In this document: positions 1 through 64,000 of the stretch, in pieces | How the letters are laid out: each line of letters opens with the position of its first letter | Numbering within the stretch: position 1 is the first letter of the stretch | Virus record (IMG/VR): IMGVR_UViG_3300021964_000022 | Span: 1 to 64,000 of that record | Direction: 5' to 3' (one strand) | Length of the DNA: 64,000 nucleotides | DNA from: a virus | Notes under the pieces: generated by a model | Told to the model about the DNA's origin: nothing | The model's database searches: none | Seen by the model: only the letters and a program-made list of their open reading frames with translations | Made by a program: the position numbers and the translations under genes

Positions 1-852
1 TGTAACCGAATCTTCGCCACTTGCATCACACCATGCTATCCATTCTCCATTGGGTGCTATAACTCCTGACTTTACCTGTACTTGGTCTACTGGCTGAGGT
101 GCTACTCGTGGACCATTACACATTACGCCTGACGCTTGATGCACTTGAGGTTGTTGCATGGGCATACTCAAACTACTGTTGCTTACAACTATGTACACTT
201 GGTTCTGTTTGGCCAGTGTGCGTAGCATAACATCATGATAGTCGTATACCAATTGATCAAAGTCTCCTGTAGGTACATTACAGTTTGCACTTACGAAAAA
301 TAGTTTTACTCCGTGCTTCACAGCTAGGTCACTGATGAAATATGGATTGCCTCCTGGACTTACCATAGGAGTTGCCCAAGCATCATTACATATCAACGAG
401 CTGGCTACTACTGTGTTATCCTTGTCAGCATAGAACAGTGTGGGTTCAAATCCCTGTAGGTAATGTAATAGTTCGCCGCCACCTCCGGGTCTACGTGTTA
501 GTAATCTTTTTTGGTATGTACCAATTAGGTCGCCACTGTTAGCATATATCCTAGTTTGGTTATACGGAAAGCCATCTTGCTCTCTCCATCCTGTGCCTAG
601 TACTACTCCGGTACGTTGTGAAGCTGAAAAGTCTTCTAGTTGCTCTAAACAATCTCTAAGATTTTCTTCTTCATCTAAATCTTTTGATGCAAGTGTTGGA
701 GGCATGAAATAGCCACTCAATGCACATTCAGGAGTTAGTATCCACTCACTGTCTATGTTGGTAAGCATATGACGTTTGATTGTTTTCCAATTAGCCTTTA
801 CATCATCTGTTACAGGCATTTGTAAACTAGTAACCTTTATTGTAGTCGCCAT
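1..852 (-). CDS. Nitrilase-superfamily carbon-nitrogen hydrolase (3' end beyond window)
   Basis: The frame is open from the ATG at 852 to the window edge, giving 284 residues of an unfinished protein. The Glu-Lys-Cys triad of the carbon-nitrogen hydrolase superfamily is visible: E42 in PECALSGY, K115 in TYQKRLL and C155 in SLICNDAW. Family members cleave amides or nitriles through the cysteine, often in nitrogen scavenging or cofactor turnover; the substrate cannot be told. The start has a good ribosome site (AGGAG, 6 bases upstream) and lies 11 bp after the stop of the preceding gene, so it is the last visible gene of the operon running from 4609. The missing C-terminus lies outside the window. 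Confidence 0.85.
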   Translation of the reverse strand, partial: MATTIKVTSLQMPVTDDVKANWKTIKRHMLTNIDSEWILTPECALSGYFMPPTLASKDLDEEENLRDCLEQLEDFSASQRTGVVLGTGWREQDGFPYNQTRIYANSGDLIGTYQKRLLTRRPGGGGELLHYLQGFEPTLFYADKDNTVVASSLICNDAWATPMVSPGGNPYFISDLAVKHGVKLFFVSANCNVPTGDFDQLVYDYHDVMLRTLAKQNQVYIVVSNSSLSMPMQQPQVHQASGVMCNGPRVAPQPVDQVQVKSGVIAPNGEWIAWCDASGEDSVT

Positions 853-863
853 TGTGTCTCCTA

Positions 864-1559
864 TTAATTAAATTTCTTTTTAGAATGAAACATTCTTTTA
901 TACATGTTATGAAGATAAAATTTTAGTCCACTGTCTTCGCCCATGTTCTGATTAACTTTTACTTCCATATCCCAGTCATCTCTTTTGAAAGGTATAACTT
1001 GCAACAAAGGTTGTCCTGGTGCAATAGTTACCTCGGGTGCTAACACTACTCCGGGTAGGTTAAGATAGTTAGCATCATAAGTGTCAGTGTCTATTATTGA
1101 CGGTAGCATACTAAATCCTTGATCAAAATTATAGTAAGGTTGCATTAATAAACAACTATAACCTGCTGGAGTTTCGATCTTCCAAGGCAGTTCAATCTTA
1201 AAATAGTTTTTCTTCTTGCCGTCAATCTCTACAGGACACTGTTCGTGATGATGCCCGTTGTTTGGATCCATACCAGATCTGTGTGAGATGTTTCTATTGT
1301 ATGCTTCGTATCCTTCTTCATCCTTAAAGGTACTAAGTTCTTGTTCGTATGCGTTGGGTATAATATAACCTGCACTGATCATATCAAGCACTGGCATACA
1401 TTTTTTGATAGTCGGAAGTCCTTCATAACCCACAGGACAATTTCCCATTGTACGATTAGATTCAATATTTTTAAACCATTCGGGTACTGCTTTTTTTGCA
1501 GGCACTATAGGAAAGTGTTGTTCAACTAACGGATCGCTACAAGTAAATTTTATTTTCAT
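864..1559 (-). CDS. Conserved phage-type protein of unknown function (231 aa)
   Basis: I do not recognise a named family with certainty. The N-terminus (VPAKKAVPEWFKNI, then a cysteine and MPVLDMISAGYIIP) resembles uncharacterised proteins that recur in marine T4-like phages. It is soluble, with no signal peptide or membrane segment, is rich in aromatic residues and prolines, and has a HHH stretch near residue 103. It overlaps the preceding gene by 4 bp and is followed after 11 bp by the nitrilase-like gene, so the two are probably co-expressed. No catalytic motif is evident. Confidence 0.7.
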   Translation of the reverse strand: MKIKFTCSDPLVEQHFPIVPAKKAVPEWFKNIESNRTMGNCPVGYEGLPTIKKCMPVLDMISAGYIIPNAYEQELSTFKDEEGYEAYNRNISHRSGMDPNNGHHHEQCPVEIDGKKKNYFKIELPWKIETPAGYSCLLMQPYYNFDQGFSMLPSIIDTDTYDANYLNLPGVVLAPEVTIAPGQPLLQVIPFKRDDWDMEVKVNQNMGEDSGLKFYLHNMYKRMFHSKKKFN

Positions 1560-1726
1560 TCGTCTTCTTTTATACCCTGTATTTGTTTAAGTCTATCTTC
1601 TAGCCATCCTATAGCAGTGTGTATGTGTCCTGTATCGTGTTCTTGTAATTGACTCTTAGCGTATTCTATTTCAGAACGTATAACATCTGCTTTTACTAGA
1701 TCGTGTATTAGTGTTTTATGGCTCAT
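1556..1726 (-). CDS. Small charged protein (56 aa), unknown
   Basis: The same frame is open further upstream to 1870, but that would overlap the preceding gene by 68 bp. The ATG at 1726 is preceded by an AGGA-like site and gives MSHKTLIHDLVKAD and onward, a highly charged, probably helical protein (alternating hydrophobic positions through SEIEYAKSQLQEH) with an acidic C-terminus. It overlaps the next gene by 4 bp. The 76 bases between 1803 and this start carry only a weak 5-bp hairpin (GACGC/GCGTC). No function can be assigned. Confidence 0.55.
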   Translation of the reverse strand: MSHKTLIHDLVKADVIRSEIEYAKSQLQEHDTGHIHTAIGWLEDRLKQIQGIKEDE

Positions 1727-1802
1727 ATAATTAGTTATTTTTCCTGTATGTACAATGTGTTCTTTCTGAATATCATGCCGCTGTATGACGCTTATATTGC
1801 GT

Positions 1803-2066
1803 CTAAGACACCACTTTAACGTGCGGATACTGTAGTTGAAACAGTAGTCCTTCGTTACTATCCGGAACATCTACACTTACATCACATGTACAATACATGT
1901 CGCTGGGCAAGGTCAAACTATCAGTGTGGTTATAGTGTAATTTAAAACCTTCCTGATTGCATTGCTTGTACAGTTCGTCTCCTAGTTCTCTTCGGACCCA
2001 AAGCTCCTCCATACGTGTTCCTGCATGGCTCCATTTAAAATCTAATGACCCGATGTAATACCTCAA
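1803..2066 (-). CDS. Small hypothetical protein (87 aa)
   Basis: The frame begins with ATG directly after the stop of the GNAT-like gene (stop 2067, start 2066), which fits translational coupling. The protein has two cysteines close together (YCTCDV near residue 60) and no membrane segment. I do not recognise it. It shares the minus-strand operon with gp41. A start a little inside cannot be excluded because no strong ribosome site is visible. Confidence 0.55.
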   Translation of the reverse strand: MRYYIGSLDFKWSHAGTRMEELWVRRELGDELYKQCNQEGFKLHYNHTDSLTLPSDMYCTCDVSVDVPDSNEGLLFQLQYPHVKVVS

Positions 2067-2522
2067 TTATTTGTACTCAAAATTTTGGCAATATTTGCCT
2101 TTACGGAAGAGGGTGGCTCCATTGCGTAGATGAAATTTTTCAGCCATATCAGTTAATGGTGATAGGGTCATGTAACGTACAATATCATCTCTGGTTTCTT
2201 TAATATGTTTTGCAACTTGGGTTACTATTTCTCTACCAGCACCCTTATCATAACTCCATACAGTATAGAACATAGCAGTGTCAGGGTCTTCAGTATTGTT
2301 GAGGTCTTGTTCTATAAGACCAACACCCTTAGTATAGGCTACACAGATTACAGCTCTGGGTCCTTCAAACATAACAGGGGCCTCTTCTGCATATTGGTCT
2401 TCGTATAACACATACACTTCACGTCCATTATTAATTCTCCAATCAGCCGGTAGGTTAGGACGGACAGGGTCGTCTTTTGCTAAAGGGTATACTTGTTCAA
2501 TAGTTTCTAGCTTCGATATCAA
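2067..2522 (-). CDS. GNAT-like acyltransferase-fold protein (151 aa)
   Basis: The start is TTG at 2522, preceded by GGAGAATCAT, a clear ribosome site; no ATG is suitably placed. The C-terminal stretch SPLTDMAEKFHLRNGATLF resembles the end of GNAT acetyltransferases, where a His-x-x-Asn-Gly-Ala turn follows the acetyl-CoA helix, and the central strands (PRAVICVAYTKGVG) fit the fold. The usual acetyl-CoA loop (Q/RxxGxG/A) is not obvious, so it may be divergent or inactive. It lies 11 bp downstream of gp41 in the same operon. Function uncertain. Confidence 0.5.
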   Translation of the reverse strand: MISKLETIEQVYPLAKDDPVRPNLPADWRINNGREVYVLYEDQYAEEAPVMFEGPRAVICVAYTKGVGLIEQDLNNTEDPDTAMFYTVWSYDKGAGREIVTQVAKHIKETRDDIVRYMTLSPLTDMAEKFHLRNGATLFRKGKYCQNFEYK

Positions 2523-2533
2523 ATGATTCTCCT

Positions 2534-3982
2534 TTATTCGTCACCAAGGTTATTAAGAAATTGCTTTAGCTTAGTTGAGTCTACTTCTGCTTTTATCTTT
2601 CCTATGCCGCCGCCTTCTTGTGGGTCGCTTATAGTATCTTCATTTGTGCCTGTGCCTGCACCTCTTTTAATTTTATCAAATACTGTGTTACTACGTTGCG
2701 ATGAATAATTATTATTCTCATTTTCGTCTTCGTCAATATTTCTAATGCGTAGTGTGTCTAAGTCAAACTCTAAATCAATCTTTTGTCCAACACCGCCACT
2801 GTTACGTGTCTTCATCAACTGTAACTGATAGCGTCCACGTTCACGCATTGCTCTACTTGTAAAGATACCAAACACGTTATCAGCAGTTTGAATCTTACTA
2901 AGTCCGCCACTGATGTGCGAGTGATCAAATTCAATTTCTTCGACAGCACCTCTGTTCAACTGTGCCGCAGTTACAAACACTGTGTTCAATTCCATTGCTA
3001 GGTTACGTAGCTCTTCACTTACGTACTTGTCTTTGATAAACAAGTTCTCTGCACTTACTTTTGTGCTTGCTGGCATCAATAGATCCAAGTAGTCAATTAG
3101 TAATACGTCTACTCGCTTGCCTGTTTTAATTTCATATTCTTTAATGTACGAACGTACATCGTTTGCTGTCTTACCACTAGGCATATACTTGACTTGGAAT
3201 GCACCAGACTTCTTGCCAATCATCTTAACTTTCATTTCAACGTCATCAATGTTCTTAAACACATCACGACTTGGAATGCCTGTTACCATACTGTCAACAC
3301 GCATACTAACTAGTGCTTCACTAAGTTCTAGTGTTAAGTAAATTACATTCAATCCTGCTTCGGCCATGTTAACGCCAATGTTAGCAAGGAACAAACTCTT
3401 ACCTGCACCCGAACCACCTGCAAAGATATTCAGCTCGCCTCTGTTGAATCCGCCAAATAGTTTCTTATCAATTGCTCCCCAACCTGTGCTTACTTGTCCG
3501 TTTGTACTCTTGATGCCTTCTAGTCTAGCTCTTGGATCAGCATAGTAGTCTGTACCCAAGTCCTTTTGCAGTCCAATCTGTACAGCCTTCTTTACTATGT
3601 CTTCGCATTGTCCGTACTCACCTTTTTCAAGTAAGTCAGCACTCTTAAGGATTGCGGCTTCTAGTGCTTTGTGTTTACTAAACGTTTCAAACTCTGCTAG
3701 TAGCCAATCATAGTGACTTTCATTTAGATCACCTGGATGTCTTAATACATTATCACCTTGTAGTTCGCTTGCGGCGTTGATCATATCAAGTGTAGGCAAT
3801 GTATTATGTTCTGTAACATAGTTGCTAAGAAACTCTGCCGCTGGCTTTAAGCGTCTATCAAAACTATTTGGATCAAACACAGCCTGACAACGTACAAAAC
3901 TTTCTGCGTCTTGTAGCATCATTTCTAGATATACTTTTTGTATTTCATATCCGTAGTCTGTATTTTGTCTAGTGTCGCTCAT
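2534..3982 (-). CDS. 41: Replicative DNA helicase, gp41/DnaB family
   Basis: This is the hexameric 5'-3' helicase that unwinds the replication fork together with the gp61 primase encoded 1.7 kb away. The N-terminal helical domain (about residues 1-170) is followed by the RecA-like motor: Walker A FAGGSGAGKSL near residue 190, Walker B VLLIDYLDLL near 295, and the TAAQLNR and SGGLSKI regions further on. At 482 aa it is close to T4 gp41 (475 aa). The acidic C-terminal tail (LKQFLNNLGDE) fits an interaction tail. It starts with ATG at 3982, abutting the stop of the preceding oxygenase gene at 3983, so it is probably read from the early promoter at 4616-4645. Confidence 0.95.
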   Translation of the reverse strand: MSDTRQNTDYGYEIQKVYLEMMLQDAESFVRCQAVFDPNSFDRRLKPAAEFLSNYVTEHNTLPTLDMINAASELQGDNVLRHPGDLNESHYDWLLAEFETFSKHKALEAAILKSADLLEKGEYGQCEDIVKKAVQIGLQKDLGTDYYADPRARLEGIKSTNGQVSTGWGAIDKKLFGGFNRGELNIFAGGSGAGKSLFLANIGVNMAEAGLNVIYLTLELSEALVSMRVDSMVTGIPSRDVFKNIDDVEMKVKMIGKKSGAFQVKYMPSGKTANDVRSYIKEYEIKTGKRVDVLLIDYLDLLMPASTKVSAENLFIKDKYVSEELRNLAMELNTVFVTAAQLNRGAVEEIEFDHSHISGGLSKIQTADNVFGIFTSRAMRERGRYQLQLMKTRNSGGVGQKIDLEFDLDTLRIRNIDEDENENNNYSSQRSNTVFDKIKRGAGTGTNEDTISDPQEGGGIGKIKAEVDSTKLKQFLNNLGDE

Positions 3983-4609
3983 TTATTGCATTCGCCCTTG
4001 TATCATATCATATTTAAATTCAGTTAAGTCACCAGCAGAACCAAAGCCTCCTAAAGGCACACTGTTCAAACTCATGCTATATCTTTTTGCATCTGTATTT
4101 ACAGATACCTCATGCTCTAACCAGCTAGGAAAGAGTATCAATCCGTACTTCATAGGAGTAATGTGATATTGGTTATACGGAGCAATTTCAGTATTACGTT
4201 TTACCATTAAAAAGTCGTTGTCTTCTTTTGTAAATGTAATTGCAGTATCGTTATCATCAAAATAAAATACACCACTAATTAAACTGTTTGGGTGTTTGTG
4301 TGCAATATGCTTTTGTGAATTGTCTTTAATACTAACCCAACTTTGTGTTATTGCCATACCAGCAATATCATATCCTAAAACATTTATTGCATATTCATCT
4401 AAACAATCTATAATCCAATTACGTAGTGTTGACGTTTCTTCATTGTTTAATACATAACTACTTGAACTACGAAAGCCATAGTTGTCTGTAACTTCATCAG
4501 ATGTCTCTGCAAGAGGAAGTCCTTTTAGAAATGTAACATCTCTTTCGATATCTGAGTCACAGATATTCATGTATATGTTTATTGGAAATAATTGTTCTAC
4601 TCTACTCAT
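3983..4609 (-). CDS. Putative 2OG-Fe(II) oxygenase (PF13759-like)
   Basis: The 208-aa protein has the signature of the phage-rich 2-oxoglutarate/Fe(II) oxygenase group: IAHKHPNSLISGVFYF (first metal-binding His region), then GLILFPSWLEHEVSVN (distal His) and a final basic residue plus SMSLN that would hold 2-oxoglutarate. These enzymes hydroxylate proteins, nucleic acids or small molecules; the target is unknown. The frame is open to 4645, but that upstream part is exactly the sigma70 promoter TTGACA...TATAAT, so translation should start at the ATG at 4609, only 6 bases after the -10 box. That predicts a leaderless mRNA. gp41 follows immediately. Confidence 0.8.
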   Translation of the reverse strand: MSRVEQLFPINIYMNICDSDIERDVTFLKGLPLAETSDEVTDNYGFRSSSSYVLNNEETSTLRNWIIDCLDEYAINVLGYDIAGMAITQSWVSIKDNSQKHIAHKHPNSLISGVFYFDDNDTAITFTKEDNDFLMVKRNTEIAPYNQYHITPMKYGLILFPSWLEHEVSVNTDAKRYSMSLNSVPLGGFGSAGDLTEFKYDMIQGRMQ

Positions 4610-4615
4610 CCTACT

Positions 4616-4645
4616 ATTATACTTTCTTATACCACTGTTTGTCAA
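4616..4645 (-). promoter_or_regulatory. Early sigma70 promoter (leaderless)
   Basis: On the minus strand TTGACA (4645-4640), an 18-bp spacer and TATAAT (4621-4616) form a perfect consensus. Six bases (AGTAGG) separate the -10 box from the ATG at 4609, so the expected start of transcription coincides with the start codon. The promoter overlaps the 3' end of the carbamoyltransferase gene. Confidence 0.88.
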
Positions 4646-5594
4646 GTGTTATTTTGGTTTTTGTTTTGGCTAAAACTGCTCCTACACAGCTTCCAGGATC
4701 ACCAGGATTTGGCGGAACATGTATAGTACGCCATTGATTACGTATCTTATCTACCGCATCTTTGTTAAGAGCACCACCTCCTGCTAGTGCTACATTACTT
4801 GCACCTGTTTGTACTTTAGCCCAAATGCTCAGTATGTTGACTGCATACTCAAAGATGGACTGTGTGGCCGCCGCCAAGTCATACATGTCTTGTTGCGTCT
4901 TTAGTTCAGGCCTCCACCACATACAACCTCTGTGTAAATTCTCACGCATCTTAATATGATGGGGGTACTTGCCATTATGATCAACGTCTATAATTTCTTG
5001 ACGCATAGTATGTGATAACCTTTTAGGGTTACCTTTCTTTGCCCACTGGCTAACAAGATATTCATCACGCTGTGGTACTAGCCCCATACGTTGTGTCATA
5101 GCACTATAGAAAAGTCCTAGGCTATGTGGATACCCTTGACTGTATAACTTTGTAAGTTTGTCGTTCTTACCGTGCCATACTGTTAGGGTCTCGAACTCTC
5201 CAATACTATCTAAACAGATTACTGCACAATCATCATAGGGTTGAGTGTAGTAGGCATATGCCGCATGTGATAAATGGTGTTGGGTGTATTCTATTTTGCA
5301 AGATATATTCCATTGCGAGAGATATGATCTAATATTGTTTTCTTTATACAACCACCCTTGTCCAGCTCGCCATTGTCTAAATGTTTTAAGCAACGGACGC
5401 TCGTACCAAACTACTTTATTAGGCCTAGGTAACTTTTCTGTAATTGTAACATGCTGTAGCATCTCCCAATTAAAGTCGGGGTCATGAGGGACATTCGAAA
5501 AGTCTTTTGATTGTCCTGCCCACAACAGTTCGTTGTTATCAAATACAGCAAGACTTGCATCGTGGCTGTTTCCAACCATTCCCCAGTATATCAT
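4617..5594 (-). CDS. Carbamoyltransferase, NodU/CmcH N-terminal (Kae1-like) domain only
   Basis: The N-terminus GMVGNSHDASLAVFDN and the metal-binding histidines YTQHHLSHAAYAYY (H106, H107, H110), with LAGGGALN near residue 270, identify the ASKHA/Kae1-like domain of NodU/CmcH/TobZ carbamoyltransferases, which attach a carbamoyl group to sugar or antibiotic hydroxyls. Known full enzymes are about 550-600 aa and carry a second, YrdC-like domain that makes carbamoyl-adenylate; this one stops at 325 aa. It therefore either uses an activated donor made elsewhere or has another role. The start at 5594 has GGAGCAACGT before ATG. It lies downstream of the primase and a 40-aa gene in one operon, and its 3' end contains the next early promoter. 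Confidence 0.82.
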   Translation of the reverse strand: MIYWGMVGNSHDASLAVFDNNELLWAGQSKDFSNVPHDPDFNWEMLQHVTITEKLPRPNKVVWYERPLLKTFRQWRAGQGWLYKENNIRSYLSQWNISCKIEYTQHHLSHAAYAYYTQPYDDCAVICLDSIGEFETLTVWHGKNDKLTKLYSQGYPHSLGLFYSAMTQRMGLVPQRDEYLVSQWAKKGNPKRLSHTMRQEIIDVDHNGKYPHHIKMRENLHRGCMWWRPELKTQQDMYDLAAATQSIFEYAVNILSIWAKVQTGASNVALAGGGALNKDAVDKIRNQWRTIHVPPNPGDPGSCVGAVLAKTKTKITLDKQWYKKV

Positions 5595-5603
5595 ACGTTG
5601 CTC

Positions 5604-5726
5604 CTATTTGTAAATAAACGGATCTTGTTTTTTAAGTTCTTCAATACGCTTCTTTATTTTTTGTTTACGTTTGTATTCAGCAATAGGCCAAGTAACCCAT
5701 TCCCAAAGTTTTTTTAAATAAACCAT
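5604..5726 (-). CDS. Small basic protein (40 aa), conserved-looking
   Basis: ATG at 5726 lies inside the last codons of the primase gene in another frame (13-bp overlap) and the frame ends at TAG 5604, just before the ribosome site of the carbamoyltransferase gene. The peptide is MVYLKKLWEWVTW..., then a lysine- and arginine-rich helix, ending KKQDPFIYK. I have an impression of similar short proteins ending DPFIYK in other marine T4-like phages, but this needs a search. No function is known. It has no signal peptide; the tryptophan-rich start could contact a membrane or a partner. Confidence 0.6.
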   Translation of the reverse strand: MVYLKKLWEWVTWPIAEYKRKQKIKKRIEELKKQDPFIYK

Positions 5727-6700
5727 TTCTTTTGCCTCAATTTTATTTTTAATGCAGATTCTTCTGCGCCATTTACTATACTGTAAAGTGTATATAGTCT
5801 ACCGTACTTATTCACAGCTTCACTGACATCTTTAATATCCTGACTCCACTCAGGCATGCTTACACTCCAGCCATGATCAATAGCTGTTTGAATAAGTTTC
5901 GATCCTGCTGTGTCTCTATCAGGAACAATAATTATTTGCTTCTGCAATTTTTTTAACAACATTGCTTGCTGATCGCTAACTTCACTTCCGCCTAATGCAC
6001 AGCCTTCGATGTGTATTGCATCAATCTGTCCTTCACATACAATCGTAAATGCTTTATTATAACTTTGTTCGTCTAGTCCATATACAAAGCCAGGCTGTAC
6101 TTCTGTAAGATATTTAGGTTTCTTATCTGCTTGTACACTACGTCCTGTCCAACCTACTACTCTGCCTTCATAGTAGAAAGGTATAATTAATCTATCTCTG
6201 TATGCAAGCTCAGGAGTCCAATAGTATTCAGTGTCGTCCATATAAAGATTACGTTCTTTCATGTATTCAAAAATCTTCATTAAATTTTTGTCAACATCGC
6301 CACCTGCCCATTCCTGTAACTTACGTGCAGACTCAGGTAACGGAACTGTTTCAAATGTAGGCAGTAATGCTTTATGTTGTTGTACTATAACGCCTTCATT
6401 TTCACGCATGACATCTAGTGCTACCTTATTGATTATATCGTCAGGTGTACTCATCCATTGAAGTAACTTACGCATCTTGTGTGAAAAAGGTCTACCAGGC
6501 TTCCAACTTGCTTTGAATCCACAATTGAAACAATGATAACTTACGCCATTGTCGTTTTGAATGACGCCGCCACGTTGCCTCTTATCTGGTGTGTGGCCGT
6601 TATGATGACAACATGGAGCGTTGAATGAAGTCCAACCACTAGGAGTTGTTTTCCTCTTAGCAGGCAAATATGTCAGAACTGTTTCTACGACTACACTCAT
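5714..6700 (-). CDS. 61: DNA primase, gp61 family
   Basis: It makes RNA primers for lagging-strand synthesis with gp41. The N-terminal zinc-binding domain shows CCHHNGH (C30 or C31, H33) and HCFNCGF (C57, C60). The TOPRIM core follows, with the acidic motif TIVCEGQIDAIHIEG and the IIIVPDRDTAG motif supplying the metal-binding acids. With the ATG at 6700 it is 328 aa, close to T4 gp61 (342 aa). The open frame extends to 6736, but those bases are the sigma70 promoter, and the ATG lies 7 bases after the TATAAT box, so the mRNA is again predicted leaderless. Confidence 0.93.
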   Translation of the reverse strand: MSVVVETVLTYLPAKRKTTPSGWTSFNAPCCHHNGHTPDKRQRGGVIQNDNGVSYHCFNCGFKASWKPGRPFSHKMRKLLQWMSTPDDIINKVALDVMRENEGVIVQQHKALLPTFETVPLPESARKLQEWAGGDVDKNLMKIFEYMKERNLYMDDTEYYWTPELAYRDRLIIPFYYEGRVVGWTGRSVQADKKPKYLTEVQPGFVYGLDEQSYNKAFTIVCEGQIDAIHIEGCALGGSEVSDQQAMLLKKLQKQIIIVPDRDTAGSKLIQTAIDHGWSVSMPEWSQDIKDVSEAVNKYGRLYTLYSIVNGAEESALKIKLRQKKWFI

Positions 6701-6707
6701 ACTATGT

Positions 6708-6736
6708 ATTATAGTATCAATACGATTGTTTGTCAA
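6708..6736 (-). promoter_or_regulatory. Early sigma70 promoter (leaderless)
   Basis: TTGACA (6736-6731), 17-bp spacer, TATAAT (6713-6708) on the minus strand. Seven bases (ACATAGT) lie between the -10 box and the primase ATG at 6700, so transcription should begin at or next to the start codon. Confidence 0.88.
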
Positions 6737-6739
6737 CCT

Positions 6740-7147
6740 TTATTGTGAATAATAGCCTTGTTTTTTTAAATCTAGTTTGGATTTTTGCATCTGATTAAAG
6801 TCATGCATTAGTATAAAATTGTATTCAGTACCATTAAGAGTTTGTGTTTCGTCCACAAACATATATTTGTCTTGATTATATAATTCAGTTATTTCATAAT
6901 GCATATCAGTATATTCATCTCTAGTAACAGGAAAGTCTAGCAAAAATATAGCAACGTCTACATTCCAATTGCTGGCAGTGAAATCAATAGCACCTAATAG
7001 TTGTGGATAGTTTGGACAATATTGAAAGTTAATTTTATTTTGTCGAAGTGCTGGACCTGCAAAAGGACATCTTGCTATACCATTATGCTCAGGTAGTTTT
7101 ACGCTGAGGTAATTATTGATCCAGTCTTTTATATCTTGTTTAAACAC
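6740..7147 (-). CDS. Conserved-looking protein of unknown function (135 aa)
   Basis: It starts at GTG 7147, seven bases after the stop of the preceding virion-type gene. The order of features, an N-terminal amphipathic helix, then LPEHNGIARCPFAGPAL, then a FLLDFPVTRDEY segment, recalls small proteins with a CPFA motif (for instance DUF1415), but I cannot assign it to that family. There is no membrane segment and no metal site beyond the single CPFA cysteine and one later cysteine. It lies immediately upstream of the primase promoter. Confidence 0.55.
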   Translation of the reverse strand: MFKQDIKDWINNYLSVKLPEHNGIARCPFAGPALRQNKINFQYCPNYPQLLGAIDFTASNWNVDVAIFLLDFPVTRDEYTDMHYEITELYNQDKYMFVDETQTLNGTEYNFILMHDFNQMQKSKLDLKKQGYYSQ

Positions 7148-7154
7148 AAGCTAT

Positions 7155-7934
7155 TTAATTACGGATCAATACTTTATCAACAGTTCCGGCTGTAGGTTCG
7201 TGTTTGATACGTATCCAACTAAACACACCATTGAAGTTTATATACTTTGGCTCTGTTGGATTTGCTATTGAAGTTGTACTAACATCAACCCAGTTTGTGT
7301 TACTGTCTACTAAATTTTCAAGTGTTGCTTGTATTGTAACATCACCTGTATATCCTGTAGTGTATATTGCTGTAGTGTGTAATGCTTCATTGCCGTTAAG
7401 TGCAGGTTCTGCTTGTACTGCTTCACTGGCAAATACGTCTGTGCTTATTTCAGTAAACTGACTTATTTTGTAAGGATCTTTTGGTCCGGGTAATGTACCT
7501 GTATCTAATTCAATAGTTCCTTTAGCACCGAATTGTGCATCAGCATATGTAACAACATTGTTGTTATTGTTATCTACAAGGTGTACAAAATATGTAAGAT
7601 ACTGCCCGTCAAGGTTAAGTGTATCGTTGTCTGTAATATTTACTGTAAATTGACCTTTGTAGTTTGGTGTTGCTGTTTCTTTAATTGTTCCAGTTTTACT
7701 TAATACTAAAGTATTTTCTTGATCAAATGCTTGAAACTTTGCTGTGTAAGTATTTAAAATACTTACTGGCTTTTGGTTATTATTTTTTATTTCAAAAGTA
7801 AGAACATTGTCTATACCTTTAATAATTTTTAATTGTCTATTGTACACTTTTCTATACTCCGTAAGAGTCCCTGTCCATTCATCTAAGACTAGGACTGTTT
7901 TATTTGTTGCTAAATACCTTGACGTTAGTTGCAT
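7155..7934 (-). CDS. Putative virion structural protein (259 aa)
   Basis: The protein is rich in Thr, Asn, Val and short beta strands with few charged helices, typical of phage fibre or baseplate-periphery proteins. The N-terminal half (LTFEIKNNNQKPVSILN..., then a DGQYLTYFVHLVD strand) resembles BppU-type beta-sandwich domains; the C-terminal part (WVDVSTTSI, FSWIRIKHEP, VDKVLIRN) resembles a module seen in other marine T4-like virion proteins. A late promoter box sits only 4 bp before its ATG, which supports late expression. The exact location in the virion is unknown. Confidence 0.65.
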   Translation of the reverse strand: MQLTSRYLATNKTVLVLDEWTGTLTEYRKVYNRQLKIIKGIDNVLTFEIKNNNQKPVSILNTYTAKFQAFDQENTLVLSKTGTIKETATPNYKGQFTVNITDNDTLNLDGQYLTYFVHLVDNNNNNVVTYADAQFGAKGTIELDTGTLPGPKDPYKISQFTEISTDVFASEAVQAEPALNGNEALHTTAIYTTGYTGDVTIQATLENLVDSNTNWVDVSTTSIANPTEPKYINFNGVFSWIRIKHEPTAGTVDKVLIRN

Positions 7935-7938
7935 ATTA

Positions 7939-7946
7939 TATTTATC
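7939..7946 (-). promoter_or_regulatory. Late promoter box GATAAATA
   Basis: Minus-strand GATAAATA lies four bases upstream of the ATG at 7934. It matches the T4-type late box NATAAATA. Confidence 0.7.
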
Positions 7947-7954
7947 GGAAACCT

Positions 7955-8323
7955 ATGCTAAGAAAAGAATTAGAAGACAATTATCCATTTTTAAGTGTGA
8001 TTACTTATGGCGGTGTAGAATACATTGGCATTATAAATAATCAAGACAGTAGTATTACGAGTATGTACGTTTACACAGAATTACGTAGTGACATTGAAAA
8101 GAAAAACTTTGTTAAGTGCGGAGAAGACTGGTGGTGGGAATCAAATAGAATGATACCTATCAGCATATTCTTAAAGAATGACATGAATCCATTTAAGTAT
8201 ACTTTACAAACTATGAATACAAAAGATGTAAAAGTAACACATGGACCAACTGTAGATTTAAGTAATTTAGCTATTAAAAGAGTAAAACGTAAGAGTATTC
8301 AACTAATACGCAAACCTAGATAG
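7955..8323 (+). CDS. Small protein of unknown function (122 aa), divergent from its neighbour
   Basis: The frame is open from 7904, but the first ATG that does not overlap the neighbouring gene is at 7955 (MLRKELEDNYPFLS). The protein has N-terminal beta strands (SVITYGGVEYIGIINNQD), a WWWESNRMIPISIF segment and a basic C-terminus (KRVKRKSIQLIRKPR) that could bind nucleic acid. Strands followed by a basic tail suggest a small regulatory or RNA-binding protein, but I do not recognise it. It is one of the few plus-strand genes in the first half and converges with the DnaE-like gene, overlapping it by 8 bp. Confidence 0.65.
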   Translation: MLRKELEDNYPFLSVITYGGVEYIGIINNQDSSITSMYVYTELRSDIEKKNFVKCGEDWWWESNRMIPISIFLKNDMNPFKYTLQTMNTKDVKVTHGPTVDLSNLAIKRVKRKSIQLIRKPR

Positions 8324-8879
8324 ATTGTAAATTTTCACACAATAAATTCATGTGTACAACACATGCCATTGCATACGAAACTGCGTGTGCTTTCTTAAAA
8401 AAGTACTCACCATTAGTTGGCTTTGTCCACACTTCTTTCATTATTGTTTCCCAACTTTCGTTCGCTAGATATCTTTTTGCCGGACGTATTATCGCTAGTG
8501 TTGCGGCTAATTGTTGTACCGAGTTGGGCTTCAATAGTTTTAATAGACTGCTGTGTCCGTTTAGATGAAAGACCTTTTCGCTGAAGTCTTCGTGTTCCAA
8601 TAGTTCCCATAATGGCTCCTTGTTCATTAGGTTGACTAAATGTGTCTCGTCTTTTACATCTTTGTATATAGACACATTAAGAAAATCTAATTTAAAATAT
8701 CCTCGTTCTTCTGCTGTCTTATAATCTATTGTACTTAGATTGTCTACAGGATTATGCGGACACTCTGTAACATATACACCAGTGTTATGTTTTTTACTTG
8801 TATCTAATTTTGCCACACGGTGTTGTATCTTATTTAAGATAATTTCTCTATCTGCAAAATCTATATCAATATCAGGCAT
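8316..8879 (-). CDS. Very small DnaE (DNA polymerase III alpha) palm-like protein
   Basis: In 187 aa the protein preserves, in order, landmarks of the bacterial replicase catalytic core: MPDIDIDF (D3 and D5 at the positions of E. coli DnaE D401 and D403), GVYVTECPHNP (cf. GVVIAP), YFKLDFLNV (D65 at the third catalytic aspartate, cf. KFDFLGL), VFHLNGHSSLLKLLKPNS followed by AIIRPAKRY (cf. FQxES..LxxLxP...RPGP) and FFKKAHAVSYA (cf. FNKSHAAAY). DnaE is about 1,160 aa, so PHP, most of palm and fingers, beta-binding and OB domains are missing. It may be a reduced nucleotidyltransferase or a replication accessory. It overlaps the peptide deformylase gene by 8 bp. Confidence 0.72.
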   Translation of the reverse strand: MPDIDIDFADREIILNKIQHRVAKLDTSKKHNTGVYVTECPHNPVDNLSTIDYKTAEERGYFKLDFLNVSIYKDVKDETHLVNLMNKEPLWELLEHEDFSEKVFHLNGHSSLLKLLKPNSVQQLAATLAIIRPAKRYLANESWETIMKEVWTKPTNGEYFFKKAHAVSYAMACVVHMNLLCENLQSI

Positions 8880-9366
8880 ACTTATTATACTTTACTGCTT
8901 TCTTTTTAGCCATGTCCCATTTAAGTTTACTTACTCTATCTTTAAAAGTAATACCCTGTAAATGATCCCATTCGTGCAAGAAACATTTTGCACTATAGCC
9001 ATCAATTTTAACTTGTTGCTTTTTTAATTCATGATCGTAAAATTCAACTAATATCTCTTTAGGTCTTGATACTTTAACATACATATTTGGAAAACTTAAA
9101 CAGCCCTCTGTATCAACAACAGTATCTTGTGTATGCTGTAGTATCTGTGGATTAATACAAATAATTGTATTCTCTGGCTTGTCACCCATTATAAAAAGTT
9201 GTGCGTCTAATCCAACTTGACTTGCACTAAGTCCAATACCATTATTGTCTAACATAATTTTTGTCATGTCGTCTTTTACTTTTACAGGATCAAACCCTGG
9301 GTTATCTAAGTCAACTGCTTTTACTTGTTTTTCTAAGAACTTATCTGGATAGTATAATAATTCCAT
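8872..9366 (-). CDS. def: Peptide deformylase
   Basis: It removes the formyl group from the N-terminal methionine of new proteins. All three family motifs are present: GIGLSASQ (residues 43-50), EGCLSFP (Cys89, metal ligand) and HEWDHLQG (H131 and H135 ligands, E132 catalytic). At 164 aa it is about the size of bacterial enzymes, with no mitochondrial-type extension. The start at 9366 has AGAGGAAACA before ATG. Deformylases are known in marine T4-like phages, where they are thought to favour processing of phage or photosystem proteins. It lies between a zinc-finger protein gene and the DnaE-like gene in the operon from 12229. Confidence 0.95.
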   Translation of the reverse strand: MELLYYPDKFLEKQVKAVDLDNPGFDPVKVKDDMTKIMLDNNGIGLSASQVGLDAQLFIMGDKPENTIICINPQILQHTQDTVVDTEGCLSFPNMYVKVSRPKEILVEFYDHELKKQQVKIDGYSAKCFLHEWDHLQGITFKDRVSKLKWDMAKKKAVKYNKYA

Positions 9367-9379
9367 TGTTTCCTCTTTC

Positions 9380-10078
9380 TTATAATTTACTTTCTTTTGC
9401 TACATCTTTAACTAGCTCAACATCTTTAGGTGTACGTTTAAAACGCATTGCCCAATGTTCAGGATCAAGTACATGATATACCATTTCAAGTTGTTCGTTA
9501 TTAAATTTACTCAACATCTCTTTGCCGCTCTTACAATTTAATATTAACCACGGAGATATTTTTCCATCTTTAATATGCCACACTGCTCTGTTTAAACTTA
9601 CGTGTGCAAAGTAATGATTCCAAGGTGCAGGTTCATTTTCACTTGCCCATTCTAGCATAGTTTGTACACTACGTTCTAGTGCAGTCTCTACTCCTTCTTT
9701 ACGAATAAGTTCAACTGCATATTTTTCATACATTTCTTCTTTGCACCAATGATCTAATTTAACTCTACTTGTTACAACATGGTCTATATATTTTTCTGGA
9801 TATAATGGTCTTACATTATTTAAAAAACTTCCGAACTTAACAAATGCATTATAGTAAGGAGAATTACAGAACTCTTCATATGTTTTTTCTTTTTTAGATC
9901 CTGCACTTAATTTATAAAATCTTTGGAATGCATAGAATCCAAAACGTACATGTTTTTCTTCTTTTTGTAAATGTCTACGCTTTTTCTCGCACATATGTAC
10001 AGCAAGAGTTTTCTCTCTTGTGTATCCTGACCCGCAGTAATCGCACACATACGGTTTAGAGTTTGATGTCGATACCAT
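9380..10078 (-). CDS. Zinc-finger protein of unknown function (232 aa)
   Basis: From the ATG at 10078 the protein opens with YVCDYCGSGYTREKTLAVHMC: C12, C15, H28 and C30 (or H36) can form a C2H2-like zinc finger followed by a basic RRH stretch, so nucleic-acid binding is likely. The rest is helical, with many aromatic and acidic residues (ALERSVQTMLEWASENE, AVWHIKDGKISPWLIL). The open frame reaches 10126, but that would give a 71-bp overlap; 10078 leaves 23 bp of overlap with the clamp-loader-like gene. Its neighbours are replication genes, so a role in replication or transcription is plausible but not shown. Confidence 0.65.
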   Translation of the reverse strand: MVSTSNSKPYVCDYCGSGYTREKTLAVHMCEKKRRHLQKEEKHVRFGFYAFQRFYKLSAGSKKEKTYEEFCNSPYYNAFVKFGSFLNNVRPLYPEKYIDHVVTSRVKLDHWCKEEMYEKYAVELIRKEGVETALERSVQTMLEWASENEPAPWNHYFAHVSLNRAVWHIKDGKISPWLILNCKSGKEMLSKFNNEQLEMVYHVLDPEHWAMRFKRTPKDVELVKDVAKESKL

Positions 10079-10511
10079 GTTCTTCAGCCAATTGTTTGAG
10101 TTCTTTTTTTGTAGATGTTCCAGCAAGTAATTCTACCTCGTCTAATTTCATATTCGGATAAATCTGTTTGATAAGTTTAATGCCAGATGCAATGTTCTGA
10201 CCTTCTTTTTTCTTTACGCCTATCCAAGGATGGTACTCTATCTTGCCTGTGCCTCCCGACAAGCATAATAGTTGCCATTGTAGTTTTGGATGTTTACTAA
10301 CAACCATATAGTTTTTATTATAGTATTCGTTAGTTTTAAATATAGCAAGTTCTTGTTTGTCTCTATTGCCTGCTATACTTGCAACATATCTATTTAACAA
10401 CCAAAAACTAACTGACTTCTTTTCGTCATCATTAATTTCGTCCCATACATTCTTAGCACCCATATCAATGGCCGCTAGTATATCTTTTATTGGGAGTTTT
10501 GTTTGTGCCAT
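10056..10511 (-). CDS. 62: Probable sliding-clamp loader small subunit, gp62-like
   Basis: The N-terminus LPIKDILAAIDMGAKNVWDE and the following FWLLNRYVASI and KHPKLQWQLLCL segments resemble what I remember of the gp62 proteins of marine T4-like phages, which with gp44 load the gp45 clamp. At 151 aa it is somewhat shorter than T4 gp62 (187 aa). It has no ATPase motif, as expected for the small subunit. The gene overlaps kdsB at its start and the zinc-finger gene at its end, in the early operon from 12229. gp44 and gp45 are not in this window. The call rests on recalled similarity and needs a profile search. Confidence 0.55.
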   Translation of the reverse strand: MAQTKLPIKDILAAIDMGAKNVWDEINDDEKKSVSFWLLNRYVASIAGNRDKQELAIFKTNEYYNKNYMVVSKHPKLQWQLLCLSGGTGKIEYHPWIGVKKKEGQNIASGIKLIKQIYPNMKLDEVELLAGTSTKKELKQLAEEHGIDIKL

Positions 10512-11164
10512 TGTTTTAGATCCTCGGGTGTGTTAATTTCTGTTCCATTAAATTGAACTTCAACACAGCCAATTTCAATACCATTTTGTATCCAACGTAG
10601 TTGTTCAAGTTTTTCAATTTCTTCTTCTCTGCTTGGTTTTGATTCTTTTAGTATTTGTGCTAGACCTGACCTATAACCATAAATGCCTAAGTGCCAATCA
10701 CCGTATTCTAAACTTGCTCTACAAAACCAGTTAGCATAATCTCCTGTACGTATTAGTTTAACACAATTAGGATCTTTTTGCAACCTTTTTTCCATAGTTG
10801 TGTACGCTGTTGTTACATCATATAAGTCCAATTTATCTTTAACTGCACGTATAATTTTTCTATTGATGTCAGGCATATCACCTTGTACGTTTATTACTTT
10901 ATCATATGTGTTCGGCAGTTGTGATAATGCACCAAAGCATCTTTCAGTGCCACTTTGATAATCTCTGTCATCTACAATCGTTTGTCCTTCTGGAATAACA
11001 TCTGCTACACGTTGGTCATCAGTTAAAACAAATGTGTCAATATCAGCAGGACAATTATCGTATACTCTACGTACCATTGGCACGCCGTCAAGTAATGCAA
11101 GTGGTTTCTCTGGAAACCTTGTACTTGCCATTCTAGCGGGTATAAGAATAACGCACGATTTCAT
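10487..11164 (-). CDS. kdsB: CMP-3-deoxy-D-manno-octulosonate (CMP-Kdo) synthetase
   Basis: The enzyme activates Kdo: CTP + Kdo gives CMP-Kdo + diphosphate. The N-terminus VILIPARMASTRFPEKPLA (nucleotide-binding loop, residues 5-23), VLTDD near residue 47, the SGTERC motif and the VINVQGDMPDI segment are typical of KdsB. At 225 aa it is slightly shorter than the E. coli enzyme (248 aa), mostly in the C-terminal half. It overlaps kdsA by 32 bp, giving a two-gene Kdo module. Such genes are known in a few marine myoviruses. In Gram-negative cells CMP-Kdo feeds lipid A-core and some capsules. Confidence 0.92.
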   Translation of the reverse strand: MKSCVILIPARMASTRFPEKPLALLDGVPMVRRVYDNCPADIDTFVLTDDQRVADVIPEGQTIVDDRDYQSGTERCFGALSQLPNTYDKVINVQGDMPDINRKIIRAVKDKLDLYDVTTAYTTMEKRLQKDPNCVKLIRTGDYANWFCRASLEYGDWHLGIYGYRSGLAQILKESKPSREEEIEKLEQLRWIQNGIEIGCVEVQFNGTEINTPEDLKQWHKQNSQ

Positions 11165-11906
11165 CTACGACCCTTTCAAAGTTATCTAGTCTAAGCATAT
11201 TTGGACCATCGCTTGGCGAGTTATCAGGCACAGGGTGGACTTCGAGGAAGAAGGAAGTGATGCCAAGAGCAGACCCAGCACGAGACAGCCCAGGCACGTA
11301 ATCACGATTCCCGCCGCTACTGTTCCCCAGTCCTCCGGGTTTTTGGACAGAGTGCGTAACATCAAACACAATATCGTTATCATAATTATTGAGCATATAG
11401 ATAAGACCAGTATAGTCGACAACAAGACTATTGTAACCAAAACTTGTACCCCTTTCAGTTATCCAGACATCCTTTGCGCCTTCAGTTTTACTTAGTATTC
11501 CTTCTACGTCCCAAGGTGCTAGGAACTGTCCTTTTTTGATATTTACTATTTTATTTGTTTTGCATGCCGCTTGTATAAGATCTGTTTGTCTACACAAGAA
11601 TGCAGGAATCTGTAATACATCAACTGCATCATTAAAGTATGCGGCTATTTTTAAAATTTCATTTTGATTATGTACATCGGTTAATGTTTTAATTTTGTAT
11701 TTTTCTTTTATTAGAAGAAAGTCTTTCATTGTACTAGCAAGTCCTTGACCGCGAACTCCGTTCACACTTGTACGGTTTGCTTTATCGTAACTTGCTTTAA
11801 AATAATATTCGATATTATGTTTGTCACATACACGTTTGCATTCTTTTGCAATTTCTAAACTTTGCTCTAGTGTTTCATGTTGACATGGTCCTGCTATAAT
11901 TCTCAA
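11133..11906 (-). CDS. kdsA: Kdo-8-phosphate synthase, metal-dependent type
   Basis: It condenses arabinose-5-phosphate with phosphoenolpyruvate to give Kdo-8-phosphate. Landmarks: IIAGPCQHE (C8 is the metal-binding cysteine of the metal-dependent class, where E. coli has Asn), YFKASYDKANR, LTDVH, LQIPAFLCRQTDL, NIKKGQFLAP, FDVTHSVQKPGG (His ligand), FFLEVHP (Glu ligand) and NSPSDGPN (Asp ligand). At 257 aa it is short but complete. The start is TTG at 11906 after AAGGAGAAAACA, overlapping the cupin stop (TTGA). No KdsC phosphatase or KdsD isomerase is visible in the window, so the host may supply those steps. Confidence 0.93.
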   Translation of the reverse strand: MRIIAGPCQHETLEQSLEIAKECKRVCDKHNIEYYFKASYDKANRTSVNGVRGQGLASTMKDFLLIKEKYKIKTLTDVHNQNEILKIAAYFNDAVDVLQIPAFLCRQTDLIQAACKTNKIVNIKKGQFLAPWDVEGILSKTEGAKDVWITERGTSFGYNSLVVDYTGLIYMLNNYDNDIVFDVTHSVQKPGGLGNSSGGNRDYVPGLSRAGSALGITSFFLEVHPVPDNSPSDGPNMLRLDNFERVVDEIVRYSYTR

Positions 11907-12229
11907 TGTTTTCTCCTTCCGTCAAACACACATACAAAGTAACATCCATTTGGACCTGAGTGTACACGATGAAATACTCCATCTTCAATTAGTACTACAT
12001 CATTTTGTTTGACGCTTATTGTTTTATCGTCTAAATCCATTTTACCACTTCCTGATATAAAGTAATATACTTCTTCTTGACCTTCGTGCTTATGTCCACT
12101 AGTAGATTTATATGGTTGTAAATCTGTACTACTTAATACTAAGTTGTTTAAATGTGTATTATCCTTAACAACATACCTATCATCTTTTTTAGCAACTGTG
12201 CCGCCGACGTTTTGAATTTTAACTTTCAT
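11903..12229 (-). CDS. Single-domain cupin, sugar-isomerase-like (108 aa)
   Basis: The cupin metal site is visible: GHKHEGQEEVYYFISGSG (first motif, H-x-H and a Glu) and VLIEDGVFHRVHSG (second motif His). Small cupins of this kind are often sugar-nucleotide epimerases or isomerases or ligand sensors. It is the first gene after an early promoter and directly precedes kdsA, with a TTGA overlap, so a role connected with Kdo or another sugar is plausible. The mRNA has a leader of about 15 bases with an AAGGA ribosome site before the ATG at 12229. Confidence 0.8.
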   Translation of the reverse strand: MKVKIQNVGGTVAKKDDRYVVKDNTHLNNLVLSSTDLQPYKSTSGHKHEGQEEVYYFISGSGKMDLDDKTISVKQNDVVLIEDGVFHRVHSGPNGCYFVCVFDGRRKH

Positions 12230-12485
12230 AGTTTCTATCCTTAATAATATAGTATATATTGACTAGTTTGTCAAGTTGTTTTTTTAAAGTTATGTTAGTT
12301 TGGGCAAGTTCACATAACTCTTTCCACGAACCATAGTCTAATAGCTCGCCTTGTGCCCTTGCAACAGCACCAGGGTCTCCGCCTATGATCCAACGTTCGA
12401 TCTCAGGCTTGTCGCGATAACGAGCATAGACAACACCGTCGCTACGCTCGTATATCAATTCTTCTCCGGGTAGTAAAGTACCCAA
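12219..12485 (-). CDS. Small conserved-looking protein (88 aa), unknown
   Basis: The only workable start is TTG at 12485; there is no internal methionine. The N-terminus GTLLPGEELIYERSDGVVYARYRD, a beta-strand-rich stretch, then RWIIGGDP and a leucine-rich C-terminal helix suggest a small folded domain. I do not recognise a family. The gene ends within the early promoter of the following cupin operon and overlaps the cupin start by 11 bp. It sits 5 bp after the stop of the YhhQ-like gene. Confidence 0.55.
   Translation of the reverse strand: MGTLLPGEELIYERSDGVVYARYRDKPEIERWIIGGDPGAVARAQGELLDYGSWKELCELAQTNITLKKQLDKLVNIYYIIKDRNYES
12246..12274 (-). promoter_or_regulatory. Early sigma70 promoter
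   Basis: TTGACA (12274-12269), 17-bp spacer, TATATT (12251-12246) on the minus strand. It lies inside the 3' end of the 88-aa gene and would drive the cupin-kdsA-kdsB-gp62-like-zinc finger-def-DnaE-like operon. Confidence 0.82.
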
Positions 12486-12490
12486 ATCAT

Positions 12491-13183
12491 CTACGCCTTT
12501 TTCTTAGCTGTCTTTTTAGCCGGTGCTTTCTTTTTAGCTTTCGGCTTTACTTCGTCTTTAAGTACTAAAGCGTCTACACCAAACTTGTTTTTCAAATATG
12601 AAAGTAACAAGCCGTATGCTGGTAGGAACACAATTAAGCCTACAACAATTTTTGTTAATGTATTGTTGAATGCTACTGGTCCAACCCACGGTGCAGGATA
12701 AAATGCTGTGTAAAAGAATGCATATGTATCAATAATGTTTGCCGCAATAGTTGATACTGCTGGAGCAATCCACCATGCACTCATACGCTCACGAATATGT
12801 TGGAATACATATACGTCAAGCATTGTACCTACTGCATATGCAGTACCTGATGCAAGTCCTACTCTGTATGCATGTTCGTCACCTAGTGCTAGTAGTACTA
12901 GTACTGATGCAATAATAGCAGGAATAATTGCCATTGCTACAACGGCTCTACCTGCTTGCTTACCAACTAAACGCACTGTCAAGTCAGTTGCTACAACAAC
13001 GATCGGAAATGTAAACGCCGCCGCCGCTAGTGGAAATGATCCAAACAATGGCAGTTCTGCGCCTGGAAATAGATCAAATCTAATTGTCACTAAGTAATTA
13101 CTAACTGCAATTACTAGTGTGTGTAGAATCACAAGATTCCTTACAAGCGTCTTGTCTACACCTTCTAAAAGTTTTGTTAACAT
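12491..13183 (-). CDS. yhhQ: Queuosine-precursor transporter, YhhQ/QPTR family
   Basis: Six hydrophobic segments can be read (about residues 14-34, 44-72, 82-103, 110-128, 135-160, 172-195), and the region FTFPIVVVATDLTVRLVGKQAGRAVV matches the conserved TD-x-x-x-x-x-G part of the family (PF02592). Members import 7-deazaguanine precursors (preQ0 or preQ1), used for tRNA queuosine and, in some phages, for DNA modification. The C-terminus is unusual: about 20 residues of Lys/Ala repeats (KKKAPAKKTAKKK) that would lie in the cytoplasm. The start has AGGAGAACAT before ATG. No other 7-deazaguanine gene is visible in the window. Confidence 0.85.
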   Translation of the reverse strand: MLTKLLEGVDKTLVRNLVILHTLVIAVSNYLVTIRFDLFPGAELPLFGSFPLAAAAFTFPIVVVATDLTVRLVGKQAGRAVVAMAIIPAIIASVLVLLALGDEHAYRVGLASGTAYAVGTMLDVYVFQHIRERMSAWWIAPAVSTIAANIIDTYAFFYTAFYPAPWVGPVAFNNTLTKIVVGLIVFLPAYGLLLSYLKNKFGVDALVLKDEVKPKAKKKAPAKKTAKKKA

Positions 13184-13194
13184 ATGTTCTCCTG

Positions 13195-13545
13195 TTATTT
13201 TACTTTTGTTCCGACAGTTCTACGCACAATATCATTGTGGTTGAATTCTGCCCAATAAAGTTCAAAGGCAACTCCGTCTTCGAGTCCTTCGAACTGATGG
13301 ATCTTACCAGGCTTAACCTGTGTAAAATCCCCTGCTTCAAGAATGGTTTCATCTACGAGACCATCTTGATCATCTTGCCAAACACGGACAATCATCTTGC
13401 CCGATTCAACAAAGAATCCGTTCCATTTAAATTGGTGTTCATGTTCCGAACACTTAAAACCTTTTTTATATTCAATACGATGAAACTCTAGTACACCGTT
13501 TGCGTGGATCAATTCTGTTTGACCCCATATCTTTCCTGCCTTCAT
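13195..13545 (-). CDS. Single-domain cupin (116 aa)
   Basis: Cupin motif 1 is visible in KGFKCSEHEHQFKWNGFFVESG and motif 2 in FTQVKPGKIHQFEGL. The fold and size fit mannose-6-phosphate-isomerase-like or regulatory cupins that bind a metal through the histidines. It overlaps the start region of the 2OG-oxygenase-like gene by 4 bp and precedes the YhhQ gene by 11 bp. Its role is unknown; the partner genes suggest a small-molecule or sugar modification set. Confidence 0.75.
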   Translation of the reverse strand: MKAGKIWGQTELIHANGVLEFHRIEYKKGFKCSEHEHQFKWNGFFVESGKMIVRVWQDDQDGLVDETILEAGDFTQVKPGKIHQFEGLEDGVAFELYWAEFNHNDIVRRTVGTKVK

Positions 13546-14111
13546 TTTGACTCTCCTATATCATATTCAAAATCACACACTAGTACTTTCCTATCAAATT
13601 GTGTAGGATAAGTTCCATGATATACCATGCCGTCCATTAGTACAACAGTACCTGGTACGGGGTTCCATTGTTCCATTTTAGTCTTTTGTCCGTCAGCAAC
13701 AATAGCAAATAATGTTCCTGGTTCTAGCATATGGTTACCTGATACGTGTCCTTCTAAAAATAATACAGTTGTGAATACGTTCGGACTTTCATGTCGATGT
13801 ACTCCGACAAATGTATTTTTAAATGCAGGATAATGTACCCACCATGTGCGTAATAGTTTTATATTTGTAATTGGAAATTGAGCTTGTACTGACTCTTGAA
13901 TAAATGTTGCATATGCTCCTTGATCAATATCATGCGGGTATGCAAATTCTTTATCACTATAACTATCAGCATCTAAACTACCTGTAGGCAGTTTATATTT
14001 GTAAGCTGGCCTTTTGTCAATATTAAATAAGTCTAAAAACTTTTCATAGCCAGGATACTGTGTATCAAAAAACCAATTTTGATGTATTTTATTATATTCT
14101 TCTATATTCAT
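13542..14111 (-). CDS. Putative 2OG-Fe(II) oxygenase or related double-stranded beta-helix protein (189 aa)
   Basis: The order of motifs fits the 2-oxoglutarate oxygenase fold: FVGVHRHESPNVFTTVLFLEG (first His region with H-x-H), a central strand pair, PGTVVLMDGMVYHGTYPT (distal His) and RKVLVCDFEYD (basic residue for 2-oxoglutarate). An H-x-H in place of H-x-D is unusual and lowers certainty about iron binding. It overlaps by 4 bp the P4H-like gene upstream and by 4 bp the cupin downstream, forming a tight run of three beta-barrel proteins. Confidence 0.6.
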   Translation of the reverse strand: MNIEEYNKIHQNWFFDTQYPGYEKFLDLFNIDKRPAYKYKLPTGSLDADSYSDKEFAYPHDIDQGAYATFIQESVQAQFPITNIKLLRTWWVHYPAFKNTFVGVHRHESPNVFTTVLFLEGHVSGNHMLEPGTLFAIVADGQKTKMEQWNPVPGTVVLMDGMVYHGTYPTQFDRKVLVCDFEYDIGESK

Positions 14112-14692
14112 TGTTGGTCGTTAGTTCCTAATCTAAAATTAAGCATATCGCCATTGCCAACAATCCAACCTGTAAGAATATATTTTGTATTACTTATAGG
14201 AGGATTTCCTCTATGTAGATGTGTCCATCCTGCAGGCCAAATTACAACACGACCTTGTTTTGCTTCTACACGTTTACCTTGATATAAAAACTCTGTCTCG
14301 CCGCCTTCTGCAACGTCATTAAGATATATAGTCCAAGCAAGTACACGTTCAACAGTTGCTTCGCCAAAACGTTCAGCATGCCATAAATGGTATCCTTCGC
14401 CTGACTTTGGTTCGGTTCTTTGCATAACGCATAGGCTACTTAATAAATCTCTATTCTTCAAATAAGGAAAGTCTTTTGCATAATCTTCTAAGCATGGACC
14501 TAGACAATTATAAATGTTATCAACAAAATCTTTACGTGTGCCATCTAATGCAATTTGTGTATCGCTAATAGCACCACTATTCCTTTGGACCATTCTACCC
14601 GAAGTACTTGCTGATTGAAACCACTTAACTAGTTCTTCAACCAATTCTTTAGGTATTCTATTATCGTATATTCGAATAAAATCTTCTTCCAT
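14108..14692 (-). CDS. Prolyl-4-hydroxylase-like 2OG-Fe(II) oxygenase (194 aa)
   Basis: Landmarks of the P4Hc domain: YHLWHAERFGE (first metal His), TIYLNDVAEGGETEFLYQG (the GGET strand typical of P4H-type enzymes), GRVVIWPAGWTHLHRGNPP (distal His) and a Lys in KYILTGW for 2-oxoglutarate. The second ligand would be Glu in HAE rather than the usual Asp. P4H-type proteins in marine phages are common and their substrates unknown. The start is ATG at 14692, sharing one base with the stop of the preceding gene. Confidence 0.78.
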   Translation of the reverse strand: MEEDFIRIYDNRIPKELVEELVKWFQSASTSGRMVQRNSGAISDTQIALDGTRKDFVDNIYNCLGPCLEDYAKDFPYLKNRDLLSSLCVMQRTEPKSGEGYHLWHAERFGEATVERVLAWTIYLNDVAEGGETEFLYQGKRVEAKQGRVVIWPAGWTHLHRGNPPISNTKYILTGWIVGNGDMLNFRLGTNDQQ

Positions 14693-15198
14693 TAAAATAA
14701 TTCTCCGTATTGTATTAATTCAGTCTGGCGTGTTACGTCTCTAATAAAGTAAGCACACAACGGATCTTTATCCATTGTAATCGGAATCGTTAATAGTTGT
14801 CCGTTCTTTACTTTAGGAAAAAACCACTTGACATCGTTATAAAAATTAGTTACCTTAATGTCTCCAAAGTCTGGCTTAAAGCTGGTTAACGGATTATATA
14901 AAAATGCTTCGAACCCTCTATCTGCTATACTTGTTAATTGTAATACTTCTAAATCATTTCCGCTTTCACTACAACCTACTGCCATGTGCCAATCAATCGG
15001 CATCATTATTTCATTACCTGCTATCTCTAAAACAATCGCCGGACTACTAAAAGATTCTAGAAATATCAAAGGAACGTAAAAAAAGTCTGGCTCTTTTGGA
15101 TCTGAATTATCTAATATACTAAATCTTATATCTTCTTCTAACTCGTCGGGTAGTTGCTGTAGATCAAGCGGTTGGTTTTCTAATGTTAATATTCTCAT
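14692..15198 (-). CDS. Conserved-looking T4-type protein next to uvsW (168 aa)
   Basis: Start chosen at the ATG 15198, which overlaps the uvsW stop (ATGA); a TTG two codons upstream is possible. Recognisable stretches are DIRFSILDNSDPKEPDFFYVP, FLESFSSPAIVLEIAG and DVKWFFPKVKNGQ. I remember similar proteins in other marine T4-like phages in the same position by uvsW, but no function. It looks like a compact beta-rich soluble protein. The close link with uvsW suggests a role in recombination-dependent replication, which is inference. Confidence 0.6.
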   Translation of the reverse strand: MRILTLENQPLDLQQLPDELEEDIRFSILDNSDPKEPDFFYVPLIFLESFSSPAIVLEIAGNEIMMPIDWHMAVGCSESGNDLEVLQLTSIADRGFEAFLYNPLTSFKPDFGDIKVTNFYNDVKWFFPKVKNGQLLTIPITMDKDPLCAYFIRDVTRQTELIQYGELF

Positions 15199-16658
15199 TT
15201 CCAATCCACCTTTTCTATTGTAAAGGGATACTCTGCTTCTTTGTAAAACTTTTTACGTTGAGTCAGATGTCGCTTCGCAAACTTACATGTTGATGTAAGA
15301 TCCCATATTTGCACGAAGTCTTTGTCCTTTGCCTTTCTTACGCCTCTACCTATAGATTGTATAACTCTTACAAAACTTTTCCCAGGTTCAATAAGAACAA
15401 GATTGAAAATACGAGGAATGTTAATCCCAACCGCGGCTACTCCATATGTAGCAATTACTACATGATTTGTACCTTGGTTAATATCATCATATGCTTCTTT
15501 TCTATCTTTTAATTTAACGTCTCCTTTAACAAAAACGCTTCCAGGTATCTGCTCAGCAAGCATTTCACCTGCTGATATTCTGTCTACTAGTATTAGTGTG
15601 TTGCCTGATTCTTTTACATTGTTTAATAGTTTGCCTATATATTCTAGTCTTTGTTGATTTGTTGTTAAGTATTTTAATTCTGATTGATAATCTGTATGTG
15701 CTACTGTGTCTATTAACTGCACTACGTTAACATGACATTGTGATAGTACTCCTTTATCTTGAAGTTCTTTTGCACTAATTTGTCCTATAACAGGGCCTAA
15801 GGATGCATGTATGGACTCAAATTCGAACTTTTCTCTTGGTATAGTACCAGTTAGTCCCCAACGTATTGGAGCATTTTTTAAGTTACGTGTGAGTAAATTT
15901 TTAAGAACTTCTGCTTTTGCTTGATGAACTTCATCAACAATAACAGTACTAACACCGTCTAAGAACTCTGCAAGTGATAACACTGCTGAGCCATCTTTAT
16001 GCTTCTTGTCAAGTATATTCAAACTCTGCCAAGTGCAAATAGTGTGCGTCTTTCCTAGTTCTTTTCTGTCTCCAAAGTATACACCTACATCAAGTCCACA
16101 GTTAATATAATCTTCTTCTGTTTGTGTAACAAGCGACTTGTTAGGTACAATAACAAGACTACGTCCATACGGTTCAGTTAAATGACTTAGTGTAGCAGTA
16201 GTGATAGTCTTACCTGCTCCGGTTGCGATCTGTTGCAAGCTCTGTGGATGTTTTAAAAAGTTATTAATTGACTCTACTTGATAGTCACGTAGAATAATAT
16301 CTTCGCCTTCTGCTGGATGTCCTTTGGGCCATACAACTCCTAAGTCTTTCCAATAGTTTTCTGTAACAGGCGTAAAGTTTAATGTAATAGGATGACGTCT
16401 ATCTTCAATGTCTACTATTTGTACATTATTTTTTTGTAGCACTTCACTAACAACATCAAGATGGTTGACATAGCCAGTACCACCAATACCAAAGAAAGCA
16501 ACCTTTCCATCCCAACGACCAAGTTTATACTGTGGCATGTATCTTGCATAAGGCACTTCAAACTTGAGAGCATTCGCCAATTTCCTTCGTACATCAACTT
16601 CTAGTCCTTCTAGTTTTATGTTTACTTCATCTTCGATTATTAATTTACATGATGCCAT
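15195..16658 (-). CDS. uvsW: UvsW-type DNA/RNA helicase (superfamily 2)
   Basis: UvsW unwinds R-loops and branched DNA and controls the switch from origin-dependent to recombination-dependent replication. The SF2 motifs are clear: QQIATGAGKTITTA (motif I, near residue 143), IVDEVHQ (II), WGLTGTIPRE (III), LILVDR (IV), ATYGVAAVGINIPR (V) and QSIGRGVRKA (VI). The N-terminal 90 residues (VPYARYMPQYKLGRWDGKVAFF) match the UvsW DNA-binding domain. At 487 aa it is close to T4 UvsW (503 aa). It follows a 399-aa gene by a single base. Confidence 0.93.
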   Translation of the reverse strand: MASCKLIIEDEVNIKLEGLEVDVRRKLANALKFEVPYARYMPQYKLGRWDGKVAFFGIGGTGYVNHLDVVSEVLQKNNVQIVDIEDRRHPITLNFTPVTENYWKDLGVVWPKGHPAEGEDIILRDYQVESINNFLKHPQSLQQIATGAGKTITTATLSHLTEPYGRSLVIVPNKSLVTQTEEDYINCGLDVGVYFGDRKELGKTHTICTWQSLNILDKKHKDGSAVLSLAEFLDGVSTVIVDEVHQAKAEVLKNLLTRNLKNAPIRWGLTGTIPREKFEFESIHASLGPVIGQISAKELQDKGVLSQCHVNVVQLIDTVAHTDYQSELKYLTTNQQRLEYIGKLLNNVKESGNTLILVDRISAGEMLAEQIPGSVFVKGDVKLKDRKEAYDDINQGTNHVVIATYGVAAVGINIPRIFNLVLIEPGKSFVRVIQSIGRGVRKAKDKDFVQIWDLTSTCKFAKRHLTQRKKFYKEAEYPFTIEKVDWK

Positions 16659-17858
16659 TTATATTATCTCAAAATTCTTACTTGCATATCTGTCTATCAT
16701 TCCCATTTCATTATAATAGTGTATCAATAAATCATAATTTTCTACATATGCTTTACTTTTTGAAGCAGGCCCTAATCTAGCAAATGATATTGTCATTGCT
16801 GGTTTAAAGTCGCTTTGTACTAACGGTTTAGGAACTTTAGTATCTTTAATATACACTATTTTTGTATCGTTGTCAACTATATTATTAAGTTTTTTTGACT
16901 TAATATATTGATTAAAGTCTTTGCCAGGTTCGTCAATGTTATCTAATCTAAACAAAACACTTTGCTGTTTTGCTGGAATTATTCCATTTACTGCTTCATA
17001 GAATTCTTCTAACATATGTAAACTATCGTTGTCTAAAATTATTACAATCGGAAAACGTTTAATTTCGCTTATTGTATCAATAAGATTATATAAGTTATAT
17101 TTTCTAGAGCTAACAAAAACATTAGGTAATTCTCTTTTAATTATTTTTGTTGTAAGTGGAGTGTAATTAAAAAGTTTTTTCTCAACTTCGTCTTCGTCAA
17201 AAATATGTAACCCGTAAAGAAAACGTCTATCATAATACAAAGCAAGATTATCATATATATTTCCGCAATCTTTTTCTAAATAATTTATTGCTTTTTCTGG
17301 TAAATTTTTAATTTGATAATCATATACACCCGGAATATAATTGTCTTTCGATTCGTTTATTATACTTAATTGATTGTACATATCAAGAAGTTGTTCGTCT
17401 ACTGTAAACTTGTGTTCAAACTTTTTAACTACATTCATAAGTTTAAAAAGATATGTTTCGCTAAAAGGAAAGGTATGTACGTGTTCTTTATATCCATGAA
17501 CTTTAGGATCAATTCTACGGAGTTCTTCAATACGATCAATAATTTTTTTACTAAATGGAAATCTTATCTTTAATAAATCGTCCTCTTTAATAAGCCAATG
17601 GCTTCGATCTATTTCACGTAACGGCATACGTAATTCATCCAAGTACATGCTTAGGTCTATAGAATTTTGTGTAAACTGCTTTGTATATTCTATTAACTTT
17701 GTTCTTACTAAAGAATATTGTCTATCAGTTAGTGCAGTTTTCTTTTTTAACTGTCTAGCAATACTAGTAAGAATGTTTATATCAGACTTTTCTAATACGA
17801 ATTCAGGTGAATATACTAGTGTTTCGAGGCAATCTTCGATATTATTTACTTTAAACAT
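16659..17858 (-). CDS. Large helical protein of unknown function (399 aa), first gene of the uvsW operon
   Basis: I do not recognise a family. The N-terminal 150 residues are helical and charged (SIARQLKKKTALTDRQYSLVRTK), followed by mixed segments and a C-terminal part with FPIVIILDNDSLHMLEEF and AMTISFARLGPASKSKAY. There is no Walker motif, zinc site or membrane segment. Operon position, directly before uvsW and read from the same early promoter, points to DNA metabolism. The ATG at 17858 lies 6 bases after the TATAAT box, the third predicted leaderless start in the window. Lysine and asparagine content is high, fitting the AT-rich DNA. Confidence 0.65.
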   Translation of the reverse strand: MFKVNNIEDCLETLVYSPEFVLEKSDINILTSIARQLKKKTALTDRQYSLVRTKLIEYTKQFTQNSIDLSMYLDELRMPLREIDRSHWLIKEDDLLKIRFPFSKKIIDRIEELRRIDPKVHGYKEHVHTFPFSETYLFKLMNVVKKFEHKFTVDEQLLDMYNQLSIINESKDNYIPGVYDYQIKNLPEKAINYLEKDCGNIYDNLALYYDRRFLYGLHIFDEDEVEKKLFNYTPLTTKIIKRELPNVFVSSRKYNLYNLIDTISEIKRFPIVIILDNDSLHMLEEFYEAVNGIIPAKQQSVLFRLDNIDEPGKDFNQYIKSKKLNNIVDNDTKIVYIKDTKVPKPLVQSDFKPAMTISFARLGPASKSKAYVENYDLLIHYYNEMGMIDRYASKNFEII

Positions 17859-17864
17859 GTAGCT

Positions 17865-17893
17865 ATTATACTATATTATAGCAATGATGTCAA
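17865..17893 (-). promoter_or_regulatory. Early sigma70 promoter (leaderless)
   Basis: TTGACA (17893-17888), 17-bp spacer, TATAAT (17870-17865) on the minus strand; six bases then separate it from the ATG at 17858. It overlaps the 3' end of the KpsS-like gene and would drive the uvsW operon. Confidence 0.88.
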
Positions 17894-18724
17894 GTGTTTA
17901 ATAGGTATTCCTTGAATTATTTCTTCAGTAGTCCATTCGGTGTGTGCGTAGTCATTAAGCCATTGTGTTCGATCTGGCATTAAAGGCTGTTCTATATCAT
18001 GTAAAAAGTCTATGTCATTGCCTACATCATAAGCAAGACTATTATTGCTAACAAAACTAGGAACACCGTTGATGACAGAATGAATCCCAGGATTGCTACT
18101 CCAAGAAATAGTAGCATGTATATTATCAAAAGCCATATCAAAATCATCATAAGTGCCATCTAATTGCCTTGGTTCCTGTCTTGTTACATGCCTAAGTCCA
18201 CGTTCGATATGTTCTAATCTACAACGTGGGTGTGGCCGAAATATAATTGGCCTATCTGTGTGTTTTCGAATCTCATCGTAAGTATTAAGAAACCAGTTGC
18301 TCATACGAGGCATGTTTTGCCATTGTAAACTCTTATCATGCTGTCCACATATAAGAATGTATTTGCCTTCAGTACGCCAGGGCTTTACTTCGAGTCCCAG
18401 TAAACGCTTACGGCTATCATCGTTATTGCCATCCCCAAAATAAGCATTTCTATTAATTCCATTTAGTCCTACCTTCCAAGTGGATCCTCGGCGTATTCCA
18501 CCAACTTCTAATACTATTGTTGGTTTACCTTCGGCTTGGTTTCGTTCCCATATAGCTTGGTTTCCAGCCATACGACCGTTCCAAAGTACGCTCCAAATAA
18601 CATCAATCCCGTCGCTACCATTAATAACAACATCATGTTTAAGAGCATTAGCACCAGCATGAAAGGCATCAAACACAGGCTTGCTATTGAGAGCACCAAA
18701 TCTTTCATGTAAATTAAACCTCAT
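17876..18724 (-). CDS. Capsule-type glycosyltransferase, KpsC/KpsS-like (282 aa)
   Basis: The C-terminal half carries the GT-B-like pattern of capsule polysaccharide proteins of the KpsC/KpsS type: KHTDRPIIFRPHPRCR (an R-P-H-P motif) and then ATISWSSNPGIHSVINGVPSFVS, where a conserved Ser/Asn and a GVP-like loop follow a strand. KpsC and KpsS use CMP-Kdo, and the same phage makes CMP-Kdo through kdsA and kdsB. It lacks any membrane segment. It overlaps the GT-A gene upstream by 11 bp and is the last gene of the sugar operon. Acceptor and linkage are unknown. Confidence 0.65.
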   Translation of the reverse strand: MRFNLHERFGALNSKPVFDAFHAGANALKHDVVINGSDGIDVIWSVLWNGRMAGNQAIWERNQAEGKPTIVLEVGGIRRGSTWKVGLNGINRNAYFGDGNNDDSRKRLLGLEVKPWRTEGKYILICGQHDKSLQWQNMPRMSNWFLNTYDEIRKHTDRPIIFRPHPRCRLEHIERGLRHVTRQEPRQLDGTYDDFDMAFDNIHATISWSSNPGIHSVINGVPSFVSNNSLAYDVGNDIDFLHDIEQPLMPDRTQWLNDYAHTEWTTEEIIQGIPIKHLTSLL

Positions 18725-19553
18725 TCCAATACGATTCTGGTCTATGTTGAACTAAATCTTTTGCTAGGCTTTTACCAGAATCTTTCCTCCCGCCTTTCAT
18801 ATGATCAAACCATGTGCCTAAAACACAGTTAATTAGCGGATGTCCTCCGCCACCTGTTTTAGCAGTTCTGTTAACAATGTTTGCTGTATAGTCTAATACA
18901 TTGTTGTCGATATCTCTTAATTGATTAAGTATGTGTCCAAACACATAACTGTCGTGCCATTCTTCCAATTCAAATATACCATTATTGGCATCTTCATAAA
19001 ACCTTTCAAACTCTTTTAAAAACTGTATGCACATTGGATGTCTTAAATTCATACCATAGAATCCACACTCCGGCCAACTACGAACATCTTTGCCTCTGCC
19101 AACAAATGTTAACCATTTATCATTAGGTAATAGTTCAGCAAACTCTGCATAACTTATATTGTTATGTACGTAAGTATCTGCATCCATCCAAATTAACCAA
19201 TCTGTTTCTTTATCTTCTGCGGCATGAAATACAGCGTAAACTTTATTAGCAAAGCGTACTGCGTCCCATTTAAATTCTTTATGATGATCTCTTGGACGTC
19301 TTTCAGGGAATGGACATTTACCATTTGCTTTAGGTACATCTTTCCAACGCTCTTTAAATGCATTTAGTTTTGGTAGATTATGTCTTGCATCATATATGTC
19401 AACATGGCCACCATTTGATTGTGGCAAACAGTCTTCGGCATATACCTTTAATTGTATTTTTGGATCTACACGTTCTGCATAGCTATCTATAAAACGCTGT
19501 CCATATTTAACTAGTCCTGGTTGATGGAATGTTGTTACTGCTGTTATTTTCAT
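18714..19553 (-). CDS. GT-A type glycosyltransferase (279 aa)
   Basis: From the ATG at 19553, which overlaps the preceding stop (ATGA), the protein begins KITAVTTFHQPGLVKYG. The metal-binding D-x-D motif is in WLIWMDADTYVHN, followed by CGFYGMNLRHP, EEWHDSYVFGHIL and the late TWFDHMKGGRKDSGKS, which probably binds the donor phosphate. A paralogue lies at 23522-24322 (WIDCDVY, CGFVGYN, THDSYVFD, LTHVKGDDKDR). Donor and acceptor cannot be told. Its place between KpsC-like genes suggests that they build one glycan. Confidence 0.75.
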   Translation of the reverse strand: MKITAVTTFHQPGLVKYGQRFIDSYAERVDPKIQLKVYAEDCLPQSNGGHVDIYDARHNLPKLNAFKERWKDVPKANGKCPFPERRPRDHHKEFKWDAVRFANKVYAVFHAAEDKETDWLIWMDADTYVHNNISYAEFAELLPNDKWLTFVGRGKDVRSWPECGFYGMNLRHPMCIQFLKEFERFYEDANNGIFELEEWHDSYVFGHILNQLRDIDNNVLDYTANIVNRTAKTGGGGHPLINCVLGTWFDHMKGGRKDSGKSLAKDLVQHRPESYWNEV

Positions 19554-20491
19554 TTTAATATCGCCCAATTTTTCATATGTTGCCAACATGCTCCTGACTT
19601 TAGCTCATCTAATCGCCAATGACACATTGCTATTCGTTGTATCCAAGTTTCTCTGTCAAAGTGTCTTGGATTTTCTATTTCGTTTAAATCTGTATGTGAT
19701 ACAGGTCCTGCTTGTGCTTTCATAGGATCGGTTACAAATGTAGGTATACCTTCGATTGCGGCCGCTACTGTTGGACTACTATTATGATTAACTACACAAT
19801 GAGCGCCAGCAAAGTCTGCCATTAATGGCCTTGTTCGTTCACTAATAGTTACATTGTTATGACCAAGTCTACTTATTTTTAATGCATGATCTTTTGCTTT
19901 CTTATCTCCAGGATGTAATCTAATACGTATAGGTCTATCAGTTACTCGTTTAATTCTAAGTATCATAGGATGTAACCAAGGAACAACATGTTTCCCTTCC
20001 ATACTCCAACCACCGTCACGTTGACAACAAATTAAAATATGATTGCCATCTTTTCTATTTGGCTGAAGTTTTAATCCTAGATCTTTTTGTATTTGTTGCC
20101 ATCTACGTGGGTCCGGATGATCCCAACAATATTCGCCACTATCACAAAATACACCATCGTAACTATATCTTAAATAAGTTCTAGTGTTTGACGGGTCTGC
20201 ATATAAAAATAAATTTGCATCTGCAATAATAGTACGCTTGTTTTTATTTTTTTGATTCTCTAATACTTGTCTACGTAAATCTAAATGCGGAACATGTTTA
20301 CTTTGTGGATGCACAAATCCTTGTAGGATTGCTACATCACTAGGGTAGTGATGGAAGTTATCAATTACTTTACCATCGTCGCCGCTTTTACAAACACCTT
20401 CTATAAAATATTTTAATAATCTTGGTTTTTCTGAATTTGAATTGCCGGGCGGTATTCCCTTCATATATGCGTTTACAGTTAATCTACTCAT
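19550..20491 (-). CDS. Capsule-type glycosyltransferase, KpsC/KpsS-like (313 aa)
   Basis: Landmarks are VTDRPIRIRLHPGDKKAKDHAL (R-L-H-P motif near residue 195), followed by GAHCVVNHNSSPTVAAAIEGIPTFVTDP, the Ser-Ser/GIP loop shared with the other three KpsC-like proteins of the window, and a C-terminal helix WIQRIAMCHWRLDELKSG. The N-terminal half (DVAILQGFVHPQSK, RTIIADANLFLYAD) is a Rossmann-like domain. It overlaps its neighbours by 4 bp each side, so it belongs to the operon driven by the late promoter at 22734-22741. Confidence 0.62.
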   Translation of the reverse strand: MSRLTVNAYMKGIPPGNSNSEKPRLLKYFIEGVCKSGDDGKVIDNFHHYPSDVAILQGFVHPQSKHVPHLDLRRQVLENQKNKNKRTIIADANLFLYADPSNTRTYLRYSYDGVFCDSGEYCWDHPDPRRWQQIQKDLGLKLQPNRKDGNHILICCQRDGGWSMEGKHVVPWLHPMILRIKRVTDRPIRIRLHPGDKKAKDHALKISRLGHNNVTISERTRPLMADFAGAHCVVNHNSSPTVAAAIEGIPTFVTDPMKAQAGPVSHTDLNEIENPRHFDRETWIQRIAMCHWRLDELKSGACWQHMKNWAILK

Positions 20492-21294
20492 AGCTGATGT
20501 TCCTCTTGTAGCCTTAATGCAATTCCTTGCATTAATTCAATGGGTGAATATTGTTGATATGCTATCCAATTCCAAAACGATCTTACTAAGTCTTCGTCTG
20601 GGTACTTAGCATTATCAATAGTGGATAAATCTGTACTACATATAACATCACCTGCATGTGGGGCCATTGTAAATGCAGGTATACCATAATGTACTGCTTC
20701 CAATGCCGCAATACTATTATAGGTTACTACAGCATATATTCCTTCTCTTGCACACTGAGATCCTATACTATTATCTTTAATACGTTCTGAGCGTAGCCCT
20801 TTGTCTCTAATTTTTATTGGTCTATCTGTATACTTTCGAATCTTCTCAATAGTTTCTGTTACCCATGTATCTCTATCTATTCCGTAATACTGACACGGTT
20901 TGCCGCTTGGAGTAACTAGCAATATAGGTCCTGACTGTGTAACTTTTTTTCCGTGATAAACTAACCAAGGACATAAAGAAACTTGGCCGCGCCATCTGTC
21001 TCCGGGCAGTTCCTTAAAACGTCCGATATGCTGTATATCGTTCTTTACAACTCTATAAAAAAATTTCCTCTTCATACTATTGCCCATATAACCATTGTCA
21101 ATATAATAAAAATCTCGTTTACTATCTTTTAATAAACTATGCATAAGTTTGCGTTTAGTCATACTACGAAATGCAATAGGAATGCTTTCGTCATATTGGT
21201 TAAGGTTTTTCTTATCAATCCATGTTGAGTTTGCACCTGATGCCCATAACTTCATTATTTCGTCGTTTGGGTCTAAGCACAACATATTAGTCAT
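20488..21294 (-). CDS. Capsule-type glycosyltransferase, KpsC/KpsS-like (268 aa)
   Basis: This is a close paralogue of 24983-25786: both have RDFYYIDNGYMGN or the equivalent, VTPSGKPCQYYGIDRDTWV, KYTDRPIKIRDKG, then AVVTYNSIAALEAVHYGIPAFTMAP and NWIAYQQYSPIELMQGIALRL. The SIAALEA-x-x-x-GIP loop matches the C-terminal GT-B domain of KpsC/KpsS capsule proteins. Both lack the usual R-P-H-P and have an RDK sequence at that position, so they form a distinct subgroup. It starts at ATG 21294 within an ATGACTAA overlap with the preceding gene. Confidence 0.62.
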   Translation of the reverse strand: MTNMLCLDPNDEIMKLWASGANSTWIDKKNLNQYDESIPIAFRSMTKRKLMHSLLKDSKRDFYYIDNGYMGNSMKRKFFYRVVKNDIQHIGRFKELPGDRWRGQVSLCPWLVYHGKKVTQSGPILLVTPSGKPCQYYGIDRDTWVTETIEKIRKYTDRPIKIRDKGLRSERIKDNSIGSQCAREGIYAVVTYNSIAALEAVHYGIPAFTMAPHAGDVICSTDLSTIDNAKYPDEDLVRSFWNWIAYQQYSPIELMQGIALRLQEEHQL

Positions 21295-21961
21295 TCATCA
21301 TATCCTGTAGTTCTTGTTTCCATAATTCATTAAATTCACAGTTCCTATAGTTTTCAAACCAAGGACCGCCTTCTGTATAATGTATTAGTTTTGGTTTTTC
21401 AATATCATCATATACACCTACTAGATAGTTCCATGTGTGATCAATGCTACCAATTTCTTCATCTTTTAACCAACTAAAGCGATGCATATATGCGCCGTTA
21501 AGTTCAATTTCGTTTACAAAGTCTTGATTAACAACTTTATTACTAGGGTGTCCGCAGTTCCAAAGTACCATACTACTCCAATTCTTACGTGGATAGATAG
21601 TTTGTTTTTGTCCGTCCATCTTTGTAGTTTCAGTTACTTTGTAATCATGTTGCACACACATTACAGCATACTTGTCATCTGCTTGATCAAATAGTTCTTT
21701 GATGTCTGTTGTAAGTATCATGTCACTGTCCATAAACACTGCCCAACCTTTAAAGTTGCATAATTCAGGAATAAGAAAACGTGTAAAAGTAAACTCAGTA
21801 CTTGCTAACTTATCAATAGGTCTATTATACCATCCTGCATCTCTTAATTCTTGTTGCTTGAGAGGACGTACATCAGCTTCTGGTGATTTGGTTAAGATAC
21901 TGTGCTTACATACTTGATATGCAATATCTTCTCTAGTATCGTATCCTACAAATACTTTCAT
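21287..21961 (-). CDS. GT8-like glycosyltransferase (224 aa)
   Basis: MKVFVGYDTREDIAYQVCKHSI, FTRFLIPELCNFKGWAVFMDSDMILTTDI (D-x-D metal and nucleotide-sugar site) and the late DHTWNYLVGV plus KLIHYTEGGPWF match the glycosyltransferase family 8-like proteins found in T4-like phages and lipopolysaccharide clusters. These use UDP- or other nucleotide-sugars with retention. It overlaps the nucleotidyltransferase-cupin gene by 1 bp and the KpsC-like gene by 8 bp, so the three are co-expressed. Confidence 0.82.
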   Translation of the reverse strand: MKVFVGYDTREDIAYQVCKHSILTKSPEADVRPLKQQELRDAGWYNRPIDKLASTEFTFTRFLIPELCNFKGWAVFMDSDMILTTDIKELFDQADDKYAVMCVQHDYKVTETTKMDGQKQTIYPRKNWSSMVLWNCGHPSNKVVNQDFVNEIELNGAYMHRFSWLKDEEIGSIDHTWNYLVGVYDDIEKPKLIHYTEGGPWFENYRNCEFNELWKQELQDMMND

Positions 21962-22728
21962 TAATTTCTCCTTTCAATATCTTCTTCTATGCACTCACTA
22001 CCCCATTGTAATTCTAGTATGTGTGCATTTTCAGTGCCGGGGTTTGAAGCTTTGTGCCATACTTCGACTCCAATTTCATATGGGTTTGTATGAGGCTTTA
22101 GTAATAACGAGTCTTTATTATTGTTATACTCTGTATCCATTTGTACTTCACCTTCTAAAACAATCCATTGTTCTGAGCGTTTAAAATGTTTTTGATCACT
22201 TAGGCTCTTGCCTGGATATATTACTAGTTCTTTTACTTTATATCCTTTTTCTGGTTTGTGATCTAATACACGCCAGTAACCCCAATCACGCATTGTCTTA
22301 GGATTTTTAAATTCTTCTAGAATCCAACTACTTGAATTCTTTTTATCATCGCCGCCAACACCGTATACAAAAGTTAATTCACCAGTATTGTCGTCAAATA
22401 ATTCAGGAATATTATCTGCTTGTCTATCTCCGCCATTGGCAAAGATAATTTCGTTATCTGGATAAATCTCTCTAGTTTTAACAATAGCGCCTGTAGCACT
22501 ACCATCGTCATCGTTAAAATTAATAACTCTATCTACACATTCTAATGCTTCTATTATAGTGGCACGCTCGTTCCATGTCATAAATGCTTTACCTTTTTTA
22601 CGTGCTAACCATTCGTCGGAGTTTAATCCAACAACTAATTTTTTACCTAAAGCCTTTGCGGCTTTAAAGTATGATATATGTCCTGAGTGAAGTGGATCAA
22701 ATCCACCTGTAACTAATACTACATTCAT
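21961..22728 (-). CDS. Sugar-phosphate nucleotidyltransferase fused to a cupin (255 aa)
   Basis: Residues 1-135 form a cytidylyltransferase-type domain: VLVTGGFDPLHSGHISYF (H-x-G-H, residues 14-17), VVGLNSDEWLARKKG and NERATIIEALECVD, as in the adenylyltransferase half of HldE and in glycerol-phosphate cytidylyltransferases. Residues about 150-250 form a cupin similar to the C-terminal domain of type II mannose-6-phosphate isomerases (GYKVKELVIYPGKSLSDQKH, SEQWIVLEGEVQM, GVEVWHKASNPG). One protein could therefore isomerise or bind a sugar phosphate and activate it. A perfect TATAAATA late box lies 6 bp before the start, so it heads the late sugar operon. Confidence 0.82.
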   Translation of the reverse strand: MNVVLVTGGFDPLHSGHISYFKAAKALGKKLVVGLNSDEWLARKKGKAFMTWNERATIIEALECVDRVINFNDDDGSATGAIVKTREIYPDNEIIFANGGDRQADNIPELFDDNTGELTFVYGVGGDDKKNSSSWILEEFKNPKTMRDWGYWRVLDHKPEKGYKVKELVIYPGKSLSDQKHFKRSEQWIVLEGEVQMDTEYNNNKDSLLLKPHTNPYEIGVEVWHKASNPGTENAHILELQWGSECIEEDIERRN

Positions 22729-22733
22729 GTTAG

Positions 22734-22741
22734 TATTTATA
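22734..22741 (-). promoter_or_regulatory. Late promoter box TATAAATA
   Basis: A perfect T4 late box on the minus strand (22741-22734), with CTAAC between it and the ATG at 22728. It would drive six overlapping sugar genes down to 17876. Confidence 0.78.
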
Positions 22742-22755
22742 TACCTACATAACTA

Positions 22756-22763
22756 CTAAATAT
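22756..22763 (+). promoter_or_regulatory. Weak late-type promoter box CTAAATAT
   Basis: The plus-strand ACTAAATAT is near the late consensus and sits 4 bp before the ATG of the pyruvyl-transferase-like gene, the spacing seen at other late starts. It forms a divergent pair with the box at 22734-22741. Confidence 0.4.
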
Positions 22764-22767
22764 TTTT

Positions 22768-23547
22768 ATGGCAATAATAATACATAGAGACGATAAATCT
22801 AATGCAGGAGACTACTGGGCAAGGCCTAGCCATTATTTTCCTATTAAAGAAGACAAAATTTTAGATATTGAAAAACTAAAACCATTTCAAACAGAACAAA
22901 CAATAATCATCGGCGGCGGCGGATTATTAGGTAGACCTAAGTGGACTGAAGTTATAGAAGAAATAAGCAAAAATAATAAAGTTATCTTATGGGGGGCAGG
23001 ACATAATATGTATACTAATAAACGAATATCATATACAGTTTGTAGTCCAGTAAAATCTGAACTTCCATCTTTTATGAATAATTTTACAAAGATAGGATTA
23101 CGTGATTACAATATGGGATACAACTGGGTTCCTTGTCCGAGCTGTATGCACACTGCTTTTAACAAAGCGATGAAAGTAAAAAAAACAAAGGATACAATTG
23201 GTATTAGACATAAAAAATTAAAGATGAGGACTGATTTATTTAAAATAATATCTCATGTTCAGAAGCCTGAGGACCTAGAAGAATTTTTATGTAATATTGC
23301 ACAATATGAAAACGTAGTTACTAATACATACCACGGAGCATACTGGGCTATGTTATTAGGTTGCAAAGTTATATTACAACCTTGGTCTAGTAAGTTTAAT
23401 GACTTAGGATTTAATTACGGAACAATAAAAAATGATGTTTCTAATTATAGAGCAATATTAGACACTATTAAACCAAACAACAATGCATTAGATATTGCAA
23501 AAGATGCTAATAAAAAGTTTTTTACTTCCTGTGAATATTTGATATAA
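22768..23547 (+). CDS. Polysaccharide pyruvyl-transferase-like protein (259 aa)
   Basis: The motif order fits the pyruvyl-transferase family (PF04230): DDKSNAGDYWARP near the start (NAGD), TIIIGGGGLLGRPKW, VILWGAGHN, then a C-terminal VVTNTYHGAYWAMLLGCKVILQP, the His-Gly loop that binds phosphoenolpyruvate or donor. These enzymes add ketal pyruvate to sugars of capsules and exopolysaccharides, giving acidic groups. It is alone on the plus strand inside a minus-strand sugar region and its 3' end overlaps the convergent glycosyltransferase gene by 26 bp. Confidence 0.75.
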   Translation: MAIIIHRDDKSNAGDYWARPSHYFPIKEDKILDIEKLKPFQTEQTIIIGGGGLLGRPKWTEVIEEISKNNKVILWGAGHNMYTNKRISYTVCSPVKSELPSFMNNFTKIGLRDYNMGYNWVPCPSCMHTAFNKAMKVKKTKDTIGIRHKKLKMRTDLFKIISHVQKPEDLEEFLCNIAQYENVVTNTYHGAYWAMLLGCKVILQPWSSKFNDLGFNYGTIKNDVSNYRAILDTIKPNNNALDIAKDANKKFFTSCEYLI

Positions 23548-24322
23548 AAGTCTTAGTATGAAGTTTTGCTTGTTGATTACGATCACGTTTCATAGCCTTT
23601 TGTATCATCCTGTCTTTATCGTCACCTTTAACATGAGTTAGATACTGGCCAATTTTAGAAGTTGCCATAGGATTTTTATCATCAGTTCTTGTAGAATTTA
23701 AATCAACAAATTGTATTGGTTGCCCAAACTTTTTACGTGCTATGTCAAACACATAACTGTCATGTGTTTGTTCTAATTTTTCTAGATTGTTAGCATGATA
23801 ATAACTTTCAAAAAGAGAAACAAAATCATATGTTCCTTTTTGCCAAGTATTATACCCTACAAACCCACACTCACTGTGTGTATCAAATCTTCCTATGTAA
23901 CTTACTAGTTTACCGTTAGGCATTAATCGATCTAATTCTAATACTGAAAACTCTGTTTGACAATAGACATCACAATCGATCCAATATACTTTTTGATTTG
24001 GATGTTCTTTAAGAAATCTAAACAAAGGAAATATTTTATTACTAAATTTTATAGCGTCCCATCTATAATTGTAGCTAGGTTTTTTACCATTATAATATTC
24101 ATTATTTTTGTGCTTTTTTTCAAACGCTAATACTTCTGGACACTCTCTATGCAAATTATGAAATTTAACTCTAGTACTAAATCCTCTTGGATTGCCTAAG
24201 TCTTCGCTGTACACATGTATTTCAACTTTGTTAGGAAATCTTTTATCCCAACTAGTTAACGTATAACAAGCACCTTCGTCAAAATATTTCTTATTCATAC
24301 TTGTAACTATTTTATGATACAT
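23522..24322 (-). CDS. GT-A type glycosyltransferase (266 aa), paralogue of 18714-19553
   Basis: Shared landmarks with the gene at 18714: VYWIDCDVYCQ (D-x-D site), CGFVGYNTWQKG, EQTHDSYVFDIA and YLTHVKGDDKDRM near the C-terminus. The N-terminus (KIVTSMNKKYFDEGACYTLTSW) is the first Rossmann strand and helix. It starts in a TAATG overlap with the FkbM gene and is followed by the convergent pyruvyl-transferase-like gene. Substrates are unknown. Confidence 0.72.
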   Translation of the reverse strand: MYHKIVTSMNKKYFDEGACYTLTSWDKRFPNKVEIHVYSEDLGNPRGFSTRVKFHNLHRECPEVLAFEKKHKNNEYYNGKKPSYNYRWDAIKFSNKIFPLFRFLKEHPNQKVYWIDCDVYCQTEFSVLELDRLMPNGKLVSYIGRFDTHSECGFVGYNTWQKGTYDFVSLFESYYHANNLEKLEQTHDSYVFDIARKKFGQPIQFVDLNSTRTDDKNPMATSKIGQYLTHVKGDDKDRMIQKAMKRDRNQQAKLHTKTFISNIHRK

Positions 24323-24999
24323 TATCTTTTTACCTTTGGATCAGCTGTCATAATTAAACTTTTCCTTACATTACTAGTCCATTCTAAAGGTCGATATCCT
24401 AGTTTAGCAAGTGTGCGAATTGGATCACCGTATTGTTGACCATATCGAGCACCGTGTCCTTTATTTTCAAATAAAATCAAAGGCTTAGTATTAGCAATAG
24501 TTTGTAAGCCACCTTCTAAGACTTTAGTTTCATACCCTTCGACATCTATTTTAATAAAATCAACATCAGTAATATTAAAACTATCTAATGTAGTTATAGG
24601 CAAGCTCCCTGGGCCAGATGCTACGTGTGTACTTAATGTTTTTGTTGTACGCACAAGCGATACAGATTCGTTAGTGTTGCCTAGACCTGTTTTATGTAAT
24701 TCGACATTACTTACATTTTGCGTTTTTAAGTTAGTTTCAAAGCAATGATATAAACTAGAATCAATTTCAAATGCATGTATTTTATTAAATTTTTTAGACA
24801 TTTGATAAGATAGCATACCAATATGTGCTCCAACGTCAAGAGCAGTGCGCCAAGATTTTAAATGTCGTAATGCTTTATTAAGTTCGTCTGATTGATATAA
24901 TGCAGGAGTTTCATAGTTTTTAATTGCTGTGCGTAATGACACATCACCGCTAGTTGTTATCCAACCTTGAGCTTCGATGTATTCATTGTGCTTTTGCAT
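24322..24999 (-). CDS. FkbM-family methyltransferase (225 aa)
   Basis: The S-adenosylmethionine site is visible: ALDVGAHIGMLSYQMSKKF (motif I), KIHAFEIDSSLYHCFE (motif II with acidic Glu), and VDFIKIDVEGYETKVLEGG, the FkbM signature (I-K-I-D-V-E-G). FkbM-type enzymes usually O-methylate sugars or polyketides. It overlaps the KpsC-like gene upstream by 17 bp and the glycosyltransferase downstream by a TAATG. A second FkbM gene lies at 25788-26507 with the same architecture but limited identity. Likely target: a hydroxyl of the phage-directed glycan. Confidence 0.88.
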   Translation of the reverse strand: MQKHNEYIEAQGWITTSGDVSLRTAIKNYETPALYQSDELNKALRHLKSWRTALDVGAHIGMLSYQMSKKFNKIHAFEIDSSLYHCFETNLKTQNVSNVELHKTGLGNTNESVSLVRTTKTLSTHVASGPGSLPITTLDSFNITDVDFIKIDVEGYETKVLEGGLQTIANTKPLILFENKGHGARYGQQYGDPIRTLAKLGYRPLEWTSNVRKSLIMTADPKVKR

Positions 25000-25786
25000 G
25001 TAATTCTTCTATCAAGCGTATAGCTGTCCCATCACTCATTTCCTTAGGAGTATATTGGCAATACGCTAACCAATTTTGCCATGCTACAACTTTATCTTCA
25101 TCCGGATAAAAAGGTGACTCAATATCACTAATATTTTTTGTACATAATTTACTTGCTGATCCTGGAGCAGTTGCTATTGCAGGAACACCACAACTTAATG
25201 CTTCAACAGCCGCTATACTATTGTATGTAACTAAGCAATGTATTTTTTCATTTACTAATTGTACAGGTACGCTATTGTCGCCTACACGTAAGACTCGACC
25301 TACCTTGTCACGCACAATAATTTTCCTGTCAGTATACTTTTTTAATTCTGCAACTGTTTTTTCAACCCATTCATCTCTATCAATGCCGTAGAATATACAA
25401 GGTTTTGCAGAAGGTGTTACAACAAGTACTGGGCCGTCAAACTTTTTCCAACCTCTAAATCTTAGGTTTGATTCTGCATTTGGTAGTTTTAAAAATCGAT
25501 CCTCAGGCAAGTCATAATTAGGAATCATGTTTTGTACATTATTTTTAACTATACGATGCCACTCTTTACGCTTTTGTAGGTTTCCCAAATAACCTGTATC
25601 AATGTAATAATAATCTCTTTTTTGAGTGTCACACAAATGTATCAACTTACGTTGAGTTAACCCGCGTAATATAACTGGCGTGTTGTCTTCATTCTTTTTT
25701 AAACTAGGGAAGTTTGTAGACTCTACATTGTCAAAACACTTGGCGAAGTCTCCAAGTATAGCATCTTCGGTATCTGTTATATACAT
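24983..25786 (-). CDS. Capsule-type glycosyltransferase, KpsC/KpsS-like (267 aa), paralogue of 20488-21294
   Basis: The protein parallels 20488-21294 along its length: KRDYYYIDTGYLGNLQKR, VTPSAKPCIFYGIDRDEWV, KYTDRKIIVRDKVG, LVTYNSIAAVEALSCGVPAIATAP and NWLAYCQYTPKEMSDGTAIRL. The start at 25786 (MYITDTEDA) aligns with its paralogue and lies one base after the FkbM stop; an in-frame ATG at 25801 is an alternative. The frame is open to 25894, but that would overlap the FkbM gene by 107 bp. See the paralogue for the family call. Confidence 0.62.
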   Translation of the reverse strand: MYITDTEDAILGDFAKCFDNVESTNFPSLKKNEDNTPVILRGLTQRKLIHLCDTQKRDYYYIDTGYLGNLQKRKEWHRIVKNNVQNMIPNYDLPEDRFLKLPNAESNLRFRGWKKFDGPVLVVTPSAKPCIFYGIDRDEWVEKTVAELKKYTDRKIIVRDKVGRVLRVGDNSVPVQLVNEKIHCLVTYNSIAAVEALSCGVPAIATAPGSASKLCTKNISDIESPFYPDEDKVVAWQNWLAYCQYTPKEMSDGTAIRLIEELHAKAQ

Positions 25787-25787
25787 T

Positions 25788-26507
25788 TTAGGTAAAATCA
25801 TAATATAAGTCTTGTATAATTTGCTGTTTCTGTAAATAAGGATTGGCTCCAAAGTAATTAACACTAGGTGCATTAGGTCCTGACGTAGGAGCAAAAATCC
25901 AACATGTTTTACTTTTACAGTGTAAGGGGCTATAATCTAAACTCTTAAAATATCTTACCATATCATCTACATCTTGATTAGGCTCAAAGATTACCCAAGG
26001 TGTAAATTTTTCTATTGTTTTCTTTGCGCCTTGTATTACAGGCCATTCATAACCTTGGACATCAATTTTAATTAAATTACATTCTTGCAAGTGTTCGTCG
26101 TCTAATTTTCTTACTTCTATTTCGTAAGAGTGTTTCTTTTTCTTGTTAACAATATGTGCATTACCGCAGTTGTCTTCACTGTCAACAAACTGTAAAGTAG
26201 TACTGATATCACCAAGTCCTGCTTCGTGTATTTCAACATCCTGTACGTTATTGTAAAGGCATTCTAAATTACGTGGACTTGGTTCGTAAGCAATTACTTT
26301 ATTAAATTTTTTTGAAAGAGGATAGGACCAGATACCGATATTAGCACCAACATCAACAAATGTACCAAATTGAGGTAATGCTTCTAGTATTAATTTTCTT
26401 ACTCTGTATTCATATGTTGGGGCTTCTTTGTCTAGATTTTCAATTACGTGACTTGTAATTTTCTTTTCATTATCTGGTACATACCACCCGTTGGCTAATT
26501 GGTACAT
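25788..26507 (-). CDS. FkbM-family methyltransferase (239 aa)
   Basis: Motif I is FVDVGANIGIWSYPLSKKF, motif II VIAYEPSPRNLECLYNNV, and the FkbM signature is CNLIKIDVQGYEWPVIQGA. The opening (YQLANGWYVPDNEKKITSHV) is an N-terminal cap typical of the family. The gene begins with ATG at 26507 with a GAGGACAA site upstream, 66 bp after the uvsY stop. It heads a run of overlapping sugar genes (FkbM, KpsC-like, FkbM, GT-A) on the minus strand. No late box or sigma70 promoter of good quality precedes it, so readthrough from the uvsX-uvsY operon is possible. Confidence 0.88.
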   Translation of the reverse strand: MYQLANGWYVPDNEKKITSHVIENLDKEAPTYEYRVRKLILEALPQFGTFVDVGANIGIWSYPLSKKFNKVIAYEPSPRNLECLYNNVQDVEIHEAGLGDISTTLQFVDSEDNCGNAHIVNKKKKHSYEIEVRKLDDEHLQECNLIKIDVQGYEWPVIQGAKKTIEKFTPWVIFEPNQDVDDMVRYFKSLDYSPLHCKSKTCWIFAPTSGPNAPSVNYFGANPYLQKQQIIQDLYYDFT

Positions 26508-26573
26508 TAATTTGTCCTCATGTTAATAATACTATTTAACATTATACCTTAATGCTCTAAAATCGTTCTGATA

Positions 26574-27029
26574 TTATAATGTTGCGTCTTCCATCCCTGC
26601 AACTCTGAGCTTAACAACGTTTGTGATCTGCCATTGTTTTTGATCAAGTGCTTTAAGTACGCCCAGCCATTTGTTACGCATTAGTGCAAACTCGTTGATA
26701 ATCTTTTCGTAGTCAACAACGTCTGCCTCACCGTCAACGTATTTTTCAACGTCACGGCTTGACAGAGCTCGTTGATAATTTTCAAGATACTTCTTAAAGT
26801 ATGAACTACGCAATCTGCGTAGCTCAATATTTAGATAGTTTAGTATAGCTTCAATTTCTTGAAGTTGGTTAAACCGATGCTCTACAATGCCTGGCATTGA
26901 TGCTGATGAACGTTCAACATTACCTGTAAGTTTACATTCAACTCTTGCTTCAACTAATTCGTTTTCAAAGTGTGCAATAGCATCTGGTATCTTAGATACA
27001 TCACGTGAAACTTCGCTATACCAACCCAT
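26574..27029 (-). CDS. uvsY: Recombination mediator UvsY
   Basis: UvsY helps load UvsX recombinase onto single-stranded DNA covered by gp32. The helical protein of 151 aa (T4: 137 aa) shows the region ELRRLRSSYFKKYLENYQRA followed by SRDVEKYVDGE and the C-terminal KQWQITNVVKLRVAGMEDATL, which fits UvsY of marine T4-like phages. The ATG at 27029 overlaps the stop of the 78-aa gene (TAATG). Gene order gp32-uvsX-small acidic gene-uvsY supports the call, since all four work on the same single-stranded DNA. Confidence 0.85.
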   Translation of the reverse strand: MGWYSEVSRDVSKIPDAIAHFENELVEARVECKLTGNVERSSASMPGIVEHRFNQLQEIEAILNYLNIELRRLRSSYFKKYLENYQRALSSRDVEKYVDGEADVVDYEKIINEFALMRNKWLGVLKALDQKQWQITNVVKLRVAGMEDATL

Positions 27030-27265
27030 TAGTCTTCCCAATCATTGTCTAGGTAATCATCATCATCTTCGTCTATGTCTAAATAATATCTTATTGCTGT
27101 GTCTAAATAATCACAGTTCCCCATGCATTCTCTAAGAAGCATATCTGAAGTTCCATAATCAGCAATAAGATCTACATACTTTTCCGCACATATTTCAATG
27201 TGCTTCTTATCAGCATGTTCTTTAAACAATAACCAAGTATCAACAATTTGTGATGTATTATCCAT
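27029..27265 (-). CDS. Small acidic protein between uvsX and uvsY (78 aa)
   Basis: The peptide ends in a very acidic tail (YYLDIDEDDDDYLDNDWED) and has paired cysteines (RECMGNCDY). I do not recognise a family, though small genes often occupy this place in related phages. The acidic tail could mimic DNA or contact gp32 or UvsX, which is speculation. It starts 3 bp after the uvsX stop with an AGGAATAATAT-type site and overlaps uvsY by one base, so it is certainly co-transcribed with both. Confidence 0.6.
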   Translation of the reverse strand: MDNTSQIVDTWLLFKEHADKKHIEICAEKYVDLIADYGTSDMLLRECMGNCDYLDTAIRYYLDIDEDDDDYLDNDWED

Positions 27266-27268
27266 ATA

Positions 27269-28360
27269 TTATTCCTCTATAGTTGCAAGTTGCTCATCCT
27301 CGATATTTACCTCGGATTCGTCATTTACTTCTACAGAGTTTTCACGTGAAACAAAGTCCATCATAACTTTGTCAAGCACATCTCCACCTGCTTCCCAAAC
27401 TTTACGATATTCTTTCATTTCTTCACCGGTGTTACTTACATACTTTAAGCGGTTACCGTCTTTGACTAGCATACCTTTTTTCTCAAAAAGATCTACTAAT
27501 CCGCTGTAAGGATTCATACCTGTTTCATATGGAATCTTAACTTGTACGCCTTCGAACGGTTTTGCATAACGAGTTTTCATTACTTTACAACCTGCTCTAA
27601 TACCACGTACTTCGCTAATTTTATTACCATCTGCGTCTTCTTTCAGTTTCAATTTTTTCATTGCAACTACAATTGAAGATGCATAGATAAAGCCTTGTCC
27701 ACCACTGATCTTGTCATCTGGATCAAACATATCCTGTGATGCATAAGTGTGGTTAGTACATACTAAGCCTACATTATGTGAGCCAATCATGTTAACAGTA
27801 TTTCTAACAAGTGATGTTAGTGCTTTAGGCTTACGACCCATATCACCTTTCATATCACCTTTGTTAAACTGATCAACGTCGGTAGGTGTTAGCAACATGC
27901 CCAAACTATCAATTACAAATAATACCTTAGGACGGTCTTCTTCAGCCATATCTCTATAGTCTGACATAAATGTACTAATAGTTTTAGCAACATCATCAAT
28001 CATTGACATGTTAAGTTTAAGTAGTTTTTCAGCCGATGTATCTACATCAAGTGCTTGCAACCAACTTTCGTCAAGTGCGTTCTCCGAGTCAATTAATACT
28101 ACAAAGATACCTTGTTCTTGTGCGTGTTTTACAATGTTACCTGCACAGATATATGATTTACCTGCTCCAGATTCTCCTGCAAACACAGTTACCTTACCTA
28201 GCGGAACACCTTTATTAAAGTCACCACTTACAAGATAGTTGAGTGCATAGTTACCTGTACTAATCCAATCAGTAGGATCGTTAAATCCTGCACTCATGCC
28301 TGAAATAGATTTTGTTAATTGTGTCCGAAATTTACTCGGATCAAATGCTTTATTAGCCAT
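27269..28360 (-). CDS. uvsX: RecA-like recombinase UvsX
   Basis: UvsX forms filaments on single-stranded DNA and carries out strand exchange for recombination-dependent replication and repair. Walker A VFAGESGAGKSYICAG lies near residues 58-73, Walker B VLFVIDSLGMLLT near 146-158, and the L2-like region ISGGQGFIYASS near 218. At 363 aa it is close to T4 UvsX (391 aa). The ribosome site AGGAGATAAT precedes ATG 28360. Upstream, between gp32 and uvsX, lies a 12-bp inverted repeat that may regulate it. Confidence 0.94.
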   Translation of the reverse strand: MANKAFDPSKFRTQLTKSISGMSAGFNDPTDWISTGNYALNYLVSGDFNKGVPLGKVTVFAGESGAGKSYICAGNIVKHAQEQGIFVVLIDSENALDESWLQALDVDTSAEKLLKLNMSMIDDVAKTISTFMSDYRDMAEEDRPKVLFVIDSLGMLLTPTDVDQFNKGDMKGDMGRKPKALTSLVRNTVNMIGSHNVGLVCTNHTYASQDMFDPDDKISGGQGFIYASSIVVAMKKLKLKEDADGNKISEVRGIRAGCKVMKTRYAKPFEGVQVKIPYETGMNPYSGLVDLFEKKGMLVKDGNRLKYVSNTGEEMKEYRKVWEAGGDVLDKVMMDFVSRENSVEVNDESEVNIEDEQLATIEE

Positions 28361-28383
28361 ATTATCTCCTATTTAAAAAGCTA

Positions 28384-28453
28384 GTCTCTACTAGTGTTTG
28401 GAACGTTGACAGGTAAACCGTGAATCTCTGTTCTCGATTTTACTAGTAGAGAC
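28384..28453 (-). ncRNA. Structured RNA candidate (attenuator or small RNA) between gp32 and uvsX
   Basis: GTCTCTACTAGT (28453-28442 on the minus strand) and ACTAGTAGAGAC (28395-28384) are perfect 12-bp inverted copies separated by 46 bases, so the mRNA can form a long stem with a sizeable internal loop. A run TAGCTTTTT follows the stem on the minus strand, so it could be a terminator or attenuator that lowers uvsX relative to gp32; the loop contains GGTTTACC and AACGTT, short self-complementary stretches. I do not recognise a known riboswitch. Confidence 0.6.
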
Positions 28454-28463
28454 AATTATTTTA

Positions 28464-29438
28464 TTAACTTTGGCGTGCTCTGATCATTGCTAAAATGTCA
28501 TTTGCATCACCACCACTTGCAGGTGCCGCTTCAGCCGCTGGTGCTGGAGTTGCCACTGGAGCAGTTTCTGCTACTGGAGCAGGAGCCGCTGGTGCTGTTG
28601 GAGCAGGTGTAGTCGCCGCAGGTGCTTTGTTTGGATCACCTGTACGCTGTGATACGCCTGCTGGGCGGAAGTATTGACCCCAACGATCCATGTCAAATGC
28701 TTCACCGTCTACTGACGCTTCAAACATTTCTTTCATGATCTTGATTTCAACTTCGCCTGGCTTCTTAGGTAAGAAGTCTGACATATTAAACAATCCATTA
28801 GTTTCAATAGCTTTCATTTCAACGTCTGTTAATGGACGCTCTCTACGAGCCCAATTTGATGTTGAATAGTCTGCATATCCACCTTTTGATGTTTTAGCAA
28901 GACGGAAGTCTACACCAGCAGTATAATCTGTTGGTAGTTCTTCCATGTCTGGATCCATAAGAGCCGCCTTAATAATTTGGAAAATCTGTGGCCCAATGAT
29001 AAAACGTCTAATTGGATTTTCAGGAGTTTTATCTTCTGAAAGTGGATTATCAGTTACAAAGCCTTGGAATACGTATGAACGTTTCTTCCAATACTTACGA
29101 CCCATATCTTCTAGAGTAGGATCTTTAAACCATCCACGTACTTCGTTTAGTATTTCACAAGTTTCACCGTACATTTCCATACATGGAATTTGTACCTGTG
29201 TTGGACGTGAACTTGTGTCACCTTTAATACCAGCAAAAGGTAGTTTGATCATCAAACGTTCTTGCCAGAAAAAAGTGTTATTTGAATCGCCATCTGGAAG
29301 GAATCGTAGAGTACTAGTCTCTCCTTCTTTCATATTCCAAAATGGGTAAATTGCGTTGTCGCCGCCGCCTGAAGAATTACTGCTTGTGCGTGATTCTTGT
29401 TCTTTTAGTTTAGCTCTAATATCTGCTAATGATGCCAT
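28464..29438 (-). CDS. 32: Single-stranded DNA-binding protein gp32
   Basis: gp32 coats single-stranded DNA and coordinates replication, recombination and repair. The N-terminus (SLADIRAKLKEQE) and the OB-fold core (WNMKEGETSTLRFLPDGDSNNTFFW, then RSYVFQGFVTDNPL) agree with marine T4-like gp32. The T4 zinc site (His plus three Cys) is only partly present: CMEMYGETCEI supplies two cysteines. The C-terminus is a Pro/Ala linker (about residues 270-310) ending in NDILAMIRARQS, a short tail for partner contact. At 324 aa it is close to T4 gp32 (301 aa). A strong promoter and a structured leader precede it. Confidence 0.92.
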   Translation of the reverse strand: MASLADIRAKLKEQESRTSSNSSGGGDNAIYPFWNMKEGETSTLRFLPDGDSNNTFFWQERLMIKLPFAGIKGDTSSRPTQVQIPCMEMYGETCEILNEVRGWFKDPTLEDMGRKYWKKRSYVFQGFVTDNPLSEDKTPENPIRRFIIGPQIFQIIKAALMDPDMEELPTDYTAGVDFRLAKTSKGGYADYSTSNWARRERPLTDVEMKAIETNGLFNMSDFLPKKPGEVEIKIMKEMFEASVDGEAFDMDRWGQYFRPAGVSQRTGDPNKAPAATTPAPTAPAAPAPVAETAPVATPAPAAEAAPASGGDANDILAMIRARQS

Positions 29439-29465
29439 AGTTATGCCTCCTATATGTTATGCCTA

Positions 29466-29511
29466 TGTGCAGTAGCTACATTGCTACTTGTGCCTAATTG
29501 TATATAGCACA
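29466..29511 (-). promoter_or_regulatory. Structured leader of gp32 mRNA (possible translational operator)
   Basis: On the minus strand TGTGC (29511-29507) can pair with GCACA at 29493-29489 or with GCACA at 29470-29466; these two copies flank a perfect 6-bp hairpin AGTAGC/GCTACT (29488-29471). Competing pairings or a pseudoknot are therefore possible about 30 bases before the AGGAGG site. T4 gp32 represses its own translation through a leader pseudoknot, so a comparable operator is plausible. The predicted transcription start is at about 29511. Confidence 0.5.
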
Positions 29512-29517
29512 GTTAGT

Positions 29518-29546
29518 ACTATACACTATTTTAAAGTGAAAGTCAA
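29518..29546 (-). promoter_or_regulatory. Early sigma70 promoter of gp32
   Basis: TTGACT (29546-29541), 17-bp spacer, TATAGT (29523-29518) on the minus strand. The gp32 start codon is 80 bases downstream, with AGGAGG ahead of it. Confidence 0.85.
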
Positions 29547-29568
29547 GTGTTTTTTTGACTTTTTTTTA

Positions 29569-32553
29569 CTAAAGACCTGCTAAGTCTCTAATTCTTTGTA
29601 GATCTGATGCTTCTTCTTGCTCAATTGGAGCTTCTGAAGTACCAAATGCTTCATATGTTTTGAATATACTTTCGATAAATTTACTAGCAGGAACAACATA
29701 TTCGTCACCATAATCTTTTTCAACCATAGTTAGTACTGCTGTTTCGCCTTTTGGAAACTGTCCAGTTTCTCTATCAAAGTAACTAAGGATGAACTCGCCT
29801 AATGGTGTCTTTTTGTCCTTTTCAAGTGTTATTTTATCACCGTCTGGACCGTCAATTTTGTCGCCTTTTTTCTTGCCGTTCATTTTTGCTTGGCGTACTT
29901 TTTGTGCGTATGCATTACCTTCATTTTGTTTTAAAATATTAATAGCCTTTTGAAATCCTTGTGCTTGTGCTTCTGGACTATCTGTAGGATCTAACTCTGC
30001 AAGTGCTTGTCCTTCTACAGAATTTTGCCATTCTTCTTCACCCATTTCCTCTATGCCTGATCTAATATAGTCACCTATTTCATCTGCTATAAAGTCTGCC
30101 ATATCGTTGCCTGCTTTTGCATCTTCCAAGCCACTTTGTAAATCACCAAGTAATTCAGCATTAATACCTTCTTCTACAGCGCCTGAGTATGCATTGCCTT
30201 CATTACTGTCACCGTCAAGATTTTTAGCGTTTGCATATGCTTTTTTCAGCATATCCATATCCACTTTGTAATCCTTTTTCTTGTCAATACCCATATGGAA
30301 CAGTTTTTCAATATCTGGATAATCACTGTTCATGTAACCTGCCATATCCATATCATGTAGAAGATTACCTAGTTGAAAATGCATTGGCTCACTTGTGTAA
30401 CCATCGTCCTTTTTAGCATCATTATGAATGTTGACTAGATGTTTCACCACATCTGCTTTTACTCTGCGTGGATCATATTCCTTATCTTCTTCGCCTTCTT
30501 TTACAGAGTCTATTACATCTGATATTCTATGACATTCATCTTCGTCTGGCATACCTTTATACATTTTAAATAAGTCATCTCTAAACTTTACAGTAATAGG
30601 AAAGTTTTCAGGTTCTTGATCCAATACATCCATACCGGGAAATTCTGTGTCTGGATTACGCTCAACCCATTTGTTCCATTCTTTTTCTTCAATGCTGTCC
30701 AATGGTACACCAGTGTCGGTCATGTATTCTATGTAACCACCTAATAATGAATCACCGTTGCCACCTTCGTACTGTTTGTATCTATCTGCTAAAGCCAATA
30801 TTTCTTCATCAGTAGGTTTTTCATCTTCATTAGCAATTTCTTCGCCTTCGTTAGCAACATCAAATCCTGTAATCTCACTTCCTAAAATCTTAATTGCATC
30901 TTCAACGTTGTCTTCGTCAATTGCAGGTACACCCATTATTTTTGTGTATTCTTTTTGCATAGCGTCTGTAATAGGTAACAATTCGCTGAATAGTTTAGAG
31001 TCTTTAAAAAGTTTTTCTTCTGCTTCGTTTCTGTCACCGCCAAGTTTTTCAATTGCGTCACTTAATTCATTATCTTCTACACCGTCTGTCAAAATACCTG
31101 TGTCTGTGTAGCCTCTGAACATTCCACCTGGTAAGTCATCGCCGTTACTGCCTTGATACTTGCTATATTTGTTCCACCAAGCCTCTAATGCTGACTTATC
31201 CACTTCTTCATTAATATCATCTTTAATCTTGACACAGTTATCTACAGTCTTGCCACCTTTTTTCTTAGTGCCCATACGCTTGTAGCCTTTCCAGCATACT
31301 TTGCCGTCAACGCCTTTTTGCTTTTCAGACTCTACAGCAACTTTCCAACTTGGATTGCCACATTCTTCACAAACATGATCACCGAACTGTCCCATCATTT
31401 GTTCAAATGCTAGATCAATATCATCAAGCTCTAGACTTTCTTTTGTAGTTTTATCATTGTAGCGTTTGTCACCAGCTTTCATTTTTTTGTATGCCGGTGT
31501 ATTTGCTTTTTTATCAGCATCAGTAACGTCCATTTTATCTGTTCCGTTATCTTGCTTGTTGTCATCTTCTGCTTCACCTAATAAATCTTCTGGTCCTAAT
31601 TCTTTCACAGCATTTGCCTCGCTTACAAGTTTATATATGTAAGGGAACACTCCTTTTAATTCTTCGTTGAATTGTTTAATAGTTAGCTGATCGATCCAGT
31701 CTGTTTGTATATCTTCTGGAACGTCTTCTGTTGTGTTGGGTGCGAAATTTTCAACAAAAGTTTTGTAGTAGTTTGGTCTTTGTAGTTTTGCTACAGTTTC
31801 CTTAACAGTGTCTATTCTTGTGTTTACTACATCTAAATATCCGCCTAAGCCTTCAGCCATTACATTTGAGCGATTCATGTATGTTTTAAACTTGCGTAAT
31901 TTTGATAATTCTTCACTTAGAGAAACAATATGCTTACCAATGTCATCATAAAGGTTTCCGCCTTCACTTACGTGTGTTGCGGCCGCTCTAGCACCATTCA
32001 TGTGTTTGAATGGATACTTAAATTTTTCACCTTGTCCACTTTCAATATAGATAGCATTTATTTTGCTGTTTCTATTTCCAGTTTCTCCAATTGGTTCACT
32101 ATGCTTGACAACTAGTCTTGCATTACCTACGTTTTGGTAACTAGTTTGACTAGTTCCATACATCTTAGATTCGCTCATTTGTTTATCTCCGGACTTTTCT
32201 TTTGATAGATATGCAAAGTCTCTTTTGTCTAAATTTGATTTAGTAATATCTCTTGTATCAAATGTTAACATTCTTTTTCTTGCAAACTGTCTTAATTCTT
32301 TCATGAAGCCAAACCAACCTTTTCTTTGTATTGATTCGTCCTCAGAAAATAAGTTATTATTGAATAGCATTGTTAATGCTTCTTCGTCGAGTGTAATATT
32401 AACTTTTCTATCTGGTGCAACTTCAAACTCAAAAAATCTTGCTGAGCTTGGGTCATTTACTATTGTGCTTTCAGAATCGCCAAGGGTGACTTTTGGATAT
32501 CTACCCCTGATCTTATTGAAAAGTTCATCTGCTATTATCTCTAACTTCTTCAT
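29569..32553 (-). CDS. Very large, probably late, protein of unknown function (994 aa)
   Basis: The ATG at 32553 directly follows a late box; the open frame reaches 32568 only through a TTG inside that box. The N-terminal 350 residues are folded (KLEIIADELFNKIRGRYPKV, ARFFEFEVAPDRKVNITLDEEAL). The middle is acidic and linker-like, with two related modules beginning KYSKYQGSNGDDLPGG and RYKQYEGGNGDSLLGG, each with YTDTGI or MTDTGV and an acidic helix. A CEECGNPSW motif and KVCWKGYKRMGTKKKGGK follow the first linker. The C-terminus (FILSYFDRETGQFPKGETAVLTMVEKDYG) is a folded domain. I recall long proteins of this type in marine T4-like phages, function unknown; late expression suggests a virion or assembly role. 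Confidence 0.7.
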   Translation of the reverse strand: MKKLEIIADELFNKIRGRYPKVTLGDSESTIVNDPSSARFFEFEVAPDRKVNITLDEEALTMLFNNNLFSEDESIQRKGWFGFMKELRQFARKRMLTFDTRDITKSNLDKRDFAYLSKEKSGDKQMSESKMYGTSQTSYQNVGNARLVVKHSEPIGETGNRNSKINAIYIESGQGEKFKYPFKHMNGARAAATHVSEGGNLYDDIGKHIVSLSEELSKLRKFKTYMNRSNVMAEGLGGYLDVVNTRIDTVKETVAKLQRPNYYKTFVENFAPNTTEDVPEDIQTDWIDQLTIKQFNEELKGVFPYIYKLVSEANAVKELGPEDLLGEAEDDNKQDNGTDKMDVTDADKKANTPAYKKMKAGDKRYNDKTTKESLELDDIDLAFEQMMGQFGDHVCEECGNPSWKVAVESEKQKGVDGKVCWKGYKRMGTKKKGGKTVDNCVKIKDDINEEVDKSALEAWWNKYSKYQGSNGDDLPGGMFRGYTDTGILTDGVEDNELSDAIEKLGGDRNEAEEKLFKDSKLFSELLPITDAMQKEYTKIMGVPAIDEDNVEDAIKILGSEITGFDVANEGEEIANEDEKPTDEEILALADRYKQYEGGNGDSLLGGYIEYMTDTGVPLDSIEEKEWNKWVERNPDTEFPGMDVLDQEPENFPITVKFRDDLFKMYKGMPDEDECHRISDVIDSVKEGEEDKEYDPRRVKADVVKHLVNIHNDAKKDDGYTSEPMHFQLGNLLHDMDMAGYMNSDYPDIEKLFHMGIDKKKDYKVDMDMLKKAYANAKNLDGDSNEGNAYSGAVEEGINAELLGDLQSGLEDAKAGNDMADFIADEIGDYIRSGIEEMGEEEWQNSVEGQALAELDPTDSPEAQAQGFQKAINILKQNEGNAYAQKVRQAKMNGKKKGDKIDGPDGDKITLEKDKKTPLGEFILSYFDRETGQFPKGETAVLTMVEKDYGDEYVVPASKFIESIFKTYEAFGTSEAPIEQEEASDLQRIRDLAGL

Positions 32554-32558
32554 ATTAG

Positions 32559-32566
32559 TATTTATC
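32559..32566 (-). promoter_or_regulatory. Late promoter box GATAAATA
   Basis: Minus-strand GATAAATA (32566-32559) ends 5 bp before the ATG at 32553 and overlaps the last bases of the terminase gene. Confidence 0.72.
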
Positions 32567-34142
32567 AATAACCGCTAATAAAAATAGGCATAGGCGGTTC
32601 GTAGTCCTCTTCGTCTGATGCTTGGTTGAATGTATTATATATACGTGGATCCCAGTCTTTAAGGACCGCCATCATTCTAATAGCAAGTAATGTTGCACTG
32701 ATAAGGTCATCAGTTTGTCCTGATTTGGCTTGATAACTACTACCACTTGCAACAAAGCCTTTAAGTTCGCCTATTAATACTTTACTGTTAATAGTCATTT
32801 TATCATTTTCAATCATTGTTTTCATTCTACTACATGCTGTAATTTTAGTACTGTGTGTAGTATTAAATCCTTTACGGAATTTGCGTACATGTCCTTTACG
32901 CATTGGTTCACTTACAAATAGTCCGGGTATATTTTCTTCACCAAAGTCCTGTATTACAAGTAAACATGCTTCGCCTATACCGTTATTTTCTACACTCCAA
33001 TATATATTATTAGTTGAATTAGTTTCGTTTTGTATGTACGTACATATATCTGTAAGAATTCGTATTTGTGCAGGAATAGCAGTAGTGTTATGTCTCCATT
33101 CTGCTACTTGTGTGTAACTAGGTAATTCATATACCTGTATTGCGGCATAGTCACCTCCTGTACCCATACTAGGATCAAGTGCAACTGCATATGTGTATTC
33201 TGCTGTTGGCTTTTTATACCATCGAGTTTGTCCCATATTGAGTATAGGATTACCACCATCCATAGTAGCAAGTTTAATACTATTAATAAGTGTTTCGTCG
33301 AATACTAGGAATTCACAACCGTATTCACGTCTAAATCTTTCTTCACCGATACGTCCAATTTCTGCATTTTTCCATTCTTCATCTCTATCTGGGTGTTCAT
33401 CCCAAGTAGCAATAAATGAATGAAATCCGTTTGAGCCTAGTTCTTGTTCATTACCGTTTGCATCAAACTTATCTTCTGCTTGTTTCCAAATAGTAGCAAA
33501 CGTATCTTCGTCTGAGTTTGGTGTGCTTGTAAGAATAGCACGACCACCTGTTGCAAGTGTAGGTGATATTGAAGTCCAAAATTCATCTGCTATATTAGGT
33601 TGCACAAATGCAAACTCGTCACAGTATAGTAAAGAAATACTCATACCACGTCCTGTATTGCCTGTAGTGGTTGCACTTACAATACGTGATCCGTTTTCAA
33701 ATTCAATTGAACCTTTGTTATAGTTTGTAACTCCTGCTCTAATATGATCAGCACACATTTCATAACCGTATCTAATACGTTGCATAATTTCTTGTGCGCC
33801 TGTGTATTTGTGTGCGGCAATTAGAATAGTTTGATCTGGAACAAACATAGCATACCATAATAAGTAAATTGCGGCACAGGTAGTCTTACCTGTTTGCCTT
33901 GGCATCATGTTGATATTAAATCTATAACTGTGGTAACTATCCATTAATCCTAATTGATATTCATAAGGATCAAATAATAATTTACCTTGTACTGGGTGTT
34001 GTATAAAAGCAAAGTGTTCTGCAAAATATAGATATCCTTTATCAGGATCCATGCATGACATGAGCTCTTGAACTTGTAGTTCACTGAACGATTCTTTTTT
34101 ATTTGCTTTTTTGGTTAATACACCGTCTAAACTTTTACTCAT
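32565..34142 (-). CDS. 17: Terminase large subunit gp17
   Basis: gp17 is the ATP-driven DNA-packaging motor and headful nuclease. Motifs: INMMPRQTGKTTCAAIYL (Walker A variant near residue 79), SISLLYCDEFAFVQ (Walker B), TSTPN (coupling motif) and the RNase H-like nuclease ALDPSMGTGGDYAAIQVYE. The C-terminal AKSGQTDDLISATLLA contributes another acidic ligand. With the ATG at 34142 it is 525 aa (T4: 610 aa), and this ATG overlaps the stop of the upstream oxygenase gene (ATGAGTAA). The open frame reaches 34199, but the extra residues would overlap that gene. Confidence 0.95.
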   Translation of the reverse strand: MSKSLDGVLTKKANKKESFSELQVQELMSCMDPDKGYLYFAEHFAFIQHPVQGKLLFDPYEYQLGLMDSYHSYRFNINMMPRQTGKTTCAAIYLLWYAMFVPDQTILIAAHKYTGAQEIMQRIRYGYEMCADHIRAGVTNYNKGSIEFENGSRIVSATTTGNTGRGMSISLLYCDEFAFVQPNIADEFWTSISPTLATGGRAILTSTPNSDEDTFATIWKQAEDKFDANGNEQELGSNGFHSFIATWDEHPDRDEEWKNAEIGRIGEERFRREYGCEFLVFDETLINSIKLATMDGGNPILNMGQTRWYKKPTAEYTYAVALDPSMGTGGDYAAIQVYELPSYTQVAEWRHNTTAIPAQIRILTDICTYIQNETNSTNNIYWSVENNGIGEACLLVIQDFGEENIPGLFVSEPMRKGHVRKFRKGFNTTHSTKITACSRMKTMIENDKMTINSKVLIGELKGFVASGSSYQAKSGQTDDLISATLLAIRMMAVLKDWDPRIYNTFNQASDEEDYEPPMPIFISGY

Positions 34143-34704
34143 ATTTCTCGAAGTCGAAAAAGAACGAAATTGTTGTACGTTTATCAAATGAAAAGTCATT
34201 ACTTGGACTATGTAACATTCTACCGCTATAACAAACCATTCTATTTGGAACTGCTCCTACTTCCATATCAGGTTCATTTTCCCATTGGGTTCTAAAAAAT
34301 GCTGTGCCGCCTGTTGACGTTTGATCAAAATACAATACGCCTGCGCCATCGGTATTATCAACATGTGGATGATGATATCTAGTATTCTTTTTTGATTTTA
34401 AAACTTCTTCTGTAATACTGTATCTAGCAAATGCATGGAAATTAATTAAAGGCTGTCCGATTACATTTTGTACATGTTGTTCTAACATTGTGCTAGTTTC
34501 TTTATCAAATTCGTGTATGTGCTTTGTTTCGTAGCAAGGAAACGCTTGTAATCTATTTCCGTAGTATACTCCATATGGTTGATATATAGCATCATACTCG
34601 TAAGATTCTACTTTCTCTTGTAGTGATTCAAAAACATCGGCGGGTAAGAAACTGTGGTTTATATAGACTCCACCTTCTTTTATCATATCTATTACTTTTA
34701 ACAT
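34135..34704 (-). CDS. Putative 2OG-Fe(II) oxygenase (189 aa) upstream of terminase
   Basis: Motifs in order: TRYHHPHVDNTDGAGVLYF (H-x-H-x-D region for iron), STGGTAFFRT (GGT strand), NRMVCYSGRMLHSPSND (distal His) and KRTTISFFFDFE (basic residue for 2-oxoglutarate). The family occurs widely in marine phages. A late box ends 5 bp before the ATG at 34704 and the stop overlaps the gp17 start, so the enzyme is co-expressed with the packaging motor. A modification of virion protein or DNA is possible, but the substrate is unknown. Confidence 0.8.
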   Translation of the reverse strand: MLKVIDMIKEGGVYINHSFLPADVFESLQEKVESYEYDAIYQPYGVYYGNRLQAFPCYETKHIHEFDKETSTMLEQHVQNVIGQPLINFHAFARYSITEEVLKSKKNTRYHHPHVDNTDGAGVLYFDQTSTGGTAFFRTQWENEPDMEVGAVPNRMVCYSGRMLHSPSNDFSFDKRTTISFFFDFEKYE

Positions 34705-34709
34705 AGTAA

Positions 34710-34717
34710 TATTTATT
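34710..34717 (-). promoter_or_regulatory. Late promoter box AATAAATA
   Basis: Minus-strand AATAAATA (34717-34710), 5 bp before the ATG at 34704, immediately after the U-run of the upstream terminator. Confidence 0.7.
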
Positions 34718-34745
34718 GAAAAAAATAGGGCCCGGAGGCCCTATT
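34717..34745 (-). terminator. Rho-independent terminator
   Basis: A 9-bp stem AATAGGGCC/GGCCCTATT with a TCCG loop (34745-34724) is followed on the minus strand by a run of T. It ends transcription of the 287-aa gene just upstream of the next late promoter. Confidence 0.88.
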
Positions 34746-34763
34746 GAAACTTGTTAGGAAATG

Positions 34764-35627
34764 TTAGTGACTACCGCAACTACTTGCGTATAATTTTTCT
34801 AACTTATCTTTGTCACAGCCTTTGTATTTGTCCATTATTTCTTTTTTAGACATTCCGTCGTCTGCACATTTTTTCATTTCTTTACCTGTAGGTAATTGAA
34901 TTTCTTTTTCTTGGACTGATTCTTTTTTAGCTTTTTTATCTTTAATAGCTTTTTTCATAGGCTCTTTTTTGTCGCCATCTTTGTCCATGTCTAAGAAATC
35001 TGGTTTTGATTTCTTTTCTTTTAATGCTTTCCACAAACTTTCTTTAATAGATTCTAATGCTGGATCTTTAACTCTTAAAGCCTTACGAGGCTTTTGACCA
35101 TTTAGTCCACCTGAGATATCTTTAGTCATATACTTTGTATCTCTGTATTCTTCGTCTGGTGAGTTATCCCATTCTTCAGATGCTTTTTCATCTTCGTCGC
35201 TGTCGTCCATGTCTGGCATTTCATCTTCGTCGCCATCATCTGTAACTGCTTCGTCTTTTGGTCCGTCTACAATATCTCTAAATTTTTCAATATCCATACG
35301 CATTGGATTTGCATCCATATCCATACTTGGCATCTTGCTTACTTCTTGTGCGCCGCCTAAGCCTGCATTTTTCATCATATCTAATAAATCTTCTACGTGT
35401 TCTTTGCCGCTTGCATTCATGTTAACATTTACAGATACTGGATTACCTTTATCCATTTCTGGAGCAGGCATGCTTGGTGCCGATGTTGGCATTGGCATTC
35501 CACCTTCGTCTATTCTGTTTATTGATTCTAAAATAGTTTTCATTCCATTTGAATCTCCTGATGCTGTACTAGGCTTATTACCTGAAGCCGCATCATTCAT
35601 ATTTGTTAGTATTTTTTTCATATCCAT
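34764..35627 (-). CDS. Acidic, disordered protein of the packaging region (287 aa)
   Basis: Most of the protein is low complexity: a Met/Pro-rich part (PMPTSAPSMPAPEMD), an acidic stretch (DDGDEDEMPDMDDSDEDE), then KPDFLDMDKDGDKKEPMKKA, a motif resembling a degenerate EF-hand or the basic repeats seen in marine T4-like head proteins, and a cysteine-bearing C-terminal helix (KEMKKCADDGMSKKEI). I do not know its function. Its place between gp16 and gp17 and the strong terminator behind it suggest a late virion or assembly factor; a scaffold-like role is possible. Confidence 0.6.
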   Translation of the reverse strand: MDMKKILTNMNDAASGNKPSTASGDSNGMKTILESINRIDEGGMPMPTSAPSMPAPEMDKGNPVSVNVNMNASGKEHVEDLLDMMKNAGLGGAQEVSKMPSMDMDANPMRMDIEKFRDIVDGPKDEAVTDDGDEDEMPDMDDSDEDEKASEEWDNSPDEEYRDTKYMTKDISGGLNGQKPRKALRVKDPALESIKESLWKALKEKKSKPDFLDMDKDGDKKEPMKKAIKDKKAKKESVQEKEIQLPTGKEMKKCADDGMSKKEIMDKYKGCDKDKLEKLYASSCGSH

Positions 35628-35629
35628 GA

Positions 35630-36193
35630 TTAACTCCCTATTGCACTCTTATTGTTGCCGTTTTCAGATATGTCACTCGACTCACCTTTGGGTGTGCCTG
35701 CTATTGGATCAATTTCACGCTCACTACGTGCTTTCTCCAATTCAGCTAAAAGAGACATTGTTCTGTTGCTTCCAACATGATCCTGTGCTTTGGGATCTGC
35801 GGATTCCAATTCTTCGGTTTCCAATTTACTTTGGTAAACTTTTTGACCGTCTAATTCTTCTTGATACATTTCTTGCATATCTGCTGTATTTCTAACAAGT
35901 ATCATACCCTCTACACAATCACAACATTGTGCAATGTAATCTTTTAATACTTGAGATGTTGTTGGGTATTCTAGCTCAGCTTCAAAATATGTTACTGATT
36001 GATTTTGTATGTTTGGAAAGTCTAATGGACGTTCCTGTATAGGTGTTTTTTTGCCTGGGCTTAAACTTTTAAGACCATATTTTTGCAAGCAAGATTCTAG
36101 CTGATCTGTAAAACCTTCAGATTGCTCTCCTGCAATACCTATTTTAAATTCGTATATTTTTTTACTTTGTTGTATGTATTGTTCTAGTAACAT
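35630..36193 (-). CDS. Conserved-looking late protein (187 aa), unknown
   Basis: The N-terminal 100 residues are folded (YEFKIGIAGEQSEGFTDQLESCLQKYG is a strand-helix unit, then VTYFEAELEYPTTSQVLKDYIAQCC), and the C-terminal third is a disordered acidic tail. It lies 3 bp before the 287-aa gene and has its own late box at 36217-36224 inside the end of gp16. I do not recognise it. A role in head completion or packaging is only suggested by neighbours. Confidence 0.6.
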   Translation of the reverse strand: MLLEQYIQQSKKIYEFKIGIAGEQSEGFTDQLESCLQKYGLKSLSPGKKTPIQERPLDFPNIQNQSVTYFEAELEYPTTSQVLKDYIAQCCDCVEGMILVRNTADMQEMYQEELDGQKVYQSKLETEELESADPKAQDHVGSNRTMSLLAELEKARSEREIDPIAGTPKGESSDISENGNNKSAIGS

Positions 36194-36215
36194 GATATAT
36201 TCCTTAGCACTTATG

Positions 36216-36713
36216 TTATTTATCTTTATCCAGACCTTTTAACTTCTCTAAGAGGCTGTTACGATCAGTGACAACATAGCCTTCTCCGTTAACTATTCCG
36301 CCCTCATCTACTTCATCTTTGTCTAGTTTTTGTTTTTTAAGTTGTAGTTCAATCATTTTGAGCTTTTTGTCCATCTTAGCAACTTTAGCATCTAAACTTG
36401 TTTTAAGCATGCCGCCAGCAACTTCAAATACACGCCCGCTATAACGACTTTCTACATTCATACCAAGATCCATTAAATCTTCATATGCACTCATTGCTTT
36501 GTCTGCAACTTCGTTAAGCTCTTTATCTGCCATTTCGCCTAAGCCTTTAACTGCTGGCAATGCGGCTTCAATTTTGTCAAATTCAGCAATATCTCTAAAA
36601 GTAGATTCTTGCGTTTCGACTACTTCATGCTTTATTTTATCTTCCTTCTGAGCGTCTTTTAGTATCTGTTTACTATCAGGCAAATCAAGAAGTTCTTCTA
36701 ATTTTTTAGTCAT
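36216..36713 (-). CDS. 16: Terminase small subunit gp16
   Basis: The 165-aa helical protein matches T4 gp16 in length (164 aa). It has an N-terminal LEELLDLPDS motif and a central antiparallel coiled-coil region (YEDLMDLGMNVESRYSGRVFEVAGGMLKTSLDAK, then MDKKLKMIELQLKKQK), the part that forms the gp16 ring and binds DNA ends. It lies with gp4 and gp17 in the packaging region. Two late promoter boxes flank it. Confidence 0.82.
   Translation of the reverse strand: MTKKLEELLDLPDSKQILKDAQKEDKIKHEVVETQESTFRDIAEFDKIEAALPAVKGLGEMADKELNEVADKAMSAYEDLMDLGMNVESRYSGRVFEVAGGMLKTSLDAKVAKMDKKLKMIELQLKKQKLDKDEVDEGGIVNGEGYVVTDRNSLLEKLKGLDKDK
36217..36224 (-). promoter_or_regulatory. Late promoter box GATAAATA
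   Basis: Minus-strand GATAAATA (36224-36217) overlaps the gp16 stop codon and lies 23 bp before the ATG at 36193, with an AAGGAAT ribosome site between. Confidence 0.7.
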
Positions 36714-36737
36714 TATATGCTCACTTAATGTTATATG

Positions 36738-36745
36738 TATTTATC
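36738..36745 (-). promoter_or_regulatory. Late promoter box GATAAATA
   Basis: Minus-strand GATAAATA (36745-36738), 24 bp before the gp16 ATG, just after the stop of gp4. Confidence 0.72.
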
Positions 36746-36750
36746 TAGCA

Positions 36751-37188
36751 TTACTTCCGCTTACCGTTATGGAAGATATCTTTCTCAGTAATAATACGAA
36801 AAAATATGCCTTTTTGTTTACACCATGCTCTAGCGGCTTCCCACTTTGCTTGGTTAAGTGCATAGTGAGCTTGATTAACCCTACTATTACCTAAACTTTC
36901 CTTTACTGCTTGATTGTCTGGTTTAACTTCAATAATTTCAACTTTGTTTTTACCTTTTTGATCTGTATATTGTATAAAAAAATCTGGAACATATATTGTA
37001 TGTTTGCCTGTGAATGGATTTCTGTAAGGTATACGTACTGCTTCACTAGCCCAACGTGCAATACTAGGACTTTCGTCACAAAATTTCATAAAGGCAAATT
37101 CCCAACTACTTCTATAAGTTGGTGTTTTTGTTCCTACATATTTTTCTGGATTTTTCGGGGCAAATTTTCCCTGTGCAAAACGGCCCAT
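36751..37188 (-). CDS. 4: Head completion nuclease gp4
   Basis: In T4 gp4 (also called gp50) finishes the DNA-filled head before tail joining. Shared landmarks: GKFAPKNPEKYVGTKTPTYRSSWEFAFMKFCDE, RWASEAVRIPYRNP, YVPDFFIQY and VEIIEVKPDNQ (a PD-(D/E)xK-like nuclease core: D in VPDF, E and K in IEVKP), then AKWEAARAWCKQKGIFFRIITE. Length (145 aa) agrees with T4 gp4 (150 aa). It shares one base with the upstream 126-aa gene. Confidence 0.9.
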   Translation of the reverse strand: MGRFAQGKFAPKNPEKYVGTKTPTYRSSWEFAFMKFCDESPSIARWASEAVRIPYRNPFTGKHTIYVPDFFIQYTDQKGKNKVEIIEVKPDNQAVKESLGNSRVNQAHYALNQAKWEAARAWCKQKGIFFRIITEKDIFHNGKRK

Positions 37189-37568
37189 TAGTAAAGGATA
37201 TTTCTTGCTTCGGTTCTATCAGCAACTTGATCAACTTTATAACCTATAGTACTGATTTTTTCTCTGTTGTAATTCATTATTTCTGTTACAACTGAACTTA
37301 ACTGTATTGAGTTTAATCCTTTTAGAGTGTCTAATAGTTCAAATACTTTTACACCATCTATTTTTGCTTGTTGCATTAATACTGCTGAAATACTTTGTGC
37401 CGCAGATTCTTCAAAGTCTCTCGCTTGAAAGAAACCAAGTACAGCATCTACTTCATTTGCTGGAAATGATAAAGGTGCTGAAAAATATTGATTGAAAAAT
37501 TGTTTTGTTTTTTCTGCATTATCAGTTGATGTACTTTTTGGTAAATTTAGTTTTAATGGTTCGGTCAT
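37188..37568 (-). CDS. Virion-region protein of unknown function (126 aa)
   Basis: The core FFNQYFSAPLSFPANEVDAVLGFFQARDFEESAAQSI..., then VFELLDTLKGLNSIQLSSVVTEIMNYNR is helical and resembles small proteins found beside tail genes in marine T4-like phages. I cannot give it a T4 number; a tail chaperone or baseplate-hub accessory are possibilities. It lies 4 bp after the tube-fold gene and overlaps the gp4 start. Confidence 0.6.
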   Translation of the reverse strand: MTEPLKLNLPKSTSTDNAEKTKQFFNQYFSAPLSFPANEVDAVLGFFQARDFEESAAQSISAVLMQQAKIDGVKVFELLDTLKGLNSIQLSSVVTEIMNYNREKISTIGYKVDQVADRTEARNILY

Positions 37569-37572
37569 TTTA

Positions 37573-38937
37573 TTACCTTATATTTTTCAATGCATTTACA
37601 GCTGAATCATTTGCATTTTGTTTTGCGTTATCTGATAAATTATCATATGCACTTGATATGTCTTGAGGATCTGGAGATCCTCCATTTTGTAAATGTGTCT
37701 TCATAAATGTTGTTGCTTTGGCTAGTGAGCTTGTTGCATTAGGTGTTCCAGTTACACTAGTAGTTATATCTGATAGACTCTTTCCTTGTAGAAGTGCGGA
37801 TCCGCCTACTAATGCTCCTGCAATAGCAAGATCTTTTAGTCCACCATTGCCGCCGCTTTTAGAAAATACACTATTAGAAACTCCACTAACATCAATGCCT
37901 CCAACTGCTCCTATAGCATCTTTTAATATTCCAAATCCTTCTTGTCTTAGACCGCCTTTACCTATTGCTTTAGCATTTGTAACTGTATTTTTTGCTTTTA
38001 ATACAGTACCTAGTAATGCTCCAGGATTAGCAAATGCATCTCCGGATATAATATCGTTTAGTACATCAGATCCTCCTGCTAATACTCCGCCAGAACCAAA
38101 TACACTAGTACTACCTCCGCCTGCTAGTGAATTAGGACTAGGTGTAGTGTCGTAATGTTCTTGTGCAAATCCTCTAGGTGCAGATCCTTCAGCAACTGGA
38201 CCTCTTGTATAAAATACTGTTTCGTAATCAATTGACATAACACTTTGTACAAAATCACTTACAGATTGATCCATACTATCATGTTGCCATTTACTAATAA
38301 TAGGATTAATAAGTGTAAATGCTGTATAACGTTTTCTTGATAATTGGTATATTACAATACTTCTAAAAAACGGTTCAAAACTATCATTATCAAAACCATA
38401 TCTAAATTTATTATATTCTTCGCCGCCAAAGGCATTGCCTTTATTATATGGCGAAGCACTGTCGCTGGCTTGTTTGTAACCTTTTACGTTTGCAAGTGGA
38501 TTTCCTGCACTATCTACTTCAGCATAGTTACCATCTTTAAAATAGTATCTATAGTATGCTTCCCACATTGCTGTTGTAACACCAAAATTATCATCATGGA
38601 ATGTTACAGTTACTGGATCGTAGTCAATACGTTTTTGTACAACTTTCTTTTTATTGTATTGATGCTTAATATCAACATCGACACTAAACTTCGGAAGGTC
38701 AACTGCTTTTACAAGCATGTTTAATTCGTTCTGATGTTTTTCAGTAAGTTGTGGTATTACTGAACTTGCTTTTGGGTTTATATTAAACGTAACATGATAA
38801 AGAAACTTTTGTTTAGGTGCGAGTCTAAAACTGTCACCTACATACAATCTACTTGCATGTTGAAAGTCTGCTAAGTTACCCTTTGGGTTACTAGCGCCAC
38901 TAATTACGTTATCTAAAAATGATCTATTACTTGCCAT
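37573..38937 (-). CDS. Tail-tube-fold baseplate protein (gp48/gp54-like), 454 aa
   Basis: The N-terminal 250 residues contain a tube-like pattern: QKFLYHVTFNINPKA, LVKAVDLPKFSVDVD, HQYNKKKVVQKRIDYDPVTVTFHDDNFGV, similar to the gp19/gp48/gp54 group that builds the inner tube and its start on the baseplate. The C-terminal 200 residues are Gly/Ser/Ala rich (GGGSTSVFGSGGVLAGG, VGGSALLQGKS), probably flexible or membrane-like. In T4 gp48 and gp54 are 364 and 320 aa, so the extension is unusual. It has its own late box 5 bp before the start. Which of the T4 proteins it equals cannot be decided by eye. Confidence 0.6.
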   Translation of the reverse strand: MASNRSFLDNVISGASNPKGNLADFQHASRLYVGDSFRLAPKQKFLYHVTFNINPKASSVIPQLTEKHQNELNMLVKAVDLPKFSVDVDIKHQYNKKKVVQKRIDYDPVTVTFHDDNFGVTTAMWEAYYRYYFKDGNYAEVDSAGNPLANVKGYKQASDSASPYNKGNAFGGEEYNKFRYGFDNDSFEPFFRSIVIYQLSRKRYTAFTLINPIISKWQHDSMDQSVSDFVQSVMSIDYETVFYTRGPVAEGSAPRGFAQEHYDTTPSPNSLAGGGSTSVFGSGGVLAGGSDVLNDIISGDAFANPGALLGTVLKAKNTVTNAKAIGKGGLRQEGFGILKDAIGAVGGIDVSGVSNSVFSKSGGNGGLKDLAIAGALVGGSALLQGKSLSDITTSVTGTPNATSSLAKATTFMKTHLQNGGSPDPQDISSAYDNLSDNAKQNANDSAVNALKNIR

Positions 38938-38942
38938 ACTAA

Positions 38943-38950
38943 TATTTATC
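38943..38950 (-). promoter_or_regulatory. Late promoter box GATAAATA
   Basis: Minus-strand GATAAATA (38950-38943), 5 bp before the ATG at 38937. Confidence 0.72.
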
Positions 38951-38974
38951 CTTTGATATTAAGTATGTAGATAA

Positions 38975-38999
38975 TAAAAAAGGGAGCCGTAGCTCCCTT
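38975..38999 (-). terminator. Rho-independent terminator after gp19
   Basis: An 8-bp stem AAGGGAGC/GCTCCCTT with a TACG loop (38999-38980) followed on the minus strand by six T. It ends the gp19 transcript. Confidence 0.88.
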
Positions 39000-39025
39000 A
39001 AATATTGTTAAACACTCTCTAATTT

Positions 39026-39655
39026 TTAAAGACCGCCAGCGCCAGTTGCTAGAGTATTAACTGTACGACCGATTGCTGTTCCAATTCCACTACCTTGTGG
39101 TGATTGTATTGCGTTATCGTATCTTATGCTCAACTGTACAGTTACTGGTTCTGATGAGCTGTATGCTAAAGTATTGTAGTTCGCACTTTCAATGAAACAT
39201 CCATATAGTTCAAATGTTTCTAGTACTGTTACAGCGTTAGCACCGTTACCACCATCGGTAACTTCTATTCTTGTAACAAACTTATAGTCTGTACCAGACG
39301 CCGCAGATGACTGTTCGAAAAAATCGAACTGTTTCTGTAGTTGTTCGCCAACTAGTTTTTGTACGTTGTTACTTACATCATCACGTAGTGTTAATGTAAT
39401 TGCTTCCCAAGTATGTTTACCTGCATAGTAAACTTTTGAGTTGTAAACGTCCAATGTCATATTTTCAAATGACAAGTTGGGTCTTGTTACATCTTGTACT
39501 TGCTTCGTTAGTTCTGTTGTCGGTGTAGAAACTCCAAATCCTTCTAGAAATACTCTAAAGCGGTATTGTAATTTCGGCATCAACAGGCCTTGATTGGATG
39601 CAGAAGCGTTGCTATCCAAAGGCACAGTTAGTTTTGAGAGTGTTGAAATTGCCAT
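39026..39655 (-). CDS. 19: Tail tube protein gp19
   Basis: gp19 forms the inner tube through which DNA passes. The 209-aa protein (T4: 163 aa) shows LMPKLQYRFRVFLEGFG, VQDVTRPNLSFENMTLDVYNSKVYYAGKHTWEAITLTLRDD and a C-terminal LETFELYGCFIESANYNTLAYSSSEPVTVQLSIRYDNA, the strand order of tube proteins. It follows the sheath gene gp18 and has its own late box, ribosome site (AGGAGCATAT) and terminator, so it is expressed as a single high-level unit, as expected for an abundant protein. Confidence 0.92.
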   Translation of the reverse strand: MAISTLSKLTVPLDSNASASNQGLLMPKLQYRFRVFLEGFGVSTPTTELTKQVQDVTRPNLSFENMTLDVYNSKVYYAGKHTWEAITLTLRDDVSNNVQKLVGEQLQKQFDFFEQSSAASGTDYKFVTRIEVTDGGNGANAVTVLETFELYGCFIESANYNTLAYSSSEPVTVQLSIRYDNAIQSPQGSGIGTAIGRTVNTLATGAGGL

Positions 39656-39676
39656 GTTATATGCTCCTGTTATATA

Positions 39677-39684
39677 TATTTATC
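39677..39684 (-). promoter_or_regulatory. Late promoter box GATAAATA
   Basis: Minus-strand GATAAATA (39684-39677) between the gp18 stop and the gp19 ATG at 39655. Confidence 0.75.
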
Positions 39685-39687
39685 AAC

Positions 39688-42600
39688 TTATAGACCTGCT
39701 ATTTCGCCAGTATTTTTCAAGCGTAGTGGTATGTAGATAAATTCAACTGCTTTCACAGGTTCTATTGCAATATCTACATGCAACTCATTACGATCAATTC
39801 TATTTGGTGTGTTGTTTGATTCATCACACACAACTAGGAAATCGTAAAGTGCTCTTTGACCGACTAATTCTAATAGTAGTGCATCTACTTGCTGTTTCAT
39901 TTCGTCTCTAGTGATTTTGTCATTAGGTTCAAAAATGAACGGCTTAGCAAGTTTGTTTAACTGTGAACGTAAGTAAATTACAAGTCTTGAAACGTTAATT
40001 CTATCTAATGAACTAGCATTTCTTGCACGAGTCTTTTGTCCAAAGTTAACAAGTCCTGCACCTGTTAAGAACGTAATTGGGTTAATGTTAAGTGAGTATA
40101 ATGTATCACGTTGACCTTCGTTCAACGCTACACTTACAAATTCGCCTTCTGCGTCAATGTAACCTGCCGCACTTGCGTTTGTAATTCCACCACGTCTTGT
40201 TCCTGCTGGAGCAAACCATGGAAACGATACTTGATCACTTAATGCAAACGTTCTTAGTATACCATGTGATGCTGGAACAACTACGTTGTTACCTGCGTTA
40301 TCACTTGTAAATAAGCTAGGATAAAATACACCTAAGTATTCATCTCTAGACACTAGTCCATTATCATTATCTTCAACTGCTAGAGCAACGTTGTTACCCC
40401 AGTCGTTAAGTGATGTTGCATCTGGTGTTAGTCTCATTGGACTGTCACCTACGATAAATGCTGTTAAACCTCTATCATTGTTAAGTGCAATCATTTCACC
40501 AATTAGTTCTGGATAGTTTGGAGTTGCCATTACGTTAAACAGTCTAGACTCATCGTCTCTAATGTCTTGGTTGCTGTTAACAAGAGCTTGTAGTGCTTGT
40601 ACAACAACTTTACGCTGTGCTTTACGTCCAAATGTACCTGAACCGTCTTCTTGGTTAGCTGATTCTGTTACCCAACGATGTGTGTAGTATGCGTCCATTG
40701 ACTCGTCGTTAAAACGTTCGTTGTCATTTGCAGTGTTAACATAGTTTCTTACAAATTTCTTAACGTTAAATCCGCTTCTACGTAAGTTCCATAACAACAT
40801 ACCTTTTGGATATAGTGCTGGATCCGGTGCATCAAAATCTAAGAAGTTACTTGCCATTAAGTCTGCAATACTTGCCGCTGTTGCACTATTAGCACCATTT
40901 GTGCCATAACGTGCGTCTGCAAAAAGAATTCCATCTTCTGTAGTTTGATCGCCTTCGTCTACCAAGTTCCATTTAGCAGTTGCCGCATTATACTTGTAGA
41001 TAGTTGGATAGTTTTCAATGTCTGCTGTATCAATCCAAAGATCGCCTGTTTTTAGTGCTGTACCATCTGACTGTTTAGTTGGTTCAGTTGCTGAAACAAG
41101 TGGTCCTGCTGGATCTGTTTTCTCAGCCGCATCTGAATTGTATACTGGGCTAGTTGCGTCTTGGTAACCTACCCAAGTACTACCATTGTGTATCATGATA
41201 TCTACTTCGTCAACAATTGAGTTGTACCATAGTGTACCATTTGCCGCTAGTGCATTTGGTGCATCTTCTGATGCTGTATAACTTAATACTTTCCAGTTAG
41301 TTGCTACAAAATCAAATGTACTATCACCTGATGGTGCTGAGTACAAATTAGGTGTACCTGTATTTGAATCAACAAATGCACTAAATCCTAAAGTTGTTAG
41401 GAAAGTTGCTGTGTTAATTAATCTAAAGTCACCTGCTTTTGAGTGTGCAATTACAACTCTGTTTTGTGCATCAACACTTGCTGTAACGTTAGTTAATCCA
41501 GCTCCGTTAATGCCCTCAGCGATTGTCTCTGCATCGCCTGATGTTCCATCTAATGTAAGTGTAACTGTTTTTGTTGCACTTAAAGTTGACGAACCTACAG
41601 TTGTTTCTGCGATTCCAAATTGATGTGGACCACTAGCAAACATACCTGTAGTTACTGCTGAACTTGTAATTGTTGTTGGACTTGCACTTATTCTTCTAAA
41701 GATTTTAAAATCAAACAAGCTAGTTGAACTTTCGCCTATGTTGGTTTGTGCGTACAATGTACCAACTGCTAGGTTTTGTCCACCACCTGTTTTATCAAGT
41801 GTATTAAGTGCAGTCATATTGTCAGCGTACATTGGTACTGGAGAATCTACCCAAAGTTTAGTAGTATCGTTCCATACCTTTGCACGAACCTTTGCACCTA
41901 AGTTTGGATCAGTTGTCTTAAACCAAATTGAACCAGTTGGGCGTGATTGAGTATCAGTTGTTTTGAACTCAGGCACACTTGTATGTGGTGCAATACTTAG
42001 TGCTGGTGCATAATATGAACCTGCTGTTAGTCCTAAAGTAGTAAGTGGAGTACCAGTATCATTTGATAGTGTTAGGTTTGCACCTGAACTGTCATCTGCT
42101 TCTGTTCCATTACTAAAAAGTGTAATCTTATTATCTTGTACTTTGGCTGTAATACCTGTAGTAGCTGTAACAACATTAATGTCTGCAACAACTTGTGTTA
42201 GCGTAGTACCTGTGAATGCAACTCTTGTTGAGTTAATATCAATTGCATCGCCTATTGTAAATGTTGCACTTGCTGAAGCAACGCTTCCTTGTATTGTTGG
42301 CCAGCTATTTGCCCAAGCACTTGAGCCAACTTTAACCCATGCATTATCTGCATTTTTGTAATACAGTCTATTCCAAGTTGTAGTTGCTACTAGTACATAA
42401 TCGCCTATTGCTCCTATACTTGGTTTTGGATTAGATGTTGCATCGCCGCCTACTAATTTTGATTTATCAGTAATTACTGTAGGTACTTTATTTGTAAAAG
42501 TTTGTCCGCCAGTTGTTGTAATGCCATTACCATTCCACTCAAAAATTCCATATCTTGAAATCTGTGTGTCTAGCCAGTAAGTGCCATCTGCTGGATTTGC

Positions 42601-42981
42601 ACTTGGTGCATTCGCTGATGGATTAAGTTGACCTGTGTCAACATCTGCTCTTACTACATATGCTCTGCTCGCTACGCCTAAGTATGAGTAAGCCGCTTGT
42701 AGTCCATATTCATTAAGCTCTCCGCCATGAACTGGATTGTTATTTGAATCAATTTGAAAGCTAGGGTCGCCAAATAAATCTGTTAGCTCACGCTGTGAAG
42801 TAACCAAGAAAGGTTTTCCAGCATTTGCTTTTGTAGTCGCTGTAGCAGTGCCTGTTCCTGCACCGTTTGTTTTGTCTTGTCCAGATACTACAAAGATCAT
42901 TGGAACTGTTCCCGGCTCTGCAGGGGTGTAGAAACTTTCGTCTATTACACTAACCTGTACACCTGGTGATACTAATGCCAT
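39688..42981 (-). CDS. 18: Tail sheath protein gp18 with large insertion (1097 aa)
   Basis: gp18 forms the contractile sheath. The N-terminus (ALVSPGVQVSVIDESFYTPAEPGTVPMIFVVSGQDKTNG) and the C-terminal third (VVVQALQALVNSNQDIRDDESRLFNVMATPNYPELIGEM, SFPWFAPAGTRRGG, VNFGQKTRARNASSLDRINVSRLVIYLR, FEPNDKITRDEMKQQV) are the conserved sheath core. T4 gp18 is 659 aa; here roughly residues 130-690 form an inserted region of repeated beta modules. Several copies of a G-x-(L/Y/I)-W motif occur (GTYWLDTQIS, GSIWFKTTD, GTLWYNSIVD, GDLWIDTADI), each followed by a WNG or WN strand. Two longer modules (residues about 240-320 and 455-540) resemble each other. Ribosome site AGGAGA and a late box precede the start. 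Confidence 0.93.
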   Translation of the reverse strand: MALVSPGVQVSVIDESFYTPAEPGTVPMIFVVSGQDKTNGAGTGTATATTKANAGKPFLVTSQRELTDLFGDPSFQIDSNNNPVHGGELNEYGLQAAYSYLGVASRAYVVRADVDTGQLNPSANAPSANPADGTYWLDTQISRYGIFEWNGNGITTTGGQTFTNKVPTVITDKSKLVGGDATSNPKPSIGAIGDYVLVATTTWNRLYYKNADNAWVKVGSSAWANSWPTIQGSVASASATFTIGDAIDINSTRVAFTGTTLTQVVADINVVTATTGITAKVQDNKITLFSNGTEADDSSGANLTLSNDTGTPLTTLGLTAGSYYAPALSIAPHTSVPEFKTTDTQSRPTGSIWFKTTDPNLGAKVRAKVWNDTTKLWVDSPVPMYADNMTALNTLDKTGGGQNLAVGTLYAQTNIGESSTSLFDFKIFRRISASPTTITSSAVTTGMFASGPHQFGIAETTVGSSTLSATKTVTLTLDGTSGDAETIAEGINGAGLTNVTASVDAQNRVVIAHSKAGDFRLINTATFLTTLGFSAFVDSNTGTPNLYSAPSGDSTFDFVATNWKVLSYTASEDAPNALAANGTLWYNSIVDEVDIMIHNGSTWVGYQDATSPVYNSDAAEKTDPAGPLVSATEPTKQSDGTALKTGDLWIDTADIENYPTIYKYNAATAKWNLVDEGDQTTEDGILFADARYGTNGANSATAASIADLMASNFLDFDAPDPALYPKGMLLWNLRRSGFNVKKFVRNYVNTANDNERFNDESMDAYYTHRWVTESANQEDGSGTFGRKAQRKVVVQALQALVNSNQDIRDDESRLFNVMATPNYPELIGEMIALNNDRGLTAFIVGDSPMRLTPDATSLNDWGNNVALAVEDNDNGLVSRDEYLGVFYPSLFTSDNAGNNVVVPASHGILRTFALSDQVSFPWFAPAGTRRGGITNASAAGYIDAEGEFVSVALNEGQRDTLYSLNINPITFLTGAGLVNFGQKTRARNASSLDRINVSRLVIYLRSQLNKLAKPFIFEPNDKITRDEMKQQVDALLLELVGQRALYDFLVVCDESNNTPNRIDRNELHVDIAIEPVKAVEFIYIPLRLKNTGEIAGL

Positions 42982-43015
42982 TATATTTCTCCTGTACGCA
43001 TTTTGTTATTACATG

Positions 43016-43023
43016 TATTTATA
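43016..43023 (-). promoter_or_regulatory. Late promoter box TATAAATA
   Basis: A perfect late box on the minus strand, 34 bp before the gp18 ATG at 42981, leaving room for a leader with AGGAGA. Confidence 0.8.
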
Positions 43024-43058
43024 CGTTGTATGATAAAAAGTCCTATAATACACCTAAT

Positions 43059-43084
43059 AAAAGGGGCCAAAAAGGTTGCCTTTT
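43059..43084. terminator. Weak bidirectional hairpin, possible terminator
   Basis: AAAAGG at one end and CCTTTT at the other, with short inner G/C pairs, can form a hairpin on either strand. It lies between the divergent gp18 and HNH genes and could end transcripts leaving the gp1 gene on the minus strand. Confidence 0.35.
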
Positions 43085-43085
43085 G

Positions 43086-43093
43086 ATTAAATA
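43086..43093 (+). promoter_or_regulatory. Late-type promoter box ATTAAATA
   Basis: Plus-strand ATTAAATA ends 5 bp before the ATG of the HNH-like gene at 43099, the usual close spacing in this window. Confidence 0.5.
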
Positions 43094-43098
43094 CATGT

Positions 43099-43437
43099 AT
43101 GAGACCACTATGTCAATGCGGTTTTAGACCTGCCGCTGTAAACTATAAAAAAGGTAAGAAAACTTACTATCGTAGGCAATGCGAAGTGTGCCTACATCAC
43201 GGTAAAATAAAATACGGTATACCTAGATGGATACAAGCAGGTTATAAAAAACAATCAATATGCGAAAAATGTGGATTTAAGTCTACTAGTGAAAAACAAT
43301 TAGATGTATTCCATATAGATGGTGATATGAATAATTGTAGACACAATAATTTAAAAACAGTGTGTGCTAATTGCCAACGGGTGTTGTATCAAGAAGGCGT
43401 GAAGTGGAAGCAAGGTGACCTTGTACCAGACTTTTAA
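43099..43437 (+). CDS. HNH-like zinc protein, possible endonuclease (112 aa)
   Basis: Several Cys pairs (CQCGF, CEVCLHHG, CEKCGF, CANCQ) bind zinc, and DVFHIDGDMNNCRHNNLKTVCANC has the layout of an HNH core: His in FHIDGD, Asn, and a final Asn-Leu-x-x-x-C. Such small proteins in T4-like phages are free-standing HNH endonucleases or zinc-ribbon proteins. The classic second His is replaced by HNN, so activity is plausible but unproven. Its 3' end overlaps the convergent gp1 gene by 71 bp. Confidence 0.72.
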   Translation: MRPLCQCGFRPAAVNYKKGKKTYYRRQCEVCLHHGKIKYGIPRWIQAGYKKQSICEKCGFKSTSEKQLDVFHIDGDMNNCRHNNLKTVCANCQRVLYQEGVKWKQGDLVPDF

Positions 43438-43993
43438 GCTGATCTATAGTACCATTGTTATCAACAACATAATTAAAATCTACGTTTGCCCATTTCCATT
43501 CTGAAGGATGTGCTTCTTTAGGTTCAACACCAATGTCTTGATACATACGGAACCATACAGGATCTGGACCTCTGCGTATGCGCCAAACTTCGCCGTGTAT
43601 ACTTTTAATCATATTTGCTTCATTGTCAAACCGTACATCAGGTATTACAAAGTTTGTGTTAGGATTATCAACAATATGCTTCTTAACTAAACTAACCCAT
43701 ATTCCGTCATAGAATCCATTACGCATACATTCTGTACCGAATAATTGTAATATTGATCTAGGAGTAACAGTTGTACCTGTTTCAGAAGACCAAAACTCAT
43801 CTTTGCGTTCTCGCCAAACTCTACTACTATCTGTATCGCCTTCGAGCATTTCTCGATCCCAACCAAATACAGTAGCTACACCGTCTTTAAGTTTATCTGC
43901 AAAAGATAGTTTTTGATATCCGTATTGTTCTACAAGTATGTCTGCAACTGTTCCTTTACCGCTACCGATTAACCCACATATACCTATGATCAT
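43367..43993 (-). CDS. 1: Deoxynucleoside monophosphate kinase gp1
   Basis: gp1 phosphorylates dNMPs for phage DNA synthesis. P-loop GICGLIGSGKGTVADIL (residues 4-20), then KLSFADKLKDGVATVFGWDREMLEG, TPRSILQLFGTECMRNGFYDGIWV and FVIPDVRFDNEANMI match the T4 gp1 family; length 208 aa (T4: 241 aa). It is the first gene after an early sigma70 promoter, with a leader of about 20 bases and AAGGA as ribosome site. The C-terminal 24 codons lie opposite the end of the HNH-like gene. Confidence 0.92.
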   Translation of the reverse strand: MIIGICGLIGSGKGTVADILVEQYGYQKLSFADKLKDGVATVFGWDREMLEGDTDSSRVWRERKDEFWSSETGTTVTPRSILQLFGTECMRNGFYDGIWVSLVKKHIVDNPNTNFVIPDVRFDNEANMIKSIHGEVWRIRRGPDPVWFRMYQDIGVEPKEAHPSEWKWANVDFNYVVDNNGTIDQLKSLVQGHLASTSRLLDTTPVGN

Positions 43994-44018
43994 AAAAATT
44001 CCTTATTGTTAAACTTAC

Positions 44019-44047
44019 ATTATACAATAGATTTATTCGAATGTCAA
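44019..44047 (-). promoter_or_regulatory. Early sigma70 promoter of gp1
   Basis: TTGACA (44047-44042), 17-bp spacer, TATAAT (44024-44019) on the minus strand; AAGGAATTTTTATG follows 19 bases later. Confidence 0.88.
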
Positions 44048-44054
44048 GTGTTTT

Positions 44055-44813
44055 TTAACCGATTGTGAATCCGTAGCCAACGCCGCCGGCAACTTGTAGT
44101 GCCACATCAGCTTCAAGTTTTTCCATTTCAGCTTGTGCTTCAGCTTTGAGTGCGTCACCATTAAGTGCTGAACCGCCTTGTGGACCAGCAATAGTAGCAA
44201 ATTTGCTACGTGCTTCACCTAGCATAAACTTACATCCTGCAAGTGTATAATCTTTAATCCACTGTACAGCTAGGTAATCTTTTAATAATTCTTCATCTGG
44301 TCTGTAGTTATACGCATAAAGTAATAGTTCTTCTTCTGCTCTAGGTCTTTGAAGCATAGTAAGTTTCTTTGTTGTAGTATTCCAATTAAATTCAATAAAG
44401 CTACCAAACATTCTACCTACTAGTTCTTGATAACTTGCAAATTGATTATATGTAGCAAGTCCGCCTGTATTACTACTTGCTAACAAATATGTATTTGTGT
44501 ATGCTAAATTGAAAGGTTCAAACAGTGTGCCGCCATCGCCGCCGCCTGTACGTGAACCAACTGATCTTCGAAATATTTTTCGTACTTCAATAACTTCATT
44601 TGGTAAGGTGTATTCGTTTTGGTCAATTACTGTTGGAAGAAATAGATATGATTCTTCTACACTATTATCAGACTTTTGACGGAACTTTGTGAGTGCCTTT
44701 GTCAATGCTGTTTCATAATGTATAGGATCTAGTTCAACATCAACCATTCCTCCTCCGAGAAACGCCTCAACGTAGTCAAATACTTCTTTTTTTTGTGTTT
44801 TTAAGTCGGCCAT
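44055..44813 (-). CDS. 13: Neck protein gp13
   Basis: In T4 gp13 with gp14 closes the filled head and binds the tail. The 252-aa protein (ATG at 44813; the open frame to 44897 would run over the late promoter) shows KKEVFDYVEAFLGGGMVDVELDPIHYETALTKALTKFRQKSDNSVEESYLFLP and IEVRKIFRRSV, then IEFNWNTTTKKLTMLQRP and an alpha-helical C-terminus, consistent with gp13 of marine T4-like phages (shorter than T4's 309 aa). Divergent gp14 and a shared late-promoter region at 44834-44854 support the call. Confidence 0.78.
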   Translation of the reverse strand: MADLKTQKKEVFDYVEAFLGGGMVDVELDPIHYETALTKALTKFRQKSDNSVEESYLFLPTVIDQNEYTLPNEVIEVRKIFRRSVGSRTGGGDGGTLFEPFNLAYTNTYLLASSNTGGLATYNQFASYQELVGRMFGSFIEFNWNTTTKKLTMLQRPRAEEELLLYAYNYRPDEELLKDYLAVQWIKDYTLAGCKFMLGEARSKFATIAGPQGGSALNGDALKAEAQAEMEKLEADVALQVAGGVGYGFTIG

Positions 44814-44833
44814 AGCTCTTCCTTTTGATATAG

Positions 44834-44854
44834 TATTTATCGTTACGATAAATA
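44834..44854. promoter_or_regulatory. Divergent pair of late promoter boxes
   Basis: Minus-strand GATAAATA (44841-44834) faces the gp13 ATG at 44813, and plus-strand GATAAATA (44847-44854) lies 5 bp before the gp14 ATG at 44860. The two boxes are separated by 5 bp, so the two neck genes share one control region. Confidence 0.78.
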
Positions 44855-44859
44855 TGTGT

Positions 44860-46023
44860 ATGCCAAGACTATCATTATATAAACCAGAAAAGGGCAAAGA
44901 TTACAACTTCCTAGACAAAACTATAACAGAAATGTTTACAGTTGGAGGAACAGACGTATTTTTGCACAAATATTTAGGACCTAAAAACCCTGATGAAGCA
45001 GATGCTACCGCAGGTACGCCTCGGTATGATGCTGTCAAAGAAACCAACATTCAGGATATGATATTTCTTGAAAACAGAGATCGAAAATACGACCCAGATG
45101 TGTATACACTTCGTGGTATTTACAATGTTCAAGATGTTGATTTCGATCTAAGTGCATTTGGATTATTTTTACAAAATGACACGTTGTTTATGACTGTACC
45201 AATTAATTACAGTGTAAGAGCAATTGGTAGAAAAATTATGCCAGGTGACGTTATAGAATTACCTCACATGAAAGACGAATATGCGGCGAACGATTACAAT
45301 GTTGCATTGAAAAGATTTTATGTTGTAGAAGATATAAACAGAGCAAGTGAAGGATTTTCACCTACATGGTACCCTCACTTGTATAGACTAAAATTAAAAC
45401 AGATTGTTGACAGTCAAGAATATAAAGAAATACTTGACTTACCTGCTGAAGAAGGTAGTAGTCAAAGTTTACGTGACGTGCTTAGTACATATGAAAAAGA
45501 AATGCAAATTAATAATGCTGTACTTGCTCAAGCAGAAGCTGATGCTCCAAAATCAGGTTACGATACATCACATTTATATACACTACAAGTCGACGATAGC
45601 GGGCGTCCGGAAGTAGTTACAACTGATATTACAGATGTTGATGCCAGCGTTGATACAACAAACTTCGATGCAAGTAGACTAGATCAAACTCCAGAACGTG
45701 AAGGATACACTGGTTACCTTATTGGTGACGGTATTGCACCTAACGGAGAAGCATTTGGACACGGAATTAGTTTTCCAACTTCAAGTGTTAAAGGCGATTA
45801 TTTTTTAAGAACTGACTATATGCCAAATAGATTATTTAGATACGACAGTCAAAGATGGGTTAAGATGGAAGATGCAGTACGTATGACAATGTCAAATACA
45901 GATACACGTAAAACACAAAAAACTGACTTTATCAATAATACCGCAACTAATACTATTAGCGGTGAGCAGGTTGAAGAAAGACAAAGTTTAAGTAAGGCGT
46001 TAAAGCCTAAGGCGGATAATTAA
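44860..46023 (+). CDS. 14: Neck protein gp14
   Basis: The ATG at 44860 follows the late box; another ATG at 44854 overlaps the box and is less likely. The 387-aa protein (T4: 256 aa) contains FLDKTITEMFTVGGTDVFLHKYLGP, ETNIQDMIFLENRDRKYDPDVYTLRGIYNV, SAFGLFLQNDTLFMTVPINYS and MPGDVIELPHMKDEY, matching the gp14 fold (VECF or DVFLH motif, then a membrane of strands). The C-terminal 130 residues (after SLRDVLSTYEKEM) are an extension. gp15 follows with a 1-bp overlap. Confidence 0.83.
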   Translation: MPRLSLYKPEKGKDYNFLDKTITEMFTVGGTDVFLHKYLGPKNPDEADATAGTPRYDAVKETNIQDMIFLENRDRKYDPDVYTLRGIYNVQDVDFDLSAFGLFLQNDTLFMTVPINYSVRAIGRKIMPGDVIELPHMKDEYAANDYNVALKRFYVVEDINRASEGFSPTWYPHLYRLKLKQIVDSQEYKEILDLPAEEGSSQSLRDVLSTYEKEMQINNAVLAQAEADAPKSGYDTSHLYTLQVDDSGRPEVVTTDITDVDASVDTTNFDASRLDQTPEREGYTGYLIGDGIAPNGEAFGHGISFPTSSVKGDYFLRTDYMPNRLFRYDSQRWVKMEDAVRMTMSNTDTRKTQKTDFINNTATNTISGEQVEERQSLSKALKPKADN

Positions 46024-47471
46024 TGCAACATTTTTATGATGGACAAATAAGAAGGTATCTTACTCAAATAATTAGACTTATGAGTAATTTCTCATACAAA
46101 GACGGTGACGGTAAACTTACACAAGTTCCTACAATGTATGGAGATATTACAAGGCAAGTTGCAAGTATTATACGTGACAATAGTGAAAACAAAATTCCAA
46201 GTGCTCCACGTATTGGTGTGTACATTCAAGACCTTGCAATAGACAGAGATCGTACTGCTGATCCAACGTATACAAGTAAAGTACATATTAGAGAACGTGG
46301 TTATGATAGCAACAATAACGAATATTTAAATACGCAAGGCAAGAATTATACTGTTGAACGACTAATGCCTACACCATATAATCTAACAGTTAAAGCAGAT
46401 ATTTGGTCAACTAATACAGATCAAAAATTACAAATTATGGAACAGATTTTAATGCTGTTCAACCCAAGTTTAGAAATACAAACAACAGACAACTACATTG
46501 ACTGGACAAGTTTAACTGTTGTAAATTTAGATAGTGTTACATTTAGTAGTAGGAGTATTCCAGTTGGAACAGAGTCTGAAATTGATGTTGGGTCATTAGT
46601 ATTTTCAACTCCGATTTACTTGTCGCCACCTGTAAAAGTTAAAAAGATGGGTGTTATTACTAATATTGTGATGAGTATATTCGATGAAAGTAACGGAACA
46701 ATTAATTTAGGCAATTCAGGACCAAGCCTAAATGCATACAATGATAGTGCTAGTTTAGAATCAGGAAGTAAAATAGTTGAAAAAGCCGATGGTACAAAAG
46801 AACCTACTACAACTAAAAAATCTAACGAAGAAACTTTAGTATCAAATACATATCAAAACTATGATCTTATTGTATTAGGTAATATTGCAACACTTGGACG
46901 CAAAGGTCAGACTGGTGTTGAGGAATGGGCTAACTACTTCAAAGCAGTACCAGGAATGTATAATGCTGGAGTAACACAACTACAATTAAAACGCACAGAC
47001 ATTGCATCAAGTGTAAACGGTACAGTTGCTATTAACGCAAGTGACCCTACACAATTAATAGTTAATTGGGACGCAGATACAATTCCTAGTAATACAGTTA
47101 TTGAAGGACCAACAAAAACTTCTGGTACAATCGATTACATTATCGATCCTATGAAATTTAATCCGGCACAGTCTAAAGCAAACGGCATTAGATTATTAAT
47201 ACTAAGTGACATTGGTGCAAAAGATAATACTGATGGACCAGATGCATGGAAAAATGACAATAATACTGATTTTATTGCAGGTGCTAATGATATAATTGAA
47301 TGGAATGGCACTGCATGGGAAGTAATATTTGATGCTAGTGCTAACAAATCTGATAACGTTGTATATACGACAAACTTAAATACCGGTGTACAATACAAGT
47401 ACGCTAACGAAGAATGGGTACTGAGCTTCGAAGGTGAATACCAAAACGGAACCTGGCGTATAGTACTCTAA
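46023..47471 (+). CDS. 15: Tail completion and sheath stabiliser gp15
   Basis: gp15 caps the tail and joins it to the neck. The first 230 residues follow T4 gp15: HFYDGQIRRYLTQIIRLMSNFSYK, TQVPTMYGDITRQVASII, RIGVYIQDLAIDRDR, YTVERLMPTPYNLTVKADIWSTNTDQKLQIMEQILMLFNPSLEI and PIYLSPPVKVKKMGVI. T4 gp15 is 272 aa; here 482 aa, with an added C-terminal region of beta-rich repeats (SNTVIEGPTKTSG, GIRLLILSDIGAKDN, IIEWNGTAWEV) similar in style to the insertion in gp18. It shares the start region with the gp14 stop (TAATG). Confidence 0.85.
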   Translation: MQHFYDGQIRRYLTQIIRLMSNFSYKDGDGKLTQVPTMYGDITRQVASIIRDNSENKIPSAPRIGVYIQDLAIDRDRTADPTYTSKVHIRERGYDSNNNEYLNTQGKNYTVERLMPTPYNLTVKADIWSTNTDQKLQIMEQILMLFNPSLEIQTTDNYIDWTSLTVVNLDSVTFSSRSIPVGTESEIDVGSLVFSTPIYLSPPVKVKKMGVITNIVMSIFDESNGTINLGNSGPSLNAYNDSASLESGSKIVEKADGTKEPTTTKKSNEETLVSNTYQNYDLIVLGNIATLGRKGQTGVEEWANYFKAVPGMYNAGVTQLQLKRTDIASSVNGTVAINASDPTQLIVNWDADTIPSNTVIEGPTKTSGTIDYIIDPMKFNPAQSKANGIRLLILSDIGAKDNTDGPDAWKNDNNTDFIAGANDIIEWNGTAWEVIFDASANKSDNVVYTTNLNTGVQYKYANEEWVLSFEGEYQNGTWRIVL

Positions 47472-47484
47472 AATAAGTACTAGC

Positions 47485-47925
47485 ATGCCAGATATATCAT
47501 GTAGTGGATCGTTAATTTATTCTTTAGAAACTAAACGTTTCTTAATGCTTCATAGAACAAAAACAAAACAAAACAATGTTTGGGGCCTTGTAGGCGGAAA
47601 AGGCAAAACAGCCGAAACCCCTTGGAAGACACTTGAACGTGAGATCAATGAAGAACTAGGATTCAATCCAGAGATTATAAAATCTATACCTTTAGAAACT
47701 TTTGTATCAAATGATGAAAGGTTTAATTTTCATACATATTTGTGTGTTGTTAAAAAAGAATTTATACCAATACTCAACGACGAACATGATGGTTATGCAT
47801 GGGTAAGTTTTGGCAAGTGGCCAAAGCCGTTGCATCTAGGCTTACGCAATACTTTGCAAAGCAAACAAAACATTACAAAATTACAAACAGTATTTGAATT
47901 AATAACGATATTAGAAAATGAATAA
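47485..47925 (+). CDS. Nudix hydrolase (146 aa)
   Basis: The Nudix box is complete at residues 38-60 (G-x5-E-x7-R-E-I-x-E-E-L-G-F). These enzymes cleave nucleoside diphosphates linked to other groups. Here the gene directly precedes hldE, overlapping it by 8 bp, so the substrate could be a nucleotide sugar, but ordinary housekeeping substrates are equally possible. ATG at 47485 is 13 bp after the gp15 stop; AAATAAGTA upstream is only a poor late box. Length fits single-domain Nudix proteins. Confidence 0.88.
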   Translation: MPDISCSGSLIYSLETKRFLMLHRTKTKQNNVWGLVGGKGKTAETPWKTLEREINEELGFNPEIIKSIPLETFVSNDERFNFHTYLCVVKKEFIPILNDEHDGYAWVSFGKWPKPLHLGLRNTLQSKQNITKLQTVFELITILENE

Positions 47926-49081
47926 AGTATTAGTGATCGGCGATGTCATTATTGACAAATATATTTACGGTACGTCTACACGTATCAGCCCAGAAGCACC
48001 TGTACCTGTAATAACTTACATTGATGAAAAAGAAACAAGAGGCGGTGCAGGACTTGTATATGAAAATTTAAAAAGTTTAGGTGTTGATGTTGATATGTTT
48101 GAAACACCTGGAGACATTAGTGTTAAAACTAGAATAATCTGTGACGGACATTATATTACACGTATCGACGATGATGCATCGGCAAAAGGAATGGAAGTAC
48201 TAAAACAAGTACAAGAAACTGATTTTTCACAGTACGACTATGTTGTACTAAGTGACTACAACAAAGGTGTGTTAGATGAAGCAAAAGATATTATTGCACA
48301 CATTAACAAGTATAATTGTAAAGTAATTGTTGATCCAAAAGAAAATGCTTGGTTCTACGAAAATGCTTGGTTAGTAAAACCTAACTACAACGAATTCCAT
48401 GATTTAGGATTTAATGAATGGCAGGGTAATATTATTACAACTAATGCCGGTGAAGAAGTTATTGCACACATTGATGGTAAAAACTATGAGATCCCAGTTG
48501 ACAATTTAGAAGTAGCAGACGTAACAGGAGCCGGTGATTGTTTTCTAGCTGGGTTTGTTTATGCACTTACACAAGGATATGATTACGAAACTTGTTTAAA
48601 AATTGCTGTAAAAGGATCGTCTGAAAGTGTAAAACATAGTGGTACATATATCCTTACAAAACATGATGTCGAACATACAACAGTGTTTACAAATGGTTGT
48701 TTTGACATAATACACAAAGGACATATTGAATTATTGAAATACGCTTCAACACTAGGACATGAATTAATTGTAGGTTTAAACAGTGATGCAAGTGTTAAAA
48801 AATTAAAAGGTGCAACTAGACCTTACAATGATGAAAAAACAAGATACGAAACTCTTTTTTCTTTACCATTTGTTAAAAAAGTGGTTGTATTTGATGACGA
48901 AACACCGTATAATATAATAAAACAAATTAAGCCTAAGTACATTGTAAAAGGCGGAGATTATACTATAGAAGAAGTTGTAGGACACGATTTAGCAGAAGTT
49001 AGACTATTTCCTACAGTTGAAGGCTACAGTTCAAGTTATACAATAGAGAGAATGAATGAAAATATTAGTAACAGGACATAA
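47918..49081 (+). CDS. hldE: Bifunctional heptose-1-phosphate kinase/adenylyltransferase HldE (short)
   Basis: In Gram-negative bacteria HldE phosphorylates D-glycero-D-manno-heptose-7-phosphate at position 1 and later adenylates heptose-1-phosphate. Both halves are present: kinase residues 1-245 with VLVIGDVIIDKYIYG, RISPEAPVPVI, ETRGGAGLVYENL and the PfkB signature ADVTGAGDCFLAGF (catalytic D207); adenylyltransferase residues 255-387 with FTNGCFDIIHKGHIEL (H-x-G-H), VGLNSDASVKKLKG and GGDYTIEEVVG. At 387 aa it is about 90 residues shorter than E. coli HldE (477 aa), mainly in the kinase domain. It belongs to the late plus-strand operon with gp14, gp15 and hldD. Confidence 0.9.
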   Translation: MNKVLVIGDVIIDKYIYGTSTRISPEAPVPVITYIDEKETRGGAGLVYENLKSLGVDVDMFETPGDISVKTRIICDGHYITRIDDDASAKGMEVLKQVQETDFSQYDYVVLSDYNKGVLDEAKDIIAHINKYNCKVIVDPKENAWFYENAWLVKPNYNEFHDLGFNEWQGNIITTNAGEEVIAHIDGKNYEIPVDNLEVADVTGAGDCFLAGFVYALTQGYDYETCLKIAVKGSSESVKHSGTYILTKHDVEHTTVFTNGCFDIIHKGHIELLKYASTLGHELIVGLNSDASVKKLKGATRPYNDEKTRYETLFSLPFVKKVVVFDDETPYNIIKQIKPKYIVKGGDYTIEEVVGHDLAEVRLFPTVEGYSSSYTIERMNENISNRT

Positions 49082-49892
49082 AGGATTTATAGGCCAAAAC
49101 TTAGTCTATTATTTTTTAGGTAAAGGTCATAAGGTTGACGGATTTGATTGGGTACCAAACATTATACCCGATGTTACTCGCTATGATTGGATAATACATC
49201 TAGGTGCTATAAGTGATACTACTGAAAAAGATGTAGATAAAGTTTGGGAACAAAATTTTGAATTTACAAGTAGACTAATACAAGTATGTGACCAATTTGG
49301 AGTTAATCTACAACTAGCAAGTACTAATGCAGTATACGGTCCTGGATTTGACGGCTTTAGAGAAGATTCAAAATGTTTGCCGCAGACACCTTATGCATGG
49401 AGCAAATACTTAATTGACAAGAGTATAAAAGATGTCGGAGTAGAAAATTTTTCAAATTTAGTGCAATCATTTAGATATACAAATGTATACGGTCCTGGTG
49501 AAGGACACAAGAAAAACCAAATGAGCATGATTAGTAAATGGCAAGACCAAGCCGCTCGCAACGGTAGTATTGTTGTGTTCGAAGATAGTGATACCTTTCA
49601 TAGAGATTTAATTTGCGTATACGATGTTTGTAAAATACATGAAGCAATGATGGAAAAAGATGTAAGCGGTGTATTTAACTGTGGAACTGGAAAAGCAGTT
49701 AATCTAGAAGAAACTGCTCAAATGCTTGCAAAGAAAATGAATGCTACAGTAATACACGAACCTATGCCAGTAACATTACGTCCCCAGTATCAACCATATA
49801 CAGAAGCAGATATGACACTAATACAAGAACATATTAAACTACCTAAATTTTGGTCAGTAGAGGAGTACTTAAATGATACAGGTGTTCGATGA
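49056..49892 (+). CDS. hldD: ADP-heptose 6-epimerase HldD-like (SDR superfamily)
   Basis: It would convert ADP-D-glycero-D-manno-heptose to the L-glycero epimer, the last step of the route. The NAD-binding ILVTGHKGFIGQNL (T6-G13), LASTNAVYG, the catalytic Tyr-Lys PYAWSKYLID (Y113, K117), FRYTNVYGPGEGHK and FHRDLICVYDV parallel E. coli HldD (GACSSTTE, FRYFNVYGPREGHK, FKRDFVYVGDV); the C-terminal RPQYQPYTEADMT matches GRYQAFTQADLT. This specific set is the reason to prefer HldD over a generic epimerase. At 278 aa it is 30 residues shorter than E. coli HldD. It overlaps hldE by 26 bp and the next gene by 20 bp. Confidence 0.85.
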   Translation: MKILVTGHKGFIGQNLVYYFLGKGHKVDGFDWVPNIIPDVTRYDWIIHLGAISDTTEKDVDKVWEQNFEFTSRLIQVCDQFGVNLQLASTNAVYGPGFDGFREDSKCLPQTPYAWSKYLIDKSIKDVGVENFSNLVQSFRYTNVYGPGEGHKKNQMSMISKWQDQAARNGSIVVFEDSDTFHRDLICVYDVCKIHEAMMEKDVSGVFNCGTGKAVNLEETAQMLAKKMNATVIHEPMPVTLRPQYQPYTEADMTLIQEHIKLPKFWSVEEYLNDTGVR

Positions 49893-50379
49893 TGTATTAG
49901 ATTATAATAGCTTTGAACATGCACAAGTTGCTGTTATGGAACAAACTCCATTTAAGTTTGGTTGGCGTGATAGACGTACTACCGACGAAGTTTATCTGCA
50001 CAGTAGACTAGATTTAGAAGCACTAAACGAACTTAACATATTGCCACATTTAACACATGAAAGGTATAAAAATTTTATAAAGCCTACATTATTTGACTTT
50101 GCTATTGTAAATTGTGACAATATAGGCAGTGTACATTATAGTCATACACACAAAGATACTAATGTATTTTTATTATATCTTAACGAAACATGGAATCAAG
50201 AATGGGGCGGAGAAACTTTATTCTTTGATCAGGAATCAGGTAAAGAAATTGAATTTGCGTGTACTCCTAAACCAAATAGAGCTATTTGGTTCGACGGTGA
50301 AATACCACATAGTATTAGAGCGCCAATAATAAACAAATGGAGATTTAGTATCTCATTATTTTTTAGGAAAGAACAATGA
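49873..50379 (+). CDS. Putative 2OG-Fe(II) oxygenase (168 aa)
   Basis: The motif order is VHYSHTHKDTNVFLLYLN (H-x-H-x-D region), WGGETLFFDQ (GGET strand), PNRAIWFDGEIPHSIRAP (distal His) and RFSISLFFRKE (basic residue and terminal strand). That is the P4H-type double-stranded beta-helix. It overlaps hldD by 20 bp and the cupin by 4 bp, so it is part of the heptose-containing late operon, where it might hydroxylate the glycan or a virion protein. Substrate unknown. Confidence 0.78.
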   Translation: MIQVFDDVLDYNSFEHAQVAVMEQTPFKFGWRDRRTTDEVYLHSRLDLEALNELNILPHLTHERYKNFIKPTLFDFAIVNCDNIGSVHYSHTHKDTNVFLLYLNETWNQEWGGETLFFDQESGKEIEFACTPKPNRAIWFDGEIPHSIRAPIINKWRFSISLFFRKEQ

Positions 50380-50786
50380 CACAGTTGACAGGTAAAGTAG
50401 ATAAAGGTTGGGGCTTTGAATTAATTTGGGCGACCAATGACAAATATTGTGGAAAAATTATGGTATTTGAAAAAGTTGGCAGTAAGTTTAGTTTACATTT
50501 TCATAAAGAAAAAGACGAAACTTGGTTTGTAAATAATGGAAGATTTTTATTAAAATGGATTGATACATCTAATGCACAACTAAATGAACTAGAACTAAAA
50601 GAAGGCGATACATGGCACAATCCTCCATTACAACCGCATCAATTAATTGCACTAGAAGCCGGAAGTAGTGTTACAGAAGTTAGTACTGCGGACAGTGTTG
50701 AAGATAATTATAGAATTGTTAGAGGAGATTCACAGTCAGTTGAAAACACTCCTACTCCAGAAGAACCAAAAAGCGAAACAGAATAA
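50376..50786 (+). CDS. Cupin, phosphomannose-isomerase-like (136 aa)
   Basis: VDKGWGFELIWATNDKYCGKIMVF, FSLHFHKEKDETWFVNNGRF (cupin motif 1 with H-x-H and Glu) and GDTWHNPPLQPHQLIAL (motif 2 His) match single-domain sugar-phosphate isomerase-like cupins. The C-terminus is a disordered acidic tail (TPTPEEPKSETE). It is the last gene of the plus-strand late operon, followed by a strong bidirectional terminator. A role in the heptose or other sugar route is suggested by position only. Confidence 0.8.
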   Translation: MTQLTGKVDKGWGFELIWATNDKYCGKIMVFEKVGSKFSLHFHKEKDETWFVNNGRFLLKWIDTSNAQLNELELKEGDTWHNPPLQPHQLIALEAGSSVTEVSTADSVEDNYRIVRGDSQSVENTPTPEEPKSETE

Positions 50787-50803
50787 TTAAAATTTAGATA
50801 TAA

Positions 50804-50834
50804 AAAAAGGAGCAATAAATGCTCCTTTTTTTGT
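50804..50834. terminator. Bidirectional rho-independent terminator
   Basis: AAAAAAAGGAGC (50804-50815), loop AATAAAT, GCTCCTTTTTTT (50823-50834): a 12-bp stem with a T run on each strand, placed exactly between the convergent cupin and giant virion genes. Confidence 0.92.
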
Positions 50835-50851
50835 GATTCTGTAAAGAAGTA

Positions 50852-53800
50852 TTAAGCCTGAGCTTCACCCCATTTAATAATAATATTAGCATTAACTGCC
50901 GCACCTGAAGTTTTATAAACATTCACTGCTAGTACATCTGGTCCATTCGGGAATGTACCTCTACCACCTAGTGTAGTGTTTGTTAATTCTTTTAACTGTC
51001 CTAGATCAAGATCTGATCTTTCACCTGGCGTAGCAATAAATGAAAATACTGTTTCACCTGGCTGTGCATACGGAGGTTGTCTAAACACAAAGTTAAATGC
51101 ATCACCTGGACTAACTGTACCTGTTGCGGCATTGTTAAACGATACTCTGTAGTAGTTAACAAATTCACCCGGTACATCCGGATCACCAAATAGTAACGGT
51201 CCTTCTACACCAGACACATATGTTGATGCTGGAAACGCAATATCACCTTGGTCAGTTGGTGGATCATTAAGTTCTGTACCAGATTTTGCGCCACTTGCTG
51301 TCCATGATGCTTCAGTAAACAACGCAAAGTTTCTGTTATCAGAATCTCCGCCAAAAGCAAATGTAATGTTTTGGTTATCTACTAGGTTACTTGTTGAAGT
51401 TGTACTAAATCTTACAAATACATATGATCCTTGGTTTGTTATCTGAGTAATTGTTGTACCGTTTGCAAATTTTGAATCGTCAACTTCACTACCTACTACT
51501 AAGTTTTTGTCTAAGAAACTTGGGTAGAAGTAAGCATAGTTTCTACGTCTATTAGACTGGAATGTATTCATCTGTGCGTTGACTTGTGTTCTTGGAATGA
51601 TTGTTGCTGTTGCAGTAGTTGATGTATCTCCTGAACTCCATACAACCGAACCACCTGATGCAACTTGTGCGAAACTTGGCTGTCCACCTTGTGCTAGTCC
51701 TGACAGTCCCTGCCAACCAACATCTGCTGGATTCAATGGATAGTTTTGTGGATTAAGAATACCTTCAACAACAATACCGCCTAAGATACTATTTCCACTA
51801 CCGTCTTCACCATCTGATGTAATCTCCATAGACTGCATAAGCAACTGAGCTCTGTTTAGTAGTTCTCTGTCACCTAAGTCGCCAACAATAGCGTTTGAAA
51901 CACTAGGTGCTAGTCGTAATAAGAATGCTGTTTGTCTTGTAGTACTAATAGCCAATCCTGTTTCTGTATATGAGAAGATATATCCTCTATCATCATCAAA
52001 ATTACCATCTGTAATAAACGCTGAACCCCAGTGTGATATAAGTGGTGTAATAGTATTACTTACAAGTACAACACCTGTTTTCTTATCGTGTGTTGTTGCT
52101 GGACCTGCTGTGTACTGTCTTTGGGCACCAGCTTGGAAGTTAAACATACTTACTGCTCTAGTCAATCCTGTTAATCTATTTTGTGCATAATCTACACTAC
52201 TAAATGCAATTAGTTCGTTATCAATATAAACTGTTCCACTAGTTGGGAAGAAACGTGCATCATCTAACGGAACATATGCAGTATTGTCTGACATATTTTC
52301 TGATAGTTTTCCTGGAGGTCCTTCGTTAGTAACTTCATAACGTACAGGTAAGTTACCTGAACGCATAAATGCTTCTGTGTTTACGTTTGAGTTACGCATT
52401 CTGTGTGCAAACACAAAGTTACCATCTGCACCACGTAGCATCCAATCAATAAAACCAGCACCATACCAACTGTACTGAATTCCAATCATCTGCATGTATG
52501 CAATGTCAATTTTATATCCGCTTGGTCCTGTACCATCTAATCTATCTAAGTTGAATTCATCTTGTTTAACTTTTTTATCAGTTACCAAACATACCTTTGC
52601 CGCTAATACAGCATTTACACCTCTGTAATCTGGTGTAACTGTACATTGAGTTTGACTGTTAACATGACTTACAACGTGTGTCATTCCTCTGATAACAATT
52701 CTATCACCTGCTTTTAGCTGATCTCTAAACTTAGTACCAGTTCCTGTAATAAGGTTTGCATCAGGAGCAATAGCAATAGTTCCTGCAATTTGTTTTGTAC
52801 TTGTACGCTGTGCTACTGTAATATTAGAACCATCGTATTCCCAATAAATTCCGTTTTGATCATCAAAGATACCTGAACGCACAGTTGCACCGTGCCAACC
52901 TGTTACAGCAACCTGAGCCGCAAATCCTAGTGTAGCTTCTATACTTCCTAAACGTCTTACACCTAGAACTTTAAATGTTCTTTCGTTTACAACTTGCGTA
53001 ACTGTGTAATTACCATTATAACCTTCTGTCTCTACACCTATAAGTCTAACTTTACCGCCAACCTGCATTCCGTGATCGTTATCATCACATGTTACAGTGA
53101 TTGTTGATCCAACTTCTGTTCCGTTTGAAGTAACACTTGCAATGTCATAACTTGGAGCAAATAGTGCACCAGTTGTGTACATAATACCTTTACCTGATTG
53201 GTATCTAATATATTTCTTACTTTGACGTATTGCTTGTGCGCCGTGTTGTGGTCCGCCTGTTCCTAACTGAACACCACCATCATATGGTCTGTGAATAAAG
53301 AAACTGTCTGGACGTAAGTAGATGTTAGCTAGAATACTATCGTTACCTGTAGTTGTTATAGCACCAGGTGCTCTTGCTGGGTATCTAATAGTATTAACTG
53401 TTGGAACTTGTGTTGCAATAAATGCGCCACTTGCTAATGAGTGATTGTTAGTTCCACCACCTTCTCCATCATCGGAGCTCACTGTTACAATAAATGTCGC
53501 GCCTGGAACAACTCCGTGTGCGTTAGTAAATGTTGCTTCTAATGTTGCTAATGCTTCGAATGGAATCTCTTCAGCCGCTGTAATTGGAGCAGTTGTAAAT
53601 TCTGACATTGTAACTGAGTTAACTAATGATAAACTATCACCTGCAATACTTGTACCTGTTACTGATCCAGTTGAAATTGCACCAGTTGACACACCGGTTA
53701 CAGTTACTACGGCATCATTTGCTGGACTTGCGCCACCTAAATCAGTACCTAAAATAGTAATAGTATTACCCACTCTATAGTTTGTACCGCCAGTTACATT

Positions 53801-56800
53801 AACTGCTACTGAAGCGTATGCGGAACCTGTTCTTGTAATATCTAAACTTGCGCCTGATCCGTTGTTTGCAACGTTTGTACCTGATACTCCCGTAAACACA
53901 CTAGCTAATGTGCTAGGTGTACCAACTGAACTTATTGCTTCAACTTCACCTAAGTTACCTGCTGTAGTTACAGTTATGGTTATATCATTAGCCGGAGTTG
54001 ATCCGCCTAATTGACTTCCTTCAATAACAAATGTTTGACCTAGGTGGTAATCTGTTCCAGCAGTAGCAATAGTTACTGTGTATGCCGCACCATCATTTTC
54101 AATATCAAATGTTGCACCTGAGCCTGCTAAGTCACTACCACTTTTACCAAAGAAGCCGCCTGAATCTGCCGCTGTTGCTTGTGATGATACATCAGCGCCT
54201 TCTATTCTAAATCCTATTACTTCACCACTTGCACCTACATCGTTAATTCTTAAAACTAAGTTATTTGTTGGCGCTGTACCACCTAAATCAGCACCTGAAC
54301 AAGTAATTGTGTCTGCTGTTGTATAACCTGTACCAGCCGCTGAAATATTTACACTGTAAATACCACTTGATGCTGTAACACCAAATTCAAAGCCCGAACC
54401 TGAACCACCAGTGTAACTTAATTCACTGCTGTTAAAGTTATATGATCTATCTTCTGGCGGTGGAGTACCTATTGACCAGTCGCCTGTATCAATAGCTGTA
54501 CCTGTAATATTTCCTGAGCCGTCTACACTTGTTACTTTAAATACTAAATCGTTACCGCCAGCACTTTGATTACCGTCTACACCAGTTCCTGGTAATATAC
54601 TGCTACCTAAGACTCTAATTCTATCATTAACAGCATAACCTGCACTGCCGTTCGGTGAATTTAGTGTAACAGTAGCATATGCACCGTCTGCATAAGTAAT
54701 GTCTATCTGTGGTAACGTACTACCGCCTGCGTTTGTATATGTTGTAGTTGGATTATTATATGTAATCGCACCGTCTAGTGCTGTACCTGAGATAGTTACT
54801 GCTGTAATACCTCCACTACCGTCAACTGTTGAAACTGTAATTGTTGCATCATTAGCAGGAGTTGTGCCGCCTGTGTTTGCTCCAGATACTAATATCTGAT
54901 CGCCTGTAACATATCCGCTACCTGCTTGATCAATACTGTCAACACTATAAACTGCGCCAGCCTTGCTTACCGTAAATTCTGCGTTAATACCTGCGGCCGC
55001 TGTTGTTGTTCCTGAAACTGCTGTATAAGTTTGTTGGCTTTGTGTTAGTGCCGCTGTAAATTCGCCACTCATAGTTACAGTATTTCCTGTAACGTCTGTT
55101 ACGAAAATACCATCACCTGTACCATTATTTGCCGCTAGTCCGACTACAATACCTGTAGTACTTGATACATCAAATGTAGTATCACCTATACTAATAGGTG
55201 CAGTAGTTATCGGTACTAATGCATTTCCGTTTGGAGTACTTGAAACACCAGTTACCTGTGCGCCTTCTGGAATATCAGCATAAACAATCGGTGCGCCAAT
55301 TTCTGGAACATCACCTGTAAATGCTAATCTATTTTCACCAGTCTGAGCCGCTAAACTAAGTGTCATAGTACCCGCAGTACCGTTACTTACAACAGTAACA
55401 GCTGGGTTACCAACTGCCGCTCCTGTATAAAAATCACCTTTACGTAATTGTGTATAAGTTGTTGAAAGAACATCACCGTTAGTTGTACCAACTTTTGCTT
55501 TTGCAAAAAATGTAAATGTATTATTTGTAGGAACAGTAGTAATAACAAAACTACCTTCTGCTCTACTTGCGCCGACTACACTGTCTTCAAGAGCTTTAAT
55601 TGTAATTGGAGTACCAGGAGTAAATCCGTGTGAACCCTGTGTAGTAACTGTAATTAAACTTGCACCAATTCCATCTGTGCCAGCTGAAGCGTCTGTAACA
55701 ACTGATTGTACTTCTGTATCAGTGCCTGGAATTTCGTATATACTCGGATAACCACGCTGTGTACCAATAGCTGACCATTTAGTAGGCTGTAGTCCATATT
55801 CAAAGTCAGCGTCAAGCATTGACAATGGAGGAGCAATACGCATACGCTCAATAGCATCAGTACCAAAATCGTATGGTCTTGTTCTAATTTCTGGAGTTTC
55901 TACATAAATTTGTACATCATCTGTAGTTTCATGTGCCGATGTATTGTACTTAAGATTAAGTGTAACAACACCGTCTGTCATCTGTAGATATTTTTTAAAG
56001 TCATCATCAGCATCTCTGTTTGCAGATGTAAAGTCGTATTTTAGTGTATAACCACTACTGTCTCGAGGTATGTCATCTGTTTTAAGTGCTAGTGTTGCTC
56101 CTTTAGCAGGGTCGCTAAAGTTATAAATTATTTCGTTACGTGTACTATTTGTAATTAAAAGTATATCACTTAAATCATAATTACCTTCAAATCTAATATG
56201 ACCTAAACCTTTGTTTTCTAAAGTAGGTAAACTACTTAGACCATTTGTAATAACATCAATTACTATTCCAGAAAGTGTACTAATTCTAGTTGCACCATTT
56301 CCTTCTGCTGTTTTAGAAACATCAATAGTTTGAGCTATTTCTGATTGATATGGCGTAGCTTGTGCAGTATTTGTTAAGATGTTGTTGTTAATTAAGTTTC
56401 TTGTAAATTCTTTTGCACGTATTTCTGGAAGTCTGTCGCCATCAACCTGAGCTACACTTCCTTCCCAATATGTGCTTGCTATTCTATATGTTTCTTCATT
56501 ACCATTATATCGTAAATCATGTAACCACGCTGTAAGGTTAAAGCCTGTATCACGTTCACACTTTTCTTGGTTATATGAGTATGCCGCTTCTGGAGTAACT
56601 TCAGAAATAATAGTTGTTTGGTTTGAATCAATAGCATTATAAGCAGTTGTTAAACTTGCACTTACCCAACCAATACTAGGTGTTGTTCTTGTTATACTAT
56701 CAATTGATCCTGCTGTTGTAATTTCGTTTGCTGTATATTGAATTAATGTATTCCAATTAATATTACCAATAGTAACAATATCAGAACCGCCATCTTCGTC

Positions 56801-57619
56801 TTGAGCAACGTTGTTACCTGTTTGCGGAGTTACTGTATTACCTTGAATAATTTCTAAACCAATTGTTTTAAGATGTGCTATTGCCGCAAGCATTGCTGTT
56901 TGGTATTCTTCTCTACCAACTTCACTGTATGTTACCATACCTTTTGCCGCGTCCCAACTTGCCGCAGTTCCGCCATATATAATATCGTAAGTAGCGGCCA
57001 TTGTTAAAATTTTAATATCGTTTTCAAATAAATCTTGATCGTAACCTAGTGTAGGATAGTTAACATTTACATATGCACTGACATCGTTTACAATAAAGTT
57101 TAAGTTAGCGTTAAGCTGATTTTTTGCTGATACATTGTCAACGTTTGCACTAGTTGGATCTGTCCATGTAACTGTATCTGCACTTAGATAACCGTTTTGT
57201 GCAACGTCAATTACTTCATTCCATGCCGCGTTTAATCTTGCTACGGCTGTTGCATCTGCTTTTACACCACTTAGGTCAGCAAATCTTGCTTTAGCATTAA
57301 CAAGAGTATTGACAACAGTATTACTAATGTCGATAGAATATTGCTCCATAGTACCTTGGAATATTGCATTATAATTTGTTCCGAACGCCATATCATATTG
57401 TGTAGCGTCTGTAATGTATCCTAAGTCTCTAATACACTTTGCTCGATTAAATAAGAAGTCTGTGTTTCCGTTATCAACTTGTGCTTGTATCCAAGCCGCT
57501 ACCTCTTTCTTTAAAAAGTTGTAGTTTTGATTAATTAAACTCCAAGCATTTGGATAAGCATTGTCGTCTATCCCTAGTCCAGGTCTAAACACATAATTTT
57601 CTATCTTTTTCTTTGCCAT
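50852..57619 (-). CDS. Giant virion protein, probably fibre or baseplate-associated (2255 aa)
   Basis: This is the largest gene of the window. The N-terminal 420 residues are helical-mixed (GIDDNAYPNAWSLINQNYNFLKKEVAAWIQ, AAAKG-like loops) and may anchor it; the remainder is beta-rich with many Gly, Thr, Asn and Asp. Five tandem 75-residue repeats occur around residues 875-1330 (see the separate entry). Later segments (QIAGTIAIAPDANLITGTGTKFRDQLKAGDRIVIRG and SGTVYIDNELIAFSSVDYAQNRLTGLTRA) look like fibre knobs. Marine T4-like phages carry proteins of this kind as long tail fibres or periphery structures; I cannot equate it with a T4 gene. No late box immediately precedes it, so it may be co-transcribed from 60222. 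Confidence 0.8.
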   Translation of the reverse strand: MAKKKIENYVFRPGLGIDDNAYPNAWSLINQNYNFLKKEVAAWIQAQVDNGNTDFLFNRAKCIRDLGYITDATQYDMAFGTNYNAIFQGTMEQYSIDISNTVVNTLVNAKARFADLSGVKADATAVARLNAAWNEVIDVAQNGYLSADTVTWTDPTSANVDNVSAKNQLNANLNFIVNDVSAYVNVNYPTLGYDQDLFENDIKILTMAATYDIIYGGTAASWDAAKGMVTYSEVGREEYQTAMLAAIAHLKTIGLEIIQGNTVTPQTGNNVAQDEDGGSDIVTIGNINWNTLIQYTANEITTAGSIDSITRTTPSIGWVSASLTTAYNAIDSNQTTIISEVTPEAAYSYNQEKCERDTGFNLTAWLHDLRYNGNEETYRIASTYWEGSVAQVDGDRLPEIRAKEFTRNLINNNILTNTAQATPYQSEIAQTIDVSKTAEGNGATRISTLSGIVIDVITNGLSSLPTLENKGLGHIRFEGNYDLSDILLITNSTRNEIIYNFSDPAKGATLALKTDDIPRDSSGYTLKYDFTSANRDADDDFKKYLQMTDGVVTLNLKYNTSAHETTDDVQIYVETPEIRTRPYDFGTDAIERMRIAPPLSMLDADFEYGLQPTKWSAIGTQRGYPSIYEIPGTDTEVQSVVTDASAGTDGIGASLITVTTQGSHGFTPGTPITIKALEDSVVGASRAEGSFVITTVPTNNTFTFFAKAKVGTTNGDVLSTTYTQLRKGDFYTGAAVGNPAVTVVSNGTAGTMTLSLAAQTGENRLAFTGDVPEIGAPIVYADIPEGAQVTGVSSTPNGNALVPITTAPISIGDTTFDVSSTTGIVVGLAANNGTGDGIFVTDVTGNTVTMSGEFTAALTQSQQTYTAVSGTTTAAAGINAEFTVSKAGAVYSVDSIDQAGSGYVTGDQILVSGANTGGTTPANDATITVSTVDGSGGITAVTISGTALDGAITYNNPTTTYTNAGGSTLPQIDITYADGAYATVTLNSPNGSAGYAVNDRIRVLGSSILPGTGVDGNQSAGGNDLVFKVTSVDGSGNITGTAIDTGDWSIGTPPPEDRSYNFNSSELSYTGGSGSGFEFGVTASSGIYSVNISAAGTGYTTADTITCSGADLGGTAPTNNLVLRINDVGASGEVIGFRIEGADVSSQATAADSGGFFGKSGSDLAGSGATFDIENDGAAYTVTIATAGTDYHLGQTFVIEGSQLGGSTPANDITITVTTAGNLGEVEAISSVGTPSTLASVFTGVSGTNVANNGSGASLDITRTGSAYASVAVNVTGGTNYRVGNTITILGTDLGGASPANDAVVTVTGVSTGAISTGSVTGTSIAGDSLSLVNSVTMSEFTTAPITAAEEIPFEALATLEATFTNAHGVVPGATFIVTVSSDDGEGGGTNNHSLASGAFIATQVPTVNTIRYPARAPGAITTTGNDSILANIYLRPDSFFIHRPYDGGVQLGTGGPQHGAQAIRQSKKYIRYQSGKGIMYTTGALFAPSYDIASVTSNGTEVGSTITVTCDDNDHGMQVGGKVRLIGVETEGYNGNYTVTQVVNERTFKVLGVRRLGSIEATLGFAAQVAVTGWHGATVRSGIFDDQNGIYWEYDGSNITVAQRTSTKQIAGTIAIAPDANLITGTGTKFRDQLKAGDRIVIRGMTHVVSHVNSQTQCTVTPDYRGVNAVLAAKVCLVTDKKVKQDEFNLDRLDGTGPSGYKIDIAYMQMIGIQYSWYGAGFIDWMLRGADGNFVFAHRMRNSNVNTEAFMRSGNLPVRYEVTNEGPPGKLSENMSDNTAYVPLDDARFFPTSGTVYIDNELIAFSSVDYAQNRLTGLTRAVSMFNFQAGAQRQYTAGPATTHDKKTGVVLVSNTITPLISHWGSAFITDGNFDDDRGYIFSYTETGLAISTTRQTAFLLRLAPSVSNAIVGDLGDRELLNRAQLLMQSMEITSDGEDGSGNSILGGIVVEGILNPQNYPLNPADVGWQGLSGLAQGGQPSFAQVASGGSVVWSSGDTSTTATATIIPRTQVNAQMNTFQSNRRRNYAYFYPSFLDKNLVVGSEVDDSKFANGTTITQITNQGSYVFVRFSTTSTSNLVDNQNITFAFGGDSDNRNFALFTEASWTASGAKSGTELNDPPTDQGDIAFPASTYVSGVEGPLLFGDPDVPGEFVNYYRVSFNNAATGTVSPGDAFNFVFRQPPYAQPGETVFSFIATPGERSDLDLGQLKELTNTTLGGRGTFPNGPDVLAVNVYKTSGAAVNANIIIKWGEAQA
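53640..54990 (-). repeat. Five tandem protein repeats in the giant virion gene (approximate limits)
   Basis: Each unit follows the pattern: ...(G)F/I-x-V-x-x-x-G-x-x-Y-x-V-x(5)-G-x-x-Y-x-x-G-D-x-I-x-(V/I)-x-G-x-x-L-G-G-x-(T/S)-P-A-N-D-x-x-I-x-V-x(4)-G-x-I. Examples of the end motif are GGTTPANDATITV, GGTAPTNNLVLRI, GGSTPANDITITV and GGASPANDAVVTV; the second unit is more divergent. The limits given are rounded from codon position. Confidence 0.75.
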
Positions 57620-57625
57620 TCTTTT

Positions 57626-58186
57626 TTATACTCCAAGTGCTATTGATAAAGCTATAGCTTGACTGTCTACGTAACTTTTAGTAGTTACGTGATTGTTTAT
57701 TGTAGGTGCTACTGAAACTGAAGGAACGTTAGTAAATGTAATTCCTCCATTAAAAGTTGCTCCGTCTGCATTTAATACTGCCGCTGTACTGTCGCCTGCT
57801 GGAACAATATCAAGTTCATAAAACTTTGCTTGTCCAGGCGTAGTCTGACCAATATCCATATTATCTATAGATCCAGTATTTGTACTTGCTACAGTAACTA
57901 TACCGTTAGCAACACTTAAATTTGATACACTACTTTGTGTAACATTAAAGGATGTGTTTACAGATAAGTCTGCAATATTTTCAAAAGGATTAACAGCTTC
58001 GCCGCCACCGCCGCCATCATCATCGCCGCCATCGTCAACGGCTCCAACAAAAGGAACACCGTTTAGCAAAATTTGTTTGACGTTTAGTATTTCACTAGTA
58101 AGTCTTCCGTTAATGTCAACAGTAAACTTAGGACTTTCAAATCCTTGTTCTGACTTAAACTTTTTTGTATTTACTACTGCCGCCAT
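57626..58186 (-). CDS. Fibre-type virion protein (186 aa)
   Basis: The N-terminal part (AAVVNTKKFKSEQGFESPKFTVDINGRLTSEILNVKQILLNGVPF) is followed by a glycine- and aspartate-rich spacer (VDDGGDDDGGGGGEAV) and beta-strand repeats with NTGSIDNMDIGQTTPGQAKF, which resembles fibre segments with regularly spaced Asn/Gly turns. The C-terminus (HVTTKSYVDSQAIALSIALGV) has the TKSYVD motif often found at the end of phage fibre or hook-like segments. It lies 6 bp upstream of the giant gene, with which it is probably co-expressed. Precise role unknown. Confidence 0.7.
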   Translation of the reverse strand: MAAVVNTKKFKSEQGFESPKFTVDINGRLTSEILNVKQILLNGVPFVGAVDDGGDDDGGGGGEAVNPFENIADLSVNTSFNVTQSSVSNLSVANGIVTVASTNTGSIDNMDIGQTTPGQAKFYELDIVPAGDSTAAVLNADGATFNGGITFTNVPSVSVAPTINNHVTTKSYVDSQAIALSIALGV

Positions 58187-58195
58187 TATCTATCC

Positions 58196-59692
58196 TTAAA
58201 TACTTGCTATGTCTTTGATCACAATATTTCCACGCATTGCTGAGTGTACTGTACACTGATAAGCATATGTTCCGGTTGTACTTGCTGGAATTTTCCAGTA
58301 AAGTGTGCCGTCTGTTTTTCCTTGTGCTGAACTTCCTGTAGTTATATTGCCACTACCGTCAACATGTACAAGTCCAGTATTGTATGCAATACCACCACTT
58401 GTTTCAATTTGGAATGGATGATTACCTAAAGAAGAATCATTCAAATCAAATGCAATAGTAGTTCCGCTTATTGCGTAAACACTAGGATCTTGATTTGCTC
58501 CGTATTGATCAAACAAGTAACCTGATGAGCCAGCCGCTGTAACTGTTAATCTAGTTATTGCAGGAAATGCTACTTGGTCAATTTTAATTTCGTTGTTATC
58601 TATTAAATTATCTGATCCGTCAAAATGTGCTAGTGCGCCTGTTGCAGGAGTTGTAATATTAGTATCACTTAGGCCAGCTAATGTTGGTGCCGCACCTGAA
58701 TACGCAATTTCAATTGTGTCTCCAGTAACAGTGGTTGTAATATTTGAGCCACCTTGTATTGTTAGTGTGTCAGTTGTTGTATCAGCTTCTGCAATACCGC
58801 TGTCACCTTGTACAAAACTAAATGCATTCTGGTTAGCTTCTCCGGAAAGTGCATCACCTGCATAGTTAATAGTAAGAGTATCTCCTACAACAGTTGTACT
58901 AATATTTGTACCGCCTGCTATAGTAAGTGAGTCTGTTGCACTATTTGCAGTTGTAGTTCCATTGTCGCCGTTAAATGTTTCGAATAAATTTTGTGTGCCG
59001 CCAGATGCTACTGTTGTAAAACTAAAGTTGCCTGCGCCATCTGTTTGTAATACTTGATTAGCTGTACCGTCAACAATTGATAAATCAGTTAACACTGCTG
59101 GAATAGTAGGCTTGTTTGAAAAGTTGTTCCAGTTTAAATAATATGAACCGTCTTGACCATCAAGTGTATCAGCGTCTGTTCCGCCTCCGCCAGTTGTTAC
59201 GTCAGTACCTGGTGCCCATTTTGCTCCATCCCATTTAAGAACTGCTCCAGTGAATGGCGTTACTGAAGTTGTGTCTACGTCTGTTAAAGAGTCAATGCCA
59301 CCATTATAAGCTACTGATGCTAATGGATCTGTATAGTTTGGAATTGCGCCGCCGCTTGTATCTAAAAGCAATTTTCTCCATTGATTACTATGTGCAACAA
59401 CAACATTACCTGTTTGGTGTACATGTAGTATTGCTCCATGATAATCTGCTGGATTAATTGCATTCAGTGCCGCTGTTGATTCACAAAGTAAACTTATTTT
59501 GTTAACTTTATTTGATACAGGAGGAACATCAAGTTCTAGAGTTGAATTGACCAAATCTTTTAAACTAGTTCCGTCACCTAGCGAATCGTATATTTCGTTT
59601 GTGTTTGCGTTTATTTTGGTAGCACCTGCTCTGATGTTATCTCCGGTTCCATCATTAGCGGCTGTACCTATATTAATTATGCTTTTTGCCAT
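58196..59692 (-). CDS. Tail-fibre-like protein with C-terminal cupredoxin domain (498 aa)
   Basis: The N-terminus (INIGTAANDGTGDNIRAGATKINANTNEIYDSLGDG) is the short repeat typical of virion attachment regions of marine phage fibres. The middle consists of repeating beta segments (TDTLTIQGGSNITTTVTGDTIEI and similar). The last 120 residues form a blue-copper-like domain: TTIAFDLNDSSLGNHPFQIET (H425), GTLYWKIPASTTGTYAYQC (C480) and TVHSAMRGNIVI (H483, M486), giving Cys-x2-His-x2-Met as in amicyanin. See findings. RBS AGGACATAAGA before ATG; it follows the 169-aa gene by 3 bp. Confidence 0.78.
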   Translation of the reverse strand: MAKSIINIGTAANDGTGDNIRAGATKINANTNEIYDSLGDGTSLKDLVNSTLELDVPPVSNKVNKISLLCESTAALNAINPADYHGAILHVHQTGNVVVAHSNQWRKLLLDTSGGAIPNYTDPLASVAYNGGIDSLTDVDTTSVTPFTGAVLKWDGAKWAPGTDVTTGGGGTDADTLDGQDGSYYLNWNNFSNKPTIPAVLTDLSIVDGTANQVLQTDGAGNFSFTTVASGGTQNLFETFNGDNGTTTANSATDSLTIAGGTNISTTVVGDTLTINYAGDALSGEANQNAFSFVQGDSGIAEADTTTDTLTIQGGSNITTTVTGDTIEIAYSGAAPTLAGLSDTNITTPATGALAHFDGSDNLIDNNEIKIDQVAFPAITRLTVTAAGSSGYLFDQYGANQDPSVYAISGTTIAFDLNDSSLGNHPFQIETSGGIAYNTGLVHVDGSGNITTGSSAQGKTDGTLYWKIPASTTGTYAYQCTVHSAMRGNIVIKDIASI

Positions 59693-59695
59693 TTC

Positions 59696-60205
59696 TTATG
59701 TCCTATCAAATGTTACTGTTGAATTATCAAATGTTCCACCAGTCTCATCAAATGTATTTATGCTTCCTGAGTCAGTACTCACATCAGCAACGGCACTTGG
59801 TGATACCAGTTGATGTATAGTCTCTGCGTATGTAGCATGAAAGATTAACTTTGCCCCTGCGTAAATATTGCTTGCTGGATTAACAATAACTTTACATATA
59901 GTTTGATCTACTGTTACACTGATGTTAATTAAATCGTTTGTTAGTGAAGAACGTCCATAAACATTGTAACTTGCTAAGTCTGGTCTTGCAACAACTGAAA
60001 GTTGAAGTATTTCTTTATTATTACTATCAAACTCTACTGTTATTTGGTATATTGCACTACTTATTTGACCAACATGGAATTGATCCATGATAGTATTAGT
60101 GTGTACACCCAACCAGTTACCTCTATAAGAGAAGTTACTTCTCGAAGGAAGGCTTATGGATTCATTAACACCCTTTTTAAATAGATTTGTTACGGTCTTG
60201 TTCAT
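59696..60205 (-). CDS. Virion structural protein (169 aa)
   Basis: The protein has two beta-rich halves (SNFSYRGNWLGVHTNTIMDQFHVGQISSAIYQITVEFDSNNKEILQLSVVA and VNPASNIYAGAKLIFHATYAET) and a Ser/Thr/Asp-rich tail ending SGSINTFDETGG...; no enzyme motif is seen. A late box lies 17 bp before the ATG at 60205, with the ribosome site AGGAGCTCCATATG. It precedes a run of fibre-type genes, so it is probably the base or adaptor of a fibre. I cannot name a T4 counterpart. Confidence 0.7.
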   Translation of the reverse strand: MNKTVTNLFKKGVNESISLPSRSNFSYRGNWLGVHTNTIMDQFHVGQISSAIYQITVEFDSNNKEILQLSVVARPDLASYNVYGRSSLTNDLINISVTVDQTICKVIVNPASNIYAGAKLIFHATYAETIHQLVSPSAVADVSTDSGSINTFDETGGTFDNSTVTFDRT

Positions 60206-60221
60206 ATGGAGCTCCTTACTG

Positions 60222-60229
60222 TATTTATC
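60222..60229 (-). promoter_or_regulatory. Late promoter box GATAAATA
   Basis: Minus-strand GATAAATA (60229-60222) lies inside the 3' end of the GmhB-like gene and would drive the fibre genes down to 50852. Confidence 0.75.
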
Positions 60230-60797
60230 CAGTAAGCGCCGTTAAGCTCTCTGCGAATTCATAAAGGTTTTCGTACACTTCAGTTTGTTTTTTAAGATCT
60301 TTGTTTGCAAAAGTGTTAAGTTTCTCTAGGGTTTCAAGGCCGTAACCTGTTTTAACAAGTACTGGCTTTGCTTTCGCCTTTACAGCCGCCTTTAAGTCCG
60401 ATATTTTATCTCCTACGTATAATCCGTTCTTCCAATTTACACCAATCTGTGTTTCAGCACGACGAAACATTCCTATATTAGGTTTAGCATATATGTCATC
60501 TTTTAAATTAGTTGTACTATAATACAATCCGTTAATACTGCTACAACCTACTTGTCCAAATAATCTTAGCATGTGTTCGTGAACTATATCAACATCCTCT
60601 GCCGTCATGTTTCCCTTAGTGATACCTGCTTGATTAGTCAATATTACTACATCGTAACCCTTATCCCTAATCATTTTAACTGCTTCTAAGCTACCTGGAA
60701 TAGGTTCAAATTGTTCTGGTTTTGTTACATACGTTCCGATATCTTTATTAATTGTTCCGTCTCTATCTAATCCAATTACTGGTGGTGTTTTAGTCAT
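60225..60797 (-). CDS. gmhB: GmhB-like heptose-1,7-bisphosphate 7-phosphatase (HAD)
   Basis: GmhB removes the 7-phosphate of D-glycero-D-manno-heptose-1,7-bisphosphate. The HAD motifs are IGLDRDGTINKD (D11 nucleophile, D13), VVILTNQAGITKG (motif II Thr54), KPNIGMF (K105) and YVGDKISDLKAAVKA (D130, D134), the arrangement of the GmhB/HisB-N group. The typical zinc-binding loop of GmhB (C-x-H ... C-x-C) is absent: the loop reads YYSTTNLKDDIYAKP. That, and the lack of a neighbouring heptose gene, leave room for a related sugar-phosphate phosphatase. It overlaps the SGNH-like gene by 8 bp. Confidence 0.82.
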   Translation of the reverse strand: MTKTPPVIGLDRDGTINKDIGTYVTKPEQFEPIPGSLEAVKMIRDKGYDVVILTNQAGITKGNMTAEDVDIVHEHMLRLFGQVGCSSINGLYYSTTNLKDDIYAKPNIGMFRRAETQIGVNWKNGLYVGDKISDLKAAVKAKAKPVLVKTGYGLETLEKLNTFANKDLKKQTEVYENLYEFAESLTALTG

Positions 60798-61665
60798 CTG
60801 ACCATCCTATCTTATCTGTGTTTAATTCTATCCATCCAAGTTTACTTAAAACTGGTAGGTAGTTCTCTGTTATTTTAGTTTGATAATGTTCTGCTAATTC
60901 TATTGCCTTTTCATTTAATTCAGTTTCACCTAGCAGAGGTAAAATATATTCTTCTAAGTATTTTAAATACTCAAACGGTAAAGGATGCATCTCGGCTCGA
61001 GCTTCTTCTAAAGTATCTCCCATATTTGCTAACGTCATTGGGCGACTGTCAACATATTTTTCCGGATCTTTAGGATTATATCCGTTCCAATCCATAATTG
61101 CAGGAGCATCAGAAGTTAAATAATTTTTATATTGATTAAGAACTCCGTTTACACTGCTCGGAGTAAGTGGCTCAGTGTAGTCGAGTTTACTATTTTTATC
61201 AGTTAAATTATTATAATGATCTGCATAAGCAAATTTTATATATTTACAACCTTTTTGTTTTAAAAATATTTCTATACTTGCAATCATAGCACAGTCTCTC
61301 ATTACACAATGTACTTGATCTGCCCATTGGTACTGATCTCTATAATCAAAATTATTTAATGTCATTGGTTCGTGTTTTAATTGGCCGTGATATAAATTTC
61401 CTGCATTATGCCAGCCCGTTCCTTCGATCCACCTATCATCTCGTAGCATACTTGTCCATTGTACTATAATGATATCGTCTTTTGTAAAATTATAAATCGA
61501 ATCTGCTTCAAATATTCTAGTAAAAATATATTGATTACCGGCACCTGACTTCCCCCAGTTCTCTGATTTTTCAAGTTTATCTCCAAAATGCCAAATTAAT
61601 AAGTCGGCCCATGTAGGATAAAAAAATTGTGTTAAACTACACCCGAAGGTAAAAAGTCTAGCCAT
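60790..61665 (-). CDS. SGNH/GDSL-like hydrolase of phage type (291 aa)
   Basis: RLFTFGCSLTQFF has the nucleophile motif of the SGNH group (G-C-S, Ser near residue 10), NWGKSGAGNQYIFTR has the Gly/Asn blocks, DIIIVQWTSMLRDDRW corresponds to a strand with a Thr/Ser oxyanion region, and EMHPLPFEYLKYLEEYILPLL supplies the catalytic His region. Such proteins remove acetyl groups from polysaccharides or hydrolyse esters. The start ATG at 61665 overlaps the halogenase stop by 8 bp. Together with the sugar genes it might trim a phage-made or host glycan. Confidence 0.75.
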   Translation of the reverse strand: MARLFTFGCSLTQFFYPTWADLLIWHFGDKLEKSENWGKSGAGNQYIFTRIFEADSIYNFTKDDIIIVQWTSMLRDDRWIEGTGWHNAGNLYHGQLKHEPMTLNNFDYRDQYQWADQVHCVMRDCAMIASIEIFLKQKGCKYIKFAYADHYNNLTDKNSKLDYTEPLTPSSVNGVLNQYKNYLTSDAPAIMDWNGYNPKDPEKYVDSRPMTLANMGDTLEEARAEMHPLPFEYLKYLEEYILPLLGETELNEKAIELAEHYQTKITENYLPVLSKLGWIELNTDKIGWSDD

Positions 61666-63130
61666 TTAAAAGCCTTACTAAACGTATAATTTCTTTGTGA
61701 GGTATTGTTCTATAGTTGCTTCGACTGTATTCTGAATCATTTACTACCCGTTGTGCAAGTTCTTTTTGGCTTTGTGGTAACATTTCATATTGTTCTTTAA
61801 TTTTTTCAATATTAAATAGTCCTAACCCGTGCATTACTAAAATATAATGCATCTTATCAAACAATTTGTAGTCACTTGTACTATCAAAGTCTCCGGTAGT
61901 TGGTAATCTATTTTTCCATTGCGTTAAATTTTCTTCTAGGTTAGGAGGAAGAGGAACATTTTTTTGGTCTTTCCAAAAATCACTGTCGTCTCTATCTGTA
62001 ATATAATGTAAAGCAATAAAATCTCTAATGTCATTGAGTATGCTTGTAACTTCTTTATTGTACTTGTTAACAGTAACTTCGTTATAGTTTAAAATTCTGT
62101 CAGTAAGTAAAAAACTTTGTTGAATGCTTGTTCCGATACTAGTTGCCTCGAGAGGTTCTACAAAACTTGCACTTAATCCAATGGCAACACAATTTTTAAT
62201 CCAAGGATTTTTAACTGCACCAGGATCAAAACTAATTTCTTTGCGGACATCAATACCTTCCCCAAGCATTTGCTCAACTTCACGTTGTGCTTCATCGGCA
62301 TTTATATAGTTACTGTCAAAAATATAACCGTTGCCTTTCCTTCCCCAGACAGGTATCCTAAACATCCAACCATATTTCATTGCTTGTGCCAATGTCCACA
62401 TAGGGTAAGTGTCTTCGTCTGGTGTTTGGAATACTATAGCCCGGTTCATTTTTAAATACTTGCTATAACTTTCCCACTCTGCACCTAACGTGTTTAATAA
62501 CATACGTTTGAACCCAGTACAGTCAATAAAAAAGTCTGCTTCGTATGTATTTTCTTTACTGCTTATACTTTTTATACCATTTTCATCAGTAACTACATCT
62601 TCTATTATATCATCTACAATCTTTATACCTATACTCTGTGCTTTTTCATGTAGGTATTCATTTAGCTTTGCGGTATTAAAATGGAATTGAGCAACAGGAA
62701 ACTCTGCAAGTATTTCTTCAACGTCATTTGTCCAAAAAATATTACCAGTCCAACTTTCATCTTCAACTAGATCCTTAGGAGCTCGACCATCGCCGATTAA
62801 TTTACCATAAAGTACAGGGTAATCATGTGCTAGTATATTATAGGCTCCTTCAACTGTTTGTAAATAGTCGTTCTTTGACCAGTCCTTAAACATTATGCCT
62901 GCTTTGAATGTTGCATCACTCTTTGTAAGCATCTCTGCTTTATTGAATCCCATATACTCCATAAATTCTTTCCAATGTTCAGTAGATCCTTCACCTACAC
63001 CTATTGTTCCTATTTTACTAGATTCAACAATTTGGATTGATATACTCGGATAGGCCTTTTTTAAAATAAGTGCGGCAACAAATCCAGCTGTCCCGCCTCC
63101 TACTACACATATATTTTTTGGTAATTTCAA
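61658..63130 (-). CDS. Tryptophan-halogenase-like flavoprotein (490 aa)
   Basis: Flavin-dependent halogenases use FADH2, oxygen and halide to chlorinate or brominate aromatic rings. Landmarks: NICVVGGGTAGFVAALILKKA (FAD site), SDATFKAGIMFKDW (K76 at the catalytic lysine that binds hypohalite), YGWMFRIPVWGRK (residues 254-260, where the halogenase consensus is G-W-x-W-x-I-P, so the second Trp is Phe) and SFVEPLEATSIG (the conserved Glu of E-x-T). The start TTG at 63130 has GGAGAATAAC ahead of it and a late box at 63150; the upstream open frame (to 63256) runs through that promoter. Known in other marine T4-like phages; substrate unknown. Confidence 0.85.
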   Translation of the reverse strand: MKLPKNICVVGGGTAGFVAALILKKAYPSISIQIVESSKIGTIGVGEGSTEHWKEFMEYMGFNKAEMLTKSDATFKAGIMFKDWSKNDYLQTVEGAYNILAHDYPVLYGKLIGDGRAPKDLVEDESWTGNIFWTNDVEEILAEFPVAQFHFNTAKLNEYLHEKAQSIGIKIVDDIIEDVVTDENGIKSISSKENTYEADFFIDCTGFKRMLLNTLGAEWESYSKYLKMNRAIVFQTPDEDTYPMWTLAQAMKYGWMFRIPVWGRKGNGYIFDSNYINADEAQREVEQMLGEGIDVRKEISFDPGAVKNPWIKNCVAIGLSASFVEPLEATSIGTSIQQSFLLTDRILNYNEVTVNKYNKEVTSILNDIRDFIALHYITDRDDSDFWKDQKNVPLPPNLEENLTQWKNRLPTTGDFDSTSDYKLFDKMHYILVMHGLGLFNIEKIKEQYEMLPQSQKELAQRVVNDSEYSRSNYRTIPHKEIIRLVRLLNG

Positions 63131-63149
63131 GTTATTCTCCGTTGTGTAA

Positions 63150-63157
63150 TATTTATT
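63150..63157 (-). promoter_or_regulatory. Late promoter box AATAAATA
   Basis: Minus-strand AATAAATA (63157-63150) lies 19 bp before the halogenase start with GGAG between, so halogenase, SGNH-like and GmhB-like genes form a late operon. Confidence 0.7.
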
Positions 63158-63203
63158 GGCCTCAGACCTAATAATTGTAGAGTCTGAATCTCGTAAATAC
63201 ATT

Positions 63204-63818
63204 ATGCACAATTTAACCATAGACAGTAGTCCAATAATAGAATGTAATGTTGACAAAATACAAGTACAGGATCATAGTGACATTAAAGATCAACTAATGC
63301 ACATTGTACACGACTTGTATAAGAGCAATGTCAACTATAACACAGCAAATCATAGCAGTGTTTGGTCAAGTCCTAACGGATTACAAAGTATACACAGTTT
63401 TAATCGTATTGCAAGCGGTCCTGAAATACAAACATATGCTAATCTTATGGTTGATCGATATAAAATTAAAAGTAATAGACAGATTGCTATTACAGACATG
63501 TGGATTACTATAATTCCGCCGGGAGGGATGACTGTTCCTAAGAATAGAATTAAAAGTTTAGTAACAGGTATCTATTTTCTTAATGCTCCGGCAGAGAATG
63601 CCAGTATAAATTTTAGAAAACCAATTGATACACACTGGTACGACAAAGTTTATGATCCTTTTAACCGTACTCACTATAATTGTCCTGAAGAATTATTACA
63701 AATGCAAGAAGGATATATGTACTTCTACCCTAGTTACATAGAATCTCATCAAACTACTAATGTGAGTGAGCACGAAAGGGTGTGTATTGAATTTATTTTA
63801 GATTCTGTAGACAAATGA
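63204..63818 (+). CDS. 2OG-Fe(II)-oxygenase-like protein, metal ligands partly lost (204 aa)
   Basis: From the ATG at 63204 (preceded by GTAAATAC, a weak late box) the domain layout follows the PF13759-type oxygenases: DMWITIIPPGGMTVPKNRIKSLVTGIYFLNAP, SINFRKP, YMYFYPSYIESHQTTNVSEHERVCIEFILD. In active members the first strand carries a His pair (H-x-H-P), but here that place reads TVPKNRIK; the distal His and basic residue remain. It may be an inactive relative with a binding role. Its stop overlaps the start of the next gene (ATGA). Confidence 0.7.
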   Translation: MHNLTIDSSPIIECNVDKIQVQDHSDIKDQLMHIVHDLYKSNVNYNTANHSSVWSSPNGLQSIHSFNRIASGPEIQTYANLMVDRYKIKSNRQIAITDMWITIIPPGGMTVPKNRIKSLVTGIYFLNAPAENASINFRKPIDTHWYDKVYDPFNRTHYNCPEELLQMQEGYMYFYPSYIESHQTTNVSEHERVCIEFILDSVDK

Positions 63819-64000
63819 AACATATAGATAAATTATTTGACGATAATAATCAACATAAGTTTAGTTTTTTGCTATTAGCAAAGGATTTAGTTGATCACGA
63901 CACTATAATTTACTTAGAACATAAATTGAAAGACAAAATAAACGTAGTAAGTATCAAAAGTAGTAAATACAGTCACGATGAGCTACAGTATGCTATTAGT
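63815..64000 (+). CDS. Hypothetical protein, cut by window end
   Basis: ATG at 63815 overlaps the previous stop (ATGA), and the frame stays open to the end (62 codons): MKHIDKLFDDNNQHKFSFLL, DHDTIIYLEHKL and onward. Too little is visible for a function. The overlap suggests a shared mRNA with the preceding gene. Confidence 0.6.
   Translation, partial: MKHIDKLFDDNNQHKFSFLLLAKDLVDHDTIIYLEHKLKDKINVVSIKSSKYSHDELQYAIS

Follow-up and report, generated by a model that had tools for sequence, protein, structure and literature searches.

What does a virus gain from two genes for CMP-Kdo synthesis and four proteins resembling the capsule enzymes KpsC and KpsS, and do these six genes serve one Kdo-containing glycan? 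The question is raised by a 64,000-nucleotide window of DNA, the first part (positions 1 to 64,000) of IMG/VR record IMGVR_UViG_3300021964_000022, which comprises 110,012 bases and is probably a partial genome. In this window, the initial annotation had placed kdsA, kdsB and four related transferases, designated here by their start positions as K1 (17876), K2 (19550), K3 (20488) and K4 (24983). All six genes are found there as intact open reading frames on the minus strand, arranged in overlapping runs, and we propose that they lie in a surface-glycan island carried by a jumbo-type marine myovirus of T4 type.

A putative locus for CMP-Kdo supply and glycan assembly

The locus contains the following features:

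10487–11164, minus strand: KdsB-like CMP-Kdo synthetase (family scores, PDB matches, E-I-N motif)
11133–11906, minus strand: KdsA, Kdo-8-phosphate synthase (curated-model scores, PDB matches, tree)
11903–12229, minus strand: cupin directly upstream of kdsA
13195–13545, minus strand: cupin kept beside kdsA in most relatives
17876–18724, minus strand: K1, glycosyltransferase of KpsC fold (model, fold, profile, motifs)
18714–19589, minus strand: GTa, putative glycosyltransferase of unassigned family (28% identical to the product of 23522–24322; no Pfam match)
19550–20491, minus strand: K2, glycosyltransferase of KpsC fold by profile (profile, motifs)
20488–21294, minus strand: K3, glycosyltransferase of KpsC fold (model, fold, motifs, GT8 fusions in relatives)
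21287–21961, minus strand: GT8-like glycosyltransferase, syntenic partner of K3 (family search, synteny)
21961–22728, minus strand: HldE-type nucleotidyltransferase fused to a cupin (family search, synteny)
22768–23547, plus strand: polysaccharide pyruvyl transferase-like protein (26.4 bits, barely over the cut-off)
23522–24322, minus strand: GTb, paralogue of GTa (sequence comparison)
24322–24999, minus strand: FkbM-type methyltransferase
24983–25894, minus strand: K4, paralogue of K3 (43% identity, same motif state)
25788–26507, minus strand: FkbM-type methyltransferase

HldE-, HldD- and GmhB-like proteins were also found, in addition to the HldE-type nucleotidyltransferase adjoining K3.

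KdsA scores 319.9 bits against the curated full-length model TIGR01362 (cut-off 314) and 328.2 bits against NF003543 (cut-off 242), and its best PDB matches are Kdo-8-phosphate synthases (E 1.4e-74). Alignment with 3fs2 and 1fwn reveals the substrate and metal motifs KAS.DKANR, PAFLxRQTDL, KKxQF and FGYN, as well as all of the C, H, E and D residues that we take to be the metal ligands expected of metal-dependent (class II) enzymes. In the tree, the protein belongs to a single long-stemmed clade of marine phages; two contigs labelled 'Neomarinimicrobiota', whose KdsA is 74% identical, were not accepted as bacterial because they share the phage gene order.

For KdsB, the five best-scoring families are all CMP-Kdo synthetases and every PDB match is a KdsB, with each family score below its cut-off (130 bits versus 155.2 for TIGR00466, and 169.6 versus 193 for the best subfamily model); the protein is therefore described as KdsB-like and its function as putative. 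In the A. aeolicus enzyme, D95 and D219 are the two strictly conserved Mg-A aspartates (PMC3149649). When residues are matched by motif, the phage protein keeps the D95 equivalent (NVQGD) and carries an Asn at that of D219, as part of an E-I-N motif peculiar to its lineage; the bacterial counterpart reads x-V-D. This Asp-to-Asn change at a metal ligand is lineage-wide, and the activity of the enzyme is therefore not assured. KdsB is also encoded by SAR11-order genomes, one possible host group. Altogether, CMP-Kdo synthesis by the phage KdsA and KdsB, as initially suggested, is very probable. Neither KdsC (TIGR01670) nor KdsD/KpsF (TIGR00393) has a match in the 110,012-base record, an absence that carries little weight in a probably partial genome; among related records, 24 likewise lack KdsD and 16 lack KdsC. 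These searches agree with the initial annotation, which had seen neither gene, and support its assignment of both steps to the host.

The gene order K1-GTa-K2-K3-GT8-NT-cupin is kept across many contigs, and GT8-K3 fusions occur in relatives. Strict coupling between kdsA and the K genes was considered and ruled out by phages carrying one without the other: K genes occur without kdsA in four records and kdsA without K genes in six (10 of 24). Donor supply and transferases are thus not tightly coupled, which counts against a joint role, and the link between kdsA/kdsB and the K genes is plausible rather than obligatory.

Four remote members of the KpsC/KpsS fold

K3 and K4 share 43% identity over 266 aa, the other K pairs share 22–30% over 110–182 aa, with E values of 1e-6 to 1e-13 against a small database, and all four proteins match one another by profile with about 100% probability. 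The common C-terminal domain recognised by the initial annotation is therefore not due to chance. The first ~35 codons of K4 overlap the neighbouring gene, so its true start may be internal. Against KpsC/KpsS, the three K subfamilies reach profile probabilities of 77.7–95.3%, whereas eight control families remain at or below 3.3%; K2 is the nearest to KpsS/KpsC by sequence. The predicted models of K1 and K3 (pLDDT 91.5 and 91.9) were compared with the PDB using Foldseek, and the retaining Kdo transferases KpsC, KrkA or WbbB occupy all of ranks 1–25 for K1 and 1–23 for K3, with probabilities of 0.99–1.00. Both models thus display the modified GT-B fold of families GT99/107/140, so that the lack of a KpsC fold, named by the initial annotation as a refutation, does not apply; the fold of K2 is assigned by profile. 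We regard the KpsC fold of the transferases as almost certain; on sequence and modelling evidence, K1–K4 are true, if remote, homologues of KpsC/KpsS.

This remoteness is apparent in family searches. PF05159, against which the initial annotation had suggested a search, gives no match for K1–K4 at E values up to 1, none elsewhere in the 110,012-base record and none in eight genomes with KdsA relatives. Searches with K1–K4 against Pfam, PHROGs and NCBIfam, and sequence-based profile searches of the PDB with the K proteins, are equally negative. Three weak matches only were obtained in 197 SAR11-order genomes, which therefore point to no host from which the K genes were acquired. In the tree, the K proteins form three well-supported, conserved clades, which argues against pseudogenes.

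Motif states, donors and competing explanations

Retaining Kdo transferases are described as dependent on the invariant Asp of a QXXXD motif (PMC10148158, PMC12887879). This nucleophile of GT99/107/140 is absent from all four K proteins. K1 has Q128-H-x-x-S132 instead (QHxxS in 50 of 50 relatives), K2 has Q157-R-x-x-G161 (QRxxG in 48 of 51), and K3 (P129) and K4 lack the Gln as well. The (K/R)XHP motif that binds CMP is present in K1 (R163, H165, P166, together with E73) and K2 (R191, H193, P194), with RxHP invariant across both families, and absent from K3, which shows R163-x-K165 instead, and from K4, which has the same motif state. Profile alignment to KpsC, led by the canonical relative L087, extends to the general-base segment (EDGFLRS versus KELPVLRS). 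Only four phage proteins (L021, L046, L087 and L123) keep a canonical QXXXD at the right place, and a few phage relatives retain both QXXXD and RxHP. Many K1/K2 relatives that appeared to carry QXXXD proved spurious, the pattern having mostly matched another QxxxD upstream. Similarly, D130 of K1 (QHD), which the profile alignment with KpsC would allow as a catalytic Asp shifted by two residues, was rejected: D occupies this position in 28 of 50 relatives, the others having E, N, A, S, Q or V.

Loss of QXXXD with retention of RxHP makes it plausible that K1 and K2 transfer a CMP-ulosonic acid through an altered chemistry, and we give their use of such a donor an even chance; the loss of both motifs makes another donor probable for K3 and K4. 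The initial view of all four as KpsC/KpsS enzymes working with CMP-Kdo is consequently not sustained, with QXXXD missing throughout, RxHP missing from K3/K4 and no PF05159 match.

From the observed gene identities, fold, motif states and conservation, we infer donors, chemistry, a glycan and its site as follows. KdsA would condense host-supplied arabinose-5-phosphate and PEP into Kdo-8-phosphate, a host KdsC-type phosphatase would remove the phosphate, and phage KdsB would then form CMP-Kdo. K1 and K2 would act as KpsC-fold GT-B transferases in which RxHP binds a CMP-ulosonic acid, most likely Kdo, and an acidic residue (E73 in K1, D91 in K2) activates the acceptor; because the covalent nucleophile is lost, transfer would take a single displacement step where KpsC uses two. 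K3 and K4, devoid of Q and HP, would most likely handle some sugar outside the CMP-ulosonic acids, alongside the GT8 protein and the nucleotidyltransferase. Together with the methyl- and pyruvyl-transferase homologues, the K proteins may assemble a glycan, or add its cap, on the virion or on the infected cell surface, where it could serve superinfection exclusion or receptor masking. This chain as a whole is held tentatively, at slightly less than even likelihood. A stronger version, with at least three new KpsC-fold families lacking the Asp, K1/K2 as non-double-displacement (perhaps inverting) CMP-Kdo transferases, K3/K4 as CMP-independent enzymes and a relocated KdsB metal ligand, is doubtful. 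The original glycan interpretation is thus supported in its CMP-Kdo synthesis, KpsC fold and reliance on host KdsC/KdsD, and unsupported in its use of CMP-Kdo by all four proteins, kdsA and the K genes being separable.

Several other explanations have to be weighed. The fold, the profile homology and the nearby kdsA-kdsB pair would fit ordinary retaining β-Kdo transferases of KpsC/KpsS type making a Kdo linker or oligo-Kdo. However, the QXXXD Asp is found in none of the four proteins, HP is missing from K3/K4, PF05159 is not matched, the KpsC D160A variant forms no Kdo adduct and Ala variants of either acidic residue are inactive (PMC10148158), which makes this reading highly improbable. Equally improbable are non-catalytic descendants acting as lectins or scaffolds: in their favour, none of the four proteins has the nucleophile and two also lack the CMP motif, but Q, RxHP and the acidic residues are invariant across divergent K1 and K2 relatives, and the GT8-K3 fusions are typical of bifunctional glycosyltransferases.

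The 10 separations among 24 records favour a different reading, in which kdsA-kdsB act separately, for instance in host LPS or with an unlinked glycosyltransferase, and the K donors are not Kdo but another CMP-ulosonic acid (K1/K2) and ADP-heptose-type or UDP-sugars (K3/K4). KpsS1 (GT118) shows that the fold can accept CMP-Pse, and CMP-pseudaminate or CMP-legionaminate would fit the HP motif equally well (PMC12887879). The absence of a canonical Kdo transferase from the 110,012-base record also counts against the chain proposed above, and the HldE-, HldD- and GmhB-like proteins, with an HldE-type enzyme adjoining K3, would suit a heptose donor. Against it, the synteny block is common to most records and a non-exhaustive look revealed no genes for CMP-Pse or CMP-Leg synthesis; we consider this reading unlikely, if worth retaining. 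Rather less likely still is that kdsA-kdsB are auxiliary metabolic genes that merely raise host CMP-Kdo flux for LPS, with no phage-specific glycan. KdsB in SAR11-order genomes, the six phages with kdsA and no K genes, and the place of kdsA and kdsB among the commonest viral LPS genes of the surface ocean (PMC10653327) speak for it; the conserved neighbouring glycosyltransferases, methyltransferases and cupins and the single long-lived phage KdsA clade speak against it.

The same fold persists across many phages without the Asp, the CMP motif being intact in two subfamilies, and the K proteins are natural variants for studying gain or loss of the double-displacement mechanism. One marine phage lineage has also maintained a Kdo supply of its own for so long that its KdsA proteins make up a single distinct clade, and the idea that phages remodel Gram-negative surfaces or their virions with Kdo thereby becomes testable.

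Relation to known systems

Homologues by sequence or fold occur in the CcrColossus group, Pelagibacter phage Mosig, DSL-LC06 (as 'KpsC') and Tetraselmis virus 1 (as 'capsule polysaccharide biosynthesis protein'), all uncharacterised; those of Mosig and DSL-LC06 are K3-type by score and have no HP. To our knowledge, none of these homologues has a tested function. Bacteria and Synechococcus phage S-SCSM2R encode KdsA and KdsB for the same two steps in adjacent genes, but the S-SCSM2R KdsA lies on a long branch outside the marine-phage clade and its KdsB keeps the Asp. The marine T4-like virus TARA_ERS478052_N000008 carries KdsA and a 'NeuA' CMP-sugar synthetase, for which PMC5332604 raises a surface-modification hypothesis, and viral kdsA/kdsB in the surface ocean appear in PMC10653327; where these papers treat the genes, they describe neither KpsC-fold transferases nor motif losses nor the altered KdsB.

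With KpsC (GT107) and KpsS, the PF05159 linker enzymes of group 2 capsules, the K proteins share the GT-B fold with its C-terminal domain, the acidic general-base position and, in K1/K2, RxHP and a position-equivalent Gln. They differ in lacking the Asp nucleophile, in consisting of a single small module of ~270–310 aa below Pfam detection and, for K3/K4, in lacking Gln and HP. KpsS1 (GT118), a retaining pseudaminyltransferase, demonstrates that the fold takes another CMP-ulosonic acid; it shares 30% identity with E. coli KpsS (PMC12887879), a closeness unlike that of the K proteins, which lie below PF05159 detection. Finally, the retaining Kdo transferases WbbB (GT99) and KrkA (GT140) match the same fold and share modular glycosyltransferase fusion, seen as GT8-K3 in phage relatives, but they keep the QXXXD that the phage K subfamilies have replaced or lost.

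Fold and motifs of the K proteins

Pfam, PHROGs and NCBIfam hold nothing specific for the four TRANSFERASES (K1-K4), which are paralogous; profile comparison joins their families with a probability of about 100%. The reference for KpsS/KpsC was an alignment of 32 modules, selected by motif among the PF05159 hits of 150 genomes from the SAR11 phylum (a choice that leaves the controls unaffected). Compared with it, the K2 family reached a probability of 95.3%, K3/K4 89.5% and K1 77.7%, and none of eight control families taken from these same loci exceeded 3.3%. The AlphaFold2 models of K1 and K3 (pLDDT 91.5 and 91.9) matched exclusively KpsC, KrkA and WbbB in their first 25 and 23 fold matches, respectively (best E 1.9e-6 and 3.8e-6; probability 1.00), and TM-scores of about 0.4-0.6 are consistent with a common fold whose domains would be shifted. 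Among viruses, the fold matches extend to Tetraselmis virus 1, whose matching proteins carry a capsule polysaccharide biosynthesis annotation.

In retaining Kdo transferases, the Asp of QXXXD forms a covalent Kdo adduct, while (K/R)XHP holds CMP (PMC10148158, PMC12887879); both motifs are present in 25/25 bacterial PF05159 loci above 60 bits. K1 reads Q-H-x-x-S, with RxHP, in 50 of 50 distinct relatives, K2 reads Q-R-x-x-G in 48 of 51 and keeps RxHP in all 51, and K3/K4 lack both motifs in 63 of 64. The position of the general base is still acidic: K1 has E73, K2 has D91 (replaced by Glu in three sequences) and K3/K4 have D66. The canonical pair survives in four phage relatives (L021, L046, L087, L123), and in two of these PF05159 gives matches that fall below its threshold but lie where expected. 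In the protein tree, K1, K2 and K3/K4 form distinct clades (support 100, 99 and 97) with the canonical proteins outside all three; the deep branching order is not settled. The initial annotation of K1-K4 as KpsC/KpsS-like therefore stands as remote homology and, in the K1 and K3 models, as fold, but not as catalytic signature, the QXXXD Asp being absent and K3/K4 also lacking HP.

Phage identity and gene neighbourhood

The IMG/VR record containing the window (110,012 bases) carries tail sheath and tube, portal, major head protein and terminase genes, and these structural genes place the phage among the T4-type myoviruses. In the major head protein it shares about 70% identity with jumbo phages (Sinorhizobium phage Phosso, Vibrio phage 2.275.O and Pseudomonas phage PA5oct). 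Because contigs of syntenic relatives reach 262 kb, the record is probably incomplete.

A recurring block, K1-GTa-K2-K3-GT8-NT-cupin (GTa, putative glycosyltransferase; NT, HldE-type nucleotidyltransferase), is flanked by uvsX/gp32 and uvsW, and kdsA-kdsB sit just past uvsW. On several contigs, GT8 and K3 are fused into single proteins of 559-581 aa.

GT8-like + K3 fusion proteins: L017:1088-2830, L023:80-1771, L027:635-2335, L031, L039, L040, L042, L050:855-2531

Among 24 records no shorter than 42 kb, recruited via either kdsA or a K gene, both occur in 14, kdsA alone in six and K alone in four, and relative L094 is missing both kds genes in an otherwise conserved gene order; kdsA and K genes are loosely coupled.

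A queuosine-precursor-type transporter (Vut_1, PF02592; window 12491-13183, -) has its gene close to kdsA and kdsB in many relatives. A eukaryotic-type phosphomannomutase (PF03332) lies near kdsA in marine phages (L077:12291-12983, L024:5814-6536, L078:13237-13965); the records of L077 and L078 yielded no K gene. In the cultured Synechococcus phage S-SCSM2R, kdsA and kdsB are adjacent and convergent and adjoin glycosyltransferases and 2OG oxygenases, with no K-family protein in that stretch (L250, PQ898602.1 202927-221601). Two contigs filed as Candidatus Neomarinimicrobiota (L128, PBPT01000082; L129, PBPT01000016) show the phage gene order around kdsA and probably represent phage DNA that ended up in a MAG bin.

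Sugar-supply genes

The KdsA step of the CMP-Kdo synthesis first proposed is upheld: KdsA passes both curated cut-offs (319.9 vs 314 and 328.2 vs 242) and its whole length aligns with Kdo-8-P synthases of known structure, active-site motifs intact. Close relatives are encoded on at least 112 IMG/VR stretches. In a tree of 82 proteins, whose bacterial members were sampled non-exhaustively via peptide patterns of the window protein, 25/25 sampled members of the marine lineage form a single clade (support 100/99) that has a long stem of 0.86 changes per column and is separate from bacteria; KdsA of S-SCSM2R and LR756500 fall elsewhere, on long branches that call for caution. Judged by this tree, kdsA is an old phage gene.

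The best NCBIfam ranks and the PDB matches of KdsB are all CMP-Kdo synthetases, but its scores fall under the family cut-offs, so that its proposed identity holds by family and not by threshold. Near the C-terminus, bacterial KdsB reads x-V-D-T-P-E-D, in which the Asp of x-V-D is one of two strictly conserved catalytic-magnesium ligands (PMC3149649; equivalence here by motif). E-I-N replaces x-V-D in 57 of 60 distinct viral sequences (window 10487-11164 and viral relatives), and the Asp is retained in 20/20 SAR11-order proteins examined and in S-SCSM2R and LR756500. A conserved Glu two residues upstream of the changed position may take over the metal.

KdsC was found neither in the record nor in 16 related records, and KdsD/KpsF neither in the record nor in 24, so both arabinose-5-phosphate and the phosphatase must come from the host, as had been anticipated. 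The SAR11 order, one possible kind of host only, encodes KdsB in 56 of 58 genomes.

Three heptose-type homologues, all under curated cut-offs, are present in the window:

47918-49078, +, HldE-like kinase/adenylyltransferase
49056-49889, +, HldD-like epimerase
60228-60797, -, GmhB-like phosphatase

They suggest an ADP-heptose-type pathway, for which GmhA was not found in the genome; with kdsA-kdsB added, both sugars of the LPS inner core are thus represented by supply-related genes in the phage. Elsewhere in the genome (stretch L125), a NodU-type carbamoyltransferase (L125:7919-9715, genome 70919-72715, -) stands in a run with radical-SAM-like and, by eye, amidinotransferase-like ORFs, and L125:10259-11314 (genome 73259-74314, -) resembles a GT9 heptosyltransferase by eye, Pfam and NCBIfam giving no support.

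Proposed mechanism and precedents

In K1 and K2, the CMP motif and the acceptor-activating acid are kept and the nucleophile is gone, which points to a one-step displacement from a CMP-ulosonic acid. The simplest donor would be CMP-Kdo from the neighbouring kdsA-kdsB; for K3/K4, a donor other than CMP-ulosonic acid seems more likely. The product would probably be a surface glycan, with receptor masking or exclusion of other phages as its proposed role; this is the 'lock-out' idea that has previously been cited for marine viruses with KdsA (PMC5332604).

Within the searchable papers, no account was found of nucleophile-less phage KpsC-fold families or of the viral KdsB motif change. Viral kdsA/kdsB are themselves known, having been listed earlier (PMC5332604 and PMC10653327; kdsB also in PMC9529941).
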